Shown: positions 1 through 64,000 of the stretch, piece by piece
Numbering within the stretch: the stretch's first letter is position 1
How the letters are laid out: each line of letters starts with the position of its first letter
Assembly (NCBI RefSeq): GCF_003171515.1
Contig: NC_089399.1
Span: 2,108,001 to 2,172,000, forward strand
DNA length: 64,000 nucleotides
Reading direction: 5' to 3'
Origin: Pyrenophora tritici-repentis
Taxonomy: Eukaryota; Ascomycota; Dothideomycetes; Pleosporales; Pleosporaceae
The notes under the pieces: model-generated
Seen by the model: the letters and a program-made list of their open reading frames with translations, nothing else
The model's database searches: none
Told to the model about the DNA's origin: nothing
Program-made: the position numbers and the translations under genes

Positions 1-951
1 ATTATGTATGGGACCGCCTAGAACAACCTCAGCAAGCATCTGTCCTACACCTCCGCCATCAAGCTGAAGAAAACAACACGTGGGATGTGGAGGATATCTT
101 TTCCTTCTTTCAGCGTCTCTGCCACAACCCAAGGGAGCAACAGGAGGCTATTCAGCGTTTCTCCTTAGTCCGTCAGCGTGACGAGGAGTCTCTGATAGCT
201 TATCTTGCACGATTTGAGCGTCTCGCATACGAATCTGGTGCTTCGACCTGGCCTGATACATCCCGTATATCAGTACTCCACCGTGGTCTTCGCTCTTCTC
301 TCCGTCAGTCTCTTGAAGAGTCAAACGACTCTCTATTTACTATTCCGTACGATGAATACGTTGAGCTTGTTCAGAGCCTCGATCGACGTTCCAGCCGCCC
401 TCAGCCCAGACTCCGCAACAATCAATCGATCGACATGATTGATTCCTATATAGGTTAAAGAGTTACTTTATTAGGCAGCCTTTAACCTAGATAGGAATCA
501 ATCATGCCGATCCGATTGATTGTTGCGGAGTCTGCCTCAGCCACCCCAGCAACCCAAACAAGTCAGTCGCCAGCTAGATCCTATGGATGTTGATCCAATC
601 CAAGTTCAGTCCGCACGAGTATCCTCGGTCCGTAAACCAGCCCGCCGCCTGTCTGCATCCTCCTCTGACTCATCTGACGAACGCCGTGCCTATCGCCTTA
701 GCAACAACCTATGTCTTTATTGCGGCGCCGCTGACCATTGGATTAGTAGCTGCCCGCGCTCTAGTTCCCGCTCTAGTTCCCGCTCCAGCTCCCGCTCTCA
801 GTCTCGGTCTCGCCCCTGCTCTCAGTTAGCTATTCCTACCACTGCAGATACACCTGCCAGCACGCACCATCTCACAAAATTTGCACGCAGCCCTGCACTA
901 GCAGCTCGCCTCGCGGCTGCTAAAAAGGAGGGGGGTAATGTAACAGGCTGA
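1..951 (+). pseudogene. gag of the TR-GAG-like element, partial and MITE-interrupted
   Basis: The 5' part lies outside the window. The reading frame is broken at 407-534 by a 128-bp MITE plus its 8-bp duplication; the frames on either side line up once this is discounted. The upstream half looks like a retrotransposon gag capsid domain. The downstream half has a CCHC zinc knuckle (CLYCGAADHWISSC, spacing C-x2-C-x4-H-x4-C) followed by an Arg-Ser repeat tract. The ORF runs through the polypurine tract and stops at 949-951 inside the 3' LTR. Expected role, by family: particle formation and RNA packaging. It could act on RNA packaged in trans; that is inference. Confidence 0.75.
407..534. mobile_element. 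MITE-S, 128-bp hAT-type foldback MITE
   Basis: The ends are inverted copies starting CAGACTCCGCAACAATCAAT, and almost the whole element folds into one hairpin. It is flanked by an 8-bp duplication CCTCAGCC (399-406 and 535-542), the length typical of hAT transposition. It is too short to code for protein, so it needs a hAT transposase in trans. Confidence 0.9.
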
Positions 952-1193
952 GCCTATTACATGCGCTACGCTGTGTGCGTAGCTGTCGTCATGCGATTCC
1001 TTCGAGATACATCTATAGGTTTCTGTCATCATCCATCTAATTCTACTTCGGCCCATCTTCGGTCCGCTCCTGTATTTATGTACAGCTAGCATCCTTTTGT
1101 AGCTCTTTGTCAAATCCACTCTGTTACAAGGCATCTCTTGATCAGTCATCTGTGTATCGTCATCGATACAGCCGCTGGGTCTAGCCCCTTACA
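939..1193 (+). repeat. 3' LTR of TR-GAG-like copy 1
   Basis: It starts TGTAACAGGCTGAGCC and ends in TTACA. The two tips are themselves near inverted copies (TGTAA..GGCT.A.CC), so it resembles a MITE at first sight. The 5-bp duplication, the adjacent polypurine tract and the paired copies at 14440 and 15990 show that it is an LTR. It lacks one G at about 1178 compared with those copies. Confidence 0.88.
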
Positions 1194-1875
1194 GCTTAAC
1201 AACCTATCGGACAACCCGGGACAACAGTGGCTACTAAGATGCATCAGAGCTGCAAAGAGAATAACGACAAAGAAAGCATCGATCCACCTGCAGTGGGCCC
1301 CAGGACATAACGACGTCAAGGGCAACGAAAAAGCCGACACGCTAGCAAAGGAAGCAGCTAAAGAGAGACCAACAACATCGACCACAGCGAGCCTAGCCTA
1401 CTTAGGCACAGAAATCAACAAAATACAAAAAACAGAACAACTGATGGAGTACAAGAGGTATACCGACAGGCCCACCAAAAACAGAAGCTCCTACTCAAGG
1501 ATCTTCAAGCTCAACACACATACAACAATCAAAGTCCCGAAGGGAACACCAAGAGAAATCTCGAGCGCGTTCTACTCACTCAAGCTAGGACATGGATACT
1601 TCAACTCCTACCTTAAGAGATTCAACAAGAGAGACTGCAATCTATGTATATGCTACAAACCACAAACACCACAGCATCTACTTCTAGATTGCAAACAGTA
1701 CAAAACACATCGAAATACACTCAAAGAATCAATACCACACAGACCCATCACCCTCCCACTCCTCCTCCAAACAAAGACAGGCATCAAAGCTACTCTAGCC
1801 TTTATTGCAAGTACTAGGATTGGCACGAGAAAATGGCACCTTGGGCAAACCACCGAACAGACAGACACTGTATAA
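1194..1875 (+). CDS. LINE ORF2, RNase H C-terminal part
   Basis: The translation continues a ribonuclease H domain: a motif WAPGHNDVKGNEKAD with the His-Asp pair typical of the RNase H C-terminal catalytic loop, then a Cys-rich tail (CNLCICYKPQTPQHLLLDC) like the zinc-finger-like end of Tad LINE proteins. The N-terminal part of the domain is cut off by the LTR element ending at 1193. Known role of the family: removal of the RNA strand during target-primed reverse transcription. The frame is open to the stop at 1875, so this copy is young. Confidence 0.8.
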
Positions 1876-2124
1876 AACTACAAAAACAATATTTCCTTAT
1901 CTAAAAGAGCCCGCTGCTACATCTCTTTCTATTCACCACACTGCTCTTTAGCACCCGCGCCAATGGAAGACTAGCTCTGAAATTGGAGTACGCAAAACAC
2001 CACCCAAATTGTACAAGACCCATAGAAACTCCACAACGACCATCATACATAGAACGGCTTAGCCAAAGTCCTACATAGTCACCGACTGATACAGGACTCT
2101 AATGGAAATATAATAATAATAATA
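1194..2124 (+). mobile_element. LINE (Tad/I type) 3' end, copy 1
   Basis: This is the 3' terminal part of a LINE: the RNase H C-terminus, a 3' untranslated region, and a (TAA)n tail at about 2108-2124. It matches the minus-strand LINE end at 13511-14434 almost base for base. The tail abuts an older LINE fragment. The rest of this LINE lies outside the window, beyond the TR-GAG-like insertion. Confidence 0.85.
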
Positions 2125-2529
2125 ATAGCCTACTTAGGCACAGAAATCAAGAAAATACAAAAAACAGAACAAATGACGGAGTACAAGAGATACATAGACA
2201 GGGCCTACTAGAAACAGAAGCTCCTACTTAAGAATCTACAAGCTCAACACACAAACAACGATTAAAGTCCTAAAGGGAACACTAAGAGAAATCTCGAGCG
2301 CGTTCTATTTACTTAAGCTAGGACACGGATACTTCAACTCCTACCTGAAGAGATTCAACAAGAGAGACTGCGACCTATGCATATGCTATAAACCACAAAC
2401 GCCACAGCATCTACTTATAGAATGCAACCTATAAAAAACACACAGAAATATACTCAAAGAAGCAATACAGCACAGGCCTATTACGCTACTACTTCTCCTC
2501 CAAACAAAGACTAGCATTGAAGCTACTAT

Positions 2530-2717
2530 TGTAACGGGCTGAGCCTCGAGTCACATAACTAGGCTGCTAGCCTAGTCGCTTCCCCGGCAACGTGAGGGCC
2601 GTGCGCCAACCCAAACAAAGCAGGCTCGCCGCTTGCGTCTTACCTTCTTTCTTCATCTTGACTGTAAATAGCATCTGGACTAGGTAGCTGGAATACAGTT
2701 CCTACGGACCGTTCACA
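2530..2717 (+). repeat. Solo LTR, 188 bp (Gypsy-type, related to the TR-GAG LTR)
   Basis: It begins TGTAACGGGCTGAGCC and ends GTTCACA, flanked by the 5-bp duplication ACTAT (2525-2529, 2718-2722). The first 16 bases match the TR-GAG-like LTR except at one position; the rest differs, so it is a related but distinct family. It could mark a relative that supplies enzymes. Strand is arbitrary. Confidence 0.82.
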
Positions 2718-3009
2718 ACTATAGCTTTTATTGCAAGTACTAGGATTAGCACGAGGAAATGGCAGCCAGGTCAAACCACAGCACAGATAGACACTGTATA
2801 AAACTACAACACAACATTTCCTTACCCAAAAGAGCCCGCTGCTACATCTCTTTCTACTCACTATACTGCTCTTTAGCACCTGCGCCAACAGAAGACTAGC
2901 TCTGAAATTGGACTACGTAAACTATCCTCTAAATTGTACAAGACCTATAGAAATTCCACAGTAACTAACCTACATAGAACGGCTTAGCCAAAGTCCTACA
3001 TAGTCACCG

Positions 3010-3235
3010 TGTCAGATTGTGATGGGTTATCAAAGACGGGGATAATAGTATAATAATATGATTGGGATCGATTGTATTGTTCTGGTCTGATGTCGTGTGT
3101 TCTGTTGTCCAACGCTGTTCGATCAGTTGGGTCGCGGTGGATTGTGCGCGCTGACTAATTTAACTGATCCACAGAATCCACAGCTCCGAACACCCGGATT
3201 TTGTCCACCACCCAAAATATGCCCATATTCTGACA
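3010..3235. repeat. Solo LTR, 226 bp (Copia-like family C)
   Basis: It begins TGTCAGATTGTGATGG and ends ATTCTGACA, with the 5-bp duplication CACCG on both sides (3005-3009, 3236-3240). A second copy at 13037-13417 has its tips altered to TGTTAG and TCTAACA, both CpA-context transitions. Confidence 0.9.
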
Positions 3236-3273
3236 CACCGACTGATACAGGACTCTAATAGAAATATAATAAT

Positions 3274-3517
3274 TGTTGAGAATACAGTCCGTAAGTGACT
3301 TGGTGGTATCAAGCGGAGGAGTAGTCACATAATTGGTGACACGTGCAGGTGGATCCTAGCGGGGAGCTTGGACGCAGCTGCACGCAACACGGATCTGCGA
3401 ACTTGTGGATAGCTCCTTAGTCAATACAATACGAATCGTACCACCACTACCGTTGTGCCTTGGAAGAGCACTCTATTAGGTAGTTATACTACTACTAATA
3501 GTGCTAGCTTCTCAATA
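3274..3517. repeat. Probable solo LTR inserted in the LINE tail, 244 bp
   Basis: It begins TGTTGAGAATAC and ends TTCTCAATA; an unmutated end would be TTCTCAACA. ATAAT lies on both sides, but the target is a (TAA)n tail, so the exact borders are ambiguous. The inverted tips (TGTTGAGAA and TTCTCAAYA) support the LTR call. Confidence 0.6.
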
Positions 3518-3528
3518 ATAATAATAAC

Positions 3529-3680
3529 AGTTCATTTGAGGGGGTGCCAAGGCTCTCTCGGCTCTGATTGGCTGTTCCCATTGCCCCTTATTATGGCCTC
3601 TGACTTCTGTGCACCCTTCTATTTGACAAAATATTCCATCTAGGTGGAAATACTGAGACTTCTGGCAAAAAAAAGCAAAA
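3529..3680. other. Spacer between the LINE tail and the 5S gene
   Basis: I see no coding potential or repeat structure. It contains the oligo-A run at 3667-3674 which, on the minus strand, is a T-run just downstream of the 5S gene. Confidence 0.5.
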
Positions 3681-3799
3681 ACATACAACAGCGGGGATTC
3701 GCTAGTGGTCACCCACCTAACTACTAATCCGCCGGTACACTGCTTATATATGGCTGAGCGGACGGGAAGCCTAGTTCTCAGTGTCCTATGGTCGTATGT
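3681..3799 (-). rRNA. 5S ribosomal RNA gene (possibly a pseudogene)
   Basis: The minus strand reads as a 119-nt 5S rRNA. The terminal helix ACATACGAC / GTTGTATGT pairs at all nine positions, with one G-U. The stretch GGCTTCCCGTCCGCTCAG and the internal control region with GGTGGGTGACCACTAGCG are recognisable. A T-rich Pol III terminator follows (3671-3680 on the plus strand is A-rich). Some positions, such as TTAGGT and CACTAG, differ from the usual GGGT and CACCAG by transitions, so it may be a RIP-touched copy. Dispersed 5S genes are normal in filamentous ascomycetes. Confidence 0.82.
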
Positions 3800-3950
3800 G
3801 AGGTAAATCAAACTTTCATTTAATATAAAGTGTTTTGTTGAACTACAAAAAGGCCGATTTTCCTGCAGTTGTAGCATGAAGGTATATATAGTGGATAGTC
3901 TGACATGTTTAATAAGTGATTCGGTTATAACGTGTTGACAGCTGCGCAGG
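3800..3950. other. 5S upstream flank, no feature seen
   Basis: AT-rich sequence with no ORF of note. Any Pol III upstream element here cannot be called from one copy. Confidence 0.4.
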
Positions 3951-4138
3951 ACATCGAACACCAACTTTTCGAGTCGAGCAAAAGGTCTAGTTAACCTCTT
4001 TTCTCGTCTTAATTCCATTGAATGCCTTCCTAAAATTAGTTTCTAATGCCTGTTTTGTCTGCGCAGGCGTTGTGGCGGGCGCGCTAGACTGTTGTTGTAG
4101 TTAAACAGGAGTTGTTAACCTGTAAAATCTCTGCAATA
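3951..4138 (+). repeat. X0, 5' part of an old X element
   Basis: It starts ACATCGAACACCAACTTTTC, the exact 5' start of all X copies, but is diverged from the young ones with many transitions. It is split by the pogo element and resumes at 12870. Confidence 0.82.
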
Positions 4139-4238
4139 ACGTGTCTGTGCGCGTGATGCCCATAATCGCGTGCCGCACACCCCGCAACATCAACACCAAT
4201 CCACCCTTACCACTTCAACCACCCATAACTCCACAACC

Positions 4239-4293
4239 ATGAGTTGTATCAACGCTGCGATTGAAGCTATTGAATCGCGTGATCCCGGAGATA
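4239..4293 (+). pseudogene. pogo transposase, first 18 codons
   Basis: The ATG at 4239 opens the frame MSCINAAIEAIESRDPGD, which continues in frame at 10923 on the far side of the X1 insertion. This shows that X1 interrupted an ATG-initiated transposase gene. The context CACAACCATG is acceptable for a fungal start. Confidence 0.82.
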
Positions 4294-4920
4294 TTATTAT
4301 TATTATTATTATTATATTTCCATTAGAGTCCTGTATCAGTCGGTGACTATGTAGGACTTTGGCTAAGCCGTTCTATGTATGTTGTTCAATATGGAGTTTC
4401 TATAGGTCTTGTACAATTTGGAGGATAGTTGCGTAGTCCAATTTCCGAGCTAGTCTTCCGTTGGCGCGGGTGCTAAAGAGCAGTGTGGTGAACAGAAAGA
4501 GATGTAACAGCGAGCTCTTTGCGAAAAGAAATATTGTTTGTAGTTTTATACAGTGTCTGTCTGTTGTTTTGTGTAGGCGTCTGTATATAGGGATCTACAA
4601 GAGAGAGAATAGATCTATACATCTAGTGCCTGGTCGATGTTTTGCTCGTGCGTGTGCTAGTGAAAGCAGGTGCTGGAGCGGTTCGGTATATGGGGTCGGT
4701 ATATCGAGTCGGTTTAGGGCGTTCGGTAGAGAGGGTATTTGGTGTAGGCGTCTGTATATAGGGATCTACAAGAGAGAGAATAGATCTATACAGCTATTGC
4801 CTAGTCGATGTTTTTGGGCGTTTTGGTGTAGGCGTCTGTATACAGGGATCTATTATAACCTAACAATAATAGACCTATACAGCTATTGCCTGGTCGATGT
4901 TTTGCTCGTGCGTGTGCTAG

Positions 4921-5084
4921 TGTCAGATATAATGAGATATTGCACAAAAGTGATGGATGTTGATGATTGTGTGTATTGTGTTCTGTCTATCGTGTGTCCG
5001 CGCTTGTGGCCCTCTTGAGGGGCGCACTGATCCTCTCTACGCTGATTGGTTGCTGCCAACGTCGAGTAACCCTGCTATCTGACA
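4921..5084 (-). repeat. Copia A1 3' LTR
   Basis: 164 bp, TGTCAGATATAATGAG to CTATCTGACA, directly next to the polypurine tract. Confidence 0.95.
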
Positions 5085-5139
5085 CACCCCCTCAGCTTGG
5101 AAGCCCTGATTGCAAGCTGCGTAAACTGGTTAATCGATC

Positions 5140-8100
5140 CTACATATAGAGGCCTTCCAGATGCTCCTGCAACTTCTCAAGCTCAGCTTCTTTCAACGGG
5201 GATTCTTTGCGTTTAACAAGTCCCAACTGATCAAGGAAACTGGCCCATTTATTGGCTGGCAGTGACTTGGTGAATCCGTCTGCGATCATGTTGTCAGACG
5301 GAACATACTCTACCTTGATCGTCTTTCGGGTAACTTCTTGTCGTAGCCAATGATTGTGTATGTCAACGTGCCGAAGCTTTGTTTGCAATTTGGCAACGTC
5401 TTCATTTACTAGACGGATTGTCTGGGTATTGTCGCACTTGATTGTGATAATTGGATTGCTTAGGTTTACCTGAAGCTCCTTCAACAACCGCGACGTAAAG
5501 ATTGCCTCCTTAGCAACTTGTGATAGGGCAAGCAGCTCTGCTTCTGTTGTTGATGTTGTCACAGTATCTTGCTTACTTGCTCTCCAAGCGATGAGTCCTC
5601 CGAACAGCTTAATTGCGTATCCCTGCGAGCTTTTCCTGTCTAGTGTGTTGTCTGCAAACGATGCGTCACTTGCTACCTCAAGGCCATCGCCTCTACCGAG
5701 TTCGAGGGCTAGGGATTCTGTTTTCTTGAGGTACAGGAGCACACGGTCTGCAGCGTCCTGGTGTTCTGTACTTGGATTGACTAGGAAGCGAGCAAGTCGT
5801 GATGTTGCAAAGGCTATGTCGGGTCTTGTTGTGACTGCAGCGAATAGAAGCGAGCCAATCTTGCGCTGGTAGCGGTTGATCTCGGACGGCTCTGCTAGGT
5901 CACTCCTGGGTCTGAGTTCCATGCCTGACATCGGCGTGTCATGTCTGATGTCTTGTCGGCTTGCTAGTTGGCTGATTTTGTCTGCGTATGCGGCTTGAGA
6001 TAGCTGTATGGTCTTCTGCTTGCGATTGCGCATGACCTCTACGCCGAGAAACCACTGTAAGTTATCTCCTCCCGTACAAGCGTATTTTTCTTGGATCCGG
6101 TTGATGGCCTTCATGGCCTCTGATTCTTGCTTTGAATGGTACGCAACGATGATGTCGTCCACATAGAAGAAGATGATAACTCCGTCTTTGATCATGCAGC
6201 ATGGCTCCTGTGGTATTTGTTGAAACCCTATCGAAGCAAGAGTTGCAGTGAATTCTTTCTGCCACAGTAATGGTGAGATCCGGAGCCCATACAGTGCCTT
6301 TCGCACTTTGAGTAGAGTGCCAGGCTTCTGATACCCTTTTGGCATCCTCATGTATATTTCTCTGTCGATTGCAGCATGCACAAAAGCATTAGTGACGTCG
6401 TATTGCTTTAGCTCAAGATCGTATTTGGCGGCGATTGCCATGAGCATTCTGAATGAGCGTCCTGCCAATGTTGCTGCGTATGTGTCTTGGGAGGTGATGT
6501 TGCGTTGTTGGTCTCCTCTTACCACCAATCTTGCCTTACATTTGATGAGGCGGTGATGCTTGTCGAGTTTGTAGGTGTATACCCACATACAGTCTAGGAT
6601 CTGGTGCCCTGCTCGTTTGACTGGTGATGCTTGGACCTCAGTCCATGACTTCATTTGTTGGTGACTCTGAAGGTGTGTCTTTTCTGCTTCCTTGAACATT
6701 TCGTATAGTGGATGGTCTTCCAGCTTTGAGTATGCTGTTGGGAGTGGCGGTAGCTGGTTGCGATGGGGCTTGATTCCCTTGGATAGCAGTCTCTTCACCT
6801 GAGCCTTGTCGATTGGCTTTCCTTCGTGTTGACCAATGTGTCCTGATTCGGTGCCGGCCATGAATGCGGCTGCCCATGGATTGGTCATTGATGTTGATTG
6901 GTTGGACATGTTCGTCATATCCTCGTTGTTCACCTCTCCTTGAACTAGCAAGGCCACAGGTGGAGGAGTTGGTGGCGGGGTTAGATATGCCTCTACCACC
7001 TTCCTTCCTTGGTGGTATCTGGTTTTCTGAGTGCGCGGGCTCTCTTCCTGCGTCGTATCGTCCTCGTAGAACGTCTCGGTTTCTGGTTGTTGGCTCTGAG
7101 TACCTGGGAGTTCGACTGTTCTTACCCAAGTTGCGATTTCCTCTAGGGTGTTGTGCATAAGATTGTCCATTAGGTCCTCAGTCTTGCCGTTGAAGATTGT
7201 GTCTTCGTTAAACACTACGTCGCGAGTGCTGATTACCTTTGCCATGGATGGGATCCAGATGCGGTAGATGTTTGTTGACTGATATCCCACAAGATACCCA
7301 ATCCAGGCTTTTGGGTCCAGCCGTTGCAGCCTTGACTTTCCTCGGTGGGTATCGTCTGTCATTGCAAAGGCTTTGCACCCATATGCTCTCAGATGAGCTT
7401 GGTTTGGTCTTCGGGGTCCGGTGACTATGCCATTTGTGGCAGCTGCGCGCGTGAAGAATATTTCGTAAGGCGATTTCCACTTGTTTGGATAATTTGGCGT
7501 TCGATTGTATAGGTATACCGCCGCTCTGGTTATCTCTGGCCAGAGTTCCCATGGAAGATTCGCATCTAGTCGAATTGCGCGTGCCTTTTCTTTTATCACA
7601 CCCCCTGAGCGTTCGGCTCCTCCGTTCTGCGCTTGTGTGTCTGGAGCGGAAGGCTCGAGTCTGATTGATAGGGACGTGCACCATTTCTCGACTTCTTGCT
7701 TAACTGTGACGATCTCGTTGTCTGTTTCAATGACCTTGACCGTAATGTTGAACTGTTTCTTCATAAATTGGATAAAGAGGGCTAATAGGCGAATAATAGA
7801 GCGTGCTGGCCTATTGTCTTTGAAGTAGAAATCCCAAACGTATCGGGAGTTTCGGCAAGTTATTAGCATCTGACTCTTTTCCTTAGTGAAGCTGTCCGCC
7901 TCGTACTCATGGAAGTCGATTGCAATTCTTTCTCCAGGACCTTCGTCATTTAGTCTTAGCGCCCTTCTTATTTGGCGCTTCGACTTTGATCTGCCGCAGG
8001 CGTCACATTGTACTGTGGTGATTCCTTTGATCCTCACCCCTCAGATTGCTGTATGAGGTGTTCAATAGCGGATGGCCCTGGATGTCCTAGTCGTTTATGC

Positions 8101-8582
8101 CATAGCATGGCTGTCGCCCTTTGTGGTGATCGCTTGGTTCGATTCATACGCACATGGAAGGCTGAGTCGAATGGAGTGGTGTCTTCGATAATCCATTGCC
8201 CATGGCGTTCCGATAGGATAGCAATAATTGTTCCATCCCATCGTCGCAGGCTTGTTGGATCTTCCCGATTGTCCCACCATATTCCTTGTCGTCGGAGTAG
8301 CCTGAATGATACTAGGCTGCAGAGGAAGTCTGGACACCACGCAACGTTGACAATGTGCAAGGCTTGTTTGTCCTGAGATCCCTCTGTTGTCAATGTGACA
8401 GCTCCGTATCCTCGTATCCAGACTTTGGAACTGCCGGCCCAGATGTAGTCCCCTGGCGTCGACGGGCGTACGTCTTCAATTCTTGAGAGGTCGTTGCAGA
8501 TGTGCGTAGTCGAGCCGGAATCCAGGATGAAGGCATCCTTTAATGGATATCCTTGTTGGCTTGCGCTGAATGCCGCTTTCAT
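5140..8582 (-). pseudogene. Copia A1 pol polyprotein with a 1-nt frameshift
   Basis: The polyprotein holds an aspartic protease (DSGST, about residue 21), a pre-integrase zinc finger (H-x3-H, then CDAC), an integrase with D223, D288 and E324 (DD35E), an RT with FFYVDD (about residue 808), and an RNase H with the STTEAE motif. The frame breaks at 8037-8040, where four C stand against five in the two other copies, splitting it into 8582-8034 and 8037-5140. It is otherwise intact to the stop at 5140. The shift is a homopolymer change, so sequencing error is a real alternative. Synthesis is probably by stop readthrough from gag. Confidence 0.93.
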
Positions 8583-8617
8583 CGTGCCCTCATCAATTCT
8601 TGAGATTTCGCGTCCAT

Positions 8618-8624
8618 CTAGTCA
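8618..8624 (-). promoter_or_regulatory. In-frame UGA-CUAG stop between gag and pol (Copia A1)
   Basis: On the minus strand the gag frame ends in TGA followed by CTAG. The same frame stays open into the pol protease domain. UGA followed by CUAG is the established leaky-stop context. It is conserved at 20532-20538 and 62997-63003. Confidence 0.65.
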
Positions 8625-9956
8625 TTCAATGACTGCGTCCGGTGTTTGTGATGTCTTGATATGAGGTGTAATCGATCGTGACGTTGTCGAGAATCGAGGT
8701 CGTTTAGTCTCTGGGGACATTTCCTGCATCGTTCTCTGTAAGTTGGTGTCATTTTCAAGTTTGTACTGTACTAATCTTGCGATGCCTCGATTTGGCTTGA
8801 ACCATTCAGGTGCCTTGGCTTTGTTCACATAGTAGCAGTCAGATATCTCATGACGCTGTTCACAGGCAGGACATATGTCTCCAGCTTTCGCTGAATTCCT
8901 CTCCGGGATCTGCTTGGTTCTGGTACTTTGACCATCCATCTTGCGTTTGTTTGATTGCCTAGGGTTTCCCCGGCCTTGGTTGGATGGCGCTCTTAATTCC
9001 ACACTAGAGGCGTCCCTCAGTGTGTCCGAGTCGGGTTCACCGCTCGCCGCGTATAAGTCTCCTACCGCGAAGGCGCTCTTTGGCTTCCCTCTTGATGGAT
9101 ATTGAAGACTCATATATTCACGGAAGAGTTTCATCATCCTTTTCCTATTCATGGCTTTCTTATCGTACCCTGGCCCTTGGAACCCTGCGGTCCAGGTTGA
9201 TGCCATTTTAGATACGGAGCCTAGGAAGTCGTCTATTACGGCTTGTGTTTGCATAACCTCGGCCACCTCAAGGGTTTCAGCTCGAGTTGCAGCCTGATCG
9301 TATTCATTTAGCCACGTCTCCCAGTTTGTGGTTGAACGCATTGGCTTGAGTGCGGCTTGGTATCTCTCTCGTGCTCGCGCTCTCTCCTCGTCTTCATCCA
9401 CTCCAACTGTGTCTTGGAGGGCGGTTATCCAGTCGCGCGGCGTGCCGTTCTCGGCGCAACAGCTAAGTTGTAAATGGGGTGTTACGGTTGTAAGGATGTG
9501 TTCGACCATCTTTGAGATTTTGTTGCTTTCTTCTTGATAGTCCCTCTCCCGTATTTTGTATGACTCAAGGCGCAGCTTGTAGTCGTCGCGATCCTCCTTA
9601 TACGCTTCTTGTCCTTTCTCTGAGAGTTCTGACACTCGCGTTGGTATAGTGGGGATTCGTGAGGTTGTTGTCGACATTTCTGTAGTGTCTTGTGCTGATC
9701 CTCGCGTGTTGCCTCTAGCGTTTCGGGTGGTATGCGATGAGGCAGCTGAGGGGCTACTTGACGGTTCATACTGCGAAATGTCTGGGGGTAGCGGAGCCTC
9801 CGGTTGGATGCGCTGGAGTCGCACTCCTTCGGGGTCCAACAGTGGCCAAATGCCTTGCGACTGGCATTTCAGCTTAAGTTGGCGGTACCAAGGGATCCAG
9901 TTGCTTGAGTCGGTGAGGATGACCGTCGCGTCCCGTTGGGTCTGGATTGTTGCCAT
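8622..9956 (-). CDS. Copia A1 gag
   Basis: This is a 444-residue capsid-type protein of the Copia family. I chose the ATG at 9956 (MATIQTQRD), outside the LTR, over an in-frame ATG at 10028 inside the 5' LTR. It carries a gag-type alpha-helical region and near the C-terminus a variant zinc knuckle CPACEQRHEISDC (C-x2-C-x3-H-x4-C, one residue shorter than the usual CCHC). It ends at a UGA in frame with pol. Its role is to form the virus-like particle in the cytoplasm. Confidence 0.88.
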   Translation of the reverse strand: MATIQTQRDATVILTDSSNWIPWYRQLKLKCQSQGIWPLLDPEGVRLQRIQPEAPLPPDISQYEPSSSPSAASSHTTRNARGNTRGSAQDTTEMSTTTSRIPTIPTRVSELSEKGQEAYKEDRDDYKLRLESYKIRERDYQEESNKISKMVEHILTTVTPHLQLSCCAENGTPRDWITALQDTVGVDEDEERARARERYQAALKPMRSTTNWETWLNEYDQAATRAETLEVAEVMQTQAVIDDFLGSVSKMASTWTAGFQGPGYDKKAMNRKRMMKLFREYMSLQYPSRGKPKSAFAVGDLYAASGEPDSDTLRDASSVELRAPSNQGRGNPRQSNKRKMDGQSTRTKQIPERNSAKAGDICPACEQRHEISDCYYVNKAKAPEWFKPNRGIARLVQYKLENDTNLQRTMQEMSPETKRPRFSTTSRSITPHIKTSQTPDAVIE

Positions 9957-10001
9957 TTTCGTGGTTTTATCGCTCGTTATTGAGGCAGTGAGACTCTTAA
10001 T

Positions 10002-10165
10002 TGTCAGATATAATGAGATATTGCACAAAAGTGATGGATGTTGATGATTGTGTGTATTGTGTTCTGTCTATCGTGTGTCCGCGCTTGTGGCCCTCTTGAG
10101 GGGCGCACTGATCCTCTCTACGCTGATTGGTTGCTGCCAACGTCGAGTAACCCTGCTATCTGACA
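10002..10165 (-). repeat. Copia A1 5' LTR
   Basis: 164 bp, no difference seen from 4921-5084. The primer-binding site should lie just inside, at about 9985-10001, but I do not recognise the tRNA. Confidence 0.95.
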
Positions 10166-10922
10166 GCTAGTGAAAGCAGGTGCTAGAGCGGTTCGGTATA
10201 TGGGGTCGGTATATCGAGTCGGTTTAGGGCGTTCGGTAGAGAGGGCGTTTGGTGTAGGCGTCTGTATATAGGGATCTACAAGAGAGAGAATAGATCTATA
10301 CAGCTATTGCCTGGTCGATGTTTTGCTCGTGCGTGTGCTAGTGAAAGCAGGTGCTAGAGCGGTTCGGTATATGGGGTCGGTATATCGAGTCGGTTTAGGG
10401 CGTTCGGTGGAGAGGGTATTTGGTGTAGGCGTCTGTATATAGGGATCTACAAGAGAGATAATAGATCTATACATCTAGTGCCTGGTCGGTGTTTTGCTCG
10501 TGCGTGTGCTGGTGACAGCAGGTGCTGGAGCGGTTCGGTATATGGGGTCGGTATATCGAGTTGGTTTAGGGCGTTCGGGTATAGGTAGCATCTAGATATA
10601 TAGGCCTATTACTTTGCAGCAATAGAGATATATACCTAAGGAAGAGCCGTTGCTCTGTCGGTTTCGTAGAGGGTGCCTTCGATCGAACATCTAAAATCAG
10701 TTGGCGCACGGGCCATTTGCAGAGATTTCTCTCAACTAAGGCCAGGTAACAACTCTGTCAAAGTTGCAGCGGCCAGCGCGCCCGCCACAACGCCTGCACG
10801 CAAAAGCAGACGTTGGAAACTGATTCTAGGAAGGCATTTCAATGGAATTGAGATGAAAAAAGGGTAATCCAGGACCTTTTTGTCATCTCGAAAAGTTGGT
10901 GTTCGATGTGATCCCGGAGATA

Positions 10923-12886
10923 AATTTACATACTCTGAGGTTGCGCGCCGCTTTGGTGTTGATCGCTCTACGTTGTCGCGACGCCATCAACAGATCCGGG
11001 GCTCAAATGAAGCCAAATCACGTAATCAGCAACTCCTTCACCCACACCAGGAGCTACAGCTTCTAGAGCACATTGACGAGCTTACTGAGGCTGGCTTACC
11101 ACCGACGAGGACTATGATCCAGAACTTTGCTAGTGCTATAGCCGGAAGGGCTACCTCCCAAAGCTGGGTGACGCGCTTCTTTCACCGTCATCCCGACGCG
11201 ATTATATCACGTTGGTCAACTGGTTTGGACCGCAATCGCCACCGGGCTGATTCTGTATACAAGTACGAGTCGTACTTTGATCTACTATCTACTAAAATGG
11301 CTCAGCACCATATTCGGGCGCAGGATGTATATAATATGGATGAGAAGGGATTCCTTATTGGAGTGACGGGGAGGAGTAAGAGAGTGTTTAGTAAGCAGAA
11401 ATATGAGACTGGGGGCTTTAAGAAAGTGATACAGGACGGCAACAGAGATTGGATCACTGTTATCGCTGCTATATGTGCTGATGGGAGTACGTTACCGCCC
11501 GCGATTATATACGAAGCTACTTCGGGCAACATGTACGCCAGATGGGTTGATGATATCGCAATTGACGATCCAGTCTACGTTACCTCAAGTCCCTCAGGGT
11601 GGACCAATGATCAGGTAGGCCTGGCATGGCTCGAACAGGTGTTTGATCGCCATACGAAGGAGAAGGCCGGCAATCACACACGCTTACTCATCCTTGACGG
11701 CCATGGGAGTCACGTTACTATGGAGTTTATTGACTATGCGATCGCCCACAATATTATGTTACTCATACTACCCCCCCATAGTACCCATACGCTGCAGCCA
11801 CTCGATGTGGTAATGTTCAAACCTCTGGCAGCCGCGTACTCACTCAGCTTGCAGCACTACCTCCAGGCGAGCCACGGTCTCTTAGCTGTGAGGAAGGATG
11901 ACTTCTACCGTCTTTTCAAGCCTGCCTGGGACTCCTCTTTCATTAAGAAGCACGCGTTGAAGGCATTTAAAGCCACTGGGATAGCTCCTATAGATCCCGA
12001 AGTAGTACTTAAAAAGTTCCGAAAGTCAACACTAACAGCACCGCCGCCACTAGTGAACGTGAGTAGAGCTACTATCACGAACCTCATTAATCAGGCCTAC
12101 GATCCGAGCTCTATTGCGGCCAACAACCTCTCAGAAATACTCCTCCGCCTCCAGGCTGCCAAAGAGATCGCCGAGTACGAGAAGGACGCACTGCGCGCGG
12201 CGCTACACGTTCACCAGAAGCCCCGCAATCGGCACGAACCTCCCCTAGATCTACAGCAGCGAAAAGCGTTCCATTCAGGGGCAGTTTGGTGGTCGCCGTG
12301 CAAGCTTCGAGAGGCCCGCTTCAGGCAGCTAGTGAAGGAGAAGGAGAAGGAGAAAGAGCTACTTGATAAGATAGAGTTGAAAGAGGCAAAGGAGAACAAC
12401 AGGATCTATCAACTTAAGATCAAAGAGGCAGCGCGGGCGGCGCGTGAGGAGGCAAAGAAGGTGCGGGATGAAGCCAAGGCTGTAAAGGCTGCCGAACTTG
12501 ACGCCAAACGACGCGATCGCGACGCTGCAAAGGCTATACAACAACCCCAATCGGGCAAGCGTAAGGCTTCAAAGCCCGCTGCAAAGCAACAGCCAAAAAA
12601 ACGACGCGTGGGTGGTGCTGGCGGTGGCACTCTGGCTGAGGTGGCTGCACCGGCTCCCCACCAACAACCACCCGACGCGGCCGGGCCGTCAATACTCCGG
12701 CAAAATATAGATAGACAAAGTTGTAGAGCTACGTCTATAGATCAATACACCGGAAAATCTCGCGATAATAGTTATTGTACGTGGCTGCACAGCCTCAACT
12801 TTGCCGTCGTCGCGATATTGGTGGGGTGTGCGGCACGCGATTATGGGCATCACGCGCACAGACACGTTAGTCCGTGCGCTAACTAA
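10923..12886 (+). pseudogene. pogo/Fot1 transposase, main part
   Basis: It continues from 4239-4293 after the X1 insertion. It has an N-terminal helix-turn-helix (FGVDRSTLSRRHQQIRG), a CENP-B-like second HTH with the RWSTGLDRNR segment, then a DDE_1 catalytic domain with Asp in YNMDEKG, Asp in LILDGHGSH and Asp in LQPLDV; the last two are 35 residues apart (DD35D). A Lys/Ala/Glu-rich coiled coil and basic C-terminus follow. The frame reads through the 3' inverted repeat and stops only at 12886, 19 bp past the element, so the native stop is lost or a 3' intron is missed. Cleavage would need the severed N-terminal HTH, so it is probably inactive here. Confidence 0.86.
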
Positions 12887-13036
12887 TTTTAGAGGTTCGA
12901 TCGAAGGCCCCTAACACGGAATCAACAGAGCAACGGCTCTCTCTTAGATATATAGCTCTATTGCCGTAGTAAAGCATTAGACCTATATATCTAACGTCTA
13001 CCTACACCAAACGACCTTATCCTAATCGATATAACT
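12870..13036 (+). repeat. X0, continuation of the old X element
   Basis: It resumes the X sequence after the pogo element, matching the region with GTTCGATCGAAGG and the ACGGCTCT stretch of young copies, with many transitions. Its 3' half is missing: it stops at the LTR starting at 13037. Confidence 0.75.
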
Positions 13037-13417
13037 GTTAGATTGTGATGGGTTATCAAAGACGGGGATAATAGTATAATAGTATGATAGGGATCGATTG
13101 TATTGTTGTGGTCTAATGTCGTGTTGTGTTGTGTGTGAGGGATCGATCAAGAAAGATTGGATTTGACAAGATACAAGCTCTCGAGCTATCTACGTTGTGA
13201 GCCCGAACTTATGCTGTGAGCGCCAAGGCGCTAGTCCGATAAGATAAGAATCTTATCGATATGGGGGCCATGGATCCGTAACATTGTGATCCAACGCCGT
13301 TCGATCAGTTGGGTCGCGGTGGATTGTGCGCGCTGACTAATTTAACTGATCCACAGAATCCACAGCTCCGAACACCCGGATTTTGTCCACCACCCAAAAT
13401 ATGCCTATGTTCTAACA
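13037..13417 (-). repeat. Copia family C LTR with a nested solo LTR
   Basis: 226 bp after removing the nested 150-bp LTR and its 5-bp duplication. The tips TGTTAG and TCTAACA are CpA-context mutants of those at 3010. CACCCCCTCAGCTT follows at 13418, the reverse complement of a Copia polypurine tract, so this is a 3' LTR of a minus-strand element. Confidence 0.82.
13134..13283. repeat. Nested solo LTR, 150 bp (family D)
   Basis: It begins TGTGAGGGATCGATC and ends GGATCCGTAACA, with the 5-bp duplication TTGTG (13129-13133, 13284-13288). A longer copy is at 40180-40346. Confidence 0.85.
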
Positions 13418-13510
13418 CACCCCCTCAGCTTAAGAGCCTTGAGCTAGATTAATTACAGCTAAGCTGCTCTAATTGAGCTTAGATCTCTATAATAGGTGAC
13501 TAATTGTGTA
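13418..13510 (-). mobile_element. Remnant of family C Copia internal region
   Basis: It holds the polypurine tract and about 80 bp of AT-rich sequence, then is cut by the LINE tail at 13511. Confidence 0.55.
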
Positions 13511-13757
13511 TTATTATTATTATATTTCCATTAGAGTCCTGTATCAGTCGGTGACTATGTAGGACTTTGGCTAAGCCGTTCTATGTATGATGGTCGTTGT
13601 GGAGTTTCTATGGGTCTTGTACAATTTGGGTGGTGTTTTGCGTACTCCAATTTCAGAGCTAGTCTTCCATTGGCGCGGGTGCTAAAGAGCAGTGTGGTGA
13701 ATAGAAAGAGATGTAGCAGCGGGCTCTTTTAGATAAGGAAATATTGTTTTTGTAGTT

Positions 13758-14434
13758 TTATACAGTGTCTGTCTGTTCGGTGGTTTGCCCAAGGTGCCAT
13801 TTTCTCGTGCCAATCCTAGTACTTGCAATAAAGGCTAGAGTAGCTTTGATGCCTGTCTTTGTTTGGAGGAGGAGTGGGAGGGTGATGGGTCTGTGTGGTA
13901 TTGATTCTTTGAGTGTATTTCGATGTGTTTTGTACTGTTTGCAATCTAGAAGTAGATGCTGTGGTGTTTGTGGTTTGTAGCATATACATAGATTGCAGTC
14001 TCTCTTGTTGAATCTCTTAAGGTAGGAGTTGAAGTATCCATGTCCTAGCTTGAGTGAGTAGAACGCGCTCGAGATTTCTCTTGGTGTTCCCTTCGGGACT
14101 TTGATTGTTGTATGTGTGTTGAGCTTGAAGATCCTTGAGTAGGAGCTTCTGTTTTTGGTGGGCCTGTCGGTATACCTCTTGTACTCCATCAGTTGTTCTG
14201 TTTTTTGTATTTTGTTGATTTCTGTGCCTAAGTAGGCTAGGCTCGCTGTGGTCGATGTTGTTGGTCTCTCTTTAGCTGCTTCCTTTGCTAGCGTGTCGGC
14301 TTTTTCGTTGCCCTTGACGTCGTTATGTCCTGGGGCCCACTGCAGGTGGATCGATGCTTTCTTTGTCGTTATTCTCTTTGCAGCTCTGATGCATCTTAGT
14401 AGCCACTGTTGTCCCGGGTTGTCCGATAGGTTGT
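13758..14434 (-). pseudogene. LINE RNase H, C-terminal part (copy 2)
   Basis: It carries the same residues as 1194-1875, including WAPGHNDVKGNEKAD, and is intact to the stop at 13758. Upstream it should join the ADNQAAIHRL segment at about 16260; the TR-GAG-like element lies exactly between. Confidence 0.82.
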
Positions 14435-14439
14435 TAAGC

Positions 14440-14695
14440 TGTAAGGGGCTAGACCCCAGCGGCTGTATCGATGACGATACACAGATGACTGATCAAGAGA
14501 TGCCTTGTAACAGAGTGGATTTGACAAAGAGCTACAAAAGGATGCTAGCTGTACATAAATACAGGAGCGGACCGAAGATGGGCCGAAGTAGAATTAGATG
14601 GATGATGACAGAAACCTATAGATGTATCTCGAAGGAATCGCATGACGACAGCTACGCACACAGCGTAGCGCATGTAATAGGCTCAGCCTGTTACA
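14440..14695 (-). repeat. 3' LTR of the complete TR-GAG-like element
   Basis: 256 bp. On the plus strand it reads from TGTAAGGGGCTAGACC to CTCAGCCTGTTACA. Confidence 0.9.
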
Positions 14696-15921
14696 TTACC
14701 CCCTCCTTTTTAGCAGCCGCGAGGCGAGCTGCTAGTGCAGGGCTGCGTGCAAATTTTGTGAGATGGTGCGTGCTGGCAGGTGTATCTGCAGTGGTAGGAA
14801 TAGCTAACTGAGAGCAGGGGCGAGACCGAGACTGAGAGCGGGAGCTGGAGCGGGAACTAGAGCGGGAACTAGAGCGCGGGCAGCTACTAATCCAATGGTC
14901 AGCGGCGCCGCAATAAAGACATAGGTTGTTGCTAAGGCGATAGGCACGGCGTTCGTCAGATGAGTCAGAGGAGGATGCAGACAGGCGGCGGGCTGGTTTA
15001 CGGACCGAGGATACTCGTGCGGACTGAACTTGGATTGGATCAACATCCATAGGATCTAGCTGGCGACTGACTTGTTTGGGTTGCTGGGGTGGCTGAGGCA
15101 GACTCCGCAACAATCAATCGGATCGGCATGATTGATTCCTATCTAGGTTAAAGGCTGCCTAATAAAGTAACTCTTTAACCTATATAGGAATCAATCATGT
15201 CGATCGATTGATTGTTGCGGAGTCTGGGCTGAGGGCGGCTGGAACGTCGATCGAGGCTCTGAACAAGCTCAACGTATTCATCGTACGGAATAGTAAATAG
15301 AGAGTCGTTTGACTCTTCAAGAGACTGACGGAGAGAAGAGCGAAGACCACGGTGGAGTACTGATATACGGGATGTATCAGGCCAGGTCGAAGCACCAGAT
15401 TCGTATGCGAGACGCTCAAATCGTGCAAGATAAGCTATCAGAGACTCCTCGTCACGCTGACGGACTAAGGAGAAACGCTGAATAGCCTCCTGTTGCTCCC
15501 TTGGGTTGTGGCAGAGACGCTGAAAGAAGGAAAAGATATCCTCCACATCCCACGTGTTGTTTTCTTCAGCTTGATGGCGGAGGTGTAGGACAGATGCTTG
15601 CTGAGGTTGTTCTAGGCGGTCCCATACATAATCAAATGCATCAGCTCCTGAGAGCTGGTCTGATCGAAGCTTGGCGCGGATTGAAGGGAGCCATGTCCGG
15701 AGTGTAAGCGGCTTTCCGTCAAAACGAGGTGGATCAGGAAGGCGGGAACGGGACGGAGGAGTGGCGGATCTGAGCTGGAGCTCAAGCTGATGTACGCTGG
15801 CGCGCGATGCGTCAAGATCAGATCGGAGTGACTGGATCTCAACACGCTGGTTCTGGACCTCCTGCTGTAGCTGTTGTACGAGCAGGAATAGAGAGGACTG
15901 ATCTAGGTTCGGGTTTGACAT
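14682..15921 (-). pseudogene. gag of the complete TR-GAG-like element, MITE-interrupted
   Basis: I chose the ATG at 15921 (MSNPNLDQSS); an in-frame ATG at 15948 is nearer the LTR. Domains in order: an N-terminal coiled coil (residues 5-50), a linker with PPRFDGKPLTLRTWLP, the gag capsid helices, the MITE-S insertion (15099-15226), a CCHC knuckle, an Arg-Ser repeat, and an AARLAAAKKEG end that runs over the polypurine tract into the LTR. Without the MITE it would be about 365 residues. The capsid type is Gypsy-like. With no enzymes of its own, it would depend on an autonomous relative. Confidence 0.8.
15099..15226. mobile_element. MITE-S copy in TR-GAG-like gag
   Basis: Same element and same target site as 407-534, with the 8-bp duplication GGCTGAGG on the plus strand. 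It shows that the two TR-GAG-like copies descend from one already-interrupted copy. Confidence 0.9.
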
Positions 15922-15989
15922 GGTGCCGGAAAAAAATAATTCTAACAAGGTTTCTGGCTGGGCTGGCGGGCAAGTTGGTCAAATCCAAA

Positions 15990-16245
15990 TGTAAGGGGCT
16001 AGACCCCAGCGGCTGTATCGATGACGATACACAGATGACTGATCAAGAGATGCCTTGTAACAGAGTGGATTTGACAAAGAGCTACAAAAGGATGCTAGCT
16101 GTACATAAATACAGGAGCGGACCGAAGATGGGCCGAAGTAGAATTAGATGGATGATGACAGAAACCTATAGATGTATCTCGAAGGAATCGCATGACGACA
16201 GCTACGCACACAGCGTAGCGCATGTAATAGGCTCAGCCTGTTACA
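15990..16245 (-). repeat. 5' LTR of the complete TR-GAG-like element
   Basis: 256 bp, identical on reading to 14440-14695. Confidence 0.9.
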
Positions 16246-16250
16246 TAAGC

Positions 16251-17128
16251 CTATGGATTGCTGCTTGGTTGTCTGCGTATACGTAGATCTCTTGGCCTTC
16301 TTGTGCCACTATAGCCGCGTGTTCAAATGCCTGTGCTATCCCCTCTAGTTCATCGTTGTAGACTAGTTGGGAGCATCTAATGTTTGTCTTTTAAGAAAAT
16401 GTTTCTTCGTGGGTGGAGCTGTACGCTACTACACCTACGCCGATCCCTATTCCCTTGTCGTGTTGTGAGGCATCTGAGTAGATTGCGGTGAAGTTATCTC
16501 CGCTCCTTGATAGGATATAATCCGTGTGTGCAATTGCCTCTTCCTCTTTGCTCTTTTTTGATACAGTAACCTTGTAGTTAAGACTTTCCTACGGTCTGAA
16601 CCTATATAGGATTATCTTTTCTACGCTGTTGTTGTCTCTCTCTGGGATTGACTTAACAATAGTATATAGTTGTCTATGCTGGTTTGGCTTTTTGTAGCTA
16701 GCTTTGTCTGTATTTATAATCCTTGTAATTGCTTTCTAGATTAGGTAGTTGCTGGATAGCTGGTGTGCTCTAGACGCATACTTTCGGTTGTTGGTGTTGA
16801 GTCTAATTGCAGGTGACGTAAGTCCGGATTCAATGCTTGTTGGTAGAGATAGTGACGTTCTGAACACTCTAATTATCTTTCTACACGCTAGGTTGTGCAG
16901 TGATTGTAGGAGGCTAGTGGCGTAGCTTTGGTTCTTCCAGTATATTTGTGATCCGTAGTCTGCAACGCTTGTGACGCAGGCTAGGTATAGTTATCGTACT
17001 GCTTTTGGGGAGAGTCCTCTTTCGATGTTAGCTAGTCTCCCTAGTCTATAGAATGCTTTCCTTGCTTAGCTTACGCGTGTAGCAATATGTTCCTTAAAGG
17101 ACAGTCTATTGTCTATGTGGATACCTAG
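16251..17128 (-). pseudogene. LINE RT-RNase H connection, decayed
   Basis: The frame carries recognisable LINE sequence (LGIHID, then ADNQAAIHRL near 16260, the RNase H Asp segment) but is interrupted by several stops, the first right after DTIK at 17129. Several stops are TAG, as from CAG by C-to-T change. So this copy cannot make a full ORF2 protein. Confidence 0.7.
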
Positions 17129-18628
17129 CTATTTGATTGTGTCTTTCGGTTCTACAATGGTGTTGTCTGGAAGCTGTAGGCTTCTCTCTTTTCTCTCTTT
17201 CTTGGCGGTAAAGTGGATGAGCTCTGTCTTAGCTATATCGAACATAATCGCTAAGTTTTTCCCTCGGTGAGATAGTAGGCGGACTTGCTGTTCTAGTATT
17301 TTGACATTTTTCTTTAGCGATGTTGAGGATGTCGATAGAGATAGGTCGTCAATATAGGATAGGTTGAAGCTTTGTAGTCCTGGGAAGAGGTCTCTGGTGT
17401 AGATAAGAAAGAAGATTGGAGACACTGGGCTGCCTTGAGGTATCCCAGCTATTATCTCGGAGAATTCTTGTGTCTTATTGTCGAAGGAGAGTCTTAGCGA
17501 TCTGTTTGAGAAGAAGGATTTTGTCCAAGCGATAAGACTAATTGGAAGGCCTAGCTTCTTAAGCGTTCGCAGGAATTGATTGTGTGAGACGTGGTCAAAT
17601 GCTCCCTTTACGTCCAGGAAGATAGTTGATGTTATTTGGCCTTTCTGTTTCTGGTGCTGAATTTGGTCGCTAAGTAGCATAGCTGCATCTATTGCAGATT
17701 TCTTGAGTCTACCCCCAATTTGGGTTGGGTGTAGTAGCTCTGTGATTTCTGCTAGATTGCTCAGCCTACTTGCGGTGATTCTCTCGTTAATCTTTCCTAA
17801 ACAGCTTAATAGAGTGATAACTCTGTAGGCTTTTGGGATTGAATAGTCTGGTTTTGATGCCTTTTTAAGAACAGCTCCTGTAGCTTGTTTCCAGCATTTT
17901 GGGTGGTATCCATAGTTGAATAGGAGTGAGAAAGCTCTAAACATTGTTTGCGGTTGAGCTTTGTACGCGGCTGTGATTATGTCTTGTGTTATTGCATCTG
18001 GTCCTGGGGTGCTACTTTTGACTTGACTTGAGCATGCTCGTTCTAGTTCAGTCGTGGATAGTGCTGGCCAATCCCATCTCTTTTCCTGGTAGTTGGTGAA
18101 TGTGGGCGCTTCGGTTATGGGCGGTGGTGGGAATAGCGTGTTGCGGAACGCTTGGCATTTCTTGTCGAATGATGTTTCTCCTTGTATAGGTGGAATTCTT
18201 TCGACTTTGTTATCCTTTGTATATGCCATGGCTTTGTAGATTGACTGCGGGTCTTCCTTCTCTAGGAATTCATTCCAGTGTTTCCTTTTAGCGTCTTTGA
18301 TTGCCTTGTTGTAGGTGTTTCGTGCACGTAGGAAGTCTCTTTTCTCTGGGTAGGCGTCGTGTATCGCAGTAGTTTCGAGCTTTTCTTTAAAAATCCTTCT
18401 ATAGTGGGAAGTGTCTTGTCGTAGCTTTGTCAGCTCTTTGTTCCACCAAGCTTTTGGTTTTGGACCAAGTCTAGTGATAGGGATAGCTTTGTTTGCTGCA
18501 GTTTGGATTGCTTGAGTTATTGCTTTACCAATCTCTTCTAGCTGTTGCTCTAGCTCTGTATTGTTGCCGAGGAGGAGGTCCATTAAGTCTGCCTTTCTTG
18601 GATCACTGATCTGGTCCATATCTTGCAA
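17129..18628 (-). pseudogene. LINE reverse transcriptase domain
   Basis: This open stretch of about 500 residues has an N-terminal endonuclease-RT linker rich in charged helices, then RT motifs: SSTPGPDAIT, FLDVKGAFDHVSHNQ (catalytic Asp), GIPQGSPVSPIFFLIY, and the catalytic SYIDDLSL at about residue 425. This order and the downstream RNase H fit the Tad/I group. Known role: target-primed reverse transcription on nicked nuclear DNA. It is open over its length but separated from endonuclease by MITE-L and from RNase H by a stop, so it is not functional as it stands. Confidence 0.85.
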
Positions 18629-18680
18629 GGTTTGACTGTTTTGGATTGCCGTTTCTAGTTCTTTGTTGAAGGTGTCCCAG

Positions 18681-18842
18681 TAGACTCCGCAACAATCAAT
18701 TCAATCCGGTCACTCTCCTAGACCCACTTACCTATCTAGGTAGGGCTTAAACTCCTATAGGTAACTACTAGGCTTAAAGCGGTAATCAATCAATCCAATC
18801 TGAACCTTCTAGGACCCACTTAATTGATTGTTGCGGACTGTG
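18681..18842. mobile_element. MITE-L, 162-bp hAT-type MITE, inside the LINE
   Basis: The ends are AGACTCCGCAACAATCAAT on the left and, inverted, ACAGTCCGCAACAATCAATT on the right. It has flanks TGTCCCAG (18673-18680) and TGTCC-AG (from 18843), an 8-bp duplication with one base lost. The same LINE frame continues on both sides (KANW, then DTFNKELE). Its tips are shared with MITE-S but its centre differs. Confidence 0.83.
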
Positions 18843-18990
18843 TGTCCAGTTAGCCTTTGCAGTATTAAATCTGGGTTGGTTTGTCGGGTTTTCTACAAGG
18901 TCTGCGTTTGTTTGGATGGAGAATAGGAGGCCGTAGTGATCTGATCCAGTTTCAGGTATGGTCTGCCAGTCCGTAGCTTTGCTAGCCAAG
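18843..18990 (-). pseudogene. LINE endonuclease C-terminus
   Basis: It contains ETGSDHYGLLFSI, the SDH motif near the end of APE-type LINE endonucleases, followed by the linker toward RT. The rest is lost at the Copia A2 boundary. Confidence 0.72.
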
Positions 18991-19154
18991 TGTCAGATAG
19001 CAGGGTTACTCGACGTTGGCAGCAACCAATCAGCGTAGAGAGGGTCAGTGCGCCCCTCAAGAGGGCCACAAGCGCGGACACACGATAGACAGAACACAAT
19101 ACACACAATCATCAACATCCATCACTTTTGTGCAATATCTCATTATATCTGACA
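18991..19154 (+). repeat. Copia A2 5' LTR
   Basis: 164 bp, TGTCAGATAGCAGGG to ATTATATCTGACA, the same sequence as the Copia A1 LTRs in reverse orientation. Confidence 0.94.
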
Positions 19155-19199
19155 ATTAAGAGTCTCACTGCCTCAATAACGAGCGATAAAACCACGAAA

Positions 19200-20534
19200 A
19201 TGGCAACAATCCAGACCCAACGGGACGCGACGGTCATCCTCACCGACTCAAGCAACTGGATCCCTTGGTACCGCCAACTTAAGCTGAAATGCCAGTCGCA
19301 AGGCATTTGGCCACTGTTGGACCCCGAAGGAGTGCGACTCCAGCGCATCCAACCGGAGGCTCCGCTACCCCCAGACATTTCGCAGTATGAACCGTCAAGT
19401 AGCCCCTCAGCTGCCTCATCGCATACCACCCGAAACGCTAGAGGCAACACGCGAGGATCAGCACAAGACACTACAGAAATGTCGACAACAACCTCACGAA
19501 TCCCCACTATACCAACGCGAGTGTCAGAACTCTCAGAGAAAGGACAAGAAGCGTATAAGGAGGATCGCGACGACTACAAGCTGCGCCTTGAGTCATACAA
19601 AATACGGGAGAGGGACTATCAAGAAGAAAGCAACAAAATCTCAAAGATGGTCGAACACATCCTTACAACCGTAACACCCCATTTACAACTTAGCTGTTGC
19701 GCCGAGAACGGCACGCCGCGCGACTGGATAACCGCCCTCCAAGACACAGTTGGAGTGGATGAAGACGAGGAGAGAGCGCGAGCACGAGAGAGATACCAAG
19801 CCGCACTCAAGCCAATGCGTTCAACCACAAACTGGGAGACGTGGCTAAATGAATACGATCAGGCTGCAACTCGAGCTGAAACCCTTGAGGTGGCCGAGGT
19901 TATGCAAACACAAGCCGTAATAGACGACTTCCTAGGCTCCGTATCTAAAATGGCATCAACCTGGACCGCAGGGTTCCAAGGGCCAGGGTACGATAAGAAA
20001 GCCATGAATAGGAAAAGGATGATGAAACTCTTCCGTGAATATATGAGTCTTCAATATCCATCAAGAGGGAAGCCAAAGAGCGCCTTCGCGGTAGGAGACT
20101 TATACGCGGCGAGCGGTGAACCCGACTCGGACACACTGAGGGACGCCTCTAGTGTGGAATTAAGAGCGCCATCCAACCAAGGCCGGGGAAACCCTAGGCA
20201 ATCAAACAAACGCAAGATGGATGGTCAAAGTACCAGAACCAAGCAGATCCCGGAGAGGAATTCAGCGAAAGCTGGAGACATATGTCCTGCCTGTGAACAG
20301 CGTCATGAGATATCTGACTGCTACTATGTGAACAAAGCCAAGGCACCTGAATGGTTCAAGCCAAATCGAGGCATCGCAAGATTAGTACAGTACAAACTTG
20401 AAAATGACACCAACTTACAGAGAACGATGCAGGAAATGTCCCCAGAGACTAAACGACCTCGATTCTCGACAACGTCACGATCGATTACACCTCATATCAA
20501 GACATCACAAACACCGGACGCAGTCATTGAATGA
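19200..20534 (+). CDS. Copia A2 gag
   Basis: 444 residues, same protein as 8622-9956 by reading, starting at the ATG following ACGAAA. It ends at TGA 20532-20534, followed by CTAG in a frame that leads into pol. Confidence 0.9.
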   Translation: MATIQTQRDATVILTDSSNWIPWYRQLKLKCQSQGIWPLLDPEGVRLQRIQPEAPLPPDISQYEPSSSPSAASSHTTRNARGNTRGSAQDTTEMSTTTSRIPTIPTRVSELSEKGQEAYKEDRDDYKLRLESYKIRERDYQEESNKISKMVEHILTTVTPHLQLSCCAENGTPRDWITALQDTVGVDEDEERARARERYQAALKPMRSTTNWETWLNEYDQAATRAETLEVAEVMQTQAVIDDFLGSVSKMASTWTAGFQGPGYDKKAMNRKRMMKLFREYMSLQYPSRGKPKSAFAVGDLYAASGEPDSDTLRDASSVELRAPSNQGRGNPRQSNKRKMDGQSTRTKQIPERNSAKAGDICPACEQRHEISDCYYVNKAKAPEWFKPNRGIARLVQYKLENDTNLQRTMQEMSPETKRPRFSTTSRSITPHIKTSQTPDAVIE

Positions 20535-20538
20535 CTAG
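20532..20538 (+). promoter_or_regulatory. In-frame UGA-CUAG readthrough candidate (Copia A2)
   Basis: GAA-TGA-CTA-G. The frame continues without another stop for 13 codons to MKAAFS and through pol. Downstream bases CTCAAGAATTGATGAG could form a small hairpin. Confidence 0.65.
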
Positions 20539-20573
20539 ATGGACGCGAAATCTCAAGAATTGATGAGGGCACG

Positions 20574-23500
20574 ATGAAAGCGGCATTCAGCGCAAGCCAA
20601 CAAGGATATCCATTAAAGGATGCCTTCATCCTGGATTCCGGCTCGACTACGCACATCTGCAACGACCTCTCAAGAATTGAAGACGTACGCCCGTCGACGC
20701 CAGGGGACTACATCTGGGCCGGCAGTTCCAAAGTCTGGATACGAGGATACGGAGCTGTCACATTGACAACAGAGGGATCTCAGGACAAACAAGCCTTGCA
20801 CATTGTCAACGTTGCGTGGTGTCCAGACTTCCTCTGCAGCCTAGTATCATTCAGGCTACTCCGACGACAAGGAATATGGTGGGACAATCGGGAAGATCCA
20901 ACAAGCCTGCGACGATGGGATGGAACAATTATTGCTATCCTATCGGAACGCCATGGGCAATGGATTATCGAAGACACCACTCCATTCGACTCAGCCTTCC
21001 ATGTGCGTATGAATCGAACCAAGCGATCACCACAAAGGGCGACAGCCATGCTATGGCATAAACGACTAGGACATCCAGGGCCATCCGCTATTGAACACCT
21101 CATACAGCAATCTGAGGGGGTGAGGATCAAAGGAATCACCACAGTACAATGTGACGCCTGCGGCAGATCAAAGTCGAAGCGCCAAATAAGAAGGGCGCTA
21201 AGACTAAATGACGAAGGTCCTGGAGAAAGAATTGCAATCGACTTCCATGAGTACGAGGCGGACAGCTTCACTAAGGAAAAGAGTCAGATGCTAATAACTT
21301 GCCGAAACTCCCGATACGTTTGGGATTTCTACTTCAAAGACAATAGGCCAGCACGCTCTATTATTCGCCTATTAGCCCTCTTTATCCAATTTATGAAGAA
21401 ACAGTTCAACATTACGGTCAAGGTCATTGAAACAGACAACGAGATCGTCACAGTTAAGCAAGAAGTCGAGAAATGGTGCACGTCCCTATCAATCAGACTC
21501 GAGCCTTCCGCTCCAGACACACAAGCGCAGAACGGAGGAGCCGAACGCTCAGGGGGTGTGATAAAAGAAAAGGCACGCGCAATTCGACTAGATGCGAATC
21601 TTCCATGGGAACTCTGGCCAGAGATAACCAGAGCGGCGGTATACCTATACAATCGAACGCCAAATTATCCAAACAAGTGGAAATCGCCTTACGAAATATT
21701 CTTCACGCGCGCAGCTGCCACAAATGGCATAGTCACCGGACCCCGAAGACCAAACCAAGCTCATCTGAGAGCATATGGGTGCAAAGCCTTTGCAATGACA
21801 GACGATACCCACCGAGGAAAGTCAAGGCTGCAACGGCTGGACCCAAAAGCCTGGATTGGGTATCTTGTGGGATATCAGTCAACAAACATCTACCGCATCT
21901 GGATCCCATCCATGGCAAAGGTAATCAGCACTCGCGACGTAGTGTTTAACGAAGACACAATCTTCAACGGCAAGACTGAGGACCTAATGGACAATCTTAT
22001 GCACAACACCCTAGAGGAAATCGCAACTTGGGTAAGAACAGTCGAACTCCCAGGTACTCAGAGCCAACAACCAGAAACCGAGACGTTCTACGAGGACGAT
22101 ACGACGCAGGAAGAGAGCCCGCGCACTCAGAAAACCAGATACCACCAAGGAAGGAAGGTGGTAGAGGCATATCTAACCCCGCCACCAACTCCTCCACCTG
22201 TGGCCTTGCTAGTTCAAGGAGAGGTGAACAACGAGGATATGACGAACATGTCCAACCAATCAACATCAATGACCAATCCATGGGCAGCCGCATTCATGGC
22301 CGGCACCGAATCAGGACACATTGGTCAACACGAAGGAAAGCCAATCGACAAGGCTCAGGTGAAGAGACTGCTATCCAAGGGAATCAAGCCCCATCGCAAC
22401 CAGCTACCGCCACTCCCAACAGCATACTCAAAGCTGGAAGACCATCCACTATACGAAATGTTCAAGGAAGCAGAAAAGACACACCTTCAGAGTCACCAAC
22501 AAATGAAGTCATGGACTGAGGTCCAAGCATCACCAGTCAAACGAGCAGGGCACCAGATCCTAGACTGTATGTGGGTATACACCTACAAACTCGACAAGCA
22601 TCACCGCCTCATCAAATGTAAGGCAAGATTGGTGGTAAGAGGAGACCAACAACGCAACATCACCTCCCAAGACACATACGCAGCAACATTGGCAGGACGC
22701 TCATTCAGAATGCTCATGGCAATCGCCGCCAAATACGATCTTGAGCTAAAGCAATACGACGTCACTAATGCTTTTGTGCATGCTGCAATCGACAGAGAAA
22801 TATACATGAGGATGCCAAAAGGGTATCAGAAGCCTGGCACTCTACTCAAAGTGCGAAAGGCACTGTATGGGCTCCGGATCTCACCATTACTGTGGCAGAA
22901 AGAATTCACTGCAACTCTTGCTTCGATAGGGTTTCAACAAATACCACAGGAGCCATGCTGCATGATCAAAGACGGAGTTATCATCTTCTTCTATGTGGAC
23001 GACATCATCGTTGCGTACCATTCAAAGCAAGAATCAGAGGCCATGAAGGCCATCAACCGGATCCAAGAAAAATACGCTTGTACGGGAGGAGATAACTTAC
23101 AGTGGTTTCTCGGCGTAGAGGTCATGCGCAATCGCAAGCAGAAGACCATACAGCTATCTCAAGCCGCATACGCAGACAAAATCAGCCAACTAGCAAGCCG
23201 ACAAGACATCAGACATGACACGCCGATGTCAGGCATGGAACTCAGACCCAGGAGTGACCTAGCAGAGCCGTCCGAGATCAACCGCTACCAGCGCAAGATT
23301 GGCTCGCTTCTATTCGCTGCAGTCACAACAAGACCCGACATAGCCTTTGCAACATCACGACTTGCTCGCTTCCTAGTCAATCCAAGTACAGAACACCAGG
23401 ACGCTGCAGACCGTGTGCTCCTGTACCTCAAGAAAACAGAATCCCTAGCCCTCGAACTCGGTAGAGGCGATGGCTTGAGGTAGCAAGTGACGCATCGTTT

Positions 23501-23771
23501 GCAGACAACACACTAGACAGGAAAAGCTCGCAGGGATACGCAATTAAGCTGTTCGGAGGACTCATCGCTTGGAGAGCAAGTAAGCAAGATACTGTGACAA
23601 CATCAACAACAGAAGCAGAGCTGCTTGCCCTATCACAAGTTGCTAAGGAGGCAATCTTTACGTCGCGGTTGTTGAAGGAGCTTCAGGTAAACCTAAGCAA
23701 TCCAATTATCACAATCAAGTGCGACAATACCCAGACAATCCGTCTAGTAAATGAAGACGTTGCCAAATTGC
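20574..23771 (+). pseudogene. Copia A2 pol, one frameshift and 3' truncation
   Basis: Protease, integrase (D223, D288, E324) and RT (YVDD at codons 807-810, bases 22992-23003) are all in one frame from 20574. At about 23474 a C is missing against Copia A1, which brings a stop at 23483. RNase H goes on in another frame (with STTEAE) until the MITE-L junction at 23772. The native start is probably the gag ATG with readthrough; MKAAFS at 20574 is the first ATG. Confidence 0.9.
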
Positions 23772-23933
23772 TAGACTCCGCAACAATCAATTCAATCCGG
23801 TCACTCTCCTAGACCCACTTACCTATCTAGGTAGGGCTTAAACTCCTATAGGTAACTACTAGGCTTAAAGCGGTAATCAATCAATCCAATCTGAACCTTC
23901 TAGGACCCACTTAATTGATTGTTGCGGACTGTG
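23772..23933. mobile_element. MITE-L at the Copia A / Copia B junction
   Basis: 162 bp, same as 18681-18842. The flanks are CAAATTGC and GCTGTACG, which do not match, so there is no target duplication. Left is Copia A RNase H; right is Copia B RT from an earlier point of pol, so the junction is not homologous at the Copia level. Confidence 0.88.
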
Positions 23934-24418
23934 GCTGTACGGCCTACGGATCTCGCCATTGCTCTGGCAAAGACACTTCACTGCCTTCCTTCTAGAAATC
24001 GGGTTCTCGCCAGTTCCCACGAACCTTGCTGCATGATCCGAGACGGAGTGTTCATCTTCTTTTATGTTGATGACATTATCCTTGCCTCTTCGAAACGGCA
24101 CGCGGAAGTAGCTCGGAAAGGAAGAGGAACTGAAACAGCGATACAACCTGACCGGAGGAAAGGATTTGCAGTGGTTTTTAGGAGTAGAAGTTATACGGGA
24201 CCGAGAGAAGCGAAAGATCTGGCTGTCACAGAAAGCTTATGTTGAGAAGATTGCACGGCTGGCAACGAACAAGGACCAACGACACAACACACCAATGGCT
24301 AGAGTCGAACTAGTTGCACGTGAGGGTTTGGCGACTCCTGGAGAGATTAACTTGTATCAACGCAAGATTGGATCGTTACTCTTCGCCGCCGTCAACACCC
24401 GACCCGATGTCGCATTCC
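23934..24418 (+). pseudogene. Copia B RT fragment (left arm), frameshifted
   Basis: Against the right-arm copy it lacks one C (near 24018) and two bases near 24118, so the frame breaks twice. YVDD is recognisable near 24067. The right-arm copy (59114-59601) is open over the same stretch. Confidence 0.8.
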
Positions 24419-24545
24419 CAGACTCCGCAACAATCAATCGGATCGGCATGATTGATTCCTATCTAGGTTAAAGGCTGCCTATAAAGTAACTCTTTAACCT
24501 ATATAGGAATCAATCATGTCGATCGATTGATTGTTGCGGAGTCTG
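24419..24545. mobile_element. MITE-S in Copia B (left arm)
   Basis: 127 bp with the 8-bp duplication CGCATTCC (24411-24418, 24546-24553). It has one T less in the loop than its right-arm partner. Confidence 0.92.
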
Positions 24546-25220
24546 CGCATTCCCAGTATCACGACTCGCCCGGTTCCTCACAAACCTGGTCCACTACATC
24601 AAGAAGCCGCTGACCGAGTGCTGTTGTACCTGGAGTCAACCAAGCTTCTATCCTTATCATTCGGAGGAGACGACCAATTGGTAGTAGCTAGCGATGCATC
24701 CTTTGCGGACAACACCGCGGATCGCAAGAGCTCCCAAGGGTACGTTATCAAGCTATTTGGAGGACTGATCGCATGGAGGGCGAACAAACAAGATACCATC
24801 ACGACATCTACGACCGAAGCAGAACTCCTCGCGCTATCGCAAGTGGCTAAGGAGTCCATGTTTGTGCGGATGCTGCTAGAGGAGCTTCGGGTAGAGTTGA
24901 CGGAGAAGACAATTACGATACAGTGCGATAATACGCAGACGATCCGGCTGATCAACGAGGAGATCTCTCAGCTGACGACGAAACTCCGTCACGTGGACAT
25001 CCACAATCACTGGCTGAGGCAAGAGGCAAAGCGAAAGTCTATCAGAGTCGTGTATGTACCGTCTGGCGAAATGCTCGCCGATGGTTTCACGAAGACCCTG
25101 CCTGCCAACAACTGGCCCCAGTTCTTGACGCAGGTCGGACTGGTTGAAGTGAAGGAACGAGACGTAGAGGAAGCAGATCCAGAGGAAATTCTGGAGAAGA
25201 TGGAAAGTCTTGTTATATAG
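24546..25220 (+). pseudogene. Copia B RNase H fragment (left arm)
   Basis: It carries VVASDASFADN (first catalytic Asp), STTEAELLALSQ (Glu), CDNTQTIRL (Asp) and LRHVDIHNHWLRQE (His/Asp end), then the stop at 25220. It is a complete Copia RNase H C-terminal domain, but is separated from RT by MITE-S. Confidence 0.85.
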
Positions 25221-25286
25221 TCCGGTATGAATGTCGGAAAGACCACTCCACCTCAGGCTGCCGAGGAGCGCCGAGCTGAGGGGGTG

Positions 25287-25611
25287 TGTCAGATTGAGGC
25301 GAGGTTTTGCTCCATGATCGAGCCGATGGTGGTTGGGGAAGGACATGAGACCCCCAAACCAGGGCTAGCGCCGGGACTTAGCACTGCCAAGCCCGAGGCG
25401 AGGCCACCTCCACAGACAGAGCCGTAGACAGACACAGAGAATACACACTTGATCCATCCATAAAATCTGACAATTGTTGTGTGTGTTGCAGTCTTGCGAG
25501 GGATGAGGCGGTAGTCTGGCTTGTCCTAGTCCTTCTTGGGACTAGGGGGTCTATGGAACGTGCTATCTTCAACTCCGCTCCCTTCTACCAAATACTACCT
25601 CATATCTGACA
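25287..25611 (+). repeat. Copia B 3' LTR (left arm)
   Basis: It starts TGTCAGATTGAGGCG next to the polypurine tract and ends CATATCTGACA. An internal AATCTGACA at 25464-25472 is a possible earlier end. The right-arm partner (57916-58243) is 3 bp longer because of homopolymer differences. Confidence 0.72.
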
Positions 25612-25717
25612 CCAAGCCTTACTGTGATCCGATTGGCTCTCACAGATGCCGGGTCGCGCTAGTCTAACCTAGCGTCTGTACGCTCTCATCTTCAACAGTG
25701 CTATTATCTAACAACAT
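25612..25717. other. LTR-like flank, part 1
   Basis: About 106 bp of non-coding sequence between the Copia B LTR and X2. With 27274-27459 and 29014-29209 it forms one ~515-bp sequence split by X2 and X3. Its outer end, TATCTGACA at 29209, looks like a Copia LTR tip related to family A. Confidence 0.45.
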
Positions 25718-25730
25718 CATTCACAGTGTA

Positions 25731-27260
25731 TTATTATTATTATATTTCCATTAGAGTCCTGTATCAGTCGGTGACTATGTAGGACTTTGGCTAAGCCGTT
25801 CTATGTATGTTGTTCAATATGGAGTTTCTATAGGTCTTGTACAATTTGGAGGATAGTTGCGTAGTCCAATTTCCGAGCTAGTCTTCCGTTGGCGCGGGTG
25901 CTAAAGAGCAGTGTGGTGAACAGAAAGAGATGTAACAGCGAGCTCTTTGCGAAAAGAAATATTGTTTGTAGTTTTATACAGTGTCTGTCTGTTGTTTTGT
26001 GTAGGCGTCTGTATATAGGGATCTACAAGAGAGAGAATAGATCTATACATCTAGTGCCTGGTCGATGTTTTGCTCGTGCGTGTGCTAGTGAAAGCAGGTG
26101 CTGGAGCGGTTCGGTATATGGGGTCGGTATATCGAGTCGGTTTAGGGCGTTCGGTAGAGAGGGTATTTGGTGTAGGCGTCTGTATATAGGGATCTACAAG
26201 AGAGAGAATAGATCTATACAGCTATTGCCTAGTCGATGTTTTTGGGCGTTTTGGTGTAGGCGTCTGTATACAGGGATCTATTATAACCTAACAATAATAG
26301 ACCTATACAGCTATTGCCTAGTCGATGTTTTGCTCGTGCGTGTGCTAGTGAAAGCAGGTGCTAGAGCGGTTCGGTATATGGGGTCGGTATATCGAGTCGG
26401 TTTAGGGCGTTCGGTGGAGAGGGCGTTTTTGGTGTAGGCGTCTGTATATAGGGATCTACAAGAGAGAGAATAGATCTATACAGCTATTGCCTGGTCGATG
26501 TTTTGCTCGTGCGTGTGCTAGTGAAAGCAGGTGCTAGAGCGGTTCGGTATATGGGGTCGGTATATCGAGTCGGTTTAGGGCGTTCGGTAGAGAGGGCGTT
26601 TGGTGTAGGCGTCTGTATATAGGGATCTACAAGAGAGAGAATAGATCTATACAGCTATTGCCTGGTCGATGTTTTGCTCGTGCGTGTGCTAGTGAAAGCA
26701 GGTGCTAGAGCGGTTCGGTATATGGGGTCGGTATATCGAGTCGGTTTAGGGCGTTCGGTGGAGAGGGTATTTGGTGTAGGCGTCTGTATATAGGGATCTA
26801 CAAGAGAGATAATAGATCTATACATCTAGTGCCTGGTCGGTGTTTTGCTCGTGCGTGTGCTGGTGACAGCAGGTGCTGGAGCGGTTCGGTATATGGGGTC
26901 GGTATATCGAGTTGGTTTAGGGCGTTCGGGTATAGGTAGCATCTAGATATATAGGCCTATTACTTTGCAGCAATAGAGATATATACCTAAGGAAGAGCCG
27001 TTGCTCTGTCGGTTTCGTAGAGGGTGCCTTCGATCGAACATCTAAAATCAGTTGGCGCACGGGCCATTTGCAGAGATTTCTCTCAACTAAGGCCAGGTAA
27101 CAACTCTGTCAAAGTTGCAGCGGCCAGCGCGCCCGCCACAACGCCTGCACGCAAAAGCAGACGTTGGAAACTGATTCTAGGAAGGCATTTCAATGGAATT
27201 GAGATGAAAAAAGGGTAATCCAGGACCTTTTTGTCATCTCGAAAAGTTGGTGTTCGATGT
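25731..27260 (-). mobile_element. X2: X element present only in the left arm
   Basis: It is 1,530 bp, sense minus: the 5' start is at 27260 (ACATCGAACACC) and the (TAA)n tail at 25731. The 13-bp duplication CATTCACAGTGTA flanks it (25718-25730, 27261-27273). VNTR unit starts are near 25999, 26168, 26253, 26431, 26602 and 26772. The right arm has the single empty site at 57797-57809, so X2 arrived after the palindrome formed. Confidence 0.94.
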
Positions 27261-27273
27261 CATTCACAGTGTA

Positions 27274-27459
27274 CTTAGTGCACAAGGTGCCAGATCTAAC
27301 AAAACCCTTACCCCAACTACGAACACAAAACCCTTACACTATTAACCCTATTTGTGGGCGAACAACAGAAAGGAGAGAACTGGTTGATCATTCTACTGAG
27401 TAGAGATGTGTGCTTATATACATAAGATATACATGAGTACATGACGTAGATAGTAGAGT
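27274..27459. other. LTR-like flank, part 2
   Basis: Non-coding sequence between X2 and X3, including short runs such as AAAACCCTTAC. They are not telomere repeats. I see no gene. Confidence 0.4.
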
Positions 27460-27472
27460 GGTGAAGGTTGTA

Positions 27473-29000
27473 TTATTATTATTATTATATTTCCATTAGA
27501 GTCCTGTATCAGTCGGTGACTATGTAGGACTTTGGCTAAGCCGTTCTATGTATGTTGTTCAATATGGAGTTTCTATAGGTCTTGTACAATTTGGAGGATA
27601 GTTGCGTAGTCCAATTTCCGAGCTAGTCTTCCATTGGCGCGGGTGCTAAAGAGCAGTGTGGTGAACAGAAAGAGATGTAACAGCGAGCTCTTTGCGAAAA
27701 GAAATATTGTTTGTAGTTTTATACAGTGTCTGTCTGTTGTTTTGTGTAGGCGTCTGTATATAGGGATCTACAAGAGAGAGAATAGATCTATACAGCTATT
27801 GCCTGGTCGATGTTTTGCTCGTGCGTGTGCTAGTGAAAGCAGGTGCTGGAGCGGTTCGGTATATGGGGTCGGTATATCGAGTCGGTTTAGGGCGTTCGGT
27901 AGAGAGGGTATTTGGTGTAGGCGTCTGTATATAGGGATCTACAAGACAGAATAGATCTATACAGCTATTACCTAGTCGATGTTTTGGGCGTTTTGGTGTA
28001 GGCGTCTGTATACAGGAATCTATTATAACCTAACAATAATAGACCTATACAGCTATTGCCTAGTCGATGTTTTGCTCGTGCGTGTGCTAGTGAAAGCAGG
28101 TGCTAGAGCGGTTCGGTATATGGGGTCGGTATATCGAGTCGGTTTAGGGCGTTCGGTGGAGAGGGTATTTGGTGTAGGCGTCTGTATATAGGGATCTACA
28201 AGAGAGATAGTAGATCTATACATCTAGTGCCTGGTCGGTGTTTTGCTCGTGCGTGTGCTAGTGAAAGCAGGTGCTAGAGCGGTTCGGTATATGGGGTCGG
28301 TATATCGAGTCGGTTTAGGGCGTTCGGTGGAGAGGGTATTTGGTGTAGGCGTCTGTATATAGGGATCTACAAGAGAGATAGTAGATCTATACATCTAGTG
28401 CCTGGTCGGTGTTTTGCTCGTGCGTGTGCTAGTGAAAGCAGGTGCTAGAGCGGTTCGGTATATGGGGTCGGTATATCGAGTCGGTTTAGGTCGTTCGGTG
28501 GAGAGGGCTTTTGGTGTAGGCGTCTGTATATAGGGATCTACAAGAGAGATAATAGATCTATACATCTAGTGCCTGGTCGGTGTTTTGCTCGTGAGTGTGC
28601 TGGTGACAGCAGGTGCTGGAGCGGTTCGGTATATGGGGTCGGTATATCGAGTTGGTTTAGGGCGTTCGGGTATAGGTAGCATCTAGATATATAGGCCTAT
28701 TACTTTGCAGCAATAGAGATATATACCTAAGGAAGAGCCGTTGCTCTGTCGGTTTCGTAGAGGGTGCCTTCGATCGAACATCTAAAATCAGTTGGCGCAC
28801 GGGCCATTTGCAGAGATTTCTCTCAACTAAGGCCAGGTAACAACTCTGTCAAAGTTGCAGCGGCCAGCGCGCCCGCCACAACGCCTGCACGCAAAAGCAG
28901 ACGTTGGAAACTGATTCTAGGAAGGCATTTCAATGGAATTGAGATGAAAAAAGGGTAATCCAGGACCTTTTTGTCATCTCGAAAAGTTGGTGTTCGATGT
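27473..29000 (-). mobile_element. X3 element (left arm)
   Basis: 1,528 bp, same architecture as X2, with the 13-bp duplication GGTGAAGGTTGTA (27460-27472, 29001-29013). Unit starts are near 27745, 27913, 27994, 28171, 28342 and 28513. It is present in both arms, so it predates the palindrome. Sense-strand order: a unique 5' segment of about 300 bp, VNTR, LINE-like 3' end of about 230 bp, (TAA)n tail. Confidence 0.93.
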
Positions 29001-29013
29001 GGTGAAGGTTGTA

Positions 29014-29474
29014 GAAGATGCTAGAAGATCTGATAAGAGTATCGGGCTGACGCACAGACGCCCAACTGTGTTGGCTGACATACTAATTGGAGTATAGAAG
29101 CTCTTAGCACCCCTCTCCTGTAGATCTAGTACGCAGAGACACTCAGACACAAGACATAATTAATTATCAACATCCATTAGTTTATCACAATATCTTATCA
29201 TATCTGACAGCATCACATACTAGGTCCGTATCCCACAACCTAATATTTCTACTCCTACTCCTACTCCTACTATTCCGCGAGGGACTCCATCTCAACTTTC
29301 ATCACGAAGCGAGCAGATAGTACGAGAAAGATTGAGGAAGGTAAATTCTTATTGCTTATCATCAGAAGGGTGGATGATGCCATGTTACCTATCCTCGCGC
29401 AGTGCTTTTTATAGAAAGCTTCGATGACTAAGCTGTATATTCAGTGCCGGAGCACTTACCACGGCACAATACTC
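29014..29474. other. LTR-like flank, part 3, and downstream region of the secreted-protein gene
   Basis: The first part ends TATCTGACA at 29209 and matches Copia A LTR style (TGTCAGATATGATAAG on the other strand). 29210-29474 is non-coding, with a CTCCTA tandem run at about 29248-29273. It should hold the 3' untranslated region of the minus-strand gene at 29475. Confidence 0.45.
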
Positions 29475-30245
29475 CTACTCCAACTCGTGAACGACCAACT
29501 TCGAGTCCTCTCCCGGCGCGACCTCTTCCTCCACACCATTTGAACCAATATACTTCAATATCTTTGCAGTAGCATATCCTTCAATCAATGCCGATGATCC
29601 TCGAACGACGCAATACCGGATTATGTCGCCTGGCTTTATTACATGTTTCGTCGAAACTTGGTTGGAATTGACGTCATGCTGAATGCTCTGGTCATTCAGG
29701 TAGATGTCCGCCTGATAGACTTGCGTCTTTTGCCCAGTAGTACCCCAATACGTGGCGAAAAATTCAGCAAGAACTGACCGTGCGCCTTTGTTTAGGTACG
29801 AAATTCTGTTGGAGCAATAATTTGCGTAGTTTTGACCTGTCGTCTGCCGGGTACCAATTGCCCATTTTACCAGGTTCTGGCTAGGGACACAGTCCACGTC
29901 GTAAGTTCTTAGGCCTTTCCAGTTAACAACTTCTTCGCGCTGTTCGCAAAGCGTTCCAATAGGGCAATAACTCTGTACTGTAGTTTTATGCGGGACATCC
30001 TCCTGTTCACATATGACAGAAAAGCTTCTATCCAGAGCCCAGTCACATGCAGCCGAGGTAGGCCTCCAAGTTCCTTGGCTTTCATGGATCTTTCCTAAGC
30101 ACCAGTCTTTATCGGTAGTAACTTCCCGTTTGAAGAGGTTGGCGGCGACGGGCGCTGGTGTAAAGTTGTTGATGTTGCCAGGAGGTATAGCAGCGGCTAG
30201 GGCGAAGAACATCGCCACGTAGATAAAAACGGCGTTGGTTATCAT
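29475..30245 (-). CDS. Secreted cysteine-rich protein, candidate effector (left arm)
   Basis: 256 residues in a single exon. An N-terminal hydrophobic segment (residues 4-20, ending ALAAAIPPG) is a clear signal peptide; LFKR at about 35-38 is a candidate Kex2 site, so a propeptide is likely. Eight cysteines follow in the mature part, enough for four disulfides, and no transmembrane segment is seen. Two copies exist, one per arm (other at 54825-55595), with the same residues. I do not recognise the family. Small, Cys-rich, secreted and in repeat-rich DNA are usual effector traits, but function is not shown. Confidence 0.82.
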   Translation of the reverse strand: MITNAVFIYVAMFFALAAAIPPGNINNFTPAPVAANLFKREVTTDKDWCLGKIHESQGTWRPTSAACDWALDRSFSVICEQEDVPHKTTVQSYCPIGTLCEQREEVVNWKGLRTYDVDCVPSQNLVKWAIGTRQTTGQNYANYCSNRISYLNKGARSVLAEFFATYWGTTGQKTQVYQADIYLNDQSIQHDVNSNQVSTKHVIKPGDIIRYCVVRGSSALIEGYATAKILKYIGSNGVEEEVAPGEDSKLVVHELE

Positions 30246-30500
30246 TATTGCTAGAATAACGATAGAAATAGATGTAGTTGTGAATTCTTTTTAAGAGCCT
30301 TCGAAGAAAGCTATAAATAAAGTTAGAAACATGTATAGTAGTGTAGTGTTAGTAGAAAGTTTAGAAATACTTACAACTAGTAGAAACAATGTTAAGGGAC
30401 TGTTGTTTAAAGTCGTTTACGAACAAAAAGCGCGGTATGTAGATAGGTCTCTGTGGTGCGGTATTAGCTAGTAGCTAGAGTATATATATACTCGTTTCTA
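30246..30500. promoter_or_regulatory. Intergenic region between secreted-protein and TPR genes
   Basis: It is AT-rich and lies upstream of the secreted-protein ATG at 30245, with the 5' leader just before it. A TATATATA run at 30481-30490 lies nearer the TPR stop. No ORF. Confidence 0.45.
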
Positions 30501-32175
30501 TTAATTAAGTAAGTGTGTTACGATCCCTGGAGATTGACGCCGGTAAGCATGTGGGGGGTGCTTACGTCCAAGCGCCTTCTCGTATCCTTCCATCGCTCGA
30601 CAATGCATCGCTTCGGCCTCCTCGTACTTTCCCTGGCTTTCCCACACTAACCCAAGCTCGCTGACGCTTGTGAGCGTATCTAGGTGCTCTCGCCCAAGCA
30701 CCTCCTCGTATCCTTCCAGCGCTCGACAGTGCATCGCTCAGAGATGGCAACAAGCCGGCCAAGCTGCTATCAAGCCAAATGTGGCCCCTGCTTACTAGCC
30801 TTGTCGATCAACCACAGGTCTACAAGAGAACCGTGCCACCCCTCTATCTAGGTATAGCTATACCTATATATTCTAGGCCGCTAGTGAGCAGGGGCCACAT
30901 TTGGCTTGATAGCAGCTTGGCCGGCTTGTTGCCATCTCTGGCATCGCTTCGGCCTCCTCGTACTTTCCCTGGCTTTCCCACACTAACCCAAGCTCGCTGA
31001 CGCTGGTGAGCGTGTCTGGGTGACCTTGCCCAAGCACCTCCTCGTATCCTTCCAGCGCTCGACAATGCATCGCTTCGGCCTCCTCGTACTTTCCCTGGCT
31101 TTCCCACACTAACCCAAGCTCGCTGACGCTTGTGGGCGTATCTGGGTGCTCTCGCCCAAGCACCTCCTCGTATTCTTCCAGCGCTCGACAGTGCATCGCT
31201 TCGGCCTCCTCGTACTTTCCCTGGCTTTCCAACACTAACCCAAGCTCGCTGACGCTGGTGAGCGTGTTTGGGTGACCTTGCCCAAGCACCTCCTCGTATT
31301 CTTCCAGCGCTCGACAGTGCATCGCTTCGGCCTCCTCGTACTTTCCCTGGCTTTCCAACACTAACCCAAGCTCGCTGACGCTGGTGAGCGTGTTTGGGTG
31401 ACCTTGCCCAAGCACCTCCTCGTATCCTTCCAGCGCTCGACAGTGCATCGCTTCGGCCTCCTCGTACTTTCCCTGGCTTTCCCACACTAACCCAAGCTCG
31501 CTGACGCTTGTGGGCGTATCTGGGTGCTCTCGCCCAAGCACCTCCTCGTATTCTTCCAGCGCTCGACAGTGCATCGCTTCGGCCTCCTCGTACTTTCCCT
31601 GGCTTTCCCACACTAACCCAAGCTCGCTGACGCTTGTGGGCGTATCTGGGTGCTCTCGCCCAAGCACCTCCTCGTATTCTTCCAGCGCTCGACAGTGCAT
31701 CGCTTCGGCCTCCTCGTACTTTCCCTGGCTTTCCAACACTAACCCAAGCTCGCTGACGCTGGTGAGCGTGTTTGGGTGACCTTGCCCAAGCACCTCCTCG
31801 TATCCTTCCAGCGCTCGACAGTGCATCGCTTCGGCCTCCTCGTACTTTCCCTGGCTTTCCCACACTAACCCAAGCTCGCTGACGCTTGTGGGCGTATCTG
31901 GGTGCTCTCGCCCAAGCACCTCCTCGTATTCTTCCAGCGCTCGACAGTGCATCGCTTCGGCCTCCTCGTACTTTCCCTGGCTTTCCCACACTAACCCAAG
32001 CTCGCTGACGCTTGTGGGCGTATCTGGGTGCTCTCGCCCAAGCACCTCCTCGTATTCTTCCAGCGCTCGACAGTGCATCGCTTCGGCCTCCTCGTACTTT
32101 CCCTGGCTTTCCAACACTAACCCAAGCTCGCTGACGCTGGTGAGCGTGTCTGGGTGACCTTGCCCAAGCACCCTC
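30501..32175 (-). pseudogene. TPR-repeat protein fragment, NLR-type (left arm)
   Basis: About 11 to 12 tandem repeats of 42 residues (126 bp) of the kinesin-light-chain TPR type, core GKYEEAEAMHCRALEEYEE plus LGREHPDTPTSVSELGLVW. In fungal STAND/NLR proteins such near-identical TPRs form the ligand-sensing C-terminus behind an NB-ARC domain. No NB-ARC is here: the 5' side ends at MITE-L (32176). MITE-M plus its duplication (210 bp, 70 codons) keeps the frame but brings in a stop; the last two repeats end at 30501. Two repeat types alternate in a higher-order pattern. Confidence 0.82.
30739..30940. mobile_element. MITE-M, 202-bp hAT-type MITE in the TPR gene (left arm)
   Basis: Long inverted ends of about 54 bp start CAGAGATGGCAACAAGCCGG. 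The 8-bp duplication GCATCGCT lies on both sides (30731-30738, 30941-30948). Confidence 0.92.
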
Positions 32176-32337
32176 CACAGTCCGCAACAATCAATTAAGT
32201 GGGTCCTAGAAGGTTCAGATTGGATTGATTGATTACCGCTTTAAGCCTAGTAGTTACCTATAGGAGTTTAAGCCCTACCTAGATAGGTAAGTGGGTCTAG
32301 GAGAGTGACCGGATTGAATTGATTGTTGCGGAGTCTA
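32176..32337. mobile_element. MITE-L at the TPR / unknown junction (left arm)
   Basis: 162 bp. The flanks (GCACCCTC and CAGCTCCT) do not match, so no target duplication, as at 23772. One side is the TPR array, the other an unrelated non-coding stretch. Confidence 0.88.
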
Positions 32338-32773
32338 CAGCTCCTGCCTACACAATCCAATTACATAGCAAAATGCTTCATCGGTTGACAGCTTCCCAAG
32401 ACTAGCATGGCAGACTTGGCAATAACAGGCCCTTTCACAGCTTACGAAGCCTGCAGCGGAAAGGCCTCTTACTGAACACTACGCCGATCGGAGTCATGTA
32501 GGGCAGCACCGCAGGTTTGGTAAGGTGATGAAGCGATCAGGAAGTGGCAAGCGCTGTGGCGATGTGCTCAAATCAAAGCTAACTCTAATAGGCGCAGTCA
32601 CCGAACGGAAGATTTACGCTTATGCAAGGAAGGGCGGGGGTTATCCCTACATGATAGGAGGTTCCCAAAGTAGGTTAGATTTGGACACCCACAGCAGGTA
32701 TTCAAATCTAAACTACTTTTAGGATCCCCCTTCAACTGAACTCGCGAACACCACTGCCCATCTTCTGGGAGAA
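32338..32773 (+). promoter_or_regulatory. Upstream region of gene A with a small foldback repeat (left arm)
   Basis: No ORF with support. At 32659-32730 an imperfect inverted repeat of about 26 bp arms (GGTTCCCAAAGTAGGTTAGA against the opposite arm at 32702-32728) lies 43 bp before the gene A ATG. It may be a very small MITE; no clear duplication is seen. Confidence 0.5.
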
Positions 32774-32910
32774 ATGGCACCTTCAGAGCGTCAAGAGGAG
32801 TTGAGAAAAGCATTAAGCTTGTGCAAGCCATCCGATGTCATTGAGAACGAAGTTAGTGCTCCCTTTCGAATCAGTGTGGGTATGATTTAACAGTACCTAG
32901 GCCCTGCTCC

Positions 32911-35900
32911 CAGACTTGTCATTAAGCAAACGCGTTTGAATAGTTTGTTTGATTTGCTTGACTATAAGCAAATTAAACAAACCAAACGCTGCCTATAGAA
33001 ATATACAAACAAATCAAACGTACGATCGAAATTTGTTTAGTTTGTTTGACTGTTTGACTAATATTACATAGCGAGCTGTTCTATAGATGATGTCCTAAGG
33101 TGCTTTAAGATCGACTTTAATGATGTTTTTGAGATAGCGGAGGTAGCAATTTCGCGATAGTTTTCTTGTGTTGCATCTAGCTTAGTCATCATATAACTAC
33201 ACGAGCGTCGCTAGCCGTCGATGACCGCTATCTTATATCCCATCTCCCATCTTCTATATCGCTGTTAGCCATCTTTTGCAGCTACACTACCGTCTCTACA
33301 GCACGTTTTAGTGTTTCTCGTTGCCCAACACGCCGAAAATGCCGCTTCGTAACCTAAAACGCGCCGCCGAGGGCACCCCCGGCCCCCACGGCCCCCACAA
33401 GCGCGCCAAAACAGCTAAAGGCAGTGCATCGCAGCCTATCCTGATGGACGATTCGCAGCCTGAGCTGTCTATCCGCACCTCGCCACGTAAAGCCCTAGCT
33501 GCTGCAGCAAGCCAGGCCACCGAAGACGCGCCGTTCGAGTCGCAGTTGCGCGACGCTATACCAGAAGCTACTATACAACCGCCGGCCGAGGGTAGTAGGG
33601 CTGCTACGGAGGCTACAAGTGAGGCTATCGAAGGCGGGGATGATACTGGCTTTGATGACGAGTTTACGGACAACTTTGACGGCATTGATTGGAAGCGTTT
33701 ACCGCGTTTTACGAAGCCGCTGCGTACGTTGAAGCGCAACAAAAGTTGGGTATATCAGTACGGTTACCGCGTTGCCTCTCTCCGTGAGCCTCATCGTACG
33801 TTCTTTGTTTGCAAATACTGCCATCATCGTAAGATCTTTTGCGCCTATCCAGAGGTTACAAAGTCGACCAGTAACGCTATCAACCACCTCGCGCAGAAGC
33901 TACTTGGCCACGGCTACGATCGCAAGGGCAAACTGGATTCGATTACACTACCGCGAGGCCAAACGACGCTTAAGATGATGACCGAGGGCGGTGTCGATGT
34001 ACCTCAAGGCGTCGCTAACGAGCTCGGAAACTTCGACGTACAGCGCTTTCGATACGCCGCTGTTACGTGGCTTGTCGACAATAACCACCCTCTCCGCGAG
34101 TTCGAAACGCCTGCGTTTAGGCAGATGATAGAGTTTGCCAACCCGGAGGCAGCTGACGCGCTGTGGGTAAGTCACAACAGTGTAGCTAGCTTCGTGATGA
34201 GGCTGTATCGCTATATGGAGCCGCAGGTTGTTCAGATGCTCTCGTCGGCTATTAGTAAAATCCATATAAGCTTCGATGGCTGGACGACAAAAGGCGGCAA
34301 GCGCGGCTTCTTTGGAGTTGTTGCTCATTTTGCTGACGCCGACGGCACTATCAGGGACCTACCTATCGCGCTGCCTCAGCTTACGGGCGCCCACACGGGC
34401 GAGAGGATAGCTGAAGTTGTTGGCAATATAATCGATGTCTTCGGTATAACACGTAGCCAGCTTGGGTACTTTGTGCTCGACAACGCGTACGCTAATGACA
34501 CCGCCGTCACCAAACTCGCCCAACGCTTTGAATTTACAGCAAGCCATCACCGCCTCCGCTGCGGCCCTCACACACTTAACTTAGTCGGACAGATGATTAT
34601 CTTCGGCTTTGATAAGGACGCGTACGATAATGATCAGGACGAGCACAAAACAGAGGCAGCCTACCTACAAGAATGGCGGCAGCAAGGTCCGCTTGGTGTA
34701 CTAATCGATATCATCAACTACATCCAAACACCGCAACAACACGATCTTTTTGCCGATTGCCAGCGCCGTGTTAACGCTAAGGCTCCCGACCAAAAGCAGG
34801 AAATACTCGAGCCGGTAAAGCCAGTCGTCACGCGCTGGAACAGCTTTCACGACACCTTTGTACGCGCCGCAAAACTCCATAACGCCGTTGATGAGTACGC
34901 CCAAAGCCACATCGAAAGGACGATGGGCGCCGACGCGTACGCGCGTAGCCGTAACAATAAGCTCACTAAAGTACCAGCTTGGATGAGATCTAATGGGCTT
35001 ACGGCTGACGATTGGGCGGTAATAACCCAGTATATATCAGTGTTGGAGCCGCTAAAGGAGGCGACAAAACGGCTTGAAGCTCGCGGTAAAGCTGGCCGTT
35101 TCGGCGCGATATACGAGGTTATACCTGTCTTCGAAGCTGTACTTGCCGTGTACGAGCAGCTACTTAAAAACCACGAAAGCGTCGACTATAATGCCAATAG
35201 CGCGCCAGAAGATCACCTTCCTATCAACCTACGCGCAGCTTGGGCAAAGCTTAACGCGTATTACACTAAGCTCGACGAATCACCCGCATACTTTGCCGCT
35301 ACCTGCCTCCACCCATACTACAAGAACTACTGTGAGAACAGCTGGCGCGACAAACCGAGCTGGCTTGAGGCAAACAACGCTGGGTTGAAACAACTTTGGG
35401 CGTTCTATAAGCCGCAAATACAGCGCCAAAGTCGCCCACCAGTGCGGCTCTCAAGTGGTATCAACGACGCCATCAACGCGCTCGTTAATGCGGAGCCTTA
35501 TGGCATTGTTGAGGTGACAGAGATGGATGAGCTGGAGCGTTGGCGACGGTTTGAACTCCGCTGGACGCAGGAGCAGTTCGAACAAGGTAGTAATCCTGTT
35601 AGCTATTGGATAAGCCTACGCCCAAAGTATCCTAACCTAGCGCGTATGGCGATCGATATATTAACAATACCAGCCTCAAGTTGTGAGTGCGAGCGGCTGT
35701 TCAGCGAGCTCGGTGATTTATTAGAGCCAAGGCGACGCAAAATTGGGTCACAACTGCTTGCAGCAATACAGTGTATACGAAGCTGGCGCGACGCTGGCTT
35801 TAAGCCTCCATCTGATTACAACTCAGGCGATGTAACTGACGCTGAGGTAGCTGCAATATACGAAATATGCAAGTGGGACAGCGAAGCTTAGTAATATATA

Positions 35901-36069
35901 CGATATACGATTAGATCAGCACCTAAACAGTATCAAATCTATCAAACTTTCAAACAAACGGCCTCCTAAAACACTATCAAACTAAACAACTCAAATACAA
36001 TCTTAAGTTTTGTACAAACAAATCAAATCAGCGTCCAAAGTTTGTTTGATTTGCTTAATGACAAGTCTG
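32911..36069 (+). mobile_element. hAT-1, complete autonomous hAT transposon (left arm)
   Basis: 3,159 bp with inverted ends CAGACTTGTCATTAAGCAAA and the 8-bp duplication CCTGCTCC (32903-32910, 36070-36077). The subterminal regions hold many GTTTGTTTGATTTG-like motifs, as is usual for hAT ends. It holds one intact transposase gene, so it looks capable of moving. Confidence 0.96.
33339..35891 (+). CDS. hAT-1 transposase (left arm)
   Basis: 850 residues. I chose the ATG at 33339, the first in frame. Domains: a Ser/Ala-rich N-terminus with a basic patch (GPHKRAKTAKG), a BED-type zinc finger (FFVCKYCHHRKIF then H-x-H at about 125-185), then an RNase H-like catalytic core with ISFDGWTTK (Asp about 313) and YFVLDNAYAND (Asp about 380), and the C-terminal block SSCECERLFSELGDLLEPRR (Glu about 785) that is also the hAT dimerisation region. 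It acts in the nucleus, cutting at the element ends with 8-bp duplications. It could in principle serve the hAT-type MITEs here, but their tips (CAGACTCCGC) differ from its own (CAGACTTGTC). Confidence 0.94.
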   Translation: MPLRNLKRAAEGTPGPHGPHKRAKTAKGSASQPILMDDSQPELSIRTSPRKALAAAASQATEDAPFESQLRDAIPEATIQPPAEGSRAATEATSEAIEGGDDTGFDDEFTDNFDGIDWKRLPRFTKPLRTLKRNKSWVYQYGYRVASLREPHRTFFVCKYCHHRKIFCAYPEVTKSTSNAINHLAQKLLGHGYDRKGKLDSITLPRGQTTLKMMTEGGVDVPQGVANELGNFDVQRFRYAAVTWLVDNNHPLREFETPAFRQMIEFANPEAADALWVSHNSVASFVMRLYRYMEPQVVQMLSSAISKIHISFDGWTTKGGKRGFFGVVAHFADADGTIRDLPIALPQLTGAHTGERIAEVVGNIIDVFGITRSQLGYFVLDNAYANDTAVTKLAQRFEFTASHHRLRCGPHTLNLVGQMIIFGFDKDAYDNDQDEHKTEAAYLQEWRQQGPLGVLIDIINYIQTPQQHDLFADCQRRVNAKAPDQKQEILEPVKPVVTRWNSFHDTFVRAAKLHNAVDEYAQSHIERTMGADAYARSRNNKLTKVPAWMRSNGLTADDWAVITQYISVLEPLKEATKRLEARGKAGRFGAIYEVIPVFEAVLAVYEQLLKNHESVDYNANSAPEDHLPINLRAAWAKLNAYYTKLDESPAYFAATCLHPYYKNYCENSWRDKPSWLEANNAGLKQLWAFYKPQIQRQSRPPVRLSSGINDAINALVNAEPYGIVEVTEMDELERWRRFELRWTQEQFEQGSNPVSYWISLRPKYPNLARMAIDILTIPASSCECERLFSELGDLLEPRRRKIGSQLLAAIQCIRSWRDAGFKPPSDYNSGDVTDAEVAAIYEICKWDSEA

Positions 36070-37686
36070 CCTGCTCCAAAGTTTCCATCAATTCATCGAA
36101 AAAGGGACTGTACTTGAGTGGTGTAGGTTACTTCCAGAGACCTTTGAGGCTCGCGATGTGTTCACGTCAATCCAACGGCTTCGGGCGCCGGTTCGCGCCG
36201 CTGACGTGGCCACATATCAGCCACGTGATGCCCTTAAACCACAGAACGAACCCTACTTCGAAAGCATGGTTTCAGACAAAAAGAGGTTAGAAAGATTGCA
36301 TAGAATTGCTCAGCGCATGACTGGCACTCAGACAGCAATGCAGATATGCAAAGTCCATGAAGACCTCATCCCTGCCGATCCGATTGTACAGGCAAAGACG
36401 ATATACCAGAGAATAGAGCAACCTGTGAATCAAACTAACATACTTTATCGGCAACACCTTATTCTTTTTGGAGATGCAGTCGACCGATATGCAGCATCGC
36501 AGCCACTGCCACTCTCAAAAGGGCGAGACAGTAAAACCGCTGCTTTAGAGGCGATCGCTGGAGAACTTAAGATAAAGAAGAACAAGGTGTCTAAGAGGTA
36601 TACTCACTCTCGTCTTTACTTGAAATTCGCAAAAATTGGAGGGCCAGGTTCTTTGCTTTCAATAGATGGCTTGAAGTCGGAGTAAGTATAAAAACAATCA
36701 AATTAGCGCTCTCTAATGCGTCATAGTATGGAAAACACCAAAGATGAAGACATCGAGTTGCTCTGCAACTACAGGAGAGATCGGCTTCCAACAGTAGAAG
36801 AGCAATCCCAGGATCTCAATTTCAGGGTAATTGAATATTTTGCCCGCAACCTCCTGGCACAAAGGGTAGAAGCAGCCGAGATCGCAGCAGGCCGCACCGC
36901 TTTAGCAAAGTTGATTTGCCGTCACATAGATATCGAAAAGTTTGTGAAAGACGGCACGATACTTCCAACGCGCATAAGTGTACGCAATAACAAACAGCTC
37001 CGGCGTACGTTCCCACAAACCCTTGCAAGACCTAGATCTGGAATGAATTTCAGACCCACTCCACATACTGGGTCTTCCAATCCCCAAGGGCAAGTGCCAT
37101 TACACCATGCTCTACAAAGCCAGCAGCCATATCATGCTGCGGAGACATGCACATACACCGCCAAACGACGGAGAGTCTCTGGCAATGAACGCCTACAAAC
37201 TGCGCAAGTATTCCCAATCCCGATACTAGAAAGCAACGGAAGTACAACTCAAAAAGAGGGCCAGCACTACTTAAGGAGTATCCCCAGTCACTCTGAGCAC
37301 CAGCACGAACATCTACCACCTTTCGAAGAAGCAAACAATACAGAGCATGGGAGAGTTGGTTCAATTCCCCAAGTGGTGTCCCACGAGAACTTTATACCAA
37401 ATTCAGAAGAGGTGGACGAAATTCAGGAAATGAACGTAACTAGTTTGGGACTATACAGAGATGAACCAGCGGTAGACCAGCAGCTTTCAGTAACCCACTC
37501 CGCTCCACGACGGTCCATAATTGACAACGCGGACACCCAGCAACCTTCATTAGTTTACGAAAACTCGCCTCTTCTAGCACACTCGAATGTAGATGCAGAT
37601 TTCACATCGTATGCGATAGACTTCGTACACACTCTGGACGACGATGCTAGATTCGCGTTTGGTCTTCATAACAGTTTGTAAAACTA

Positions 37687-38276
37687 CTAAGTGGTTGGTT
37701 TTTCTGGTGATAGGAAATTTGGCTTAGGGTGAAGGATCAAATTTATAGGAAGGTTGGCGGAGATTCCAATAGAGACTTCCTCGTCACCAGAGATTACTTT
37801 TATAGTGTGCGGTCGCAATTTCTCAAGCGCATGATAATCGCCGATTTTAATGTCGATATCCTCTTCCGCATTGCTGTCAACCCAGATTGGTGATATGACT
37901 CCAACATGGTCTCGTGAGATTATCAGGCGACCTTTGACTAGACGTAGCATAATCGGCCATAACTCAGGCTGCAAGCCAACATCCGGTATTGCCTGCCGGA
38001 TAGTGACCCACTATAGTTTATCAGGAACTACCTGCTTATCGTGAAGGGCAAGTTACGCACCACTTGAGTAAAGTACTCCCGATTTAGAGCTGTAAACTCA
38101 GGGCTCGGCTTGAACACGAATATTTCGCCCTGTTGCGCTGACACCTTGAGGTCGCCATCGTTCCTAGTTTTTATGGTACCATGAGCTTTTTCGTCCTGTT
38201 CTCGTATTTTGGCGGCCACCTCATGAACCCGAGCATCGAAAGATGCAACGGTGTCTACAGTTCGGTTTAGGTGCAT
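37687..38276 (-). CDS. Gene B, unknown protein, two exons (left arm)
   Basis: Exon 1 is 38276-38061, the intron 38060-37993 (68 nt, GTGCGT to GGCAG) and exon 2 37992-37687, giving 173 residues. The join is in phase and gives the sequence TQV-AIPDVGLQPELWP. It holds a helical N-terminus and a beta-rich C-terminus (KGRLIISRDHVGVISPIWVD). No signal peptide and no recognised domain. Its stop lies 5 bp from the stop of gene A, which converges on it. Confidence 0.65.
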
Positions 38277-38377
38277 TGCTAGTGATGGGAGAACGAATGG
38301 TAAAAGTTTTCGCTGATGTGGTAAAGAGTTTTCGGTGCAGTGCGGGGCAATCTACTACTAAATATATGCATGTGCAA

Positions 38378-38654
38378 TTACAGAGAGACACTGTATAAAA
38401 CTAAAACCACAACCCTCTCCTTTGCCACAAGAGCCCGCTGCTACATCTCTTTCTACTTATCAAACTGCTCTTTAGCACCTGGCAACAAACAGATACAAGC
38501 TATCTTTTGTAGAAAAGCCAAAAACCATATTAGCGAACCATACCAGAAAACCATGTAAATTAGAAAAACCAAGATAGAACGGCCTTCGGCCAAAGTCCTA
38601 CATAGTCTCTGACTGAAAAAGGACTCTAATGGAATAATAATAATAATAATAATA
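38378..38654 (+). mobile_element. 5'-truncated LINE 3' end, 277 bp (left arm)
   Basis: It matches the LINE 3' untranslated region, but of a diverged subfamily (CTCTGACTGAAAAAGGACTC in place of CACCGACTGATACAGGACTC), and ends in (AAT)n. It is flanked by the 14-bp duplication ATATGCATGTGCAA (38364-38377, 38655-38668). Confidence 0.88.
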
Positions 38655-38896
38655 ATATGCATGTGCAAAACCGCGCATATGTAGGCAAAGCTACAATAAG
38701 TACTTGGCTTGGGAAAAAAAAGGCACAATAATCGCAAGTACGTCCTTAAAATGCATCGCATGTATTGACAAAGAAGCACCTGGATCTGCCTACGCTAGTG
38801 TGCTTAAAGTTTAGCGTTAGCTGATGGCTGAGCGATGACCGCTATCTTATCTTCGCAGCCTTATCCTGAATCTTACGAGAAACTTGCTACGAAGTC

Positions 38897-39112
38897 TCAT
38901 CTCGATCCCAGTTCTCTCTTCTCTGCATCGCTCATCAGTCGCGTAACAGACCCTGCAGCGGTCAATGGCTGGTCACGGGACTCATTTTGACTTCGAATGT
39001 TGCCACACCAAACCTCTCCATTTACAGTACGATCATCTTGGCCATTGACTGGATTAGAGGCGTTAGGTATGTTAGGATGGTTAGGAGTAGAATTCGTTTG
39101 GTGATCTGACAT
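38897..39112 (-). CDS. Small ORF, 71 residues, doubtful (left arm)
   Basis: It begins MSDHQTNSTPNHPNIPN in a good start context (CGACCATG). It is polar, rich in Asn, and without domain or signal peptide. It may be the first exon of a gene whose rest is lost, or chance. The mirror copy is 45958-46173. Confidence 0.3.
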   Translation of the reverse strand: MSDHQTNSTPNHPNIPNASNPVNGQDDRTVNGEVWCGNIRSQNESRDQPLTAAGSVTRLMSDAEKRELGSR

Positions 39113-40179
39113 GGTCGGTTTGGGGTTAGCTTTCGTAGAGTGAGTGCTTGCCTTCTCAGATAGATTATTATTCTTAACTTACTATCTCTTAGGCTGACCG
39201 TGAGGGTAAAATATAATTTGATCAAAATAGAGTCGATTGGGAACGCTCTGATTCAGAATGACCCATGAGCACGCATTATGGTAGATGGTCCTGATATCGA
39301 GAGTCAACCTACAAAAGATCGCTGATAAAGCAGATGCGGCAGCGAGGAGAAGCACAGAGAATTTCAGCGAGCCTGACTCTGCTGTCGAAAAATGATAGGG
39401 CCAACGGGGGTCCCAAAGGTCTCCAAAATGTGAGAACAATGGACCGAGCAAAAGGGAATGTGCCACGAAGAAGACGTTTTTAGAAAAGGAAGAGATGAGA
39501 ATCGACTATGGGTCTTTAAATCATCTTTACAGCTTGCACACGCTCCTTTCACTGCCCAAGCCCCCGCCCTCTCTTCGTGTTGCGTAGATCAACTATCTGC
39601 AGCAACGGCAAGCAAGTGCCATATGTTTAGATTACATCAAGACGCACGCTCAATGCAGCCACGCTTTCAACTTAATTGCCACCCACTTGCAGAAAAGTTG
39701 GACGGATCGATAAAGAGGAATAACATGCTTCGTTTCAACGGGGTGAATCGCAAGACTGCATGATGTCCATGCTAGAACTAAATCTCTTTGAGGTTTAGCA
39801 AGTAAGATAGTGGCTCTTGTTGACCTTAAAAGCCTGCACATTCACATAAACATTCACATTTAATTTCAAGCTAATCTTTTAGCTTTACGCTCGATTCTAC
39901 GCTTGGCCGTACGCTCGATCCTATGCTCGATCCTATGCTCGATCCTACGCTCGATCCTACGCTTGGTGTTGCGCTATTTTTGTACGTGAAGTGCGAGGCA
40001 ATTTTCCAAAGCTTTAAAATTTGATCACGTGGCAATGCGGGGTAATGTTTAGGAGTTGGACGAGGGATTAACGGCGGGTCTGTGGAGCTAAAGAACAGCG
40101 CGACGGTTTATTTCTATAGTATGTAAGCTTTTTATATTAGCTACAGTCTTATATTACACTATATCTTAAAGTTGCACGA
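39113..40179. other. Non-coding stretch with a 12-bp tandem repeat (left arm)
   Basis: Only short overlapping ORFs, none convincing. At 39887-39964 a 12-bp unit of the form CTCGATCCTACG is repeated about six times with small changes. Confidence 0.5.
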
Positions 40180-40346
40180 TGTGAGGGATCGATCAAGAAA
40201 GATTGGATTTGACAAGATACAAGCTATCGAGCTATCTACGTTGTGAGCCCGAACTTATGCTGTGGGCGCCAAGGCGCTAGTCCGATAAGATAAGGATCTT
40301 ATCGATATGGGGGCCATGGGCCGAGCGAGTCTATGGATCCGTAACA
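40180..40346. repeat. Solo LTR, 167 bp, family D (left arm)
   Basis: TGTGAGGGATCG to GGATCCGTAACA, 5-bp duplication CACGA (40175-40179, 40347-40351). It is 17 bp longer than 13134-13283 near the 3' end. Confidence 0.9.
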
Positions 40347-40454
40347 CACGATAGCTATTTTAGAAGCTAATTGCGATTCCGATGCTAGGTGTGCTCGTCG
40401 ACACAAGCTAAACGCCGGGGCCTTTAAATCTAGCTTTATCCTAAAGTGCTTAGC

Positions 40455-40656
40455 TGTAAAGGGCTGCGCCCGTGACCTCTACTGAAGAGATCACGTGATC
40501 TTCAACCACGTGATATACCTTCTATATAGACACGTGACCAGAAGCGAGCAGGTATAAGAGAAGCCCGTACTTAGTTGTCTTCTCTTTTCCTCATCTTTTA
40601 GCTTCTGTACGATAGGTAGAAGCATAATCGTTCGCTAGGCCTCTCCGCCCATAACA
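40455..40656. repeat. Solo LTR, 202 bp, Gypsy-type (left arm)
   Basis: TGTAAAGGGCTGCGCCCGTG to CCATAACA, 5-bp duplication TTAGC (40450-40454, 40657-40661). It contains several CACGTGA motifs and a TATA-like TATATAGA. Its start resembles the TR-GAG-like LTR. Confidence 0.88.
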
Positions 40657-41069
40657 TTAGCAAAGCGCCGCATAGCCGTATAGCCGCACAGCCATACAGC
40701 TATACAGCCACAGATCTAGTGTCAGCTGCGATAGATTCTAGCTAAGCTGCTTTAAACTAGATGCGCGGGTCCTTCTTACATACTTAAGCGCGCAGTTGCT
40801 AGCTTTTCTTAGAAGCAGACTAGTTGTGGATTCCGTTGGTCTCGCGGCGTTCTGTTGGCGGGAAACTTAGATCGAATCTAGACCTTATTAGCAAGTGTTG
40901 CAATTACGCGGCTGCTTTCTTATCTAGTTATTCTATATTATAACGGCAAGCTTAAAGCGCGTTAGTGCTTAGACCCCTGCTAATAGCACTAAGGGCTTTA
41001 GCTTCCCTACAGCTTTCGATGTATACGCGGTTTAGCCTCGTGAGTAGTGCGCGGCGCATGTATGGAGCC
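40657..41069. other. Non-coding stretch with a short minisatellite (left arm)
   Basis: A 9-bp unit near GCCATACAG is repeated about five times at 40669-40712. I see no gene in the rest. Confidence 0.45.
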
Positions 41070-42516
41070 CAGTGATCGGAATGGTCTGGTCTGACTTGGT
41101 CTTGGTCTGGTCTAGACCGCCAAGACTTGGTCTGGTCTGGCGATTTTTTGAGACCGTGGTCGGACCGGTCTAGATGATCGGACCGGTCCGGCTATAAATA
41201 GGTCCACGTGACTAGATCTTAGACTAATCTAGCCAGAAAATTTAGCACAATATGAGTCATTAAGATCAAGGTAAGTCTTCTACTTACATAGAACAATCAA
41301 GTCCTTAACAACCTACTTATATACTATTGTTATGGAGCCTTCAACACCAACCTCACCGTCCCCATCGAATATTATAAGACTAGATTTAACGTCTCTTACT
41401 CCATCTCCTATCCCCACGTCATCACCCACCCCTATACTATCACCCACTCCTATTCAATATCACGAATCTCCAGATGAGTTCGTGCAGGGCGGTATCACGT
41501 ACGTGAAACGTGCAATAATTGCAAGGAAGGATTTCCGTCAAGGTACATCACACATCTGGAAGTACGGACTCCAATACATTCGAGATAGCGATAAGAAAGA
41601 GGTGTATTACTGCCATGAGTGCAGGGTTGGGAAGAGCAAGCAAGAGTTGTTTGTCATCAATGGCACTTCTAGGATCCGGAATCACCTGGAACAGAAGCAC
41701 CAGATTGATCCCCAGAGTGGCATCAAGCGAAAGGGTTCTGTACGGAAGTCTATAATCGACCAGCAAAAGGATGGGGCTGCTTCCAGCATCTTTTTCTGGA
41801 AGGAGTCAGTAGAGAAGTTTAAAGAGCTTCTAATTCGTTGGATTGTGTACTGCCATATCGCCTTCTTTCAATTAGAGAACCAGTACTTTCGTGAACTACT
41901 CCTCTTTTTAAATCCGGCACTACTCAACCACCTCCCGAAGGCTGCGAAGACTATCCGAAGCTGGGTAATGAATGCATTCATATCGAAGAAGCAACAGCTT
42001 AGGGAGGACCTACACCATTCACGGAGTAGGATCTCTATCTCCTTTGATCTCTGGACTTCACCAAACCCTTACGCTATCCTAGGCGTCGTCGCTATGTGGA
42101 TTGATACTACCGGCATGCGACGTGTTACCGCTTTAGGTATGCGACGTATATACGGCGAACATACTGGAGAGAATCTTGGATCGGTGGTCCTTGAATTGCT
42201 GGAAGAATACGACATTAGCGGAGATCAGATTGGATACTTTATGCTGGATAATGCCTCGGCAAATGATACCGCTGTTGAGTTTATACTCAAGGATCTCTGC
42301 CCATGGATGAAGTCAAAACAACGTCGTCATCGCCGGCTGCGTTGCTTGAGCCATGTCATCAACCTCTGTTGCCAGGCGTTCCTTATGGGGCGAAACTGTG
42401 AGAAGTATCTTGCGAAGCTGGAGAAGCATCATCAACGTGGCGACTATACGAAGGTGCAGAGATGTCAACAAGCAAGTCAAGCTGGCTTGATTCTTATCGA
42501 TTGCAGATCACAGACA
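41070..42516 (+). mobile_element. hAT-2, 5' half of a second hAT transposon (left arm)
   Basis: It starts at CAGTGATCGGAATGG, a hAT-like tip, with GGTCTGGTCT repeated at 41084-41145 as subterminal motifs. The 3' half is missing: the element is cut at the palindrome centre, where its own mirror image begins. Confidence 0.78.
41332..42516 (+). pseudogene. hAT-2 transposase, truncated at the palindrome centre (left arm)
   Basis: About 395 residues before the arm ends; the frame stops at 42519-42521 in the spacer. It has a Ser/Pro/Thr-rich N-terminus, a BED zinc finger (YYCHECRVGKSK then HLEQKH, about 100-130) and the start of the RNase H-like core, with ISFDLWTSPNP (first Asp, about 238) and YFMLDNASANDTA (second Asp, about 306). 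The third catalytic Glu and the dimerisation domain are absent, so it cannot be active alone. It differs from the right-arm copy by one residue, Ser (codon AGC) against Gly (GGC), at base 42349. Confidence 0.88.
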
Positions 42517-42553
42517 ATATAGAGGCTCGTGCACAGTGGCACGTCCCAGAGAA
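42517..42553. other. Spacer at the palindrome centre
   Basis: 37 bp not shared between the arms. It holds a perfect small hairpin, CGTGC (42528-42532), loop ACAGTG, GCACG (42539-42543), centred within 0.5 bp of the palindrome axis. The arms start with CAGACA / TGTCTG. Confidence 0.92.
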
Positions 42554-43738
42554 TGTCTGTGATCTGCAATCGATAAGAATCAAGCCAGCTTGACTTGCTT
42601 GTTGACATCTCTGCACCTTCGTATAGTCGCCACGTTGATGATGCTTCTCCAGCTTCGCAAGATACTTCTCACAGTTTCGCCCCATAAGGAACGCCTGGCA
42701 ACAGAGGTTGATGACATGGCCCAAGCAACGCAGCCGGCGATGACGACGTTGTTTTGACTTCATCCATGGGCAGAGATCCTTGAGTATAAACTCAACAGCG
42801 GTATCATTTGCCGAGGCATTATCCAGCATAAAGTATCCAATCTGATCTCCGCTAATGTCGTATTCTTCCAGCAATTCAAGGACCACCGATCCAAGATTCT
42901 CTCCAGTATGTTCGCCGTATATACGTCGCATACCTAAAGCGGTAACACGTCGCATGCCGGTAGTATCAATCCACATAGCGACGACGCCTAGGATAGCGTA
43001 AGGGTTTGGTGAAGTCCAGAGATCAAAGGAGATAGAGATCCTACTCCGTGAATGGTGTAGGTCCTCCCTAAGCTGTTGCTTCTTCGATATGAATGCATTC
43101 ATTACCCAGCTTCGGATAGTCTTCGCAGCCTTCGGGAGGTGGTTGAGTAGTGCCGGATTTAAAAAGAGGAGTAGTTCACGAAAGTACTGGTTCTCTAATT
43201 GAAAGAAGGCGATATGGCAGTACACAATCCAACGAATTAGAAGCTCTTTAAACTTCTCTACTGACTCCTTCCAGAAAAAGATGCTGGAAGCAGCCCCATC
43301 CTTTTGCTGGTCGATTATAGACTTCCGTACAGAACCCTTTCGCTTGATGCCACTCTGGGGATCAATCTGGTGCTTCTGTTCCAGGTGATTCCGGATCCTA
43401 GAAGTGCCATTGATGACAAACAACTCTTGCTTGCTCTTCCCAACCCTGCACTCATGGCAGTAATACACCTCTTTCTTATCGCTATCTCGAATGTATTGGA
43501 GTCCGTACTTCCAGATGTGTGATGTACCTTGACGGAAATCCTTCCTTGCAATTATTGCACGTTTCACGTACGTGATACCGCCCTGCACGAACTCATCTGG
43601 AGATTCGTGATATTGAATAGGAGTGGGTGATAGTATAGGGGTGGGTGATGACGTGGGGATAGGAGATGGAGTAAGAGACGTTAAATCTAGTCTTATAATA
43701 TTCGATGGGGACGGTGAGGTTGGTGTTGAAGGCTCCAT
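42554..43738 (-). pseudogene. hAT-2 transposase, truncated (right arm)
   Basis: Mirror of 41332-42516. In this arm the frame does not stop in the spacer but runs into the opposite arm to 42494, giving a short nonsense tail of about 20 residues. Confidence 0.88.
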
Positions 43739-44000
43739 AACAATAGTATATAAGTAGGTTGTTAAGGACTTGATTGTTCTATGTAAGTAGAAGACTTACC
43801 TTGATCTTAATGACTCATATTGTGCTAAATTTTCTGGCTAGATTAGTCTAAGATCTAGTCACGTGGACCTATTTATAGCCGGACCGGTCCGATCATCTAG
43901 ACCGGTCCGACCACGGTCTCAAAAAATCGCCAGACCAGACCAAGTCTTGGCGGTCTAGACCAGACCAAGACCAAGTCAGACCAGACCATTCCGATCACTG
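42554..44000 (-). mobile_element. hAT-2, 5' half (right arm)
   Basis: Mirror of 41070-42516. Confidence 0.78.
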
Positions 44001-44413
44001 GGCTCCATACATGCGCCGCGCACTACTCACGAGGCTAAACCGCGTATACATCGAAAGCTGTAGGGAAGCTAAAGCCCTTAGTGCTATTAGCAGGGGTCTA
44101 AGCACTAACGCGCTTTAAGCTTGCCGTTATAATATAGAATAACTAGATAAGAAAGCAGCCGCGTAATTGCAACACTTGCTAATAAGGTCTAGATTCGATC
44201 TAAGTTTCCCGCCAACAGAACGCCGCGAGACCAACGGAATCCACAACTAGTCTGCTTCTAAGAAAAGCTAGCAACTGCGCGCTTAAGTATGTAAGAAGGA
44301 CCCGCGCATCTAGTTTAAAGCAGCTTAGCTAGAATCTATCGCAGCTGACACTAGATCTGTGGCTGTATAGCTGTATGGCTGTGCGGCTATACGGCTATGC
44401 GGCGCTTTGCTAA

Positions 44414-44615
44414 TGTTATGGGCGGAGAGGCCTAGCGAACGATTATGCTTCTACCTATCGTACAGAAGCTAAAAGATGAGGAAAAGAGAAGACAACTAAG
44501 TACGGGCTTCTCTTATACCTGCTCGCTTCTGGTCACGTGTCTATATAGAAGGTATATCACGTGGTTGAAGATCACGTGATCTCTTCAGTAGAGGTCACGG
44601 GCGCAGCCCTTTACA
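44414..44615. repeat. Solo LTR, 202 bp (right arm)
   Basis: Mirror of 40455-40656, with GCTAA duplications. Confidence 0.88.
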
Positions 44616-44723
44616 GCTAAGCACTTTAGGATAAAGCTAGATTTAAAGGCCCCGGCGTTTAGCTTGTGTCGACGAGCACACCTAGCATCGGAATCGCAAT
44701 TAGCTTCTAAAATAGCTATCGTG

Positions 44724-44890
44724 TGTTACGGATCCATAGACTCGCTCGGCCCATGGCCCCCATATCGATAAGATCCTTATCTTATCGGACTAGCGCCTTG
44801 GCGCCCACAGCATAAGTTCGGGCTCACAACGTAGATAGCTCGATAGCTTGTATCTTGTCAAATCCAATCTTTCTTGATCGATCCCTCACA
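44724..44890. repeat. Solo LTR, 167 bp, family D (right arm)
   Basis: Mirror of 40180-40346, with TCGTG duplications. Confidence 0.9.
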
Positions 44891-45105
44891 TCGTGCAACT
44901 TTAAGATATAGTGTAATATAAGACTGTAGCTAATATAAAAAGCTTACATACTATAGAAATAAACCGTCGCGCTGTTCTTTAGCTCCACAGACCCGCCGTT
45001 AATCCCTCGTCCAACTCCTAAACATTACCCCGCATTGCCACGTGATCAAATTTTAAAGCTTTGGAAAATTGCCTCGCACTTCACGTACAAAAATAGCGCA
45101 ACACC

Positions 45106-45183
45106 AAGCGTAGGATCGAGCGTAGGATCGAGCATAGGATCGAGCATAGGATCGAGCGTACGGCCAAGCGTAGAATCGAGCGT
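45106..45183. repeat. 12-bp tandem repeat (right arm)
   Basis: Mirror of 39887-39964. Non-coding surroundings run from 44891 to 45957. Confidence 0.6.
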
Positions 45184-45957
45184 AAAGCTAAAAGATTAGC
45201 TTGAAATTAAATGTGAATGTTTATGTGAATGTGCAGGCTTTTAAGGTCAACAAGAGCCACTATCTTACTTGCTAAACCTCAAAGAGATTTAGTTCTAGCA
45301 TGGACATCATGCAGTCTTGCGATTCACCCCGTTGAAACGAAGCATGTTATTCCTCTTTATCGATCCGTCCAACTTTTCTGCAAGTGGGTGGCAATTAAGT
45401 TGAAAGCGTGGCTGCATTGAGCGTGCGTCTTGATGTAATCTAAACATATGGCACTTGCTTGCCGTTGCTGCAGATAGTTGATCTACGCAACACGAAGAGA
45501 GGGCGGGGGCTTGGGCAGTGAAAGGAGCGTGTGCAAGCTGTAAAGATGATTTAAAGACCCATAGTCGATTCTCATCTCTTCCTTTTCTAAAAACGTCTTC
45601 TTCGTGGCACATTCCCTTTTGCTCGGTCCATTGTTCTCACATTTTGGAGACCTTTGGGACCCCCGTTGGCCCTATCATTTTTCGACAGCAGAGTCAGGCT
45701 CGCTGAAATTCTCTGTGCTTCTCCTCGCTGCCGCATCTGCTTTATCAGCGATCTTTTGTAGGTTGACTCTCGATATCAGGACCATCTACCATAATGCGTG
45801 CTCATGGGTCATTCTGAATCAGAGCGTTCCCAATCGACTCTATTTTGATCAAATTATATTTTACCCTCACGGTCAGCCTAAGAGATAGTAAGTTAAGAAT
45901 AATAATCTATCTGAGAAGGCAAGCACTCACTCTACGAAAGCTAACCCCAAACCGACC

Positions 45958-46173
45958 ATGTCAGATCACCAAACGAATTCTACTCCTAACCATCCTAACA
46001 TACCTAACGCCTCTAATCCAGTCAATGGCCAAGATGATCGTACTGTAAATGGAGAGGTTTGGTGTGGCAACATTCGAAGTCAAAATGAGTCCCGTGACCA
46101 GCCATTGACCGCTGCAGGGTCTGTTACGCGACTGATGAGCGATGCAGAGAAGAGAGAACTGGGATCGAGATGA
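45958..46173 (+). CDS. Small ORF, 71 residues, doubtful (right arm)
   Basis: Mirror of 38897-39112, same residues. No extra evidence for it as a gene. Confidence 0.3.
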   Translation: MSDHQTNSTPNHPNIPNASNPVNGQDDRTVNGEVWCGNIRSQNESRDQPLTAAGSVTRLMSDAEKRELGSR

Positions 46174-46415
46174 GACTTCGTAGCAAGTTTCTCGTAAGAT
46201 TCAGGATAAGGCTGCGAAGATAAGATAGCGGTCATCGCTCAGCCATCAGCTAACGCTAAACTTTAAGCACACTAGCGTAGGCAGATCCAGGTGCTTCTTT
46301 GTCAATACATGCGATGCATTTTAAGGACGTACTTGCGATTATTGTGCCTTTTTTTTCCCAAGCCAAGTACTTATTGTAGCTTTGCCTACATATGCGCGGT
46401 TTTGCACATGCATAT

Positions 46416-46692
46416 TATTATTATTATTATTATTATTCCATTAGAGTCCTTTTTCAGTCAGAGACTATGTAGGACTTTGGCCGAAGGCCGTTCTATCTTG
46501 GTTTTTCTAATTTACATGGTTTTCTGGTATGGTTCGCTAATATGGTTTTTGGCTTTTCTACAAAAGATAGCTTGTATCTGTTTGTTGCCAGGTGCTAAAG
46601 AGCAGTTTGATAAGTAGAAAGAGATGTAGCAGCGGGCTCTTGTGGCAAAGGAGAGGGTTGTGGTTTTAGTTTTATACAGTGTCTCTCTGTAA
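46416..46692 (-). mobile_element. 5'-truncated LINE 3' end (right arm)
   Basis: Mirror of 38378-38654, with 14-bp duplications TTGCACATGCATAT. Confidence 0.88.
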
Positions 46693-46793
46693 TTGCACAT
46701 GCATATATTTAGTAGTAGATTGCCCCGCACTGCACCGAAAACTCTTTACCACATCAGCGAAAACTTTTACCATTCGTTCTCCCATCACTAGCA

Positions 46794-47383
46794 ATGCACC
46801 TAAACCGAACTGTAGACACCGTTGCATCTTTCGATGCTCGGGTTCATGAGGTGGCCGCCAAAATACGAGAACAGGACGAAAAAGCTCATGGTACCATAAA
46901 AACTAGGAACGATGGCGACCTCAAGGTGTCAGCGCAACAGGGCGAAATATTCGTGTTCAAGCCGAGCCCTGAGTTTACAGCTCTAAATCGGGAGTACTTT
47001 ACTCAAGTGGTGCGTAACTTGCCCTTCACGATAAGCAGGTAGTTCCTGATAAACTATAGTGGGTCACTATCCGGCAGGCAATACCGGATGTTGGCTTGCA
47101 GCCTGAGTTATGGCCGATTATGCTACGTCTAGTCAAAGGTCGCCTGATAATCTCACGAGACCATGTTGGAGTCATATCACCAATCTGGGTTGACAGCAAT
47201 GCGGAAGAGGATATCGACATTAAAATCGGCGATTATCATGCGCTTGAGAAATTGCGACCGCACACTATAAAAGTAATCTCTGGTGACGAGGAAGTCTCTA
47301 TTGGAATCTCCGCCAACCTTCCTATAAATTTGATCCTTCACCCTAAGCCAAATTTCCTATCACCAGAAAAACCAACCACTTAG
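46794..47383 (+). CDS. Gene B (right arm)
   Basis: Exons 46794-47009 and 47078-47383, intron 47010-47077. Same 173-residue product as the left copy, with no difference noticed. Confidence 0.65.
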
Positions 47384-49000
47384 TAGTTTTACAAACTGTT
47401 ATGAAGACCAAACGCGAATCTAGCATCGTCGTCCAGAGTGTGTACGAAGTCTATCGCATACGATGTGAAATCTGCATCTACATTCGAGTGTGCTAGAAGA
47501 GGCGAGTTTTCGTAAACTAATGAAGGTTGCTGGGTGTCCGCGTTGTCAATTATGGACCGTCGTGGAGCGGAGTGGGTTACTGAAAGCTGCTGGTCTACCG
47601 CTGGTTCATCTCTGTATAGTCCCAAACTAGTTACGTTCATTTCCTGAATTTCGTCCACCTCTTCTGAATTTGGTATAAAGTTCTCGTGGGACACCACTTG
47701 GGGAATTGAACCAACTCTCCCATGCTCTGTATTGTTTGCTTCTTCGAAAGGTGGTAGATGTTCGTGCTGGTGCTCAGAGTGACTGGGGATACTCCTTAAG
47801 TAGTGCTGGCCCTCTTTTTGAGTTGTACTTCCGTTGCTTTCTAGTATCGGGATTGGGAATACTTGCGCAGTTTGTAGGCGTTCATTGCCAGAGACTCTCC
47901 GTCGTTTGGCGGTGTATGTGCATGTCTCCGCAGCATGATATGGCTGCTGGCTTTGTAGAGCATGGTGTAATGGCACTTGCCCTTGGGGATTGGAAGACCC
48001 AGTATGTGGAGTGGGTCTGAAATTCATTCCAGATCTAGGTCTTGCAAGGGTTTGTGGGAACGTACGCCGGAGCTGTTTGTTATTGCGTACACTTATGCGC
48101 GTTGGAAGTATCGTGCCGTCTTTCACAAACTTTTCGATATCTATGTGACGGCAAATCAACTTTGCTAAAGCGGTGCGGCCTGCTGCGATCTCGGCTGCTT
48201 CTACCCTTTGTGCCAGGAGGTTGCGGGCAAAATATTCAATTACCCTGAAATTGAGATCCTGGGATTGCTCTTCTACTGTTGGAAGCCGATCTCTCCTGTA
48301 GTTGCAGAGCAACTCGATGTCTTCATCTTTGGTGTTTTCCATACTATGACGCATTAGAGAGCGCTAATTTGATTGTTTTTATACTTACTCCGACTTCAAG
48401 CCATCTATTGAAAGCAAAGAACCTGGCCCTCCAATTTTTGCGAATTTCAAGTAAAGACGAGAGTGAGTATACCTCTTAGACACCTTGTTCTTCTTTATCT
48501 TAAGTTCTCCAGCGATCGCCTCTAAAGCAGCGGTTTTACTGTCTCGCCCTTTTGAGAGTGGCAGTGGCTGCGATGCTGCATATCGGTCGACTGCATCTCC
48601 AAAAAGAATAAGGTGTTGCCGATAAAGTATGTTAGTTTGATTCACAGGTTGCTCTATTCTCTGGTATATCGTCTTTGCCTGTACAATCGGATCGGCAGGG
48701 ATGAGGTCTTCATGGACTTTGCATATCTGCATTGCTGTCTGAGTGCCAGTCATGCGCTGAGCAATTCTATGCAATCTTTCTAACCTCTTTTTGTCTGAAA
48801 CCATGCTTTCGAAGTAGGGTTCGTTCTGTGGTTTAAGGGCATCACGTGGCTGATATGTGGCCACGTCAGCGGCGCGAACCGGCGCCCGAAGCCGTTGGAT
48901 TGACGTGAACACATCGCGAGCCTCAAAGGTCTCTGGAAGTAACCTACACCACTCAAGTACAGTCCCTTTTTCGATGAATTGATGGAAACTTTGGAGCAGG

Positions 49001-52000
49001 CAGACTTGTCATTAAGCAAATCAAACAAACTTTGGACGCTGATTTGATTTGTTTGTACAAAACTTAAGATTGTATTTGAGTTGTTTAGTTTGATAGTGTT
49101 TTAGGAGGCCGTTTGTTTGAAAGTTTGATAGATTTGATACTGTTTAGGTGCTGATCTAATCGTATATCGTATATATTACTAAGCTTCGCTGTCCCACTTG
49201 CATATTTCGTATATTGCAGCTACCTCAGCGTCAGTTACATCGCCTGAGTTGTAATCAGATGGAGGCTTAAAGCCAGCGTCGCGCCAGCTTCGTATACACT
49301 GTATTGCTGCAAGCAGTTGTGACCCAATTTTGCGTCGCCTTGGCTCTAATAAATCACCGAGCTCGCTGAACAGCCGCTCGCACTCACAACTTGAGGCTGG
49401 TATTGTTAATATATCGATCGCCATACGCGCTAGGTTAGGATACTTTGGGCGTAGGCTTATCCAATAGCTAACAGGATTACTACCTTGTTCGAACTGCTCC
49501 TGCGTCCAGCGGAGTTCAAACCGTCGCCAACGCTCCAGCTCATCCATCTCTGTCACCTCAACAATGCCATAAGGCTCCGCATTAACGAGCGCGTTGATGG
49601 CGTCGTTGATACCACTTGAGAGCCGCACTGGTGGGCGACTTTGGCGCTGTATTTGCGGCTTATAGAACGCCCAAAGTTGTTTCAACCCAGCGTTGTTTGC
49701 CTCAAGCCAGCTCGGTTTGTCGCGCCAGCTGTTCTCACAGTAGTTCTTGTAGTATGGGTGGAGGCAGGTAGCGGCAAAGTATGCGGGTGATTCGTCGAGC
49801 TTAGTGTAATACGCGTTAAGCTTTGCCCAAGCTGCGCGTAGGTTGATAGGAAGGTGATCTTCTGGCGCGCTATTGGCATTATAGTCGACGCTTTCGTGGT
49901 TTTTAAGTAGCTGCTCGTACACGGCAAGTACAGCTTCGAAGACAGGTATAACCTCGTATATCGCGCCGAAACGGCCAGCTTTACCGCGAGCTTCAAGCCG
50001 TTTTGTCGCCTCCTTTAGCGGCTCCAACACTGATATATACTGGGTTATTACCGCCCAATCGTCAGCCGTAAGCCCATTAGATCTCATCCAAGCTGGTACT
50101 TTAGTGAGCTTATTGTTACGGCTACGCGCGTACGCGTCGGCGCCCATCGTCCTTTCGATGTGGCTTTGGGCGTACTCATCAACGGCGTTATGGAGTTTTG
50201 CGGCGCGTACAAAGGTGTCGTGAAAGCTGTTCCAGCGCGTGACGACTGGCTTTACCGGCTCGAGTATTTCCTGCTTTTGGTCGGGAGCCTTAGCGTTAAC
50301 ACGGCGCTGGCAATCGGCAAAAAGATCGTGTTGTTGCGGTGTTTGGATGTAGTTGATGATATCGATTAGTACACCAAGCGGACCTTGCTGCCGCCATTCT
50401 TGTAGGTAGGCTGCCTCTGTTTTGTGCTCGTCCTGATCATTATCGTACGCGTCCTTATCAAAGCCGAAGATAATCATCTGTCCGACTAAGTTAAGTGTGT
50501 GAGGGCCGCAGCGGAGGCGGTGATGGCTTGCTGTAAATTCAAAGCGTTGGGCGAGTTTGGTGACGGCGGTGTCATTAGCGTACGCGTTGTCGAGCACAAA
50601 GTACCCAAGCTGGCTACGTGTTATACCGAAGACATCGATTATATTGCCAACAACTTCAGCTATCCTCTCGCCCGTGTGGGCGCCCGTAAGCTGAGGCAGC
50701 GCGATAGGTAGGTCCCTGATAGTGCCGTCGGCGTCAGCAAAATGAGCAACAACTCCAAAGAAGCCGCGCTTGCCGCCTTTTGTCGTCCAGCCATCGAAGC
50801 TTATATGGATTTTACTAATAGCCGACGAGAGCATCTGAACAACCTGCGGCTCCATATAGCGATACAGCCTCATCACGAAGCTAGCTACACTGTTGTGACT
50901 TACCCACAGCGCGTCAGCTGCCTCCGGGTTGGCAAACTCTATCATCTGCCTAAACGCAGGCGTTTCGAACTCGCGGAGAGGGTGGTTATTGTCGACAAGC
51001 CACGTAACAGCGGCGTATCGAAAGCGCTGTACGTCGAAGTTTCCGAGCTCGTTAGCGACGCCTTGAGGTACATCGACACCGCCCTCGGTCATCATCTTAA
51101 GCGTCGTTTGGCCTCGCGGTAGTGTAATCGAATCCAGTTTGCCCTTGCGATCGTAGCCGTGGCCAAGTAGCTTCTGCGCGAGGTGGTTGATAGCGTTACT
51201 GGTCGACTTTGTAACCTCTGGATAGGCGCAAAAGATCTTACGATGATGGCAGTATTTGCAAACAAAGAACGTACGATGAGGCTCACGGAGAGAGGCAACG
51301 CGGTAACCGTACTGATATACCCAACTTTTGTTGCGCTTCAACGTACGCAGCGGCTTCGTAAAACGCGGTAAACGCTTCCAATCAATGCCGTCAAAGTTGT
51401 CCGTAAACTCGTCATCAAAGCCAGTATCATCCCCGCCTTCGATAGCCTCACTTGTAGCCTCCGTAGCAGCCCTACTACCCTCGGCCGGCGGTTGTATAGT
51501 AGCTTCTGGTATAGCGTCGCGCAACTGCGACTCGAACGGCGCGTCTTCGGTGGCCTGGCTTGCTGCAGCAGCTAGGGCTTTACGTGGCGAGGTGCGGATA
51601 GACAGCTCAGGCTGCGAATCGTCCATCAGGATAGGCTGCGATGCACTGCCTTTAGCTGTTTTGGCGCGCTTGTGGGGGCCGTGGGGGCCGGGGGTGCCCT
51701 CGGCGGCGCGTTTTAGGTTACGAAGCGGCATTTTCGGCGTGTTGGGCAACGAGAAACACTAAAACGTGCTGTAGAGACGGTAGTGTAGCTGCAAAAGATG
51801 GCTAACAGCGATATAGAAGATGGGAGATGGGATATAAGATAGCGGTCATCGACGGCTAGCGACGCTCGTGTAGTTATATGATGACTAAGCTAGATGCAAC
51901 ACAAGAAAACTATCGCGAAATTGCTACCTCCGCTATCTCAAAAACATCATTAAAGTCGATCTTAAAGCACCTTAGGACATCATCTATAGAACAGCTCGCT

Positions 52001-52159
52001 ATGTAATATTAGTCAAACAGTCAAACAAACTAAACAAATTTCGATCGTACGTTTGATTTGTTTGTATATTTCTATAGGCAGCGTTTGGTTTGTTTAATTT
52101 GCTTATAGTCAAGCAAATCAAACAAACTATTCAAACGCGTTTGCTTAATGACAAGTCTG
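49001..52159 (-). mobile_element. hAT-1, complete (right arm)
   Basis: Mirror of 32911-36069, with 8-bp duplications GGAGCAGG (48993-49000, 52160-52167). Confidence 0.96.
49179..51731 (-). CDS. hAT-1 transposase (right arm)
   Basis: 850 residues, start ATG at 51731. Protein identical by reading to the left copy, with all three catalytic residues and the dimerisation block. Two intact sources of the enzyme thus lie 13 kb apart in inverted orientation. Confidence 0.94.
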   Translation of the reverse strand: MPLRNLKRAAEGTPGPHGPHKRAKTAKGSASQPILMDDSQPELSIRTSPRKALAAAASQATEDAPFESQLRDAIPEATIQPPAEGSRAATEATSEAIEGGDDTGFDDEFTDNFDGIDWKRLPRFTKPLRTLKRNKSWVYQYGYRVASLREPHRTFFVCKYCHHRKIFCAYPEVTKSTSNAINHLAQKLLGHGYDRKGKLDSITLPRGQTTLKMMTEGGVDVPQGVANELGNFDVQRFRYAAVTWLVDNNHPLREFETPAFRQMIEFANPEAADALWVSHNSVASFVMRLYRYMEPQVVQMLSSAISKIHISFDGWTTKGGKRGFFGVVAHFADADGTIRDLPIALPQLTGAHTGERIAEVVGNIIDVFGITRSQLGYFVLDNAYANDTAVTKLAQRFEFTASHHRLRCGPHTLNLVGQMIIFGFDKDAYDNDQDEHKTEAAYLQEWRQQGPLGVLIDIINYIQTPQQHDLFADCQRRVNAKAPDQKQEILEPVKPVVTRWNSFHDTFVRAAKLHNAVDEYAQSHIERTMGADAYARSRNNKLTKVPAWMRSNGLTADDWAVITQYISVLEPLKEATKRLEARGKAGRFGAIYEVIPVFEAVLAVYEQLLKNHESVDYNANSAPEDHLPINLRAAWAKLNAYYTKLDESPAYFAATCLHPYYKNYCENSWRDKPSWLEANNAGLKQLWAFYKPQIQRQSRPPVRLSSGINDAINALVNAEPYGIVEVTEMDELERWRRFELRWTQEQFEQGSNPVSYWISLRPKYPNLARMAIDILTIPASSCECERLFSELGDLLEPRRRKIGSQLLAAIQCIRSWRDAGFKPPSDYNSGDVTDAEVAAIYEICKWDSEA

Positions 52160-52296
52160 GGAGCAGGGCCTAGGTACTGTTAAATCATACCCACACTGAT
52201 TCGAAAGGGAGCACTAACTTCGTTCTCAATGACATCGGATGGCTTGCACAAGCTTAATGCTTTTCTCAACTCCTCTTGACGCTCTGAAGGTGCCAT

Positions 52297-52732
52297 TTCT
52301 CCCAGAAGATGGGCAGTGGTGTTCGCGAGTTCAGTTGAAGGGGGATCCTAAAAGTAGTTTAGATTTGAATACCTGCTGTGGGTGTCCAAATCTAACCTAC
52401 TTTGGGAACCTCCTATCATGTAGGGATAACCCCCGCCCTTCCTTGCATAAGCGTAAATCTTCCGTTCGGTGACTGCGCCTATTAGAGTTAGCTTTGATTT
52501 GAGCACATCGCCACAGCGCTTGCCACTTCCTGATCGCTTCATCACCTTACCAAACCTGCGGTGCTGCCCTACATGACTCCGATCGGCGTAGTGTTCAGTA
52601 AGAGGCCTTTCCGCTGCAGGCTTCGTAAGCTGTGAAAGGGCCTGTTATTGCCAAGTCTGCCATGCTAGTCTTGGGAAGCTGTCAACCGATGAAGCATTTT
52701 GCTATGTAATTGGATTGTGTAGGCAGGAGCTG
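52297..52732 (-). promoter_or_regulatory. Upstream region of gene A (right arm)
   Basis: Mirror of 32338-32773, with the foldback repeat at about 52340-52411. Confidence 0.5.
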
Positions 52733-52894
52733 TAGACTCCGCAACAATCAATTCAATCCGGTCACTCTCCTAGACCCACTTACCTATCTAGGTAGGGCTT
52801 AAACTCCTATAGGTAACTACTAGGCTTAAAGCGGTAATCAATCAATCCAATCTGAACCTTCTAGGACCCACTTAATTGATTGTTGCGGACTGTG
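52733..52894. mobile_element. MITE-L at the TPR junction (right arm)
   Basis: Mirror of 32176-32337. The junction was in place before the palindrome formed. Confidence 0.88.
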
Positions 52895-54569
52895 GAGGGT
52901 GCTTGGGCAAGGTCACCCAGACACGCTCACCAGCGTCAGCGAGCTTGGGTTAGTGTTGGAAAGCCAGGGAAAGTACGAGGAGGCCGAAGCGATGCACTGT
53001 CGAGCGCTGGAAGAATACGAGGAGGTGCTTGGGCGAGAGCACCCAGATACGCCCACAAGCGTCAGCGAGCTTGGGTTAGTGTGGGAAAGCCAGGGAAAGT
53101 ACGAGGAGGCCGAAGCGATGCACTGTCGAGCGCTGGAAGAATACGAGGAGGTGCTTGGGCGAGAGCACCCAGATACGCCCACAAGCGTCAGCGAGCTTGG
53201 GTTAGTGTGGGAAAGCCAGGGAAAGTACGAGGAGGCCGAAGCGATGCACTGTCGAGCGCTGGAAGGATACGAGGAGGTGCTTGGGCAAGGTCACCCAAAC
53301 ACGCTCACCAGCGTCAGCGAGCTTGGGTTAGTGTTGGAAAGCCAGGGAAAGTACGAGGAGGCCGAAGCGATGCACTGTCGAGCGCTGGAAGAATACGAGG
53401 AGGTGCTTGGGCGAGAGCACCCAGATACGCCCACAAGCGTCAGCGAGCTTGGGTTAGTGTGGGAAAGCCAGGGAAAGTACGAGGAGGCCGAAGCGATGCA
53501 CTGTCGAGCGCTGGAAGAATACGAGGAGGTGCTTGGGCGAGAGCACCCAGATACGCCCACAAGCGTCAGCGAGCTTGGGTTAGTGTGGGAAAGCCAGGGA
53601 AAGTACGAGGAGGCCGAAGCGATGCACTGTCGAGCGCTGGAAGGATACGAGGAGGTGCTTGGGCAAGGTCACCCAAACACGCTCACCAGCGTCAGCGAGC
53701 TTGGGTTAGTGTTGGAAAGCCAGGGAAAGTACGAGGAGGCCGAAGCGATGCACTGTCGAGCGCTGGAAGAATACGAGGAGGTGCTTGGGCAAGGTCACCC
53801 AAACACGCTCACCAGCGTCAGCGAGCTTGGGTTAGTGTTGGAAAGCCAGGGAAAGTACGAGGAGGCCGAAGCGATGCACTGTCGAGCGCTGGAAGAATAC
53901 GAGGAGGTGCTTGGGCGAGAGCACCCAGATACGCCCACAAGCGTCAGCGAGCTTGGGTTAGTGTGGGAAAGCCAGGGAAAGTACGAGGAGGCCGAAGCGA
54001 TGCATTGTCGAGCGCTGGAAGGATACGAGGAGGTGCTTGGGCAAGGTCACCCAGACACGCTCACCAGCGTCAGCGAGCTTGGGTTAGTGTGGGAAAGCCA
54101 GGGAAAGTACGAGGAGGCCGAAGCGATGCCAGAGATGGCAACAAGCCGGCCAAGCTGCTATCAAGCCAAATGTGGCCCCTGCTCACTAGCGGCCTAGAAT
54201 ATATAGGTATAGCTATACCTAGATAGAGGGGTGGCACGGTTCTCTTGTAGACCTGTGGTTGATCGACAAGGCTAGTAAGCAGGGGCCACATTTGGCTTGA
54301 TAGCAGCTTGGCCGGCTTGTTGCCATCTCTGAGCGATGCACTGTCGAGCGCTGGAAGGATACGAGGAGGTGCTTGGGCGAGAGCACCTAGATACGCTCAC
54401 AAGCGTCAGCGAGCTTGGGTTAGTGTGGGAAAGCCAGGGAAAGTACGAGGAGGCCGAAGCGATGCATTGTCGAGCGATGGAAGGATACGAGAAGGCGCTT
54501 GGACGTAAGCACCCCCCACATGCTTACCGGCGTCAATCTCCAGGGATCGTAACACACTTACTTAATTAA
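52895..54569 (+). pseudogene. TPR-repeat protein fragment (right arm)
   Basis: Mirror of 30501-32175. In this orientation the frame is open from the MITE-L edge to a stop in MITE-M at 54197, and resumes in the same frame after it until 54569. Repeat order by type (A: GQGHP..TLTS, B: GREHPDTPTS) is A B B A B B A A B A, then two after MITE-M. Confidence 0.82.
54130..54331. mobile_element. MITE-M (right arm)
   Basis: Mirror of 30739-30940, with AGCGATGC duplications. Confidence 0.92.
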
Positions 54570-54824
54570 TAGAAACGAGTATATATATACTCTAGCTACT
54601 AGCTAATACCGCACCACAGAGACCTATCTACATACCGCGCTTTTTGTTCGTAAACGACTTTAAACAACAGTCCCTTAACATTGTTTCTACTAGTTGTAAG
54701 TATTTCTAAACTTTCTACTAACACTACACTACTATACATGTTTCTAACTTTATTTATAGCTTTCTTCGAAGGCTCTTAAAAAGAATTCACAACTACATCT
54801 ATTTCTATCGTTATTCTAGCAATA

Positions 54825-55595
54825 ATGATAACCAACGCCGTTTTTATCTACGTGGCGATGTTCTTCGCCCTAGCCGCTGCTATACCTCCTGGCAACATCA
54901 ACAACTTTACACCAGCGCCCGTCGCCGCCAACCTCTTCAAACGGGAAGTTACTACCGATAAAGACTGGTGCTTAGGAAAGATCCATGAAAGCCAAGGAAC
55001 TTGGAGGCCTACCTCGGCTGCATGTGACTGGGCTCTGGATAGAAGCTTTTCTGTCATATGTGAACAGGAGGATGTCCCGCATAAAACTACAGTACAGAGT
55101 TATTGCCCTATTGGAACGCTTTGCGAACAGCGCGAAGAAGTTGTTAACTGGAAAGGCCTAAGAACTTACGACGTGGACTGTGTCCCTAGCCAGAACCTGG
55201 TAAAATGGGCAATTGGTACCCGGCAGACGACAGGTCAAAACTACGCAAATTATTGCTCCAACAGAATTTCGTACCTAAACAAAGGCGCACGGTCAGTTCT
55301 TGCTGAATTTTTCGCCACGTATTGGGGTACTACTGGGCAAAAGACGCAAGTCTATCAGGCGGACATCTACCTGAATGACCAGAGCATTCAGCATGACGTC
55401 AATTCCAACCAAGTTTCGACGAAACATGTAATAAAGCCAGGCGACATAATCCGGTATTGCGTCGTTCGAGGATCATCGGCATTGATTGAAGGATATGCTA
55501 CTGCAAAGATATTGAAGTATATTGGTTCAAATGGTGTGGAGGAAGAGGTCGCGCCGGGAGAGGACTCGAAGTTGGTCGTTCACGAGTTGGAGTAG
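54825..55595 (+). CDS. Secreted cysteine-rich protein, candidate effector (right arm)
   Basis: Same 256-residue product as 29475-30245. The leader before the ATG (54781-54824) is AC-rich and free of upstream ATGs, and the context AATAATG is reasonable. The divergent spacer to the TPR fragment is 255 bp. Confidence 0.82.
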   Translation: MITNAVFIYVAMFFALAAAIPPGNINNFTPAPVAANLFKREVTTDKDWCLGKIHESQGTWRPTSAACDWALDRSFSVICEQEDVPHKTTVQSYCPIGTLCEQREEVVNWKGLRTYDVDCVPSQNLVKWAIGTRQTTGQNYANYCSNRISYLNKGARSVLAEFFATYWGTTGQKTQVYQADIYLNDQSIQHDVNSNQVSTKHVIKPGDIIRYCVVRGSSALIEGYATAKILKYIGSNGVEEEVAPGEDSKLVVHELE

Positions 55596-56069
55596 GAGTA
55601 TTGTGCCGTGGTAAGTGCTCCGGCACTGAATATACAGCTTAGTCATCGAAGCTTTCTATAAAAAGCACTGCGCGAGGATAGGTAACATGGCATCATCCAC
55701 CCTTCTGATGATAAGCAATAAGAATTTACCTTCCTCAATCTTTCTCGTACTATCTGCTCGCTTCGTGATGAAAGTTGAGATGGAGTCCCTCGCGGAATAG
55801 TAGGAGTAGGAGTAGGAGTAGAAATATTAGGTTGTGGGATACGGACCTAGTATGTGATGCTGTCAGATATGATAAGATATTGTGATAAACTAATGGATGT
55901 TGATAATTAATTATGTCTTGTGTCTGAGTGTCTCTGCGTACTAGATCTACAGGAGAGGGGTGCTAAGAGCTTCTATACTCCAATTAGTATGTCAGCCAAC
56001 ACAGTTGGGCGTCTGTGCGTCAGCCCGATACTCTTATCAGATCTTCTAGCATCTTCTACAACCTTCACC
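55596..56069. other. Downstream region of the secreted-protein gene and LTR-like flank (right arm)
   Basis: Mirror of 29001-29474. The LTR-like tip TGTCAGATATGATAAG starts at 55861. Confidence 0.45.
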
Positions 56070-57597
56070 ACATCGAACACCAACTTTTCGAGATGACAAA
56101 AAGGTCCTGGATTACCCTTTTTTCATCTCAATTCCATTGAAATGCCTTCCTAGAATCAGTTTCCAACGTCTGCTTTTGCGTGCAGGCGTTGTGGCGGGCG
56201 CGCTGGCCGCTGCAACTTTGACAGAGTTGTTACCTGGCCTTAGTTGAGAGAAATCTCTGCAAATGGCCCGTGCGCCAACTGATTTTAGATGTTCGATCGA
56301 AGGCACCCTCTACGAAACCGACAGAGCAACGGCTCTTCCTTAGGTATATATCTCTATTGCTGCAAAGTAATAGGCCTATATATCTAGATGCTACCTATAC
56401 CCGAACGCCCTAAACCAACTCGATATACCGACCCCATATACCGAACCGCTCCAGCACCTGCTGTCACCAGCACACTCACGAGCAAAACACCGACCAGGCA
56501 CTAGATGTATAGATCTATTATCTCTCTTGTAGATCCCTATATACAGACGCCTACACCAAAAGCCCTCTCCACCGAACGACCTAAACCGACTCGATATACC
56601 GACCCCATATACCGAACCGCTCTAGCACCTGCTTTCACTAGCACACGCACGAGCAAAACACCGACCAGGCACTAGATGTATAGATCTACTATCTCTCTTG
56701 TAGATCCCTATATACAGACGCCTACACCAAATACCCTCTCCACCGAACGCCCTAAACCGACTCGATATACCGACCCCATATACCGAACCGCTCTAGCACC
56801 TGCTTTCACTAGCACACGCACGAGCAAAACACCGACCAGGCACTAGATGTATAGATCTACTATCTCTCTTGTAGATCCCTATATACAGACGCCTACACCA
56901 AATACCCTCTCCACCGAACGCCCTAAACCGACTCGATATACCGACCCCATATACCGAACCGCTCTAGCACCTGCTTTCACTAGCACACGCACGAGCAAAA
57001 CATCGACTAGGCAATAGCTGTATAGGTCTATTATTGTTAGGTTATAATAGATTCCTGTATACAGACGCCTACACCAAAACGCCCAAAACATCGACTAGGT
57101 AATAGCTGTATAGATCTATTCTGTCTTGTAGATCCCTATATACAGACGCCTACACCAAATACCCTCTCTACCGAACGCCCTAAACCGACTCGATATACCG
57201 ACCCCATATACCGAACCGCTCCAGCACCTGCTTTCACTAGCACACGCACGAGCAAAACATCGACCAGGCAATAGCTGTATAGATCTATTCTCTCTCTTGT
57301 AGATCCCTATATACAGACGCCTACACAAAACAACAGACAGACACTGTATAAAACTACAAACAATATTTCTTTTCGCAAAGAGCTCGCTGTTACATCTCTT
57401 TCTGTTCACCACACTGCTCTTTAGCACCCGCGCCAATGGAAGACTAGCTCGGAAATTGGACTACGCAACTATCCTCCAAATTGTACAAGACCTATAGAAA
57501 CTCCATATTGAACAACATACATAGAACGGCTTAGCCAAAGTCCTACATAGTCACCGACTGATACAGGACTCTAATGGAAATATAATAATAATAATAA
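56070..57597 (+). mobile_element. X3 element (right arm)
   Basis: Mirror of 27473-29000. Sense is plus here: ACATCGAACACC at 56070, tail (TAA)n ending 57597, 13-bp duplication TACAACCTTCACC. Confidence 0.93.
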
Positions 57598-57796
57598 TAC
57601 AACCTTCACCACTCTACTATCTACGTCATGTACTCATGTATATCTTATGTATATAAGCACACATCTCTACTCAGTAGAATGATCAACCAGTTCTCTCCTT
57701 TCTGTTGTTCGCCCACAAATAGGGTTAATAGTGTAAGGGTTTTGTGTTCGTAGTTGGGGTAAGGGTTTTGTTAGATCTGGCACCTTGTGCACTAAG

Positions 57797-57809
57797 TACA
57801 CTGTGAATG
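57797..57809. other. Empty target site for X2 (right arm)
   Basis: TACACTGTGAATG is present once, the reverse complement of the 13-bp duplication that flanks X2 on the left arm. The flanking sequence is continuous (57598-57915), so X2 was never here. Confidence 0.93.
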
Positions 57810-57915
57810 ATGTTGTTAGATAATAGCACTGTTGAAGATGAGAGCGTACAGACGCTAGGTTAGACTAGCGCGACCCGGCATCTGTGAGAGCCAATCGGAT
57901 CACAGTAAGGCTTGG

Positions 57916-58243
57916 TGTCAGATATGAGGTAGTATTTGGTAGAAGGGAGCGGAGTTGAAGATAGCACGTTCCATAGACCCCCTAGTCCCAAGAAGGACTA
58001 GGACAAGCCAGACTACCGCCTCATCCCTCGCAAGACTGCAACACACACAACAATTGTCAGATTTTTATGGATGGGATCAAGTGTGTATTCTCTGTGTCTG
58101 TCTACGGCTCTGTCTGTGGGAGGTGGCCTCGCCTCGGGCTTGGCAGTGCTAAGTCCCGGCGCTAGCCCTGGTTTGGGGGTCTCATGTCCTTCCCCAACCA
58201 CCATCGGCTCGATCATGGAGCAAAACCTCGCCTCAATCTGACA
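57916..58243 (-). repeat. Copia B 3' LTR (right arm)
   Basis: 328 bp, followed by CACCCCCTCAGCTCGG, the reverse complement of the polypurine tract. Confidence 0.75.
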
Positions 58244-58309
58244 CACCCCCTCAGCTCGGCGCTCCTCGGCAGCCTGAGGTGGAGTGGTCTTTCCGACATT
58301 CATACCGGA

Positions 58310-58985
58310 CTATATAACAAGACTTTCCATCTTCTCCAGAATTTCCTCTGGATCTGCTTCCTCTACGTCTCGTTCCTTCACTTCAACCAGTCCGACCTGC
58401 GTCAAGAACTGGGGCCAGTTGTTGGCAGGCAGGGTCTTCGTGAAACCATCGGCGAGCATTTCGCCAGACGGTACATACACGACTCTGATAGACTTTCGCT
58501 TTGCCTCTTGCCTCAGCCAGTGATTGTGGATGTCCACGTGACGGAGTTTCGTCGTCAGCTGAGAGATCTCCTCGTTGATCAGCCGGATCGTCTGCGTATT
58601 ATCGCACTGTATCGTAATTGTCTTCTCCGTCAACTCTACCCGAAGCTCCTCTAGCAGCATCCGCACAAACATGGACTCCTTAGCCACTTGCGATAGCGCG
58701 AGGAGTTCTGCTTCGGTCGTAGATGTCGTGATGGTATCTTGTTTGTTCGCCCTCCATGCGATCAGTCCTCCAAATAGCTTGATAACGTACCCTTGGGAGC
58801 TCTTGCGATCCGCGGTGTTGTCCGCAAAGGATGCATCGCTAGCTACTACCAATTGGTCGTCTCCTCCGAATGATAAGGATAGAAGCTTGGTTGACTCCAG
58901 GTACAACAGCACTCGGTCAGCGGCTTCTTGATGTAGTGGACCAGGGTTTGTGAGGAACCGGGCGAGTCGTGATACTGGGAATGCG
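58310..58985 (-). pseudogene. Copia B RNase H fragment (right arm)
   Basis: Same domain as 24546-25220; SDASFADN and TTEAELLALSQ are present. It is cut from RT by MITE-S. Confidence 0.85.
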
Positions 58986-59113
58986 CAGACTCCGCAACAA
59001 TCAATCGATCGACATGATTGATTCCTATATAGGTTAAAGAGTTACTTTATTAGGCAGCCTTTAACCTAGATAGGAATCAATCATGCCGATCCGATTGATT
59101 GTTGCGGAGTCTG
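58986..59113. mobile_element. MITE-S in Copia B (right arm)
   Basis: 128 bp with GGAATGCG duplications (58978-58985, 59114-59121). Confidence 0.92.
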
Positions 59114-59601
59114 GGAATGCGACATCGGGTCGGGTGTTGACGGCGGCGAAGAGTAACGATCCAATCTTGCGTTGATACAAGTTAATCTCTCCAGGAGTCG
59201 CCAAACCCTCACGTGCAACTAGTTCGACTCTAGCCATTGGTGTGTTGTGTCGTTGGTCCTTGTTCGTTGCCAGCCGTGCAATCTTCTCAACATAAGCTTT
59301 CTGTGACAGCCAGATCTTTCGCTTCTCTCGGTCCCGTATAACTTCTACTCCTAAAAACCACTGCAAATCCTTTCCTCCGGTCAGGTTGTATCGCTGTTTC
59401 AGTTCCTCTTCCACTTTCCGAGCTACTTCCGCGTGCCGTTTCGAAGAGGCAAGGATAATGTCATCAACATAAAAGAAGATGAACACTCCGTCTCGGATCA
59501 TGCAGCAAGGTTCGTGGGGAACTGGCGAGAACCCGATTTCTAGAAGGAAGGCAGTGAAGTGTCTTTGCCAGAGCAATGGCGAGATCCGTAGGCCGTACAG
59601 C
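59114..59601 (-). pseudogene. Copia B RT fragment, open frame (right arm)
   Basis: An open frame from the MITE-L edge, with LLWQRHFTAFL, FFYVDDIILASS and LQWFLGVEVIRDREKRKIWL, up to MITE-S. The enzyme's fingers region and everything upstream are missing. Confidence 0.85.
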
Positions 59602-59763
59602 CACAGTCCGCAACAATCAATTAAGTGGGTCCTAGAAGGTTCAGATTGGATTGATTGATTACCGCTTTAAGCCTAGTAGTTACCTATAGGAGTTTAAGCC
59701 CTACCTAGATAGGTAAGTGGGTCTAGGAGAGTGACCGGATTGAATTGATTGTTGCGGAGTCTA
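59602..59763. mobile_element. MITE-L at the Copia B / Copia A junction (right arm)
   Basis: Mirror of 23772-23933. Confidence 0.88.
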
Positions 59764-62700
59764 GCAATTTGGCAACGTCTTCATTTACTAGACGGATTGT
59801 CTGGGTATTGTCGCACTTGATTGTGATAATTGGATTGCTTAGGTTTACCTGAAGCTCCTTCAACAACCGCGACGTAAAGATTGCCTCCTTAGCAACTTGT
59901 GATAGGGCAAGCAGCTCTGCTTCTGTTGTTGATGTTGTCACAGTATCTTGCTTACTTGCTCTCCAAGCGATGAGTCCTCCGAACAGCTTAATTGCGTATC
60001 CCTGCGAGCTTTTCCTGTCTAGTGTGTTGTCTGCAAACGATGCGTCACTTGCTACCTCAAGGCCATCGCCTCTACCGAGTTCGAGGGCTAGGGATTCTGT
60101 TTTCTTGAGGTACAGGAGCACACGGTCTGCAGCGTCCTGGTGTTCTGTACTTGGATTGACTAGGAAGCGAGCAAGTCGTGATGTTGCAAAGGCTATGTCG
60201 GGTCTTGTTGTGACTGCAGCGAATAGAAGCGAGCCAATCTTGCGCTGGTAGCGGTTGATCTCGGACGGCTCTGCTAGGTCACTCCTGGGTCTGAGTTCCA
60301 TGCCTGACATCGGCGTGTCATGTCTGATGTCTTGTCGGCTTGCTAGTTGGCTGATTTTGTCTGCGTATGCGGCTTGAGATAGCTGTATGGTCTTCTGCTT
60401 GCGATTGCGCATGACCTCTACGCCGAGAAACCACTGTAAGTTATCTCCTCCCGTACAAGCGTATTTTTCTTGGATCCGGTTGATGGCCTTCATGGCCTCT
60501 GATTCTTGCTTTGAATGGTACGCAACGATGATGTCGTCCACATAGAAGAAGATGATAACTCCGTCTTTGATCATGCAGCATGGCTCCTGTGGTATTTGTT
60601 GAAACCCTATCGAAGCAAGAGTTGCAGTGAATTCTTTCTGCCACAGTAATGGTGAGATCCGGAGCCCATACAGTGCCTTTCGCACTTTGAGTAGAGTGCC
60701 AGGCTTCTGATACCCTTTTGGCATCCTCATGTATATTTCTCTGTCGATTGCAGCATGCACAAAAGCATTAGTGACGTCGTATTGCTTTAGCTCAAGATCG
60801 TATTTGGCGGCGATTGCCATGAGCATTCTGAATGAGCGTCCTGCCAATGTTGCTGCGTATGTGTCTTGGGAGGTGATGTTGCGTTGTTGGTCTCCTCTTA
60901 CCACCAATCTTGCCTTACATTTGATGAGGCGGTGATGCTTGTCGAGTTTGTAGGTGTATACCCACATACAGTCTAGGATCTGGTGCCCTGCTCGTTTGAC
61001 TGGTGATGCTTGGACCTCAGTCCATGACTTCATTTGTTGGTGACTCTGAAGGTGTGTCTTTTCTGCTTCCTTGAACATTTCGTATAGTGGATGGTCTTCC
61101 AGCTTTGAGTATGCTGTTGGGAGTGGCGGTAGCTGGTTGCGATGGGGCTTGATTCCCTTGGATAGCAGTCTCTTCACCTGAGCCTTGTCGATTGGCTTTC
61201 CTTCGTGTTGACCAATGTGTCCTGATTCGGTGCCGGCCATGAATGCGGCTGCCCATGGATTGGTCATTGATGTTGATTGGTTGGACATGTTCGTCATATC
61301 CTCGTTGTTCACCTCTCCTTGAACTAGCAAGGCCACAGGTGGAGGAGTTGGTGGCGGGGTTAGATATGCCTCTACCACCTTCCTTCCTTGGTGGTATCTG
61401 GTTTTCTGAGTGCGCGGGCTCTCTTCCTGCGTCGTATCGTCCTCGTAGAACGTCTCGGTTTCTGGTTGTTGGCTCTGAGTACCTGGGAGTTCGACTGTTC
61501 TTACCCAAGTTGCGATTTCCTCTAGGGTGTTGTGCATAAGATTGTCCATTAGGTCCTCAGTCTTGCCGTTGAAGATTGTGTCTTCGTTAAACACTACGTC
61601 GCGAGTGCTGATTACCTTTGCCATGGATGGGATCCAGATGCGGTAGATGTTTGTTGACTGATATCCCACAAGATACCCAATCCAGGCTTTTGGGTCCAGC
61701 CGTTGCAGCCTTGACTTTCCTCGGTGGGTATCGTCTGTCATTGCAAAGGCTTTGCACCCATATGCTCTCAGATGAGCTTGGTTTGGTCTTCGGGGTCCGG
61801 TGACTATGCCATTTGTGGCAGCTGCGCGCGTGAAGAATATTTCGTAAGGCGATTTCCACTTGTTTGGATAATTTGGCGTTCGATTGTATAGGTATACCGC
61901 CGCTCTGGTTATCTCTGGCCAGAGTTCCCATGGAAGATTCGCATCTAGTCGAATTGCGCGTGCCTTTTCTTTTATCACACCCCTGAGCGTTCGGCTCCTC
62001 CGTTCTGCGCTTGTGTGTCTGGAGCGGAAGGCTCGAGTCTGATTGATAGGGACGTGCACCATTTCTCGACTTCTTGCTTAACTGTGACGATCTCGTTGTC
62101 TGTTTCAATGACCTTGACCGTAATGTTGAACTGTTTCTTCATAAATTGGATAAAGAGGGCTAATAGGCGAATAATAGAGCGTGCTGGCCTATTGTCTTTG
62201 AAGTAGAAATCCCAAACGTATCGGGAGTTTCGGCAAGTTATTAGCATCTGACTCTTTTCCTTAGTGAAGCTGTCCGCCTCGTACTCATGGAAGTCGATTG
62301 CAATTCTTTCTCCAGGACCTTCGTCATTTAGTCTTAGCGCCCTTCTTATTTGGCGCTTCGACTTTGATCTGCCGCAGGCGTCACATTGTACTGTGGTGAT
62401 TCCTTTGATCCTCACCCCCTCAGATTGCTGTATGAGGTGTTCAATAGCGGATGGCCCTGGATGTCCTAGTCGTTTATGCCATAGCATGGCTGTCGCCCTT
62501 TGTGGTGATCGCTTGGTTCGATTCATACGCACATGGAAGGCTGAGTCGAATGGAGTGGTGTCTTCGATAATCCATTGCCCATGGCGTTCCGATAGGATAG
62601 CAATAATTGTTCCATCCCATCGTCGCAGGCTTGTTGGATCTTCCCGATTGTCCCACCATATTCCTTGTCGTCGGAGTAGCCTGAATGATACTAGGCTGCA

Positions 62701-62961
62701 GAGGAAGTCTGGACACCACGCAACGTTGACAATGTGCAAGGCTTGTTTGTCCTGAGATCCCTCTGTTGTCAATGTGACAGCTCCGTATCCTCGTATCCAG
62801 ACTTTGGAACTGCCGGCCCAGATGTAGTCCCCTGGCGTCGACGGGCGTACGTCTTCAATTCTTGAGAGGTCGTTGCAGATGTGCGTAGTCGAGCCGGAAT
62901 CCAGGATGAAGGCATCCTTTAATGGATATCCTTGTTGGCTTGCGCTGAATGCCGCTTTCAT
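59764..62961 (-). pseudogene. Copia A (right arm) pol, one frameshift and 3' truncation
   Basis: Counterpart of 20574-23771. Here the five-C run at the first site is intact, but a C is lost at 61980-61983, just after the integrase catalytic Glu, breaking the frame. The RNase H region, frameshifted on the left, is intact up to the MITE-L edge. Confidence 0.9.
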
Positions 62962-62996
62962 CGTGCCCTCATCAATTCTTGAGATTTCGCGTCCAT

Positions 62997-63003
62997 CTAG
63001 TCA
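62997..63003 (-). promoter_or_regulatory. In-frame UGA-CUAG readthrough candidate (right arm)
   Basis: Same stop and context as at 20532-20538, in the third copy. Confidence 0.65.
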
Positions 63004-64000
63004 TTCAATGACTGCGTCCGGTGTTTGTGATGTCTTGATATGAGGTGTAATCGATCGTGACGTTGTCGAGAATCGAGGTCGTTTAGTCTCTGGGGACATT
63101 TCCTGCATCGTTCTCTGTAAGTTGGTGTCATTTTCAAGTTTGTACTGTACTAATCTTGCGATGCCTCGATTTGGCTTGAACCATTCAGGTGCCTTGGCTT
63201 TGTTCACATAGTAGCAGTCAGATATCTCATGACGCTGTTCACAGGCAGGACATATGTCTCCAGCTTTCGCTGAATTCCTCTCCGGGATCTGCTTGGTTCT
63301 GGTACTTTGACCATCCATCTTGCGTTTGTTTGATTGCCTAGGGTTTCCCCGGCCTTGGTTGGATGGCGCTCTTAATTCCACACTAGAGGCGTCCCTCAGT
63401 GTGTCCGAGTCGGGTTCACCGCTCGCCGCGTATAAGTCTCCTACCGCGAAGGCGCTCTTTGGCTTCCCTCTTGATGGATATTGAAGACTCATATATTCAC
63501 GGAAGAGTTTCATCATCCTTTTCCTATTCATGGCTTTCTTATCGTACCCTGGCCCTTGGAACCCTGCGGTCCAGGTTGATGCCATTTTAGATACGGAGCC
63601 TAGGAAGTCGTCTATTACGGCTTGTGTTTGCATAACCTCGGCCACCTCAAGGGTTTCAGCTCGAGTTGCAGCCTGATCGTATTCATTTAGCCACGTCTCC
63701 CAGTTTGTGGTTGAACGCATTGGCTTGAGTGCGGCTTGGTATCTCTCTCGTGCTCGCGCTCTCTCCTCGTCTTCATCCACTCCAACTGTGTCTTGGAGGG
63801 CGGTTATCCAGTCGCGCGGCGTGCCGTTCTCGGCGCAACAGCTAAGTTGTAAATGGGGTGTTACGGTTGTAAGGATGTGTTCGACCATCTTTGAGATTTT
63901 GTTGCTTTCTTCTTGATAGTCCCTCTCCCGTATTTTGTATGACTCAAGGCGCAGCTTGTAGTCGTCGCGATCCTCCTTATACGCTTCTTGTCCTTTCTCT
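63001..64000 (-). CDS. Copia A gag, partial (right arm)
   Basis: The C-terminal part of gag, including CPACEQRHEISDC. It runs off the window; the expected start would be about 335 bp further on. Confidence 0.88.
   Translation of the reverse strand, partial: EKGQEAYKEDRDDYKLRLESYKIRERDYQEESNKISKMVEHILTTVTPHLQLSCCAENGTPRDWITALQDTVGVDEDEERARARERYQAALKPMRSTTNWETWLNEYDQAATRAETLEVAEVMQTQAVIDDFLGSVSKMASTWTAGFQGPGYDKKAMNRKRMMKLFREYMSLQYPSRGKPKSAFAVGDLYAASGEPDSDTLRDASSVELRAPSNQGRGNPRQSNKRKMDGQSTRTKQIPERNSAKAGDICPACEQRHEISDCYYVNKAKAPEWFKPNRGIARLVQYKLENDTNLQRTMQEMSPETKRPRFSTTSRSITPHIKTSQTPDAVIE

Follow-up and report, generated by a model that had tools for sequence, protein, structure and literature searches.

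How does a chromosome come to carry tens of kilobases of DNA followed by its own inverse copy, and is such a structure a natural rearrangement or a product of assembly? The window analysed here is a 64,000-nucleotide stretch of Pyrenophora tritici-repentis DNA (2108001-2172000 of contig C10, NC_089399.1; window position 1 is its first letter). The genome searched is 40.9 Mb in 41 contigs, named C1, C4, C10 and so on. Self-comparison reveals a giant palindrome, a stretch of 30-39 kb and its own inverse copy forming near-perfect mirrored arms. A sequence-only reading had claimed a giant palindrome with a 37-bp spacer (42517-42553) and arms of at least 21.4 kb. The palindrome is present in the assembly, and its arms are longer than that.

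Two near-identical arms and an empty site

The arms and their outer extension run as follows.

11653-42516, + strand: left arm up to the mirror of a 60-N gap, 30,864 bp including a 1,544-bp left-only insertion
42554-71876 (in-window part 42554-64000), - strand: right arm, which stops where the 60-N gap begins
3771-11652, + strand: outer extension of the left arm, of which 3771-4643 and 4738-4866 are mirrored just past the gap (72870-71937)
36000-41000, + strand: arm stretch with a full-length match at two places only, one per arm, among the 42 matches listed (best 40 of 405 candidates)

Self-comparison gives two inverted identity pairs, 27260-42516 with 57810-42554 and 11653-25733 with 71876-57793. 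The pairing first proposed, x + x' = 85070, is valid between 27260/57810 and the centre, where the arms show 1 substitution and 0 indels. Outward of 25733 the mirror persists but the sum shifts to about 83529, through 19535/64000 to 11653/71876. The sole difference in the inner part is A/G at 42349/42721. The outer part (11653-25733) has 0 substitutions and only 1-2 base indels, mostly in short homopolymers, so that the arms overall differ by 1 substitution in about 29.3 kb aligned. These figures support the earlier suggestion that the inverted duplication is recent; a fold-back duplication should leave just such long arms, inverted and nearly identical, about a short spacer. When mirror sequence past the gap is included, the arm limits become 3771 and 72870; the remainder of 3771-11652 is without a counterpart in the assembled right side. 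Within the 36000-41000 stretch lies a dispersed repeat of ~280 bp (38379-38658, and its mirror), found at 37 other places at 99-100% (best 40 of 405 candidates).

We checked 18 arm difference sites against copies elsewhere in the genome sequence, overlapping loci possibly being counted twice. At the A/G site the right-arm base has 11 matches and the left-arm base 0. The remaining 17 comprise one edge of the left-only insertion and 16 indels of 1-2 bases, for which copies elsewhere carry the longer form alone in 9 cases, both forms in 1 (3 longer, 1 shorter) and neither in 6. The indel differences match the pattern that long-read deletion errors falling in either arm would leave.

Another difference between the arms is a retroposon-like element, here named X1 (X2 in the sequence-only reading).

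25729-27260, - strand (from its (TTA)n end): X1, retroposon-like, ~1.53 kb, confined to the left arm, 171-bp repeats inside, flanked by a 14-bp target duplication, TCATTCACAGTGTA
57793-57810, - strand: empty site of X1 in the right arm, precise, with a single copy of the target site
27474-29000, - strand: X2, the same element, 98.1% identical to X1, mirrored at 56070-57596, target duplication TGGTGAAGGTTGTA

Both differences that had been reported between the arms, the left-only element and the A/G site, are thus present. Because X1 is filled on the left and faces a precise empty site on the right, the arms are two DNA copies and not one locus read twice; the argument that real differences speak against a read-level artefact stands on X1, its target duplication and this empty site. 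A deletion in the right arm between target duplications would give the same picture, and the arms would still be separate DNA unless the culture was mixed. X elements in general are ~1.53 kb long, with a (TTA)n end, 171-bp internal tandem repeats and 14-bp target duplications, and look like a non-autonomous retroposon. X1 is 99.84% and 100% identical to the two parts of a further copy, X3 (4301-10910), as expected of a young insertion. We rejected a tandem collapse between X1 and X2: it would remove a 1,745-bp period, whereas the right arm lacks 1,544 bp and retains the 213 bp that separate the elements.

The arms also carry genes, each mirrored.

29475-30245, - strand: ORF labelled an effector-like candidate in the sequence-only reading, 256 aa, no Pfam match, mirrored at 54825-55595
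33321-35891, + strand: hAT transposase ORF, 856 aa, with a C-terminal Dimer_Tnp_hAT domain, mirrored at 49179-51749

The 256-aa protein is identical to a P. tritici-repentis protein cluster with 15 members. The palindrome does double this candidate, with a copy in each arm, but the gene is not confined there: a third copy of the segment 28999-30940 lies at C10:4253563-4255504 (99.85% over 1,942 bp), about 50 kb from the far telomere. That copy adjoins another inverted repeat, of 126-bp TPR units (C10:4256013-4257690, 97.2%). In the arms, 30873-32171 and its mirror hold 9.8 x 126-bp units that encode TPR repeats, with a second frame open too. A 321-aa ORF at 36716-37681, also mirrored, has no Pfam match and a DNA relative of 75% at C5:1413147-1414355. 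The claim that the structure doubles two intact hAT transposases was overstated. Only the 33321-35891 ORF and its mirror look complete; the ORFs of the central hAT, 396 aa in the left arm and 414 aa in the right, break off at the MITE described below, and a Pfam scan of the 396-aa ORF gave no match.

A hairpin MITE at the palindrome centre

The centre of the palindrome is a whole short element, set between two inverted copies of a truncated hAT.

42457-42613, unstranded: hairpin MITE, 157 bp, perfect 60-bp stems, exact palindrome centre
42517-42553, unstranded: MITE loop, which is the palindrome spacer, 37 bp
41069-42456, + strand: truncated hAT on the left, from its outer terminal repeat up to the MITE, the rest of the element being absent there
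42614-44001, - strand: mirror copy of the truncated hAT, same extent, inverted

As expected of a fold-back duplication, the centre is a pre-existing short inverted repeat and the spacer is its loop. A MITE copy at window 80594 has 158 bp, 59-bp stems and a 40-bp loop, flanked by 8-bp duplications. The central MITE is one base shorter, with a single C in place of CC where stem meets loop, perhaps as a scar or through a sequencing error. Its predicted single-strand fold has an energy of -80.7 kcal/mol (z -21.2), which none of 200 shuffles equalled. The element is multicopy, with 40/40 scored candidates 100% identical to the 80594 copy (best 40 of 111). It has terminal inverted repeats, and its target duplications are CGAAGGTG on C4 and TAGACAAG at window 80594.

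A hAT-type MITE has terminal inverted repeats, 8-bp target duplications and a high copy number, and is too short for a transposase. By its terminal inverted repeats, 8-bp duplication and many near-identical copies, the element would be classed as one, and it shares the non-coding length of such MITEs. Unlike the usual hAT-type MITE, it is nearly all stem, forms a strong predicted hairpin and in one copy centres a giant palindrome.

The hAT part of the palindrome occurs at 37 further places at a rounded 100% (best 40 of 199 candidates). A genome search allowing at most 2 mismatches found the junction from the MITE into the remainder of the hAT at 2 places, both on C4, where two full hAT elements carry the MITE at the same site. 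The continuation expected of the left chromosome (chromosome A) therefore seems to be absent from the assembly, although telomere arrays also occur on contigs outside the chromosomes. The two C4 elements are full-length, inverted and about 1.8 kb apart (C4:3080678-3088418). Their MITEs keep one absolute orientation despite the inverted hATs, and the loop seems to have flipped. Since these copies show both orientations relative to the hAT, we did not rely on loop orientation to tell which arm is the original. A hairpin formed at the element end during hAT excision was rejected as well, the palindrome centre being inside the element.

The gap, the outer junction and the chromosome 10/11 fusion

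The right arm ends to the base at a gap of 60 N (71877-71936), and the 194 kb examined around it contain no other N run. A mirrored arm that ends at a gap is also what an assembly artefact would give. Such an artefact would further be expected to lack true arm differences and to be followed by sequence unrelated to the arm. Instead, X1 faces an empty site, and the contig past the gap starts with a 934-bp mirror of 4866 to 3771, ending at 72870. Compared with the left, these 934 bp have 0 substitutions once the 171-bp repeats are set aside; simple repeats hold two indels, 14 gap letters in all, and the 171-bp units differ in number between the two sides. For 3771-4320 in full length, the right flank is the sole other match among the 49 listed (best 40 of 443 candidates). 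The left counterpart of the gap is 6.8 kb long and includes an element at 4922-10165 with the target duplication GCTAG, called Copia-like from the look of its ORFs.

The mirror ends at a short repeat.

3771-3798, + strand: 28-bp repeat, whose mirrored copy at 72843-72870 is the recombinant-looking outer junction

Outside the repeat, the right flank resembles C5 (98.4% over 185 bp in a short C5 piece; 96% over 1,109 bp); inside it (72843-72870), the right flank is left-arm sequence. The left-arm arrangement across the repeat is also found on C1 (98.8% over 330 bp) and the outer arrangement on C5, so the right junction looks derived, or recombinant. The 28-mer occurs 4 times exactly in the genome and 6 times with at most 1 mismatch. 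Joining of the duplicate's outer end at a shared repeat is again as expected of a fold-back duplication, where the different chromosome as partner is taken from the published fusion. Homology between the outer flanks (-12657..-8790 vs 91987..88146, 97%) was left unused as a sign of shared subtelomeres, because the 1.2 kb searched has more copies on C5 and C9.

The M4 authors describe M4 chromosome 10 (4.31 Mb) as a fusion of chromosomes 10 and 11 (PMC8353772, and the available part of PMC5913888). The 60-N gap lies at 2.18 Mb of the 4.31-Mb chromosome 10 and splits C10 into 2,179,876 and 2,126,057 bp; the two DW5 contigs that match M4 chromosome 10 are of 2.18 Mb each (PMC8353772). From these sizes, we infer that the gap marks the fusion point. 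The palindrome site agrees with the published 10/11 fusion if, as we infer, the assembly is that of M4 and the site that of the fusion. The available part of the M4 assembly description gives Canu 1.0, about 18x corrected reads and Illumina polishing. A published optical map (100x molecules, 10 maps) is reported to show a chromosome 10 that corresponds to 10 and 11 fused.

Other isolates differ. In DW5, chromosome 10 is separate and carries a telomere at each end (PMC8353772), and PMC8403381 reports a break at the fusion site in Ptr134. The V1 paper, in its available part, confirms rearrangements of chr1, 2, 3 and 7 and not of chr10, and mentions breaks in chr10 in ambiguous wording.

At the sequence level, no array of at least 4 exact telomere repeats lies inside C10, and an interstitial-telomere reading is therefore not supported. 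Contigs C16, C20, C26 and C30, outside C1-C10, carry telomere repeat arrays and are possibly missing chromosome ends. There is no AT-rich, centromere-like block at the site (G+C 0.445-0.53 in 5-kb bins from -60 to 134 kb). A stable chromosome fusion needs one centromere to be lost or silenced.

A proposed fold-back duplication and its alternatives

The mirror arms, the MITE centre, the empty site and the 28-bp junction are present in the sequence. We read them, with slightly better than even confidence, as a natural fold-back inverted duplication marking a chromosome fusion. The order of events, the enzymes and a dicentric intermediate are reconstructed from the product, and the assembled centre and the fusion are taken to be real, which is the main point of doubt. 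Chromosome A would have broken close to a hAT element carrying the hairpin MITE. The exposed single strand would have paired with itself through the MITE stems and served as primer for synthesis back into the arm; alternatively, a replication fork may have reversed direction at this point. Replication of the hairpin-capped end would yield a long inverted duplication about the MITE loop. Some 38 kb out from the centre, the duplicated arm would then have broken or come to an end and been joined to a chromosome B at the shared 28-bp repeat, forming the fused chromosome 10. Sequence of A beyond the MITE and of B beyond the 28-mer would have been lost. Later, the retroposon-like X1 would have entered the left copy.

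Several results argue for this duplication. A hairpin MITE occupies the centre with single-base precision, only 1 substitution separates about 29.3 kb of the arms, the right-arm empty site is precise and the 28-bp junction looks derived. The contig past the gap is the mirror of 4866-3771 and then C5-like sequence across the 28-bp repeat, the site agrees with the published 10/11 fusion and the expected continuation of A seems absent from the assembly. Against it stand the end of the right arm at the 60-N gap, as a contig-end fold-back artefact would also give, the about 18x corrected reads behind the M4 assembly, and the 934 bp past the gap, which show more length change than 29 kb of arms. The reported Ptr134 break, the ambiguous V1 chr10 breaks, the unfused chromosome 10 of DW5, the lack of a four-repeat telomere array inside C10 and the four telomeric contigs outside C1-C10 also count against it.

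Much of this adverse evidence would fit a misjoined centre, which we hold to be possible though unlikely. The segment would really exist at an end of both chromosomes A and B, and the two would have been connected by scaffolding or by a hairpin-type chimeric read at the MITE, making the palindrome, and perhaps the 10/11 fusion, a product of assembly. The arm that ends at the gap, the low-coverage assembly, the isolates that break here or are unfused and the telomeric contigs outside C1-C10 are all in keeping with such a join, and palindromic long-read chimeras are known after whole-genome amplification (available part of PMC6218980). However, the continuation that would then be expected, MITE followed by the remaining hAT sequence, occurs nowhere but on C4 (at most 2 mismatches). 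A misjoin through read overlap also requires far more shared sequence than a 60-bp stem. The optical map is reported to have chromosome 10 as fused 10 + 11.

A two-step subtelomeric history would yield the same two junctions, and we regard it as improbable. Chromosome B would have copied the end of A outward from the 28-bp repeat by break-induced replication, and the MITEs of the two ends would later have been the site of an inverted recombination that fused the chromosomes. The orientation of the 28-bp junction is as expected of end capture, and the one-arm insertion and the length changes past the gap agree with copies that spent some time apart. But such a history needs inverted recombination at 60-bp stems despite 38 kb of adjacent, directly alignable homology, and with just 1 substitution in about 29.3 kb the copies can hardly have evolved apart for long.

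A pure read-level artefact, in which one locus was read back through a hairpin to give the right arm, would explain the near identity, the contig-end position and the 1-2 base indels, of the long-read error kind, at 16 of the 18 difference sites, but we set it aside as very improbable: the precise empty site of a 1.5-kb element largely refutes it, unless the culture was mixed for the insertion, and past the gap the mirror continues and then passes into other sequence at the 28-bp repeat.

The preferred fold-back duplication has parallels. In yeast, according to PMC10622511, a fold-back duplication is seeded where a natural inverted repeat lies close to a break; hairpin-capped and dicentric intermediates follow, and repeat-mediated translocation or centromere loss stabilises the product. 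The anatomy here matches this in both its centre and its outer end: a large inverted duplication seeded at a natural inverted repeat, with its outer end joined to another chromosome via a repeat. It differs in that the seed is a whole hairpin MITE, the event natural, the organism a filamentous fungus and the partner described as an entire second chromosome. The kind of event is already known from a wheat pathogen. In Zymoseptoria tritici, the available part of PMC3681731 describes a chromosome 17 fusion that starts a breakage-fusion-bridge cycle, and a very large palindrome within a chromosome 14 insertion. Both cases concern a fungal wheat pathogen, with inverted duplication, subtelomeric fusion and a palindrome beside transposable-element remnants. 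In Z. tritici, on the same partial text, an accessory chromosome underwent sister-chromatid fusion, as read from depth and gels, whereas here two chromosomes and base-level junctions are at issue.

The M4 10/11 fusion (PMC8353772; PMC5913888, available part) concerns the same assembly and place, on our reading of both. Its literature, where available, names LTR-rich regions and breakage-fusion-bridge cycles in general, whereas here a MITE-centred palindrome lies at the site. The string 'palindrom' has 0 occurrences in the main texts of three P. tritici-repentis genome papers, M4's included, and among the open-access titles listed in a literature search none concerns a P. tritici-repentis palindrome or a MITE-centred palindrome.

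As a long shot, the hairpin MITE in a highly copied hAT could be a recurrent seed of fold-back duplications in this fungus, its palindrome having preceded or caused the 10/11 fusion. It could then account for further segmental duplications of alternating strand in this species, for example the reported ones around ToxB, near hAT transposases, in DW5; M4 is reported to carry its ToxB cluster at the opposite (5' distal) chromosome end (PMC8353772).

If the centre is a misjoin, the reference chromosome needs correction. The mirrored DNA at the fusion site suggests how the chromosome fusion may have happened. If the centre is real, it would provide base-level junctions for a natural intraspecific chromosome fusion, tied to a transposon hairpin, and would relate the fold-backs studied experimentally in yeast to changes of karyotype in a crop pathogen.
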